From a virus, in IMG/VR virus record IMGVR_UViG_3300017755_005244, positions 1 through 21,615 of that record: a DNA stretch of 21,615 nt. One strand, written 5' to 3'. The notes beneath the pieces were generated by a model. It was not told the origin of the DNA. It ran no database searches and worked only from the letters and a program-made list of their open reading frames with translations. Below are positions 1 to 21,615 of the stretch, one piece after another. The position numbers and the translations under genes were made by a program. Within the stretch, counting starts at the first letter, position 1; each line of letters opens with the position of its first letter.

Positions 1-19
1 CTCTAACTTGTATGTTCTG

Positions 20-1486
20 TTATCCAGTGTAAGGATTTTCATAATTTATCTTTTCTATATTATACGGGTAATTGGCCTCTTTGTAAAACTTTTTCCTTGC
101 CCCCAGGTGTCTTTTTGCAAACTTACAACTGCTGGTAATATCCCATATCTGTACGCTGTCCTTGTCCTCTGCCTTCCTGATACCACGTCCTATGCTCTGT
201 ATGACCCTGACAAATGACTTGCCTGGCTCTATGAGAACAAGATTAAAAATCCTAGGAATATTAATACCCACAGCGGCAACTCCATATGTGGCAATAATAA
301 CTTTATTTGTCGCAGTAGATATTTCATCGTATTGTTCCTTCCTGTCTGTGTTTTTTGTTGACCCGGACACAAACACTGCATCCTCGATCTGTTCTTCTAA
401 TATCTCTCCTGCGGATATCCTGTCCACAAGTATCAGTGTGTTTCCTGAAGTCGATATGTCTTTGATAGTGTTGGCCACCCACTTCATCCTGGTCTTGTCT
501 GTGGTCAGCCATTTCAGTTCCTCACCGTATGTTTTGAACTGTGGATGATCCTGTGTCTGCAGAACGTTCACGTGGCAGTTTGCCAGCACACCTTTGTCTT
601 GCAGTTCACTGGCCTGTATCCTGTTGGACACTTCTCCTATGCTACATTTCAATCCCATAAACTCGTAATCTGCTTTTGGCACGGTACCAGTCAGTCCCCA
701 ACGTATACCACAGTGTGCGAATGGGCCTGTCAACAATCTTTTCAACACGTCTGCTTTGGCCATATGTACTTCATCTATTATCACGGTGTTGATGCCTTGT
801 ATTGCTTCTAAGAAATCTGTGGTGTGTTCGTCTTTGCTTTTCTTTTCAAGCACATTCAATGACTGCCAAGTTGCTATGGTGTTGAACCGTCCTAGTTCTT
901 TCCGGTCACCGTAGTACACACCAACGTCTAAGTTACAAGCAAGGAAGTCCTCTTCTGTCTGTGTGACAAGACTCTTGTTTGGAACTATGGTTAGTGTTCT
1001 TCCATACGGTTCGACTAGTTGGCACAGTGCCGCTGTAATAATGGTCTTACCTGCACCAGTGGCGATCTCTTGTATGCTCTGTGGATGTTCTATAAATTTA
1101 TTAATTGTCTCCACTTGGTAGTCTCTCAATTCGATTGGTTGTCCCGCCGCCGGATGTTTCTCTGGCCACGTTATGTGTGATAGATAATTTTTGTCTACTG
1201 CTTTGAATTCAAAGTTATGTTGCTGTCTTTTGTCCTCAACGTCTATGTAAACTCCACCCTCATCTAGTATAGGAAGTATTTGGTCAACTAGGTTCAAGTA
1301 GGTCGTACCACCCAGACCAAAAAAACTGACCTTGCCGTCCCATCTACCCAGTTTGACTGCAGGAAGATGTCTAGCATACGGTATCTCATACTTGAATTTG
1401 TTGGATAGTCTCTTACGCCATTCGAGACTAAGATTCTCGAACTTCACGTTCACTTCATCTTTTATTACTAGTTTACAACTGCTCAT
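20..1486 (-). CDS. uvsW: UvsW-type superfamily 2 DNA/RNA helicase
   Basis: The product is a 488-residue helicase of the T4 UvsW type, which in T4 unwinds R-loops and branched recombination intermediates and moves the phage from origin-dependent to recombination-dependent replication. Walker A (ATGAGKT) lies at about residues 142-148, the DEVH box at 238-241 and motif III (LTGT) at 265-268. Motif VI (QSIGRGIR) lies at about 430-437 with both arginines present. The first 110 residues before the motor look like the UvsW N-terminal substrate-binding domain (GRWDGKVSFF). The length is close to T4 UvsW, about 500 residues. One base separates it from the upstream 452-residue gene, so the two probably share a transcript from the promoter at 2871-2898. 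All catalytic motifs are intact. This is the strongest marker that the window is T4-like phage DNA. Confidence 0.93.
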   Translation of the reverse strand: MSSCKLVIKDEVNVKFENLSLEWRKRLSNKFKYEIPYARHLPAVKLGRWDGKVSFFGLGGTTYLNLVDQILPILDEGGVYIDVEDKRQQHNFEFKAVDKNYLSHITWPEKHPAAGQPIELRDYQVETINKFIEHPQSIQEIATGAGKTIITAALCQLVEPYGRTLTIVPNKSLVTQTEEDFLACNLDVGVYYGDRKELGRFNTIATWQSLNVLEKKSKDEHTTDFLEAIQGINTVIIDEVHMAKADVLKRLLTGPFAHCGIRWGLTGTVPKADYEFMGLKCSIGEVSNRIQASELQDKGVLANCHVNVLQTQDHPQFKTYGEELKWLTTDKTRMKWVANTIKDISTSGNTLILVDRISAGEILEEQIEDAVFVSGSTKNTDRKEQYDEISTATNKVIIATYGVAAVGINIPRIFNLVLIEPGKSFVRVIQSIGRGIRKAEDKDSVQIWDITSSCKFAKRHLGARKKFYKEANYPYNIEKINYENPYTG

Positions 1487-1487
1487 T

Positions 1488-2846
1488 CTAAAGTTTTATT
1501 ATAATATGATCATGCCAATCCCAACTACTCGGTTGGTGATCACTATAATACAACTTTTTTGGAAGATTTTCAAGCATTCTTTTCAGATTGTCTGTGCCAG
1601 TAGCATAATAACCACCACCTATGGCAACCAACGAGGCCTTTGGTCTTATTTTACTCTTGATAAGTGCTCTTGGTATTCTATTCCTCACAAATATTATTTT
1701 GGTATCTTGGTTAATAAGTTTGAATTGTTTGCTCATTTGATGTAGTTCATATAGGTTTTCAAAGAACTCTTGGGATTTTTGATTATCAAGTAGATAGGTC
1801 CTGTCACTGTTATGCCTGTCTATGTCTTTTTTATAGATCGGTTCTTTGACATCGAACCCCCAACTGCACTCATTCAATAAATCTATACCATGTGACTTGA
1901 AAGCATTCATCCATTCCCAGAATTCTTTTACATCTTCCTCCATATGGATATCGCCACTCACAGGCATCATTAATGGAAAACAGTTGAGCTCTAACAATCC
2001 TTTGACTACCTCGTTCTTAGAAAAAGTCTTTGAATCAATCCACAACTTATGATGTTTGTTGTGTGATATTTTTTTACCTATGTGTGTCTGTGCAGGCACA
2101 TCTATTCCTTGTGTGGATATATTAAAATTCTTTAACGAGTCCACTTGTTCTAGTGCAGATCGTGGTTTAAGATTTTTGTCCCAATAAGTTTGTAGTGATT
2201 CAGGAGCATCGTTCAATACAATCTGCCCAGCAATTAACTGTGCTGTTGGTTTACGATGTCCTATTATTTCCTTTTTAATTTCTTCATAATCATCAAGCAG
2301 ACTGTTGTCAGTAAATTTGAAATCATATCTTACGGCGATTAGGGTCAGATAATAAGCAGTGACATCACTGTGTGTAAATGTCCATTTCTTTTTCTCACCG
2401 TCATACAGTGCGTACATTCCAGGCAAGTCACGTGTGTCTTTCATACAACGTATCAGTTGTATCACTTTCTTGTGGTATGGGAATCTCATCTCTATTCTTT
2501 CGATGTTGTCGTCGTCTGTGTACTTCTCTATAACTTTATCAAAACTGATAACACGGAAGTCGTCCTCGTACACAGGATCGTCTAACAATTTCTTGATGTC
2601 CATGCCGTGTGCTTGGAACTTGGTTAGGTACCGTTTGAGTATGACCAGGGCCAGTCTTGCCTGTTTCTCTGTCCAGGCGTACTGTGATTCAGCGAGTGAT
2701 CTCACTGTATCGTAATCTTTTGGATGTGGCTTGATTACGGCTGTATTTCCTATCATTGAAGGATTTGCCCAAAAATAATCATTATATGCTAGTATTTTAA
2801 GTGCTTCGTTAATTGTTTTTGGTAAATCTGTGTGCATATCAGTCAT
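1488..2846 (-). CDS. Unrecognised 452-residue protein upstream of uvsW, possibly helicase-related
   Basis: I do not recognise a named family. The protein is 452 residues, soluble-looking and mixed in charge, with no signal peptide or membrane segment and no intact Walker A or DEAD/DEAH box. Around residues 120-185 a stretch beginning RFPYHKKVIQLIR and continuing with KKKWTF resembles the substrate-binding modules that precede the motor in some SF2 helicases (HARP/UvsW-like). This is a pattern impression only. The C-terminal third has a KIIFVRNRIPRALIKSK segment followed by a glycine-rich turn (IGGGYYATGTDNL), which could be a degenerate nucleotide-binding fold. It ends one base before uvsW and is the first gene behind a strong sigma-70-like promoter. 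A shared role with UvsW in replication or recombination is plausible but inferred. Confidence 0.85.
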   Translation of the reverse strand: MTDMHTDLPKTINEALKILAYNDYFWANPSMIGNTAVIKPHPKDYDTVRSLAESQYAWTEKQARLALVILKRYLTKFQAHGMDIKKLLDDPVYEDDFRVISFDKVIEKYTDDDNIERIEMRFPYHKKVIQLIRCMKDTRDLPGMYALYDGEKKKWTFTHSDVTAYYLTLIAVRYDFKFTDNSLLDDYEEIKKEIIGHRKPTAQLIAGQIVLNDAPESLQTYWDKNLKPRSALEQVDSLKNFNISTQGIDVPAQTHIGKKISHNKHHKLWIDSKTFSKNEVVKGLLELNCFPLMMPVSGDIHMEEDVKEFWEWMNAFKSHGIDLLNECSWGFDVKEPIYKKDIDRHNSDRTYLLDNQKSQEFFENLYELHQMSKQFKLINQDTKIIFVRNRIPRALIKSKIRPKASLVAIGGGYYATGTDNLKRMLENLPKKLYYSDHQPSSWDWHDHIIIKL

Positions 2847-2870
2847 GGTATTTTAGATAATTATTAGTAT

Positions 2871-2898
2871 ATTATAGCATAATTGGTAATATAGTCAA
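2871..2898 (-). promoter_or_regulatory. Near-consensus sigma-70 promoter for the 452-aa gene and uvsW
   Basis: Read on the minus strand, the divergent intergenic gap contains TTGACT (2898-2893), a 16-bp spacer and TATAAT (2876-2871). TG lies one base before the -10 box (TGCTATAAT), which makes an extended -10. The -35 matches consensus at 5 of 6 positions and the -10 at 6 of 6. Transcription would begin near 2864, leaving a leader of about 17 bases before the ATG at 2846. This is what host RNA polymerase would read before any phage sigma factor is made, so early expression is inferred. Confidence 0.72.
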
Positions 2899-2900
2899 CC

Positions 2901-3377
2901 ATGAAAAAAACAAAGAACAAAGCGGTAAATGTAAGGAAACAACTTAAAGTCAAACTGGAAAATACTGCGACTAGGTACAAAAACGCCAAAGGTTTCAGAC
3001 CAACAGAACAACAAGCATACCAATGGTTCAGGTACATCAACAGGGCATTATTCAACAGCAGATTACCAATGGTTGACATACAGATAAAGAAATTACACAA
3101 AGACTGGGGTAGGTGTGTGGTCAATTGGGACAATCGAAAAACACCCAAAGGCAGATTCAACCAAAAAATAATTCCTTATCATATCAAATTAGATTACTAC
3201 ATTGAATTACACTGTAAGTTTCCTACTTGGAAAGACTTCATTGAGACTCTAGCACATGAGATGGTGCATCTGTATCAAATGACTTGGTTAAAAGATCCTT
3301 ACTCCAACCACAACAAGAACTTCTTTGCGTGGAGAAACAAATTTAAAATGTCAGGTTTAGGCCTTACTAGGTGCTAA
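2901..3377 (+). CDS. SprT-like zinc metalloprotease-fold protein
   Basis: This 158-residue protein carries HEMVH at residues 119-123 (two zinc ligands and the catalytic glutamate). A later H137 lies in HNKNFFAWRNKF, the position and setting of the third ligand in SprT/Spartan proteins. The N-terminal 30 residues are very basic and fit DNA binding. Cellular SprT-family proteases such as Spartan degrade proteins crosslinked to DNA; the role in phage is not established. Possible roles are clearing host or phage protein from DNA, or processing of a phage protein. It is the only plus-strand gene in the first 12.7 kb. It starts 54 bases from the divergent 452-residue gene, and its last 21 bases overlap the end of the convergent GT42-like gene. 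Only a weak -10-like sequence (around 2870-2875) is seen upstream. Confidence 0.85.
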   Translation: MKKTKNKAVNVRKQLKVKLENTATRYKNAKGFRPTEQQAYQWFRYINRALFNSRLPMVDIQIKKLHKDWGRCVVNWDNRKTPKGRFNQKIIPYHIKLDYYIELHCKFPTWKDFIETLAHEMVHLYQMTWLKDPYSNHNKNFFAWRNKFKMSGLGLTRC

Positions 3378-4112
3378 TATTTTTTCAAATTCAGCGTAAC
3401 TAATCACCTTACTGTTTCCCAGGTCTGTTCCTGTCTGCAAATAGTTTAGATATTCGGGTGGATTGTCATGCACCACTGTGTAGTTGACGTATGGTCTCAT
3501 CTTTAACATGTCTCTGAATTGCTTTAACCAACCTTCGAATATCTTATCGTCATTACGTTCTCCATAACAGGCTGTGTCCTGATATATGTTGTTGAGTTGA
3601 TCTTTTCCGTACTCTCTGAAGTCGTAACCTAAAAGGTAAATGTTTTTGTGCCCGTGAACGCCTGCTGTCCAAAAAGCCGCATTGCCTGAAATCCAGTGTG
3701 GATTTTTTGGTATAAGATTAATCATGCCCTTGCTTTGTTTCCTATTAACTTCAAGTGATGGCCCGTAGTGTACAGTCTTCAATCCTACTTCGTCTTCCAC
3801 CATCTGCATTGACATCTTTGTGTCAACAGAGAATATAAAATCTGGCATGAAATCTCTGTACAATGCATTACAGCCATAGGTTTGTCCTGTTGCTTTAAGT
3901 TTATTGAGGTCAAAATCTTTACGTGACGGACCGTTACCTATGCAGTATGCGTTGCCTCGAGGCACTGCCTTTACTTTGTCCTCATAGAATTGTATGTCTT
4001 GTATACGCTGGCCTTTACGTATTGTCGTGTTAACAACCACGTCCTCACCTGTGTATGGTTGCCATTCTATTGGTTGTACCTCTTGGTTACGTCCTATATT
4101 AATTGTTTTCAT
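3357..4112 (-). CDS. GT42/DUF115-like putative glycosyltransferase
   Basis: The 251-residue product has the nucleotide-binding signature IGNGPSRKDFDLNKL at about residues 58-72. It is followed by GCNALYRDFMPDFIFSVD (80-97) and later by SGNAAFWTAG with LLGYDF (about 142-165). The GNGPS turn, the conserved Asn before an aromatic patch and the late GxDF strand are shared by GT42 sialyltransferases (CstII-like) and DUF115/MAF-type proteins that handle nonulosonic acids. The first 50 residues precede this domain and are unrecognised. It is the last gene of the large minus-strand glycan operon. Its first 14 bases overlap the upstream oxygenase and its end overlaps the convergent SprT gene. The acceptor and sugar cannot be told from sequence; a role unrelated to nonulosonic acid is possible. 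Confidence 0.65.
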   Translation of the reverse strand: MKTINIGRNQEVQPIEWQPYTGEDVVVNTTIRKGQRIQDIQFYEDKVKAVPRGNAYCIGNGPSRKDFDLNKLKATGQTYGCNALYRDFMPDFIFSVDTKMSMQMVEDEVGLKTVHYGPSLEVNRKQSKGMINLIPKNPHWISGNAAFWTAGVHGHKNIYLLGYDFREYGKDQLNNIYQDTACYGERNDDKIFEGWLKQFRDMLKMRPYVNYTVVHDNPPEYLNYLQTGTDLGNSKVISYAEFEKILAPSKA

Positions 4113-4602
4113 TGTCTACCTCGAAATTTAAATTGAAAACTGCTCTGTATCTCTTGTCTGTACAGGTGGTTCCAGTGTGTTGTACATTACCGTCAAACAA
4201 TACTAATCTGTTTTCTACTGACTCTATTATATCTCCATTTTCAAATTTTGTATAGCCGTTATTTGTATTAAGATATAATATTGCAGTCTTAACTTTGCTG
4301 TCCGGTTCTGGTAAGTCGGTGTGTAGTCCGTGTTCTATTATTTTTTCAGTCCTTTGTAGCAAATTGAATTTTGCACGTAATATTTTTTTGAATCCAAGGA
4401 GTTCTTTGAATATGTCCAGTCCCCCTAAAGTGTAACTACTCGTGAATGTATCGTCTTTATATATGAGGTGTGTAAATTGTATGTGTCCGTCGTCAGGTAC
4501 TGTTACACCGTCGTTAATGTACCATGGAAAATTTGTACCAAGCACTATAGTTTTCAAGTCTTCGAGGTCGTCTTTGTTGAGAAAATCGTCGATTATTTTC
4601 AT
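4099..4602 (-). CDS. 2OG-Fe(II) oxygenase (prolyl-4-hydroxylase-like)
   Basis: At 167 residues this fits the small 2-oxoglutarate/Fe(II) oxygenases common in marine T4-like phages. The iron ligands appear as H94-x-D96 (HTD) and H142 (QHTG). R153, in YRAVFNLNF, takes the 2OG-binding position. The spacing between the HxD and the distal His is normal, so the enzyme should be active. Such enzymes hydroxylate proteins, sugars or lipids; the substrate here is unknown. The start overlaps the stop of the upstream KpsS/C-like gene as ATGA (4599-4602), which implies coupled translation. Its place inside a glycan operon suggests modification of a sugar or of a glycosylated protein. Confidence 0.84.
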   Translation of the reverse strand: MKIIDDFLNKDDLEDLKTIVLGTNFPWYINDGVTVPDDGHIQFTHLIYKDDTFTSSYTLGGLDIFKELLGFKKILRAKFNLLQRTEKIIEHGLHTDLPEPDSKVKTAILYLNTNNGYTKFENGDIIESVENRLVLFDGNVQHTGTTCTDKRYRAVFNLNFEVDNENN

Positions 4603-5471
4603 TTCAAATATTTCTCCAGTAATCTAGCCTTTATCCTCGCCCATGGCAGACCTTGTTCTATCTCGTCTTCAAACCATTCTGTGTATGCTAGTTGATTAGT
4701 CCAAGTCAATCTGTTTGGCATGGCTGGTGTATTGATCTCTGCTAATTTGATATTACCCACATCGTGGCATAGGCTTGATTCGGAAACGAACACAGGTATT
4801 CCTCTCATTACAGCCTCCATGGCCGGATTGCTAGAATGGTTTACAACTGCCCAAGTCCTCTCGAGTGTTGCCTTAAAATCTGTGTCGTCGTAAGTCCTGT
4901 AATCTCTTTTTGGTAGTCTAACTTTTACGTTCTTGAATTTATTCTCATCGAATGTGATTACATTACGAGGATGTGGTCTCACCAGTATGGGTCTTGTGGT
5001 GTACTTACGGATTTCTGCAATCTGTTGTTCAATCCACGATGACATCCTAGGTAAACCTTTCCATTGCTCTGATGCGTCATGTTGTCCGCATATCACAATT
5101 AGTTCTCCTGTTGGATTCCATGGCCTTAACTCGTGTTTGAATAAAGGCCAGCGTTTATCGTCGAACTCCTGATTTGCAAAGTCGGCATCTCTGTTTATAC
5201 CGTTGATACCTATCTTGAAACTTAGATTTCTACGAAGACCACCAACTTCAATGACAATTACTGGCTTGCCTGCATTCCTGTATCTATCCCAAACTTCTTT
5301 ATAGCCTTGCATTCTGCCTCTCCATAGCACACTCCATATGACTGCTACGTCACCATTAATTTGTTTATTGACCTGTACGTCCTCTCCGGTTTTTTGCAAT
5401 GACTGTATAAATTTTTTGAAAATTGTTTTACTGTTCTGTGGGCCATGCATTGGCCATACTTCTATCTTCAT
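4599..5471 (-). CDS. KpsS/KpsC-like capsule polysaccharide family protein, copy A
   Basis: This 290-residue protein has the GT-B type pattern of capsule biosynthesis KpsC/KpsS-like transferases. RPHPRN lies at about residues 165-170. A C-terminal donor-site block at about 207-228 reads WAVVNHSSNPAMEAVMRGIP. Its tail shows the same arrangement as three other proteins in the window: a short TWTNQLAYTEW helix followed by an EDEIEQG turn. KpsC and KpsS add Kdo to capsule lipid anchors; here the sugar is not predictable. It overlaps the oxygenase start by four bases (ATGA) and begins one base after the stop of the upstream DAD-motif transferase. A GGA about 14 bases before the ATG is the only Shine-Dalgarno-like element. 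Other copies are at 7984-8964, 8954-9769 and 13432-14244. Confidence 0.74.
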   Translation of the reverse strand: MKIEVWPMHGPQNSKTIFKKFIQSLQKTGEDVQVNKQINGDVAVIWSVLWRGRMQGYKEVWDRYRNAGKPVIVIEVGGLRRNLSFKIGINGINRDADFANQEFDDKRWPLFKHELRPWNPTGELIVICGQHDASEQWKGLPRMSSWIEQQIAEIRKYTTRPILVRPHPRNVITFDENKFKNVKVRLPKRDYRTYDDTDFKATLERTWAVVNHSSNPAMEAVMRGIPVFVSESSLCHDVGNIKLAEINTPAMPNRLTWTNQLAYTEWFEDEIEQGLPWARIKARLLEKYLK

Positions 5472-5472
5472 T

Positions 5473-6339
5473 TTAAATTTTTTTCCAGTAGTCTAGTTCT
5501 CTGATATCTTGCCCGGCTCCTTTGAAATCGTTGGATTTACTTTTTCCCTCTGACTTCCTGTTGCCCTTGAAGTGATCCATGTATAGGCCAAGTTCACTGT
5601 TTATAAACACGTGATGTCCTTTGACACCTTTCCAACGTCCTATGTCGTTAACCTTGACATTTCTTTCTTTTTGATACAGTTTTGATAGATGCCACAGAGT
5701 AGAGCAATCAGTCCACCCGTCTCGCAATTTAAACACAGTGTCGTTGATGTACATATCTTCCCAGTCTATGGTGTAGTTTTGTATTTCTGGATGTTTAAGA
5801 TTGTAACCAACAAATCCACATTCTGGATCTTTGCCGCCGTCGCCTAGGTCTGGATTTGTACGTCCTAGGTAGGTCAACATTGTATCTTGTGGTAATATTT
5901 CAAGTAAGAAGTCTTTTGGCATTGGCCTAAATGAATATGTGTCTGCATCTAACCAGATGATATAATCATATCCCGGAGATGATTTCAAAGCATGAGTCAC
6001 ACAAAAGACTTTGTTTGCAAATCTAACAGCATTCCATTGGTATGAACCCTTGGCGGGCATAGGACCTACTCTGCGAACACCGTTGGGTATTTCTTCAATT
6101 TCTCCGTTTGCAACAGGATCATCTTTGTATTTGTTTTTGAATTTCAACAGTTCAGGTTGCACTTCATGTACATCATACCATTCAACCCTTGGATGTTCAA
6201 ATACATCACTTGGTTGTGCTTCATGATACACTGCAACTTGTACGTCATCTGGCCAGTGCTTCAGAACACTGTCCACTGCACGTTTGGCATACTCGTTCCA
6301 AGTTCCTGGTTTGTATGACGTAAGTACTTTTATCTTCAT
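5473..6339 (-). CDS. GT-A fold glycosyltransferase with DAD motif, copy A
   Basis: This is a putative metal-dependent nucleotide-sugar transferase of 288 residues. IIWLDADTYSFRP places the DAD metal-binding motif at about 131-133, and HVFINSELG with DHFKG (about 243-259) supplies a possible late metal-ligand histidine. An in-frame ATG exists upstream at 6396, inside asnB. I chose 6339 because the paralogue at 10758-11648 begins with the same MKIKV(L/I)TSYKPGTW. The two proteins share long blocks such as NGVRR, DTMLTYLGR and WKGVKGHHVF, so they arose by duplication. The gap to asnB is 16 bases, with no clear Shine-Dalgarno. The exact GT family is uncertain; it resembles GT34/GT77-like phage proteins more than GT2. 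Confidence 0.82.
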   Translation of the reverse strand: MKIKVLTSYKPGTWNEYAKRAVDSVLKHWPDDVQVAVYHEAQPSDVFEHPRVEWYDVHEVQPELLKFKNKYKDDPVANGEIEEIPNGVRRVGPMPAKGSYQWNAVRFANKVFCVTHALKSSPGYDYIIWLDADTYSFRPMPKDFLLEILPQDTMLTYLGRTNPDLGDGGKDPECGFVGYNLKHPEIQNYTIDWEDMYINDTVFKLRDGWTDCSTLWHLSKLYQKERNVKVNDIGRWKGVKGHHVFINSELGLYMDHFKGNRKSEGKSKSNDFKGAGQDIRELDYWKKI

Positions 6340-6355
6340 AATATGGGTATTTAAT

Positions 6356-7984
6356 CTACTCCACCATGTTATATTTTTTAATCCAGTCAGCCACAATCAT
6401 TGTTGGAATACTTGCCTTGCCCGACTGTTTCCACCAATGTTGTAACGGCACAGTCCATCCTGTCTTCATCTTGTCAACGATTATATCTGGCAACAATCCT
6501 TTGTATGCAATCTTAGTTAGAAGTTTAGTATCACTCTTTGTTTCTCCTATTTTCTCGTCACTGTGGATATCCATGCAGTACTGCATGAAAGTTTTTGTCG
6601 CCAAAGGAAAACGACCTTCCATACTGTAAGCCATTCCATACTTGTCGTTCCTCATTAAAAATTCTTCAGGAACCTGTGCAACGCAATCTAGAGCCATATA
6701 TGACCCTATAGGGTCAGCCGGATTCCATAAGTCGTCTGGATAACATTTTAATAATTCATCACGTAGTTTTGCTTTGTCATACACTTTGATTGGTCTCTTT
6801 ATACGGTTGATCCATTTATCTATAATGTCTGACCAACTGTTAAATTGTTCCTTTCTTAATTTCCAATATTTTGGATAGCCACCCAATACCTCGTCCCCCA
6901 TGTCTCCGGCCATTGTTACCACGATTCCGTTATCATGTAACACTTTATTAGTATAACAATACATTGATAGACTTGGATTGTACACAGGTTGCTCAATGTA
7001 ATATATAGAATCATCCCAGTATTGTTTCGCAATTTCTGGTGTAATAAGCACCTCGGTGTGCTTGAAGTTGTTCACGTCTGCCAAGACCTTGGCACAGTCG
7101 GCGTCCTCATTATGATCACCGTCCTTTGGGTGAACGTAATTTGGTTCCATCCTGTTTGTGAAAGTGTTTGCATCACCTAAAACGTTCTTTAGTTCATACG
7201 CTACTAGACTTGAATCAAGACCACCACTCAGGAACACACCAATTTTTCTCCTGCCTATACTGGCCATTTTTATAGACTTTCGTGCTATCATTCTAAATTC
7301 TTCAGCATCAAATTTTTTATTTGAATTTGGTTTTATGAATATTCTTTTTGTTTTTACTATTTTCTTGTTTGCTAGATCATATACTATAGTCTCGCCTGCA
7401 AGTAATTTTTTTATTCCTGTAAAAAAAGTATTGCGTAGTGGATTGATACCAGTTGTGGTCATACAACCTACTGCAAGTTCGTCCTGCTTCCTGCTCCCAG
7501 GAACTTTATCTAACATTCCTTTTATCTCAGATCCAAATACCAATCCTTCTTTGATCAAAGCGTAGTAGACAGGTTTCACACCCGCATGATCCCTACTCAG
7601 AGTAAGTGTGTTCTTATCTACTTCGTAGTAGGCAAAACCATGCATTGAATCTATTTCATCAATAAAGGATAAGCCAAAATTGTCAAGTCCCCATGCAAGT
7701 AGTTCTGTATCACAACCTGATGTATCTGTAAATTCTTTGTATTTGTCCTTAAGGTCATAGTAGTTGAATATTTCTCCGTTGTAAACTAGTATGTTTCCTT
7801 TGGGTGTTGTCCATGGCTGTGTTGCATCACCTGGCTCGCCCATGATACTCAACAAGTTATGTCCTAGAGTGATTTTTTCATTATGCCAGATGCTTGAACC
7901 ATCAGGTCCTCTATGCTTACACATATCTATGAACTGTTTTATAAATGTTGGATTATGTTCGGTTATACCGTATATGCCACACAT
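6356..7984 (-). CDS. asnB: AsnB-type glutamine-dependent amidotransferase (asparagine synthetase family)
   Basis: A complete 542-residue class II amidotransferase. Cys2 is exposed after Met removal (MCGIYG) and is the glutaminase nucleophile. HRGPDG (24-29), NGE (69-71) and GCDTE (90-94) bind glutamine. The synthetase half has the PP-loop SGGLDSS (253-259) for ATP and a later AGDMGDEVLGGY segment. Length matches E. coli AsnB (554). Free-asparagine synthesis is possible, but relatives in O-antigen and capsule clusters (for example WbpS in Pseudomonas) are assigned to amidating uronic acid carboxyls. Its position between a sugar transferase and KpsS/C-like genes favours that reading. It joins the upstream gene by a TAATG overlap at 7984, with AGGA about eight bases before the start. 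Confidence 0.88.
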   Translation of the reverse strand: MCGIYGITEHNPTFIKQFIDMCKHRGPDGSSIWHNEKITLGHNLLSIMGEPGDATQPWTTPKGNILVYNGEIFNYYDLKDKYKEFTDTSGCDTELLAWGLDNFGLSFIDEIDSMHGFAYYEVDKNTLTLSRDHAGVKPVYYALIKEGLVFGSEIKGMLDKVPGSRKQDELAVGCMTTTGINPLRNTFFTGIKKLLAGETIVYDLANKKIVKTKRIFIKPNSNKKFDAEEFRMIARKSIKMASIGRRKIGVFLSGGLDSSLVAYELKNVLGDANTFTNRMEPNYVHPKDGDHNEDADCAKVLADVNNFKHTEVLITPEIAKQYWDDSIYYIEQPVYNPSLSMYCYTNKVLHDNGIVVTMAGDMGDEVLGGYPKYWKLRKEQFNSWSDIIDKWINRIKRPIKVYDKAKLRDELLKCYPDDLWNPADPIGSYMALDCVAQVPEEFLMRNDKYGMAYSMEGRFPLATKTFMQYCMDIHSDEKIGETKSDTKLLTKIAYKGLLPDIIVDKMKTGWTVPLQHWWKQSGKASIPTMIVADWIKKYNMVE

Positions 7985-8964
7985 TACATTCCTAACCTGT
8001 CTTTGAATCTCTTGAACACTGTGCCATCTCTAATTTCTTTTTCGCTCCACAACTTGTAACCTAGATCGTAGAGCCATTGTGTCCTGTCTGGATACTCTGG
8101 AGTTTCTATGTTGTTCAGATCTTTGTTTGCTACAGGCCAACTCAATGCTAGATCCGAGGTGTTGAATGTTGGTATTCCACGCACACATGAATCTACACCC
8201 GCAGTTGAATTATGGGTGACTACAGCGTGACAATTGGATATCGCTTCTTGATAATTGAATCTGTAATATTTTTTCTCGTCTCCGTTAAAATATTTTTGTC
8301 CTATTACAACTTCTACATCCTCAGAAAATTCTGCCATTCTATCCTCAATGTGTACAACGTGGTTAGGATGAGGCCTAACAATAAATTTCCTATCTGTGAT
8401 TGGTCTTAATTTTTCATAAACCTTGTTGAACCATTCTATAGGATCAAGTTCGTTCATGCTCCAGTTGTCTTTTGGTTGTAGCACAAACAGTATGGGATCT
8501 TCCTGATTTGATTTTCTCCATGGTTCATTTTTGATATTCCATCTTGCTTTTGCGGCCTCCCATCTATCAGGCGGACTGTTATCAGATAGAAAGTCTCCAT
8601 TGTTCATTGGCGAAAACAACGCAACTCTCCAATGATGCTTTGGCCCGTGTACGTTACCAAAACTAGAAAGCAACCCGCCATCAAACGTTATTATCTTTAT
8701 GCCTTTTTTCTTTGCACGTTCTACTAGGTCTCGCCTACGACCTTTTGTGTGATGCATCTGGTTGGTACCTCCGTAACCAAACATGCACCCTATTGGATGT
8801 GTTGGTTCCATTTCGTCTTTGGTCCACTCTCCAGTTTTTGTTTCGTTTACCATGATAGGTTCATCACCACATGCCCTTATTCCTTCTGCCATGTACTGTA
8901 ATAGATCCCAACTGGCGCCTCGACGTCTGTCCTTTACTGTTCTTCTAAATATTTCAACTTTCAT
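7984..8964 (-). CDS. KpsS/KpsC-like capsule polysaccharide family protein, copy B
   Basis: The longest of the four KpsS/C-like proteins in the window (326 residues). FIVRPHP lies at about 194-200, and the donor-site block VVTHNSTAGVDSCVRGIP at about 248-265. The tail (WLYDLGYKLWSEKEIRDG) matches the tails of the other copies. The N-terminal part is unlike the shorter copies and includes a glycine-rich GYGGTNQMHH turn near residue 64. The start at 8964 is well supported by GGAGGA at 8976-8971, six bases before the ATG. That ribosome site lies inside the last codons of the overlapping upstream copy C. It probably transfers an acidic or otherwise unusual sugar to a growing glycan; substrate unknown. 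Confidence 0.76.
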   Translation of the reverse strand: MKVEIFRRTVKDRRRGASWDLLQYMAEGIRACGDEPIMVNETKTGEWTKDEMEPTHPIGCMFGYGGTNQMHHTKGRRRDLVERAKKKGIKIITFDGGLLSSFGNVHGPKHHWRVALFSPMNNGDFLSDNSPPDRWEAAKARWNIKNEPWRKSNQEDPILFVLQPKDNWSMNELDPIEWFNKVYEKLRPITDRKFIVRPHPNHVVHIEDRMAEFSEDVEVVIGQKYFNGDEKKYYRFNYQEAISNCHAVVTHNSTAGVDSCVRGIPTFNTSDLALSWPVANKDLNNIETPEYPDRTQWLYDLGYKLWSEKEIRDGTVFKRFKDRLGM

Positions 8965-9769
8965 CTAGTATCCTCCATGCATATCCACTCTTAATTTCTT
9001 CTGCTGTAAATTGACCGTATGCCATTGAATAGTATAACGGTTCTCTATCAACGTAGCAAGGCTTTTCTATTTTGGAAAAATCTGTCTCTGAGATAGGTGC
9101 ACACGCATTATGCACATCAGTGAAGCAAGGAATACCTCTTGTGGTGGCCTCTAATGAAATGTTGGAGTTGTAGGTAACCACTGCGTATGCGTTCTCCCAG
9201 TCTATTGGACCACTAGGTTTGCTGTTGTCTTTACCTGTAACAATCATTCCACCATTGGCATCACGTCCCATTATAGGATTGTAACCTTTGTTTTTAATAA
9301 TAATAGGTCTATCAGTATTAGCCTTCAAGGTAGCAATAGTTTTATCCAACCAGTCATTGACACCAAAGAAATCCTTCATTGCATTAGAGGGCGGACACAC
9401 AATAATGTTCCTGCCGTCTTTCTTCCATGGGTGTATTGGCCACGGAAATGACTGTTTGAAACGATCATCTGGTCGGTCCTCTTGCCAGTTCTTTAGATGA
9501 TTGTTCTTTACAATTTTTACATAATATGGACTATTTCTTGTTTCTCCCCAGTAAGGTCTATCCATGTAATAAAAATCTATTTTATTTTTCTCCGCCCATC
9601 TGTAAACGAGGTGTGTGCCACGTAGCACGCCAAACATTACTGCTTTTGTACAATCGGTTTTGTCTGTAATTTCAGTAGGTTTAAGTTTTGTAGAGCCAGG
9701 CAAACCCTGTACAGCCCAGTCAACATATTTTTCTGTAAGTGCTCTATTGGTCGAACTAACGTAAATCAT
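8954..9769 (-). CDS. KpsS/KpsC-like capsule polysaccharide family protein, copy C
   Basis: A 271-residue relative of the other KpsS/C-like proteins. The block VVTYNSNISLEATTRGIP (197-214) matches the donor-site pattern, and the tail PLYYSMAYGQFTAEEIKSG is nearly that of copy D at 13432-14244. Copies C and D also share a D.PY.G stretch near residue 70 and a VCPPSN/VCPSSA strand near 125-130, so they are the closest pair. The RPHP motif of copies A and B is replaced by a KNKGYNP segment, so substrate or activity may differ. The first 14 bases overlap the end of gmd and the last 11 overlap copy B. No clear Shine-Dalgarno is seen; translation is probably coupled to gmd. Confidence 0.72.
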   Translation of the reverse strand: MIYVSSTNRALTEKYVDWAVQGLPGSTKLKPTEITDKTDCTKAVMFGVLRGTHLVYRWAEKNKIDFYYMDRPYWGETRNSPYYVKIVKNNHLKNWQEDRPDDRFKQSFPWPIHPWKKDGRNIIVCPPSNAMKDFFGVNDWLDKTIATLKANTDRPIIIKNKGYNPIMGRDANGGMIVTGKDNSKPSGPIDWENAYAVVTYNSNISLEATTRGIPCFTDVHNACAPISETDFSKIEKPCYVDREPLYYSMAYGQFTAEEIKSGYAWRILDES

Positions 9770-10739
9770 GGGAAAGTCTCTTGATATCTTCTTTGACCAT
9801 CAAAGCAACCATGTCTTTGAATTCAGTCTTAGGTTCCCAACCTAATTTTTCTTTTGCCTTGGCATATGATCCATGGAGAGCGTGTAACTCTGCCGGACGT
9901 TTGAAACGTGGGTCAGACTCAACGTATTGTTCCCAATCATCGATGCCAGCGGTTCTAAAAGCGTGAGTCAGTAATTCTCTTATGGAGTGTTGCACTCCTG
10001 TACATATTACATAATCGCCGGGATCTTGTTGTTGTACCATTGTGTACATTGCCTCAACAAAGTCGCCCGCAAAACCCCAATCTCTTTTTGCATCGAGATT
10101 TCCTAGTGTAAGTTTTTTTGCTAGTCCTAGTTTAATTTTTGCAACACCATCTGTGATTTTTCTTGTGACAAACTCCTTACCCCTTATAGGTGATTCATGA
10201 TTGAATAATATTCCATTAGAAGCATGTATGCTGTAACTTTCTCTAAAGTTGACCGTCATCCAGTAAGCATACAGTTTTGATACACCATATGGAGATCGCG
10301 GGTGGAAAGGTGTTTTTTCATTTTGTAAACCATTGTCATTCGAGTTGCCATAGAGTTCACTAGTACTTGCCTGATAAAATTTTGTTGTTGGATTCTGATT
10401 TACTATGGCATTCAGCACATTCAATACACCCATTGCGTTTACTTCGGTTGTCTGCTTGTTCAAATCCCAACTGGCTCCAACAAAACTTTGTGCGGCAAGA
10501 TTGTAAAATTCATTTGGTCTGATAGACCTTACTAAATGATTCATGTTAGCATCGTCAGTGATATCGCCTGTGATTAATTCTACATCATTTTCTATTCCAA
10601 GATAATCTAAATTAGAAAGATTTGGGTTACTATATCTTTTTACCAAACCATATACCTTGTAGTCTTTTTCCAGTAAATGTTTGGCCAGGTAAGGACCATC
10701 TTGTCCTGTCATTCCCGTTACAAAAGCAATTTTTTTCAT
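9756..10739 (-). CDS. gmd: GDP-mannose 4,6-dehydratase
   Basis: An extended short-chain dehydrogenase that converts GDP-D-mannose to GDP-4-keto-6-deoxy-D-mannose, the precursor of GDP-fucose, GDP-rhamnose, GDP-perosamine and related sugars. The NADP-binding TGMTGQDG sits at residues 8-15. The catalytic set is T126 and E128 in STSELYG with Y151 and K155 in YGVSK. NHESPIRG and KRDWGF, typical of GMD, follow. At 327 residues it is slightly shorter than bacterial GMD (about 350-370) but no motif is missing. No GMER/WcaG fucose synthase is seen in the window. The next step must come from the host, from outside the window, or from the SDR at 14887-15891. An 18-base gap separates it from the upstream transferase. 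Confidence 0.94.
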   Translation of the reverse strand: MKKIAFVTGMTGQDGPYLAKHLLEKDYKVYGLVKRYSNPNLSNLDYLGIENDVELITGDITDDANMNHLVRSIRPNEFYNLAAQSFVGASWDLNKQTTEVNAMGVLNVLNAIVNQNPTTKFYQASTSELYGNSNDNGLQNEKTPFHPRSPYGVSKLYAYWMTVNFRESYSIHASNGILFNHESPIRGKEFVTRKITDGVAKIKLGLAKKLTLGNLDAKRDWGFAGDFVEAMYTMVQQQDPGDYVICTGVQHSIRELLTHAFRTAGIDDWEQYVESDPRFKRPAELHALHGSYAKAKEKLGWEPKTEFKDMVALMVKEDIKRLSHDLR

Positions 10740-10757
10740 TTAATGTAATTATGTCTG

Positions 10758-11648
10758 TTAACTCGGTGGTACTTTTTTCCAGTAATCTATTTCATCAAAT
10801 TTTACAGGGGAGTCAGGATTAACACGGAAATCATTTTTAGCGGACGTCTTGTGAAGTTTTCTTTTTCCCTTAAAGTGGTCCATGTATTGTCCCAATTCGC
10901 TATTCACAAACACGTGATGTCCTTTTACACCTTTCCAATATCCGATGTCGTTGACTAGTATGTTTTTTTCCGCCCTGTATATTTTCGAAAGGTGCCATAA
11001 AACATATGAATCATGCCATTCGAGGATATCAAATACCTCTCCTGTTTTATACAAGTCCTCCCAGTCGTTTATAAAATTCTGTATCTCTGGATGAGCTAGA
11101 TTGTATCCAACAAACCCACACTCTGGATATACACCTCCGTCGCCTAGGGTTGGATGTTCTCTTCCTAGGTATGTTAACATTGTATCTTTGGGTAAAAGTC
11201 CTGGAAAAAAATCTACAGGGACAGGTCTGAAAGTGTATGTATCTGCATCTACCCACAACACATAATCGTAACCATTAGAGGCACGTACCGCATTTACTAT
11301 GCAGAAAACCTTGTTTGAAAATCTTACAGCGTCCCATAGGAAAGATTCGTTGTCCTTGTCCAATCCTTCTAACTTGTCGGATCTCCTCACCCCGTTTGGT
11401 ATTGGAGTAGTCTTTCCGTTTGCTACAGGGTCATTTTTATATTTCTCTTTGAATGCAAATAAATTTGGTTCTGCTTTGATTAAATCAACACATTTTATTC
11501 TGGTGTGGACATTTTTTGGTTGTTGTTCTTCGCAGTACAAAACTATATCTACGTTATTTGGAAACTGTTCTGCCATGGAATGAATGCCTCGTTTTGCAAA
11601 CGCTTCCCAGGTTCCTGGTTTATAAGATGTAATAACTTTTATTTTCAT
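10758..11648 (-). CDS. GT-A fold glycosyltransferase with DAD motif, copy B
   Basis: A 296-residue paralogue of the transferase at 5473-6339, in the same orientation. DAD is at about 134-136 (YVLWVDADTYTFRP). The late HVFVNSELG...DHFKG region, NGVRR, DTMLTYLGR and WKGVKGHHVF blocks are conserved. The copies diverge most in residues 20-65, in a four- to five-residue insertion near 93-100 (KLEGLDKDN) and at the C-terminus. This suggests changed acceptor or donor choice rather than a simple dosage duplicate. The ATG overlaps the stop of the GT61 gene as TAATG at 11648. Linkage and sugar are unknown. Confidence 0.82.
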   Translation of the reverse strand: MKIKVITSYKPGTWEAFAKRGIHSMAEQFPNNVDIVLYCEEQQPKNVHTRIKCVDLIKAEPNLFAFKEKYKNDPVANGKTTPIPNGVRRSDKLEGLDKDNESFLWDAVRFSNKVFCIVNAVRASNGYDYVLWVDADTYTFRPVPVDFFPGLLPKDTMLTYLGREHPTLGDGGVYPECGFVGYNLAHPEIQNFINDWEDLYKTGEVFDILEWHDSYVLWHLSKIYRAEKNILVNDIGYWKGVKGHHVFVNSELGQYMDHFKGKRKLHKTSAKNDFRVNPDSPVKFDEIDYWKKVPPS

Positions 11649-12727
11649 TAGTCGAGGTATTTAAGTAGGTCTGGTATGTTTAATTTAAAATCAATTAGGT
11701 CGCTTAATCTTTTGATTCCTTTAGGTTTTTTGCCACCATCGAGTGGTATCGGTACAGTGTCTGCCAAATACAGTTCGTGTTTTAATCCTAGATGGTGTGA
11801 AAGTATTGGATAAACTTTTTTATGAATCATTTTCCTATCTTGTATTTCGATTATTTTTGTTCCTGCACTACACCATAGTAGATTGACCAATCCTGCTCCG
11901 TGGGCCGCCACAATGTGTGTTGCTTCAGCGAATGTCTTTATCTGTTCTCTAATGGTCATTTTTTCTAGCACGACCGTCTCCCAACCTTTAAGGGCCAGCA
12001 GGAGCTCTTCTGAATTTGTCAGTCTTCTTGTCTTTGCTCCCGGACGCAATACCACTATCTTTCTGTGCGGTGCCTTATGTTCTCCATGGATGCCCTTGAA
12101 GTGCCGAAGCCATGGTGCCAGGTGAGGAGTGATTACTCCGTCTTTTGTATTACTTGCACTGGGCACGATTAGGTGTTTAAACTGCCATGTTTCATTTTTT
12201 GGTATGACAAGTACTTTGATTTCAGGGAACAATTCTTCAAGTACTTTTTTAAAGTAAGCACTTTCATTGGCTAGCACATATGTATACTTTGCAAAATTAG
12301 TCGACCATCTCTTCTCTACTAGTCGAAATTTAGATATTACATCTATCCAGATGTGCCATGGATTGTTCACACTCTCTTCATCTATTGGTAACCATATGTA
12401 TTGGTATTTCTCATGGAAGTGTTGAGTAACCGGTGGTAGTTCTGCTCGCACTTCGTCTCCCCATTCTTTCCATAGTTTGTGAGTCTTGCCTGGCTTATTT
12501 CTACGTTGATCTGTGAGTCCCCAGATGTAATTGGTTATCAGTTTCTGTTGATAGGTTACTAGTAAAGGACAACTATGAACTTTGCAGTCGTGAAATTCAG
12601 CAACGAAAGTTGGTAAACTTGTAAAGTTTGGATTGATATCTTCGTGATAGGGGACAGTATAATTGTAACTGGTGTCAACAGTATCCCATTTTTCTAAAAA
12701 ATATTTCAGTGAATCTATATTCTTCAT
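11648..12727 (-). CDS. GT61-family (DUF563) glycosyltransferase
   Basis: A 359-residue protein with the GT61/DUF563 hallmark EATHIVAAHGAGLVNLLWC at about 268-286, followed by GTKIIEIQ. The preceding RPGAKTRRLTNSEEL (228-242) is the usual basic loop of the family. GT61 members transfer pentoses and hexosamines in eukaryotes; bacterial and phage members sit in LPS and capsule clusters. The first 200 residues are less typical and may bind the acceptor. It is the first gene of the minus-strand glycan operon, reading away from the palindromic promoter region at 12751-12764, which gives a leader of roughly 20-25 bases. Its last base is shared with the next gene's start (TAATG). Confidence 0.83.
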   Translation of the reverse strand: MKNIDSLKYFLEKWDTVDTSYNYTVPYHEDINPNFTSLPTFVAEFHDCKVHSCPLLVTYQQKLITNYIWGLTDQRRNKPGKTHKLWKEWGDEVRAELPPVTQHFHEKYQYIWLPIDEESVNNPWHIWIDVISKFRLVEKRWSTNFAKYTYVLANESAYFKKVLEELFPEIKVLVIPKNETWQFKHLIVPSASNTKDGVITPHLAPWLRHFKGIHGEHKAPHRKIVVLRPGAKTRRLTNSEELLLALKGWETVVLEKMTIREQIKTFAEATHIVAAHGAGLVNLLWCSAGTKIIEIQDRKMIHKKVYPILSHHLGLKHELYLADTVPIPLDGGKKPKGIKRLSDLIDFKLNIPDLLKYLD

Positions 12728-12729
12728 GT

Positions 12730-12785
12730 TTGCATTTTGTGAATAACTACACTATAATTATAGTATTATGCCTACCAGTTTGTTC
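12730..12785. promoter_or_regulatory. Divergent promoter region with palindromic bidirectional -10 box
   Basis: The 40-base gap between divergent glycan genes contains a perfect 14-base palindrome, ACTATAATTATAGT, at 12751-12764. It presents TATAAT on both strands (plus 12753-12758, minus 12762-12757). On the plus strand TTGCAT lies 17 bases upstream (12730-12735). On the minus strand TGAACA (4 of 6 matches to the -35 consensus) lies 18 bases upstream, inside the plus-strand gene. The plus-strand start site would fall about 2-4 bases before the ATG at 12768, leaving essentially no leader. The palindrome could also be an operator. These are sequence matches only. Confidence 0.5.
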
Positions 12786-13457
12786 ATTAATGGTTGTTCT
12801 TTTCTTACAACAAGACCCAAAGACAATGTTCACACCCATTGTGGTCTAGAACTTGCAAAAATTCTTGGCCTAGATGTTGCAGTGAACTTAGCCGGTGGTG
12901 GCAGAGGATCAAAAAGAATGATGTGGACTACAAGAACATGGTGTGAAAAATTTCCTGAACAAGCAGAAAAATGTTTTTTCTTAATAGGATCAAGTGGCGG
13001 AAACAGATTTGATTATCCAACTGGTGATGGATACAAAGCACATAAATTTCCGTCAATGAAGACCACTTGGAAAACATGGGATCCAAATAGGGACGAACAC
13101 ACAAAAAGTTTTACGAAATATCTATTCAAAGCAGGAATGGATTTAGAGCAAACAACACAGATAGAATCAATCTTGGCGTTATTAGATTTGCAAGACTATT
13201 TTCAAAATAAAAAATATCCATATGTGTTTTATAATACGTTGTCTGATGCAGTAATAACAAACGAAGATATCAAGTTTATGTTTGACAAGATCGACAAGAA
13301 AAGATTTTTCAAACCAGAGACCAGTCATTTGGATTACACTGTTGCAAACAAACAAGAATGCAAACCTGGAGATCCACATCCTAGCACGACAGGACACAAA
13401 GACTGGGCAGGCCAACTCAAAGAGTTTATAGATGTTAACAATTTACGCACCATTTAA
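12768..13457 (+). CDS. SGNH/GDSL-like hydrolase or acyltransferase
   Basis: A 229-residue protein resembling the SGNH fold. The N-terminal strand LFINGCSF (residues 5-12) carries the putative nucleophile S11. A glycine-rich GGGRGSKR (43-50) and IGSSGGNR (73-80) occupy the block II and III positions. The C-terminal DPHPSTTGH (202-210) gives the Asp-x-x-His-like dyad. Such proteins in glycan clusters add or remove acetyl groups on sugars. No signal peptide is seen, so it should act in the cytoplasm. The start is fixed by the short distance to the GCSF strand. No Shine-Dalgarno is seen, and the predicted transcript would be nearly leaderless. The last 26 bases overlap the next gene. Confidence 0.68.
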   Translation: MPTSLFINGCSFLTTRPKDNVHTHCGLELAKILGLDVAVNLAGGGRGSKRMMWTTRTWCEKFPEQAEKCFFLIGSSGGNRFDYPTGDGYKAHKFPSMKTTWKTWDPNRDEHTKSFTKYLFKAGMDLEQTTQIESILALLDLQDYFQNKKYPYVFYNTLSDAVITNEDIKFMFDKIDKKRFFKPETSHLDYTVANKQECKPGDPHPSTTGHKDWAGQLKEFIDVNNLRTI

Positions 13458-14244
13458 AAATAAGAACAGCAAGGCGTGGGAAGTGTTCAACGGTGTTGAG
13501 AACTCCTGGCCAGCACAAATAACAAAGTTAGACAATGCAGTTGAAACTGATCCAAATAGTAACAGTATGTTTTGGGGATTTGTTGGTAACAATAGAGAAA
13601 TGGTCAAGAAGTTAGAAGCACGTAACCATAATTACTGGTTCACAGACACGCCTTACTTTGGAAGATTTGATAACAATAATCTGAAGCCGGACAATCATTA
13701 TTGGCGTGTGTGCAAGAATGCCATTCACGTTCCCTACATAAAAAATTGCAAGGCCGATAGATTCGAAAAGTTTGGAATGAAGATCAAAGCACCAAACTTC
13801 GCTGGCAAGTATATTTTAGTTTGTCCCAGTAGTGCAGGTATACACAATTACTTAGATAGACCAAATTGGACAAACGAGACCATTGAACAGATCAAAAGAT
13901 ACACAGACAGACCAATCCGACTTCGACACAAGCCTAGGGGCAGGGGTACATCAGGACCAAGTGAGGCCACAGTACCCCTATCCGAGGATCTTAAGGAAGC
14001 CTGGTGTGTGGTTACAAGTTGTAGCATAGCGGCCGTGGAGGCCATGTGTGAGGGAATACCTGTGTTCTGTGATAATAAAAGTTTTGCTGTTGACGTTGGT
14101 AATGTTGAATTGTCAGACATAGAGAATCCATACTACGGTGGGCCTGAACCATGGCTGTACAGTTTAGCCTATCAACAATTCACTCCTGAGGAGTTAAGTA
14201 ACGGTACAGCAGTTGAGATACTAATGGACAAAGGGATATTATGA
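13432..14244 (+). CDS. KpsS/KpsC-like capsule polysaccharide family protein, copy D
   Basis: The fourth KpsS/C-like protein (270 residues) and the only one on the plus strand. The donor-site block is CVVTSCSIAAVEAMCEGIP at about 192-210. The tail PWLYSLAYQQFTPEELSNG and the VCPSSAG strand near 130-136 match copy C (8954-9769) best. RPHP is replaced by RLRHKPRG at about 163-170, and the Asn of the N-S pair in the other copies is a Cys (SCS). Whether this changes activity is not known. It begins within the end of the SGNH-like gene and ends in an ATGA overlap with the FkbM methyltransferase (14241-14244). Confidence 0.72.
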   Translation: MLTIYAPFKNKNSKAWEVFNGVENSWPAQITKLDNAVETDPNSNSMFWGFVGNNREMVKKLEARNHNYWFTDTPYFGRFDNNNLKPDNHYWRVCKNAIHVPYIKNCKADRFEKFGMKIKAPNFAGKYILVCPSSAGIHNYLDRPNWTNETIEQIKRYTDRPIRLRHKPRGRGTSGPSEATVPLSEDLKEAWCVVTSCSIAAVEAMCEGIPVFCDNKSFAVDVGNVELSDIENPYYGGPEPWLYSLAYQQFTPEELSNGTAVEILMDKGIL

Positions 14245-14867
14245 AGATAGAAAAAGTAAATGGCTTTTGGGTGCCCTCGAATGATATACACATAGAGCAA
14301 TGGAAGGCCGGACAGCCTTTTACCCAAAACAAATGCCTACTTAAATTTTTAGATTACTGTAAAAGTCAAAGTAAAAAATTCAAAACAGTTATTGATATAG
14401 GTGCTTGGTGCGGAACATGGGCAAAAGCGATGGAACCATATGCAAAAAAAATTGTTGCTTTCGAACCTGACACGACACATTTTGAATGCCTGCAACGTAA
14501 TTGTACAGTAAATTGTGATCCGAGAAAAGAAGCAGTTGGATCAGAATTGAAAGGCATATCATTGACGGAGGATGATTTCACCCAAGCAAAAAGAATAGAC
14601 AAAGACGGCCCTATAAGGATGATTACTCTAGATCATTTGAATTACCAAGATGTGGATTTGATAAAAATAGATGTTGAAGGATATGAGATGGAGGTACTAA
14701 AAGGTGCCGAAAAAACTTTAGAAAGTGTTCAATATCTTATGATTGAATTAAACAACGCCACAAAAAAATATGGCAGTAGTAATATTGAGATTGAAAAGCA
14801 CTTGAGTTCTCTTGGCTATAAAGTTCTAATAGAGCATTGGCCAGATAAAGTTTTCTTTCGTCCATGA
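14241..14867 (+). CDS. FkbM-family SAM-dependent methyltransferase, plus-strand copy
   Basis: A 208-residue methyltransferase. Motif I is VIDIGAWCGTW (50-60), followed by the acidic E75 in VAFEPD that binds the SAM ribose. The FkbM signature DLIKIDVEGYEMEVLKGAE lies at about 139-157. FkbM-like enzymes O-methylate sugars and polyketides, and several sit in phage and bacterial surface-glycan clusters. The start overlaps the previous stop as ATGA and has AAGGGA about seven bases upstream, the clearest ribosome site in this block. It is separated from the next gene by 19 bases. A second FkbM protein lies on the other strand at 18189-18734; the two are not close copies. Confidence 0.87.
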   Translation: MKIEKVNGFWVPSNDIHIEQWKAGQPFTQNKCLLKFLDYCKSQSKKFKTVIDIGAWCGTWAKAMEPYAKKIVAFEPDTTHFECLQRNCTVNCDPRKEAVGSELKGISLTEDDFTQAKRIDKDGPIRMITLDHLNYQDVDLIKIDVEGYEMEVLKGAEKTLESVQYLMIELNNATKKYGSSNIEIEKHLSSLGYKVLIEHWPDKVFFRP

Positions 14868-14886
14868 TACAAATTAAATAACGTAA

Positions 14887-15891
14887 ATGAAAATTTTTAT
14901 AACAGGAGTCGCAGGATTTTTAGGATCACACCTAGCAGACTTAATGATATCGCAAGGACATACTGTCGCTGGTAATGATAACATGATTGGTGGCTACATG
15001 GACAACGTTCCACAAAATGTTGAATTTCATCAAGTGGATTGTTGTGATCTAGAAAACATGACCAAAGCAATGGAAGGCTGTGATATTGTGTACCATACGG
15101 CCGCTACTGCATACGAAGGACTTTCTGTTTTCTCTCCTGTACTTGTAACAAGGAATATTTTTGAAGCATCTGTTACAACTATTACAGCGGCAATAAGAAA
15201 CAAAGTCAAACGTATTGTGTATTGTTCTAGCATGGCGAGATACGGTCATCATGACGAATTACCATACAAAGAAACTTACGAGTGCCGCCCCCAAGATCCA
15301 TACGGTATCGCAAAGAAAGCCGGAGAAGATGTGCTTAGAAATTTATGTGAAACGCACGGAGTTGAGTATGTAATCGCTGTGCCACACAACATTGTTGGGC
15401 CAAGACAGAAGTATGATGATCCGTTTAGGAACGTTATGTCTATTATGTTGAACAGAATGTTACAGGGTAAGCAACCAATCATATACGGAGATGGTGAACA
15501 GCAAAGATGTTTCAGTTACATAGACGATTGTTTGTATTGTTTAAATGCACTTGCGTTTCAAGACAACGTCGTTGGTGAAGTTATTAACATTGGTCCAGAC
15601 GAAGAACCTATAACAATCAATGAGTTAGCGGAGGCCTGTGCAAATGAAACAGGACTGAACCTAGATCCAATACATCACAAAGATAGGCCTAAGGAAGTTA
15701 AACTAGCAGTCTGTTCGTCTAACAAAGCGAGAGAGTTTTTAGGATATAAGACAGCAACTAATATGAGACAGTCGGTCAAAAAGACCGCCGAGTACATAAG
15801 GACTAGGGGTACCAAAAAGTTTCAGTATCACTTGCCTTTAGAAATTGTTAATGATATTACACCAGATACCTGGAAGAATAAGTTAATATGA
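14887..15891 (+). CDS. NAD-dependent sugar epimerase/dehydratase (extended SDR)
   Basis: A 334-residue nucleotide-sugar enzyme. GVAGFLG (7-13) binds NAD, SSM (113-115) holds the active-site serine, and Y138/K142 in YGIAK form the catalytic pair. The PHNIVGP and GDGEQQRCFSYIDD segments are typical of UDP-hexose 4-epimerases and related dehydratases. It may epimerise a UDP-sugar, or reduce or epimerise a keto sugar made by GMD; sequence alone does not choose. It has no signal peptide and should act in the cytoplasm. A 19-base gap with no clear Shine-Dalgarno precedes the ATG. The stop overlaps the next start as ATGA (15888-15891). Confidence 0.86.
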   Translation: MKIFITGVAGFLGSHLADLMISQGHTVAGNDNMIGGYMDNVPQNVEFHQVDCCDLENMTKAMEGCDIVYHTAATAYEGLSVFSPVLVTRNIFEASVTTITAAIRNKVKRIVYCSSMARYGHHDELPYKETYECRPQDPYGIAKKAGEDVLRNLCETHGVEYVIAVPHNIVGPRQKYDDPFRNVMSIMLNRMLQGKQPIIYGDGEQQRCFSYIDDCLYCLNALAFQDNVVGEVINIGPDEEPITINELAEACANETGLNLDPIHHKDRPKEVKLAVCSSNKAREFLGYKTATNMRQSVKKTAEYIRTRGTKKFQYHLPLEIVNDITPDTWKNKLI

Positions 15892-16592
15892 TTTCTTTTT
15901 GTTGCCCATCGAGAGGTAGGCCTGAACTTGCAAAAAGGTTAATAGATACAGCAACGCAGACACAAAAAGGCGACACCGAGTTTCTTTTTTATCTTAACGA
16001 CGACGATGAAAAGTTAGAACAGTATAAAGATCTGCTAGACGAAAAACATTATACTGTTGGGCCTAATCAATCAACTTGCTACAGTTGGAACTTAATGGCC
16101 GATAAGGCCTCGCACGATATAGTGATGCTTATGGGCGACGATGTACAGGTACAAACAAAAGGATGGGATCAACTTATTGCAGACGAATTTCTCAGGTACG
16201 AGGACAGGATTTTAATGGTAGTGCCGAGCGATGGCAGGGACAAAGGTACTAAAGAGCACGGTGATGAGACAATGCTCTGGCCAGATGACCCATTACCGGC
16301 GGCTCACTTTGCCGTGCATAAGAATTGGACTAATACGTTAGGCTATCTTGCTCCACCGTTCTTTTGGCATTGGCACGTGGACACGTACACACAGAAAGTT
16401 GCACGTAAATTAAACAGATGTCTTTATTTGCCAACAGTGACGTTTAAAGCCAAAAAAATTATTGACGACAACGCAGGGAAACAAATACGTAAAAATCTTA
16501 ATATCAATGAACGAGATAATTTTGTTTGGACTAAAGTAAAACAGAGATGTTTACAAGCAGACGTCCTAGCGTTGCAAGAAAAAATAAATTAA
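15888..16592 (+). CDS. GT2-like (GT-A fold) glycosyltransferase
   Basis: A 234-residue protein beginning MISFCCPSRGRPELAKRLID, the usual first strand and turn of GT-A nucleotide-sugar transferases. NDDDEK (38-42) and MLMGDDVQV (80-88) provide the acidic residues; the second is the probable DxD-equivalent metal site. WHWHVDTY (160-167) may supply a late histidine. The protein is short and has no membrane segment, so it is likely soluble or peripheral. It is last in the plus-strand block, coupled by ATGA to the SDR. Its TAA lies within TTAA (16589-16592), shared with the stop of the convergent oxygenase gene. Donor and acceptor unknown. Confidence 0.72.
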   Translation: MISFCCPSRGRPELAKRLIDTATQTQKGDTEFLFYLNDDDEKLEQYKDLLDEKHYTVGPNQSTCYSWNLMADKASHDIVMLMGDDVQVQTKGWDQLIADEFLRYEDRILMVVPSDGRDKGTKEHGDETMLWPDDPLPAAHFAVHKNWTNTLGYLAPPFFWHWHVDTYTQKVARKLNRCLYLPTVTFKAKKIIDDNAGKQIRKNLNINERDNFVWTKVKQRCLQADVLALQEKIN

Positions 16593-17191
16593 CCTGTATA
16601 AAAACAGTGCTTGTTTTCCTTCATAAGAAAGAAGTTTAGAGTGATCCTCTGTTCGGTTTGGTCACTTTCATAACTGTGCCAAGTCTTACTTTGCTGTCCG
16701 CAAAATATAAAAGTACTGTTAGGTTTCCATTCTGCTTCTTTCACAAAACTATTTGGATTGTCCTCTGTGTACATCTTAGTGCCTACATTGTTTTCAGGTG
16801 TAACGTATGTCACACTGCTCCATATCTTCTCTAGGCCTTCTTGGTGTATATGAAACTTGTAAGGCAACGGTGGTGTTATTGATATGTGTGCATTTACGGC
16901 CAAGTTATTGAACCAACGATGTGCAGGATATTTTTCACAAAGTGCTTTTGCATTGATTAAAATATTTCTGCTTATGTCTTCTATCTGCTCGTAGAACGAG
17001 ATGTTGTAGTCTTGAAAATCTTTTGGATAAAGTGCAACAAGTTTGTCTTTAGGCACATCTAAGTTTTCGCATTCCTTACGTAATGTATCAAAGTCTTGCT
17101 TTGGTAATGTATCATTGATAATCTGATGAGACCATGGCAAACTTATTATTTCACTTTCGAGACAGTTGTTTAAAAAATATTCGCCTATCAT
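16589..17191 (-). CDS. 2OG-Fe(II) oxygenase-like protein
   Basis: A 200-residue protein with features of the double-stranded beta-helix oxygenases. H116-x-E118 (HQE) could be the HxD/E iron pair, with H172 (TWHSY) as the distal ligand and R182 (QRITLNF) as the 2OG-binding residue. H114, two residues earlier, is an alternative ligand. HxE in place of HxD occurs in the superfamily but is less common, so activity is likely rather than certain. It is not a close copy of the oxygenase at 4099-4602. AGGAAG at 17203-17198 gives a good ribosome site. The start overlaps the radical SAM stop as ATGA, so the two enzymes may act on the same molecule. Confidence 0.68.
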   Translation of the reverse strand: MIGEYFLNNCLESEIISLPWSHQIINDTLPKQDFDTLRKECENLDVPKDKLVALYPKDFQDYNISFYEQIEDISRNILINAKALCEKYPAHRWFNNLAVNAHISITPPLPYKFHIHQEGLEKIWSSVTYVTPENNVGTKMYTEDNPNSFVKEAEWKPNSTFIFCGQQSKTWHSYESDQTEQRITLNFFLMKENKHCFYTG

Positions 17192-18192
17192 TGCATACTT
17201 CCTATTCTACCAATTACACCTTGTTGACGTGAAAGTAATTTTGATTGCATTGGCTGTGTCCAATGTCCTTTGAACTTGCCTCTCGAACAGGTATTGCATA
17301 TCAAATTTTTCTTACTATCTGAATATTCTTTAGCGTATATTATTGCGTGTTCCTTTTGTAAGTTGTGCCATGCTTTCTCAATTCCAATTTCAAAAACGTT
17401 TCCATAGTTTGTTTTTCCTTCTGCATCATCACAACACAACACGGTTTTCCCATCAACTAATATTTCCATTTGCCTAAGTACACGTCCACCACCCATTGCA
17501 CAGCCTTGCATGTAGTTGTTGTTATCTATTACTGCATCATAAGGCGTGGTCCAATCTCCATCGCCATCGCCCATTCTATTCTCTACCCAGTTAGTCTTTG
17601 ACTTCACTTTGCCAAGTATAACATTCTGGTACTCAGCAAGTGTTTCACTACTTGCGGTCGCTGATTGTTTTTTATGTTTGATTCCTATTCTTATTCTTTT
17701 TGAAAGTTCTGGATAATTTTCTTTTACAAATTTCAAACTGTTTAGCGTTTTATCTTTTTTAATTTTCATAAAGTCCCAAAGTTCTTCTGCTGTGTGACCG
17801 ATGACACTCATATGGATGTTGCCTAAAAGGTGAATGTACTTGTTTAAAATTTCACACTGCTTTTTGGTAAACGATACCCCGTTTGTGCAAAGTCCAATTT
17901 TGATCTTGTAATGATCACAAAGTTCCATTATGTATTCTAGATTAGGTTGCACCAACGGATCACTGTATCTCCATGGACTAATCGCACAGGTATAATCTTT
18001 GACCCTGTGCTTTTTTATCAATGAGCCGTAGTCATGCAACAGTGTTCCTAACTGTTCCTGTGTCATCTGTTTGCCATGATATGTTTTGTCTTCACTCAAT
18101 GTGGTGTAAGGACAACAGAAGCATTTTGCGTTACATAAGTTTATAGGCTCGAACGCTATCGATGTGGGTAGTGGTATAGGTTGGTACATCAT
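17188..18192 (-). CDS. Radical SAM/SPASM domain enzyme
   Basis: A 334-residue radical SAM protein. The [4Fe-4S] cluster motif CxxxCxxC is C20, C24 and C27 (in LCNAKCFCC), right after an N-terminal strand. The C-terminal SPASM-like region has C231, the pair C253/C254, and C299/C302, which could hold one or two auxiliary clusters; YGNVFEIG is a typical SPASM turn. These enzymes modify peptides, sugars or proteins by hydrogen abstraction. No short precursor peptide is evident nearby. The context of sugar enzymes suggests an epimerisation, dehydrogenation or deoxygenation of a glycan, as inference. It is coupled by ATGA to genes on both sides (17188-17191 and 18189-18192). Confidence 0.86.
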   Translation of the reverse strand: MMYQPIPLPTSIAFEPINLCNAKCFCCPYTTLSEDKTYHGKQMTQEQLGTLLHDYGSLIKKHRVKDYTCAISPWRYSDPLVQPNLEYIMELCDHYKIKIGLCTNGVSFTKKQCEILNKYIHLLGNIHMSVIGHTAEELWDFMKIKKDKTLNSLKFVKENYPELSKRIRIGIKHKKQSATASSETLAEYQNVILGKVKSKTNWVENRMGDGDGDWTTPYDAVIDNNNYMQGCAMGGGRVLRQMEILVDGKTVLCCDDAEGKTNYGNVFEIGIEKAWHNLQKEHAIIYAKEYSDSKKNLICNTCSRGKFKGHWTQPMQSKLLSRQQGVIGRIGSMQ

Positions 18193-18734
18193 TCTTTTAC
18201 CATAAGATAATCACTTTTGAACATGTCATCTATGCCTTTTAATTTATACCCCCAACTTTGTAACAATTCTACAGCGTCTGTGTTACCTTTATTTTGTTCC
18301 ACAACTATGACAGGAAAATATTTTTTGATAGTTTTTTCACTTCCTCTGACTGCTCTCAATTCGTAACCTTCGATGTCATATTTAATAAAACCAATATTTT
18401 GATAGTCAAAACTATCAATTGTTTTGATAGGAACTTTAATATTGCCATTGTCTTTGATTCTACCAACCTTGTTACTGCTAGTAAATGAGTGACCATTTTG
18501 TTCACCGATTCCACAGACAGTGTATGTGAACTTTGTAAAGTCTTTTACATTTTTTTGGAATTCTTTTATTTTGTTTCTAAAATCAAAAGCAAATATGTGT
18601 TCAAAATCCTGTTCCATTTGTGCTGAGAATCCGCCTTCTCTACAACCAACATCAATCCCAACAGTCCCTTTTGAAATGTAAGGTTTGGCCATTGCGTACG
18701 TCTCTCTCCAGTTTCTTAGATGTTGTTCGTCCAT
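18189..18734 (-). CDS. FkbM-family SAM-dependent methyltransferase, minus-strand copy
   Basis: A 181-residue methyltransferase. Motif I is GIDVGCREGGF (26-36), and the FkbM signature FIKYDIEGYELRAVRGSE lies at 116-133. A longer frame starts at 18764. I place the start at 18734 because its ATG then overlaps the preceding gene's TAA as TAATG, a junction used repeatedly here, and the extra ten residues would overlap that gene by 31 bases. It presumably O-methylates a sugar, or a group on the product of the radical SAM and oxygenase enzymes next to it. It ends in ATGA with the radical SAM gene. Confidence 0.84.
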   Translation of the reverse strand: MDEQHLRNWRETYAMAKPYISKGTVGIDVGCREGGFSAQMEQDFEHIFAFDFRNKIKEFQKNVKDFTKFTYTVCGIGEQNGHSFTSSNKVGRIKDNGNIKVPIKTIDSFDYQNIGFIKYDIEGYELRAVRGSEKTIKKYFPVIVVEQNKGNTDAVELLQSWGYKLKGIDDMFKSDYLMVKE

Positions 18735-19000
18735 TATAAATTTTTTTCGTATTCGGTTAGCCACGCTTCTAAATCAGGACCATTCAAAGGTTTTTCAGTT
18801 AGCCATTCTTGCACACCCTGACTTGATGCCCACTTGCCACTTGGCATCTGCCAAGAATTGTGCTTTGGTTCTTCCACATGTTTGCCAACCATGTATCTCC
18901 TCGTTCCCGGACCATATGGCTTTATTTCCGATTGGACCACGATGAGCCCTAGTCTGTCTATCCAGTCCAACATTCGTTCTTTGTGATTTTTTTTCGTCAT
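18734..19000 (-). CDS. Small protein of unknown function (88 aa)
   Basis: I do not recognise a family. The 88-residue product is tryptophan-rich and basic at the N-terminus. Two WLTE motifs near the C-terminus (EWLTEKP and AWLTEYEK) fall in likely short helices. There is no signal peptide, membrane segment or cysteine motif. It sits between the 142-residue unknown gene (15-base gap) and the FkbM methyltransferase, to which it is joined by TAATG at 18734. Its position in a tightly packed operon and the coupled junction support it as a real gene. Confidence 0.68.
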   Translation of the reverse strand: MTKKNHKERMLDWIDRLGLIVVQSEIKPYGPGTRRYMVGKHVEEPKHNSWQMPSGKWASSQGVQEWLTEKPLNGPDLEAWLTEYEKNL

Positions 19001-19015
19001 AACTGCAAACAGTAG

Positions 19016-19444
19016 TTATCGGAATTTACGGAGCAGTCTTTGCCATTGATCGTTTGTCATATCTATTTGAATAAGTGGATGACGTATATATTTTCTATTT
19101 TTTTGTATAAATTTTATATTTTTTGATTTCGTTACGAGAAATGTATTTGGTAGATATGCTAGTTTCTTGTCATTCACACACACGTAGGACCGTGTGTTAT
19201 CTGCACGTTCTTTGAAGAACCACAAACACATTATTTCTTTGTTAAAATCTATTTCAGAAAAATCATCTTTGAATTCAAAACCGATTCTGTACAGTGTATC
19301 AAATTCTTGCCAGGTCTTGTGATCAAAGTTATTTTGATTTTCATATAGTTTGTCATATTCTTTTGTGTCAAAAATATCCTGTGCATAGATATGTGTTATA
19401 GGATCTCTGAAGTAATGATTTGGTTTAAGTTTATCCCAGTTCAT
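19016..19444 (-). CDS. Unknown protein (142 aa) downstream of the GT8-like gene
   Basis: Not recognised. The protein is rich in aromatic, Asp and Lys residues and starts MNWDKLKPNHYF. A longer frame opens at 19480, but the ATG at 19444 forms TAATG with the stop of the upstream transferase and is preferred. The C-terminal half (residues about 95-135) alternates hydrophobic and charged residues like a beta-sandwich. It could be a degenerate cupin or oxygenase relative, but no HxD or distal His-Arg pair is visible, so no function is assigned. No membrane segment or signal peptide. Confidence 0.7.
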   Translation of the reverse strand: MNWDKLKPNHYFRDPITHIYAQDIFDTKEYDKLYENQNNFDHKTWQEFDTLYRIGFEFKDDFSEIDFNKEIMCLWFFKERADNTRSYVCVNDKKLAYLPNTFLVTKSKNIKFIQKNRKYIRHPLIQIDMTNDQWQRLLRKFR

Positions 19445-20118
19445 TATGAGCTGAACAAGTTTATAAGTTCTTTCTTCCAATCATCGCTGTACTCACAATC
19501 TCTGTATCCATCAAACCATGGCCCGCCTTCTGTGTAGTGTAATATTTTTGGTGTGCCATCATTTGGTTCTTTATACCAACCCACAAGCCAATTATATTCT
19601 AATGGCAATAAACCGATTTCATTATCTTCCAACCAACTGAACCTGTGTAGGAATTTTGGTGATTCTTCGTTGAGTAATTCTGGAGTAAGGATTTTGTTCT
19701 TTGGATGTTCACAGTTCCATAGCACCATACTAGACCAATTCTTTCTTGGATACACTGTTTGGGTTTGACCGTCCATTTTAGTTGTCTCTTTTGGTGTGTA
19801 ATCATGTTGTACAACTACAACTGCTTTACTTGGATCGCAATACTTTATCAGTTCATGACTAGGTATTTTCCATAGGAAGTCACAGTCACAGAACACTGCC
19901 CAGCCTTTGAAGTCATTCATATAGGGCACGAAGAACCTAGTGAACGTGAACTCTGTTGATGCCAACTTGTCCACAGGTCTGGTATAGAGTCCTTGGTCTC
20001 GCATTTGTTTTTGCTTGAGGGGGATAACTTCTGCTGACGGGTCTCTTCGCTTGATGCTGTGTTCACATACTTGGTATGCTATGTCTTCTCTGCTGTCGTG
20101 CCCTACGTATATCTTCAT
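19444..20118 (-). CDS. GT8-like glycosyltransferase
   Basis: A 224-residue GT-A enzyme. MKIYVGHDSRED at the start is the nucleotide-sugar binding strand. FCDCDFLW gives the DxD at D78/D80, and ILHYTEGGPWF (192-202) puts H194 at the late metal-ligand position used by GT8-like enzymes. I use 20118 rather than the in-frame ATG at 20154. The 20118 start has AGGAAG at 20127-20122, an ATGA overlap with the HAD gene, and the beta-strand at residue 2. It is the outermost recognisable transferase of the glycan region on this side. Its sugar is unknown. Confidence 0.8.
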   Translation of the reverse strand: MKIYVGHDSREDIAYQVCEHSIKRRDPSAEVIPLKQKQMRDQGLYTRPVDKLASTEFTFTRFFVPYMNDFKGWAVFCDCDFLWKIPSHELIKYCDPSKAVVVVQHDYTPKETTKMDGQTQTVYPRKNWSSMVLWNCEHPKNKILTPELLNEESPKFLHRFSWLEDNEIGLLPLEYNWLVGWYKEPNDGTPKILHYTEGGPWFDGYRDCEYSDDWKKELINLFSS

Positions 20119-20741
20119 TTTCTTCCTGAAACTATTTTGTGTATGTCTTGCCAATTACTTACACGTATAACTTCAGGATGATCGAAATCTTGATTGTATG
20201 GATGGTCTATTAATATAGGCTTTAAACCGTATTTGAGCCCGGCTACAGCGTTCTTTGGCTTGTCCTCGACCCAATATAGTCCGGTGTTGTGGAACTCCGC
20301 TAATGCACTATCTTTGTCAGCACCAGTACCTAGAATATGATAATTTGTGAAAACGTGATCACCAAATAACTCTCCAAGTCTTCTCTTCCTTAATTCCTGA
20401 GCAGGTATATCTGAAGTTTGGGAAGTGATTGGAATAAAGGTCCAACCTTCTGCGGCCAATAGTTTTACCCAAGTTTGTGATTCAAGCATTGGACGTTGAG
20501 TACCCATCCAGGCACTTCTATTGAATTCTCTAATCTCTTTACGGATTTCGGTTACTGTCAGACCAAACCTCTCTGCCATCTCGTATGTGTTCTCTTTGTT
20601 TGGCAGTAATCTATATGGATGGTACCTGGCACCTTTCTCATCAAACAGTGTTCGTTGCAACATCCACTTTGTGAAATGGTGTTCCCATTCCAACAGGACT
20701 CCGTCTACATCTGTGAGTATGATCCTATTTGATGTCTGCAT
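20115..20741 (-). CDS. HAD-superfamily hydrolase
   Basis: A 208-residue HAD-fold phosphatase-like protein. Motif I is TDVDGVLLEW, with D11 as nucleophile and D13 as general acid. Motif II is ITSQT (T106/S107), and motif IV is WVEDKPKNA, with E159/D160 as the magnesium ligands. A helical cap of about 70 residues follows motif I. Such proteins in phages may dephosphorylate nucleotides, sugars or DNA ends. Here it sits at the boundary between the glycan genes and the small replication-type genes, so either role is possible. Its first 17 bases overlap the upstream gene and its stop overlaps the GT8-like start as ATGA. Confidence 0.82.
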   Translation of the reverse strand: MQTSNRIILTDVDGVLLEWEHHFTKWMLQRTLFDEKGARYHPYRLLPNKENTYEMAERFGLTVTEIRKEIREFNRSAWMGTQRPMLESQTWVKLLAAEGWTFIPITSQTSDIPAQELRKRRLGELFGDHVFTNYHILGTGADKDSALAEFHNTGLYWVEDKPKNAVAGLKYGLKPILIDHPYNQDFDHPEVIRVSNWQDIHKIVSGRK

Positions 20742-21186
20742 CTTCCATACCTGCTACTCTCAGTTTCACAATGTTAGTAATTTGCCATTGTTTCTGATCC
20801 AGTCCTTTGGTTATACCTAGCCATTGATTCCTTATTAATGCAAAGTCATTTATTATTTTGTCCATATCAACAACATCATCCTCACCGTCAACGTACTTCT
20901 CTGCGTCTCTGCTTGACAGTGCTCTGTTGTAGTTTTCTAAATACTTTCTGAAAGTTTTTGATCTTAGTCTTCTCAACTCTATGTTTAGGTATTCGAGTAT
21001 TGCTTCTAGTTGTTGCAGTTGACTGAATCTCTCTTCTACGATACCTGGAAGTGCGGCACTGGCTCTTTCAAGATTACCATATATCTTGCACTGCTTTTTT
21101 GCTTCTAACAATTCTTTGTCAAAGTATGCTACACAGTCTGGTATCTTGTCTAGGTTCCTGCTGACTAGGTTGTACCAATTAATCAT
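20725..21186 (-). CDS. Conserved-looking phage protein, possibly UvsY-like
   Basis: A 153-residue, strongly helical protein with heptad-like spacing in the middle (about residues 55-90: FSQLQQLEAILEYLNIEL). A motif EKYVDGEDDVVD is followed by a C-terminal WQITNIVKLRVAGM. The order (helix, acidic turn, helix, then WQI-N near the end) resembles T4 and cyanophage UvsY, the mediator that loads UvsX recombinase onto single-stranded DNA. The resemblance is a pattern judgment, and T4-like phages carry other conserved proteins of this size. The helicase partner uvsW lies at the other end of the window. It overlaps the 77-residue gene by eight bases. Confidence 0.8.
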   Translation of the reverse strand: MINWYNLVSRNLDKIPDCVAYFDKELLEAKKQCKIYGNLERASAALPGIVEERFSQLQQLEAILEYLNIELRRLRSKTFRKYLENYNRALSSRDAEKYVDGEDDVVDMDKIINDFALIRNQWLGITKGLDQKQWQITNIVKLRVAGMEDADIK

Positions 21187-21412
21187 CTTCGCCGTATCCG
21201 TCTGACTCTTCGTCTTCTTCGAACACAGTGTTGATCGCTTCTTCTAATTTGGGATCGTATTCAGCAGACGCTTTGATCTCGTCGTGCTCCACTCCTATGT
21301 CCTCTAGGCTCTTGATGAAGTCTATGGCACAATCCAGTTTCTGTCTCTCTGGAACGTAGTGTGTTATGGAGTTCCATAACCTTTCGATGTCCTCGTGTGT
21401 AAAGTCTATCAT
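21179..21412 (-). CDS. Small acidic phage protein of unknown function (77 aa)
   Basis: The product begins MIDFTHEDIERLWNSI, probably an amphipathic helix, and ends in a highly acidic tail (EEDEESDGYGEDD). There is no signal peptide or membrane segment. The acidic tail could bind basic proteins or mimic DNA, but this is only a suggestion. The style resembles small proteins common in T4-like marine phages. It is coupled to the upstream partial gene by TAATG at 21412 and overlaps the next gene by eight bases, so the frame is secure even though the function is not known. Confidence 0.78.
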   Translation of the reverse strand: MIDFTHEDIERLWNSITHYVPERQKLDCAIDFIKSLEDIGVEHDEIKASAEYDPKLEEAINTVFEEDEESDGYGEDD

Positions 21413-21615
21413 TACTCTTCTTTTTTAGTCTTTGCTTTTGTCTTTGTTTCTACTTCGATAGGGGCATCGGTATCTTCCATTTCGGTAGGTACCTCTTCTT
21501 TAAACTCTGCCATTATCATATCTAATTTATCACCAACCCATGCTTTCCTAAAGTCTATGTGTTCTTTACCTGCTTTATCGATGTATTTCAGTCTGTTTCC
21601 TGTCTGAACTAATTC
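21412..21615 (-). CDS. C-terminal part of an unknown phage protein with a Lys/Glu-rich tail (partial)
   Basis: An open frame enters from the right edge of the window and stops with TAA at 21414-21412, so only the last 67 residues are visible. The visible part reads as a folded segment (TGNRLKYIDKAGKEHIDFRK) followed by a low-complexity tail of Glu, Thr and Lys ending KTKAKTKKEE. Its stop shares a base with the next gene's start (TAATG). No family can be assigned from this fragment; the true start is outside the window. Confidence 0.75.
   Translation of the reverse strand, partial: ELVQTGNRLKYIDKAGKEHIDFRKAWVGDKLDMIMAEFKEEVPTEMEDTDAPIEVETKTKAKTKKEE

Follow-up and report, generated by a model that had tools for sequence, protein, structure and literature searches.

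Large LPS gene clusters are carried by the cyanophages P-SSM2, S-SM2 and S-SSM7, and the possibility has been raised that such clusters serve as stuffer DNA (PMC3037559). In the literature on marine phage clusters, the host O-chain is the favoured interpretation (PMC7029224, PMC7824862), and a secondary metabolite has been suggested for some cyanophage clusters containing 2OG oxygenases and methyltransferases (PMC7824862). In the chlorovirus PBCV-1, the capsid glycan is made with mostly soluble, early, virus-encoded transferases, a GDP-mannose 4,6-dehydratase (GMD) and a methyltransferase domain (PMC5408694). Cyanophages, pelagimyophages and jumbo phages are already known to carry large glycan clusters, and an earlier claim, made in a sequence-only reading of the DNA studied here, that its cassette is far larger than is usual in T4-like phages could not be upheld.

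The window analysed is a complete IMG/VR record of 21,615 bases. Open reading frames (ORFs) were found at the positions given in the sequence-only reading, and Pfam and fold matches, together with flanking uvsY and uvsW genes, bore out its central proposal of a sizeable glycan synthesis and decoration cassette carried by a phage beside T4-type recombination genes (Table 1). uvsW lies downstream in the order of transcription, and the island also encloses the SprT-like and 452-aa genes. The "small phage genes" placed past position 20118 were identified as a HAD-like gene and uvsY. As in phage-encoded glycan or LPS clusters, adjacent transferase and sugar-nucleotide genes were found on a phage chromosome and were polymorphic among relatives. 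No RNA families or tRNAs were found within the window, and its megablast search gave no nucleotide match among named phages. It is very probable (about 0.93) that the locus is an island for glycan assembly, polymorphic in content and with a fixed site between uvsY and uvsW.

Table 1. Features of the window, with the evidence for each and the number of uvsY–uvsW islands in which it was found.
Feature	Position	Strand	Evidence	Islands
uvsW-like helicase, left flank	20..1486	-	ResIII/DEAD/Helicase_C; phrog_16	
452-aa protein before uvsW, no assigned function	1488..2846	-		21/21
SprT-like metallopeptidase	2901..3377	+	PF10263 1.8e-8	21/21
ST42, GT42/sialyltransferase-like, possible CMP-sugar transferase	3357..4112	-	phrog_4603 0.0025; CstII chains E 0.013	21/21
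2OGa, 2OG-Fe(II) oxygenase-like	4099..4602	-	phrog_274 4e-47; HxD..H..R residues in sequence	2/21
Kps1, GT-B glycosyltransferase, KpsC/WbbB Kdo-transferase fold (predicted)	4599..5471	-	model	21/21
DAD1, GT-A glycosyltransferase, GT6/A064R-like fold (predicted)	5473..6396	-	model	DAD family 21/21
AsnB-like amidotransferase, variable slot (alternative: sulfotransferase)	6356..7984	-	PF00733 5e-41; TIGR01536 over cut-off	10/21
Kps2, Kps1 paralogue	7984..8964	-	BLAST and alignment	21/21
Kps3, Kps1 paralogue	8954..9769	-	BLAST and alignment	21/21
GMD, variable slot	9756..10739	-	PF16363 6e-117	4/21
DAD2, second DAD glycosyltransferase copy	10758..11648	-	57% identical to DAD1	
GT61 glycosyltransferase	11648..12727	-	PF04577 2.4e-20; POMGnT2/EOGT chains 9e-5 to 6e-4	21/21
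Divergent control region, inverted pair of TATAATTAT (-10-like) elements	12728..12767	.	sequence scan	
SGNH-like (DUF6071) esterase/acyltransferase	12768..13457	+	PF19547 3e-9	20/21
Kps4, Kps1 paralogue	13432..14244	+	BLAST and alignment	21/21
FkbM methyltransferase 1	14241..14867	+	PF05050 1.5e-15	16/21
SDR sugar-nucleotide epimerase/dehydratase, slot A with GT2	14887..15891	+	PF01370 2e-47	9/21
GT2-like glycosyltransferase, slot A	15888..16592	+	phrog_14945 8e-29	9/21
2OGb, 2OG-Fe(II) oxygenase-like	16589..17191	-	HxE..H..R invariant in 8/8	8/21
Radical SAM/SPASM enzyme	17188..18192	-	PF13186, PF04055 5e-6	3/21
FkbM methyltransferase 2	18189..18764	-	PF05050 7e-12	4/21
88-aa ORF, no assigned function	18734..19000	-		3/21
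154-aa ORF, fast-evolving, no assigned function	19016..19480	-	dN/dS about 0.31	12/21
phrog_28018 protein (formerly "GT8-like")	19444..20154	-	phrog_28018 1e-57	21/21
HAD-like (phrog_420) gene, between uvsY and glycan genes	20115..20741	-	PF06941 0.0019, below cut-off; phrog_420 2.5e-29	21/21
uvsY-like recombination mediator, right flank	20725..21186	-	phrog_231 1.6e-16; Phosso, Paride homologues 6e-51, 2e-48	

The same island was present in all 21 complete uvsY–uvsW intervals analysed, comprising the window and 20 contigs recruited by uvsW, with 20 of the 21 being distinct by uvsW (L102 and L103 have identical copies, and L198 and L199 look near-identical). uvsW was 92-99% identical across the 80 viral loci kept, 36 of which were taken for interval analysis; 24 had uvsY, of which three were truncated by the end of the contig and one, G008, was a complete interval outside the set analysed in full. 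As the same general gene order was repeated in 20 other contigs, the cassette is more than a chance arrangement, and a chimeric assembly, the objection raised beforehand against it, was thereby ruled out. Furthermore, 39 of the 80 uvsW loci extended 2 kb or more upstream, and every one of these held an island transferase-type gene.

A cyanophage or pelagiphage identity was contradicted by the core genes uvsW, sheath and terminase. The nearest named relative of the window uvsW was Phosso, followed by PA5oct/Paride-type phages and Atu_ph07, and the sheath and terminase of a same-clade contig (G013), which carries uvsX, ssb, terminase and sheath homologues together with the island, pointed to PA5oct/Paride-type phages and Phosso. 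The carriers thus appear, from their sequences, to be an uncultured phage lineage distantly related to known giant (jumbo) phages. A related island was found in 10/10 intervals of a sister clade (uvsW 59-65%), which was recruited by GMD with 30 of 80 GMD loci taken, and three named jumbo relatives had no island at the uvsY–uvsW site.

Eight transferase-type families (Kps1-4, DAD, GT61, ST42 and the phrog_28018 gene) were present in every island. Among the labels given previously, GMD, SDR, AsnB, GT61, the two FkbM, SGNH-like and radical SAM were well supported by Pfam; the GMD scored 401 bits against NCBIfam gmd, just under the cut-off of 415, and the radical SAM gene matched SPASM above and Radical_SAM just below cut-off. 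Sequence searches of solved structures with the Kps, DAD and phrog_28018 proteins gave nothing useful. The DAD1 model (pLDDT 80.3) matched an alpha-3-galactosyltransferase (E 1e-9), with PBCV-1 A064R top-ranked at Z 14.1 in a tie with GT6 and glycogenin (top rows within Z 1), and D150 and D152, a DxD-type motif in this predicted GT-A fold, were invariant, in agreement with the DAD-motif transferase label. The Kps1 model (pLDDT 90.5) matched KpsC (E 3e-8), and as modelled Kps1 is a GT-B fold of the KpsC/KpsS family, to which Kps2-4 are tied by paralogy. Of the four genes called KpsS/C-like, the first therefore stood by its predicted KpsC/WbbB fold and the other three as its BLAST and alignment paralogues, but the PF05159 (KpsC/KpsS) profile matched 0/9 records at E 0.1, with its control matching 5/14 genomes and passing the cut-off in two. 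The likeness of Kps1 to KpsC/WbbB/KrkA Kdo transferases is one of fold (Z 14.7, rmsd 3.9 over 238 residues), whereas identity was 15%.

The GT42-like, GT2-like and 2OG oxygenase assignments are more tentative. ST42 matched CstII over the short stretch 57-85, together with a sialyltransferase match to phrog_4603, the GT2-like gene matched PF00535 at 0.0021, below cut-off, in addition to the glycosyltransferase family phrog_14945, and the putative oxygenases were recognised by motif. The 2OGa family, phrog_274, is named DNA endonuclease V by PHROG. The former "GT8-like" label found no support in the libraries searched: phrog_28018 has no assigned function, and two chance-level Pfam matches among 13 members and no solved relative were obtained. 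For GT61, the nearest solved relatives are named protein O-mannose and EGF-domain GlcNAc transferases.

Among close relatives, alternative alleles occupied shared positions. Exactly one of SDR, c19, c27 or x209 was present in each of the 21 islands, and AsnB and a sulfotransferase (c21; PF00685 8.6e-11; 5/21) never occurred together. The chance of zero overlap was 0.043 for AsnB/c21, 0.010 for SDR/c19 and 0.19-0.25 for the other exclusive pairs tested, which have few members (c20 and AsnB overlapped once). The overlap tests and the shuffles described next rest on an initial gene calling that labelled L088 as "other"; it was later rescored as c19. Little tree signal was seen: on a uvsW tree of poor resolution, 19, 117 and 72 of 300 shuffles gave values for slots A, B and C, respectively, that equalled or fell below those observed.

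The variable island length (about 10-20 kb across both clades) and gene turnover would also be expected if stuffer DNA, captured passively between recombination genes, were kept for genome length without function. The SGNH and 154-aa genes evolve fast (dN/dS about 0.3) and the AsnB of L086 is split, in keeping with this explanation. However, median dN/dS was 0.02-0.15 in the transferases, SDR, GMD and AsnB, as estimated from pairs with dS of 0.1-2.0, near saturation (2-4 usable pairs only for GT61, AsnB, GMD and GT2, and none for c21 and 2OGb), which places island genes under selection, and eleven families besides uvsY were kept in 21/21 islands. The stuffer explanation, already disfavoured, is therefore extremely unlikely; the islands combine a constant transferase-type set with interchangeable decoration alleles, mostly under purifying selection, across independent contigs.

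A pair of TATAATTAT elements, within one mismatch on each strand, was found in 17/21 islands against a background of 1.2% per 45 nt and strand, and a TTGAC-N-TATAAT promoter lay upstream of the 452-aa gene in 20/21. The divergent promoter is -10-like, unlike the TAAATA found before some structural genes, a contrast between island and structural genes that is weak, homologous upstream regions having been counted more than once. Most island TAAATA matches lay inside genes or no more than 9 bases from a start and were therefore not read as island promoters. The late-promoter test sequence TATAAATA was absent from the window, and a general sigma-70-type scan of the window showed no excess (64 matches, compared with 60.7 in shuffles). 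The genes may be read early or mid-cycle after infection, from host-type promoters.

Hydrophobic segments were lacking in 386 of the 400 ORFs called in the 21 islands, the remaining 14 being five SDR Rossmann ends, two borderline Kps4 and seven short or antisense-looking ORFs. In the sister clade 4/189 ORFs were over the hydrophobicity limit; they include a 133-aa ORF, present in two near-identical islands, that is a possible membrane protein. The initiating transferase (PF02397) and flippase (PF13440) profiles matched 0/12 longer partial records, with controls matching. The initiating phosphoglycosyltransferase, flippase and membrane proteins of an autonomous O-antigen or capsule pathway were thus not found in the 12 records and 21 islands, suggesting a soluble pathway without its own export; as the records are genome fragments, an export gene may lie elsewhere in the genome. 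Soluble enzymes would assemble an acidic, decorated oligosaccharide in the infected-cell cytoplasm from host nucleotide sugars. The Kps and GT42-like enzymes possibly draw on CMP-Kdo or CMP-ulosonic acids, and GDP-6-deoxy sugars may be used in islands with GMD. Depending on the alleles of the strain, the product would be methylated, amidated or sulfated, and hydroxylated. The sugar coat, whether on the particle or on the infected cell, is probably specific to each strain.

The parallel with the PBCV-1 capsid glycan, the tied match of the DAD fold to A064R and the protein glycosyltransferases among the GT61 relatives point to a phage virion protein as the candidate acceptor, which would give a strain-specific virion surface; at just short of even odds, this has a slight edge over a host surface glycan. 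It is also conceivable, with odds clearly below even, that the transferases extend or decorate a lipid-linked host glycan (LPS core, O-chain or capsule) at the cytoplasmic face and that host exporters deliver the product, after which neither rival phages nor the phage's own progeny would adsorb to the infected cell. Remodelling of the host surface has been proposed both for the transferases of pelagimyophages (PMC7029224) and for clusters in jumbo cyanophages (PMC7824862). The fold of Kps1 and the early-type promoters fit it as well. Bacterial loci for envelope glycans often contain transferase and FkbM genes of this kind. A host acceptor is possible, given that KpsC/WbbB-type enzymes act on lipid-linked glycans and that solubility is a property of host LPS-core transferases too. 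Against it stand the failure to find a flippase or initiating transferase in the 12 partial records or a membrane protein in the 21 islands, and the distribution of DAD, which in 84,980 cellular genomes was found on 4 contigs only, all bearing such a phage island; no recent cellular donor was therefore visible at the sensitivity of the two peptide patterns used.

Two further products were considered. Sugars on phage DNA, blocking restriction, are a role of some phage glycosyltransferases (PMC12619734). However, the thymidylate synthase/hydroxymethylase family was absent from 12/12 partial records, and the AsnB, sulfotransferase, SGNH, FkbM and LicD alleles would suit an oligosaccharide better, making DNA hypermodification very unlikely; a Tet_JBP search was uninformative, its control having given no match either. 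The AsnB, radical SAM, 2OG oxygenase and methyltransferase families also serve in the tailoring of natural products, which would fit a small diffusible glycoside or other secondary metabolite made by the infected cell. However, the constant core consists of transferases, with AsnB, radical SAM and each 2OG family in at most 10/21 islands, and such a metabolite is more improbable still.

If the glycan is on the virion, strain-specific sugar coats would come from one swappable locus, with a bearing on adsorption, grazing and phage-phage competition; if on the host, large phages would have in this island a candidate locus for superinfection control that is unusually constant. A speculative extension of the virion reading, which we regard as rather doubtful, is a phage "serotype locus", in which a constant transferase scaffold lies between conserved recombination genes and homologous recombination shuffles exchangeable decoration alleles, giving different virion glycans among close relatives. 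By analogy, such a locus would be to phages what O-antigen loci are to bacteria and would parallel the capsid-glycan variants of chloroviruses.

In Pelagibacter phage Mosig EXVC030M (MT647606, 124.8-130.7 kb), six of eight neighbouring genes tested matched island profiles (two FkbM-type methyltransferases, DAD-like, phrog_28018/GT8-named at 216 bits, Kps3-like and Kps4-like), and a seventh is annotated as a sulfotransferase. The Mosig set differs in being smaller, in belonging to the Kyanoviridae and in lying beside RuvC and ribonucleotide reductase genes rather than uvsY/uvsW; as an existing isolate with a smaller set of the same families, Mosig would allow the virion and host readings to be distinguished. 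The P-SSM2 LPS cluster (AY939844, 193.4-205.5 kb) is of comparable size, with 15 genes including GMD (49.8% identical), epimerases, GT2, GT1, GT11, GT6, GT25 and a dioxygenase, but it adjoins hli genes, and only the GMD, SDR-type epimerases and one FkbM-like gene of the 15 match island profiles. Pelagimyophage and jumbo cyanophage glycan regions are likewise polymorphic, transferase-rich and found in large marine phages, and are read as superinfection control, but are described from other phage families, either within hypervariable regions alongside tail fibres or in the form of small clusters (PMC7029224, PMC7824862). The PBCV-1 set shares its mostly soluble early transferases, GMD and methyltransferase domain with the island, as well as the A064R fold, and has known glycan antigenic variants (PMC5408694), whereas the virus is eukaryotic and the likeness is at fold level. 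Within the searchable literature, the fixed uvsY–uvsW site and the allele slots look new.

The window is one entire IMG/VR record of 21,615 bases. Its uvsY and uvsW genes are transcribed towards lower coordinates; followed in that direction, uvsY comes first, then a HAD-like gene, some 20 genes of glycan type, a SprT-like gene on the other strand, the gene for a 452-aa protein and finally uvsW. The gene list of the sequence-only reading proved mostly correct; its GT8-like label was without Pfam support, and its GT42-like and 2OG labels are based on weak matches or motifs. That reading had also named a chimeric assembly as one finding that would undo it. This was ruled out, as the same island was present in all 21 complete uvsY-uvsW intervals (the window and 20 relatives), with lengths of about 11-19 kb; a further contig, G037, carried a version of 20 kb. 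The relatives came from a uvsW scan of viral contigs, in which the best 80 of at least 600 loci (92-99% identical) were taken. Among these 80, an island transferase-type gene was seen in 39/39 loci with at least 2 kb upstream (in four of which the available sequence has room for the GT42-like gene only), and at least five island families in 32/32 loci with at least 5 kb upstream, on which grounds, too, the chimera reading was rejected. From the same 80, uvsY was found in 24 of 36 records searched; 21 of these were complete intervals, of which 20 were analysed alongside the window.

A six-frame profile count across the 21 islands placed the KpsC/WbbB-like transferase paralogues Kps1, Kps2, Kps3 and Kps4, the DAD-motif transferase (DAD), GT61, the GT42-like ST42, the phrog_28018 gene, HAD, SprT and the 452-aa gene in every island, and SGNH in 20. 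The variable genes were FkbM1 (16 islands), the 154-aa gene (12), AsnB (10), SDR and GT2 (9 each), 2OGb and FkbM-like c19 (8 each), 2OG c20 (6), sulfotransferase c21 (5), GMD, FkbM2, c24 and FkbM c26 (4 each), radical SAM, c27 and the 88-aa gene (3 each) and 2OGa (2), with LicD (L094) and a second sulfotransferase type (L100) among the rarer ones. In one island AsnB is broken into two ORFs, a frameshift either of the virus or of the assembly. Exactly one of SDR, c19, c27 or x209 occupied variable slot A in all 21 islands. AsnB and c21 never occurred together, nor did c20 with GMD or c24, while GMD and c24 co-occurred once; chance could account for exclusion among the rarer genes. On the uvsW tree the slot states, labelled before interval L088 was rescored, required 8, 8 and 10 changes; out of 300 shuffles, 19, 117 and 72 respectively needed as few or fewer. 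This fits allele exchange, but on a poorly supported tree (only 5 of 17 inner branches well supported).

Median identity among the 21 islands was 97% for uvsY, as low as 46% for Kps3, 54% for FkbM1, 56% for SGNH and DAD and 60% for GT61, and steadier for, among others, Kps1 (74%), Kps4 (86%) and SDR (94%). The island might be regarded as stuffer DNA; however, the transferases, SDR, GMD and AsnB had median dN/dS values of 0.02-0.15 (few usable pairs for some), and most island genes thus look like constrained enzymes. SGNH (about 0.30) and the 154-aa gene (0.31) had higher values.

Coordinates of individual features in the window and in related loci
Feature	Locus	Position	Strand
Sigma-70-like promoter	window	2871-2898	
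2OGa-type gene	window	4099-4602	
2OGa-type gene	L214	3094-3642	
Gene labelled GT8-like	window	19444-20154	
ORF of about 130 aa	L198	10447-10848	opposite
Broken AsnB	L086	11900-13852	
Tailoring-type genes	L105 (contig G013)	637-8720	

Four of the 80 best GMD loci were 92-93% identical to the window's GMD and lay in the same kind of island; the next group (71-77%) lay in other contigs. A uvsW match was obtained in 16 of 30 GMD records tested, one at 92% (G037), 13 at 59-65% (the sister clade) and two at 30-32%. Ten of the 13 sister-clade contigs were complete uvsY-uvsW intervals, all carrying Kps-, DAD- and phrog_28018-type genes; this GMD-recruited sample is biased, yet GMD sits beyond uvsW, outside the interval, in 3 of the 10. 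When further sister-clade ORFs were scanned, 8 of 10 matched sugar or methyl-transfer families (a cytidylyltransferase/cupin fusion, UDP-glucose/GDP-mannose dehydrogenase, NTP transferase, DXD transferase, DegT aminotransferase, GT25, GT17 and a methyltransferase). In the regions round uvsW of the three named relatives Phosso, Paride and Atu_ph07, uvsY alone matched the island profiles, and in Paride it directly adjoins uvsW.

Contig G013 carries further tailoring-type genes downstream of uvsW, around primase and helicase genes: Pfam identifies a radical SAM/SPASM gene, and other ORFs resemble FkbM or further methyltransferases in sequence. Island contigs L210-L213 turned up in public MAGs labelled Verrucomicrobia, Pelagibacter and Pacearchaeota, where they are probably contaminants. 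In L209, a podovirus record of 42.7 kb from Manatee Spring, genes resembling DAD and Kps1 lie close to a transferase named tibC and to the terminase.

The Kps1 model (pLDDT 90.5) matched the Kdo transferases KpsC, WbbB and KrkA (Z 14.7, rmsd 3.9, 238 residues). The model of DAD1, a window DAD copy (pLDDT 80.3), matched GT-A enzymes, with an alpha-1,3-galactosyltransferase leading in Foldseek and PBCV-1 A064R, GT6 and glycogenin tied in a second comparison. Such common folds do not settle the donor and acceptor of either predicted enzyme. The window's 2OGa belongs to phrog_274, named DNA endonuclease V, as is P-SSM2 'denV'. Its profile matched the latter at 98 bits, and both share the HxD..H..R pattern usual in 2OG-Fe(II) oxygenases, so that this name looks mistaken.

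No convincing membrane protein was found in the 21 islands: 386 of 400 called ORFs were without a hydrophobic segment, the other 14 being five SDR Rossmann ends, two borderline Kps4 and seven short or antisense-looking ORFs. In the sister clade and G037, 4 of 189 ORFs exceeded the hydrophobicity limit. These include a 133-aa form, in two near-identical sister islands, of the ORF of about 130 aa that recurs directly before Kps1 in sister islands L194-L203. A search of 12 longer but likewise incomplete records gave no initiating transferase and no flippase. Together, these results make it probable that the glycan would be assembled in the cytoplasm, on a soluble or host lipid-linked acceptor. 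In the GT61-SGNH gap, 17 of 21 islands have TATAATTAT elements as an inverted pair, which suggests divergent host-type promoters, and the sigma-70-like promoter (TTGACT-16 nt-TATAAT) before the 452-aa gene and uvsW was kept in 20 of 21.

Large LPS-type clusters have been published for P-SSM2, S-SM2 and S-SSM7 (PMC3037559), transferases for pelagimyophages (PMC7029224) and jumbo cyanophages (PMC7824862), and four core putative transferases for moraphages (PMC12619734), according to the accessible portions of these papers. A jumbo-phage overview, available in part, was the closest item on uvsW/uvsY-linked phage glycosyltransferase regions. The fixed uvsY-uvsW position, constant scaffold and allele slots appear undescribed in the literature searched, which misses most subscription journals.

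Modification of phage DNA by the island sugars is unlikely. Placement of the glycan on the host surface, an idea already in print for marine phages (PMC7029224 and PMC7824862, as far as their accessible text goes), is a possible but tentative reading. The phage virion is slightly preferred as the acceptor, with a probability of about 0.45, because of the parallel with PBCV-1. The capsid glycans of that virus are described, in the available part of PMC5408694, as made by mostly soluble, early virus-encoded transferases together with GMD and a methyltransferase domain, and its antigenic variants as arising from transferase mutations.

Follow-up and report, generated by a model that had tools for sequence, protein, structure and literature searches.

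PBCV-1 makes its own capsid glycans autonomously, with a virus-encoded GDP-mannose dehydratase and glycosyltransferases, and these glycans contain O-methylated deoxysugars, including O-methylated rhamnose, according to the portions of the published account drawn upon here (PMC4691112). In the corresponding portions of two further reports, large glycan clusters are described in large T4-type marine phages, in which 2OG-Fe(II) oxygenases are common: large cyanomyoviruses such as P-SSM2 and S-SSM7 carry LPS clusters (PMC3037559), while LPS biosynthesis proteins are encoded by 76% of the members of one marine jumbo phage group (PMC9123017). According to a passage of the 2010 cyanophage comparison, such clusters might be stuffer DNA (PMC3037559). 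That a radical SAM enzyme can work on a sugar nucleotide is known from PolH of the polyoxin pathway (PMC5365060), and BtrN, the 2-deoxy-scyllo-inosamine dehydrogenase of the butirosin pathway (PDB 4M7S and 4M7T), combines a CX3CX2C motif with four auxiliary Cys residues in a C-terminal twitch domain, a type of domain which is distinguished from SPASM in the same source (PMC9012708).

In the current study, we analysed a set of overlapping genes in the 21.6-kb virus record IMGVR_UViG_3300017755_005244, the full length of which is referred to here as the window. The described viral systems resemble this locus in their glycan genes but differ in other respects, as PBCV-1 infects algae and the relevant portions of its account mention no set of radical SAM, FkbM and 2OG genes (PMC4691112), nor do those concerning P-SSM2, S-SSM7 and the marine jumbo phages describe a radical SAM/twitch-FkbM set (PMC3037559, PMC9123017). 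A literature search combining FkbM, radical SAM and phage retrieved no paper. The gene set is small, and a radical SAM enzyme that is restricted to viruses, as far as searched, would represent a new source of sugar chemistry.

Arrangement and surroundings of the overlapping genes

An earlier note, made from the letters of the window, had described three translationally coupled genes spanning positions 16589-18734, with ATGA overlaps at 17188-17191 and 18189-18192. The span is exact and the three reading frames and their overlaps were confirmed on the minus strand, the plus strand reading 'tcat' at both positions so that the coding strand reads ATGA. A fourth gene can be added to this unit, since a gene encoding an 88-aa conserved protein (18734-19000, minus strand) is coupled upstream through a TAATG overlap with the FkbM start. 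In the 5' to 3' direction of the minus strand, this gene is followed by those encoding an FkbM-family methyltransferase (18189-18734; 181 aa from ATG), a BtrN-like radical SAM/twitch enzyme (17188-18192; 334 aa) and an Fe(II)/2OG oxygenase (16589-17191; 200 aa). The ATG at 18734 agrees with the FkbM start in relatives, while a GTG at 18764 is also possible.

The distance between the FkbM and radical SAM genes in relatives is mostly -1, -4 or -8 bases. The dN/dS values against close relatives range from 0.02 to 0.08 for all four genes wherever computable, synonymous sites being near or at saturation in several of these comparisons. Judged from these ratios, the four genes are under strong purifying selection and, since the overlaps also recur across relatives, they are not due to chance, in agreement with the coupling previously claimed.

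The window also carries UvsW-type helicase and UvsY-like genes, and the best cultured matches of the helicase (52-54% identity) are in jumbo phages, for example Sinorhizobium phage Phosso and relatives of Pseudomonas PA5oct. Most other genes resemble those of glycan synthesis. They include a second FkbM-family methyltransferase gene (14241-14867, plus strand), an SDR gene for a LegB-like nucleotide-sugar dehydratase/epimerase (14887-15891, plus strand), a GDP-mannose 4,6-dehydratase-like gene (9756-10739, minus strand; TIGR01472, 401 bits against a cut-off of 415), an asparagine-synthase-type amidotransferase gene (6356-7984, minus strand; TIGR01536, above cut-off), GT61 and GT2-like genes and further likely glycosyltransferase genes. 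A scan of species genomes for the GDP-mannose dehydratase gave a best identity of 63% and no clear host.

Predicted enzymes of the gene set

The radical SAM protein matches the Pfam models Radical_SAM (PF04055, 4.7e-6, slightly under the cut-off) and SPASM (PF13186, 4.5e-6, above the cut-off). Alignment of the window protein with 56 non-redundant relatives revealed that C20, C24 and C27, which make up the CX3CX2C motif, are invariant in all 57 sequences, as are C231, C253, C254, C299 and C302; the motif and the fold matches given below place the protein in the radical SAM superfamily. A full SPASM pattern comprises at least seven C-terminal Cys residues, including CX2CX5CX3C. Only five are present here, with none beyond C302, which argues for one auxiliary cluster (twitch) and not the two of SPASM. 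The twitch domain is further indicated by C231, C253, C299 and C302, the four invariant candidate ligands of a single predicted auxiliary [4Fe-4S] cluster, of which C253, C299 and C302 align with cysteines of BtrN. The extra C-terminal cysteines to which the earlier note drew attention are therefore real, but they constitute a one-cluster twitch set, and the SPASM label is not upheld although the Pfam SPASM model exceeds its cut-off.

A profile of 23 members searched against the PDB returned BtrN as its sole match (1e-4), and BtrN was also the top fold match of the AlphaFold model (mean pLDDT 80.7), with a Z score of 18.2 and an rmsd of 3.0 over 234 residues. This is two Z units above the next matches, SuiB, ChlB and DesII (Z about 16), while BlsE and SpeY were also among the matches. 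DesII, BlsE and SpeY are sugar or nucleoside enzymes, and SuiB and ChlB are peptide-modifying enzymes. The phage subfamily differs from BtrN in its low identity (approximately 19%), its length (334 versus approximately 250 residues) and the additional invariant vicinal C254. On these comparisons the subfamily is most like the sugar-alcohol oxidase BtrN, and a BtrN-type reaction is predicted. A viperin-like antiviral radical SAM function was rejected, the protein scoring 15.6 bits against the NF038283 cut-off of 180 bits.

The 2OG protein gave no match in Pfam or NCBIfam, and a PDB profile search with its family gave no believable match. Its model (pLDDT 92.0) nevertheless adopts a double-stranded beta-helix (DSBH) fold, the nearest structures being PasI (Z 16.4) and PolD (Z 16.2) (PDB 9BLQ, 9EI6 and 9EI7). 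These serve nucleoside antibiotics, not glycans, and are approximately 12% identical to the phage protein; the PasI structure 9EI7 bears an octosyl-type sugar acid phosphate ligand. OGFOD1 and Tpa1 follow (Z about 15), Tpa1/OGFOD1 and P4H together spanning Z 13.6-15.1, and PasI thus lies only approximately 1.3 above the Tpa1/OGFOD1-type protein hydroxylases. Residues H116, E/D118, H172 and R182 are conserved in approximately 170 aligned sequences, redundant ones included, and provide the HxD/E...H triad and the 2OG-binding Arg of an Fe(II)/2OG oxygenase. Model and alignment together indicate that the third gene encodes a genuine 2OG oxygenase fold in which the HxE/D...H...R set is invariant, which supports the previous assignment of this protein, and both this enzyme and the radical SAM enzyme look active. 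Elsewhere in the window (4099-4602, minus strand), a small protein matches phrog_274 'DNA endonuclease V' (4e-47) but by eye shows 2OG-oxygenase-like HTD...H...R residues, and the phrog_274 label looks doubtful.

The FkbM protein exceeds the cut-offs of both TIGR01444 (43.5 versus 37.7 bits) and PF05050 (46.2 versus 22.7 bits; 7e-12).

Distribution and probable exchange of the genes among phage loci

A radical SAM/SPASM enzyme had been regarded as unusual in a phage, a view borne out for the 50,697 phage records, none of which gave a match to the radical SAM protein, but not for uncultured marine viruses, as the subfamily is common there (approximately 100 marine viral contigs). No relative was confirmed in 84,980 species genomes scanned with a pattern, nor found by a profile search at 1e-12 of 1,196 genomes from four bacterial groups, a partial bacterial sample. 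The profile does work, since it scored three viral records at 1e-144 to 1e-154, and at 1e-5 it gave two weak partial matches in thirteen further genomes. Given the absence of matches in the phage records, the pattern scan and the 1,196 bacterial genomes and the strength of those in viruses, it is supported but not proven that the subfamily is virus-only, as far as searched.

Different radical SAM-type genes were also observed in this material. A second family, in which the SPASM match precedes the radical SAM match, an unusual domain order, lies near the first at L223:9254-10270 and L233:5521-6579 (plus strand). Further ones are present in related phage contigs at L115:13802-14962 and L135:2263 (plus strand), and such phages may therefore carry several radical SAM enzymes.

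The IMG/VR scans yielded 66 loci with the window radical SAM protein and 96 with the profile, the best 80 of the 96 being kept; removal of radical SAM proteins at least 95% alike left 56 loci, 54 of which have a called gene on both sides. Among these 54 listed loci, the radical SAM gene adjoins a 2OG gene in 29 and an FkbM gene in 28. The triplet to be sought in relatives was recovered in part, with both partners adjacent in 20 of the 54 and at least one in 37. At the canonical locus, which we define as the interval flanked by the 2OG gene and the relative of window gene 19444-20154, both the radical SAM and the FkbM gene were present in 21 cases, one or the other alone in 3 and 3, and neither in 25. 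This association is far above chance (Fisher 2e-8, a guide figure, as the loci share ancestry and were partly found through these genes).

The 28 FkbM-adjacent loci include ones in which both proteins are only approximately 33-50% identical to those of the window, with the same -1/-4/-8 overlaps. The FkbM proteins fall at either approximately 60% or approximately 90% identity to that of the window and the adjoining radical SAM proteins all at 80-90%, a sign of exchange. FkbM is absent from some radical SAM loci, and a TylF-type O-methyltransferase gene directly adjoins the radical SAM gene in two (L231 and L221). The occurrence of two O-methyltransferase families in the same position suggests that the radical SAM enzyme and a sugar O-methyltransferase form a functional pair. 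In Caulobacter jumbo phages, none of the genes annotated next to the FkbM relatives is a radical SAM gene.

The 2OG gene behaves differently. It occupies the same place without both other genes in more than 20 non-redundant phage loci among the best 80 of 152 found, the absence rates being approximate for this reason. No member of this radical SAM family was found in a 196-kb contig that has the 2OG gene, and the relative in Synechococcus phage S-SCSM2R has, as annotated, no radical SAM gene beside it. In L204 and L206 the radical SAM-FkbM pair lies at another place in the cluster, separate from the 2OG gene. These observations, together with the loci lacking FkbM, do not support a fixed three-enzyme unit. 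From their arrangement, the genes are better described as a modular set, of which the radical SAM gene and an O-methyltransferase gene are the pair that travels most readily, with the 2OG gene as a frequent but separable companion.

The same pattern would be produced if the enzymes shared no substrate, a mobile radical SAM-FkbM cassette having been inserted beside a 2OG gene that is nearly constant at the locus, with the overlaps reflecting tight phage gene packing. We consider this unlikely because the 2OG gene precedes the radical SAM gene, that is, in the opposite order, and is close to or overlaps it in the unrelated loci L065, L116, L122, L211 and L215, which indicates that the link between the two arose more than once.

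Candidate substrates and roles

The most likely role that we predict for these proteins, and one held with modest confidence, is that of tailoring enzymes in a phage-encoded glycan pathway, directed at a surface polysaccharide or a virion sugar. It is argued for by BtrN being the best match by both profile and fold, by the glycan genes of the window, by the FkbM and TylF partners, by PasI and PolD being the nearest folds to the 2OG enzyme, by the PolH precedent and by the sugar genes of divergent loci. The latter include CTP_transf_3 (cytidylyltransferase) and NTP_transferase genes in L066, asparagine-synthase-type genes in L209 and L210, a sugar C-methyltransferase gene in L206 and a recurrent DUF6071 family. 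L066 also contains, shortly downstream of its radical SAM gene, a RuBisCO large-chain-like gene (5983-7170, plus strand; PF00016, 2e-36) adjoining a nucleotidyltransferase-type gene.

With respect to chemistry, C-H oxidation or epimerisation of a sugar combined with its O-methylation is predicted as somewhat better than an even prospect, 2OG hydroxylation being separable. Nucleotide-activated deoxysugars would be supplied by the phage's GDP-mannose dehydratase and SDR proteins. Cleavage of SAM at the CX3CX2C [4Fe-4S] cluster would generate a 5'-deoxyadenosyl radical that removes hydrogen from a sugar carbon, following which the single auxiliary cluster, with ligands proposed from conservation, may accept the second electron to leave a keto sugar, as BtrN does; alternatively, an epimer may be formed. 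That sugar would then be O-methylated by the partner methyltransferase, which is FkbM in the window and TylF in certain relatives, and the 2OG enzyme may, as a separable step, hydroxylate or oxidise the same glycan. The gene overlaps would keep the enzymes at matched levels, and the modified glycan would be destined for the host surface or the virion. It had been suggested that all three enzymes act on one substrate, be it sugar, lipid or protein; a sugar is the best guess, no precursor peptide being found to fit, while the notion of a single molecule is weakest for the 2OG enzyme as its gene often occurs without the others.

The set appears to be used, given the strong purifying selection, the catalytic residues kept intact in divergent phages and the two sugar methyltransferase families found beside the radical SAM gene. 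Marine giant phages with this cluster are likely to produce a methylated sugar of unusual chemistry. As a tentative extension, the virus-only subfamily may make a keto, epimerised or otherwise rearranged, O-methylated sugar that the host lacks, for the virion or the cell surface, where it could for example block superinfection.

Certain findings run counter to a sugar substrate. The SuiB and ChlB fold matches, the narrow margin of PasI over Tpa1/OGFOD1 and the further match to P4H would suit the modification of a protein, in which the 2OG enzyme acts as a prolyl/asparaginyl-type hydroxylase, residues of a virion or host protein are oxidised or crosslinked by the radical SAM enzyme, and FkbM methylates that protein. 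In L212, L215, L219 and L222 the radical SAM gene moreover adjoins major head protein and head maturation protease genes (with a 2OG gene also in L215) instead of lying in a glycan cluster, indicating a possible link to the virion. Such a scheme is nonetheless improbable given that BtrN is the best match both by profile and by fold, that FkbM and TylF are the families of the partner methyltransferases, that sugar-nucleotide genes recur nearby and that the lineages share no protein gene linked to the set. In view of the head-gene neighbours, a virion protein or its glycan is a possible target.

The 88-aa protein, which gave no family match and no match in cultured phages, has an identity of 60-90% across relatives and a dN/dS of 0.03-0.07. 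As each of the four genes overlaps the next, that strand has no free space for a peptide gene, and the absence of a precursor peptide noted previously was upheld, this protein being the sole small conserved neighbour. That it is the precursor for the radical SAM enzyme in a RiPP-like system is hardly credible and was rejected: the gene is small, conserved, coupled directly upstream and within three genes upstream of 28 of the 56 radical SAM genes, but the two are not linked one-to-one, as the protein occurs without the radical SAM gene in L110, L112 and L119 and the converse holds in L066 and L230-L233, its full length is conserved with no variable core, the window copy lacks Cys and no RRE domain was found. 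A distant copy of the 88-aa gene lies directly before the asparagine-synthase-type gene in L119-L121.
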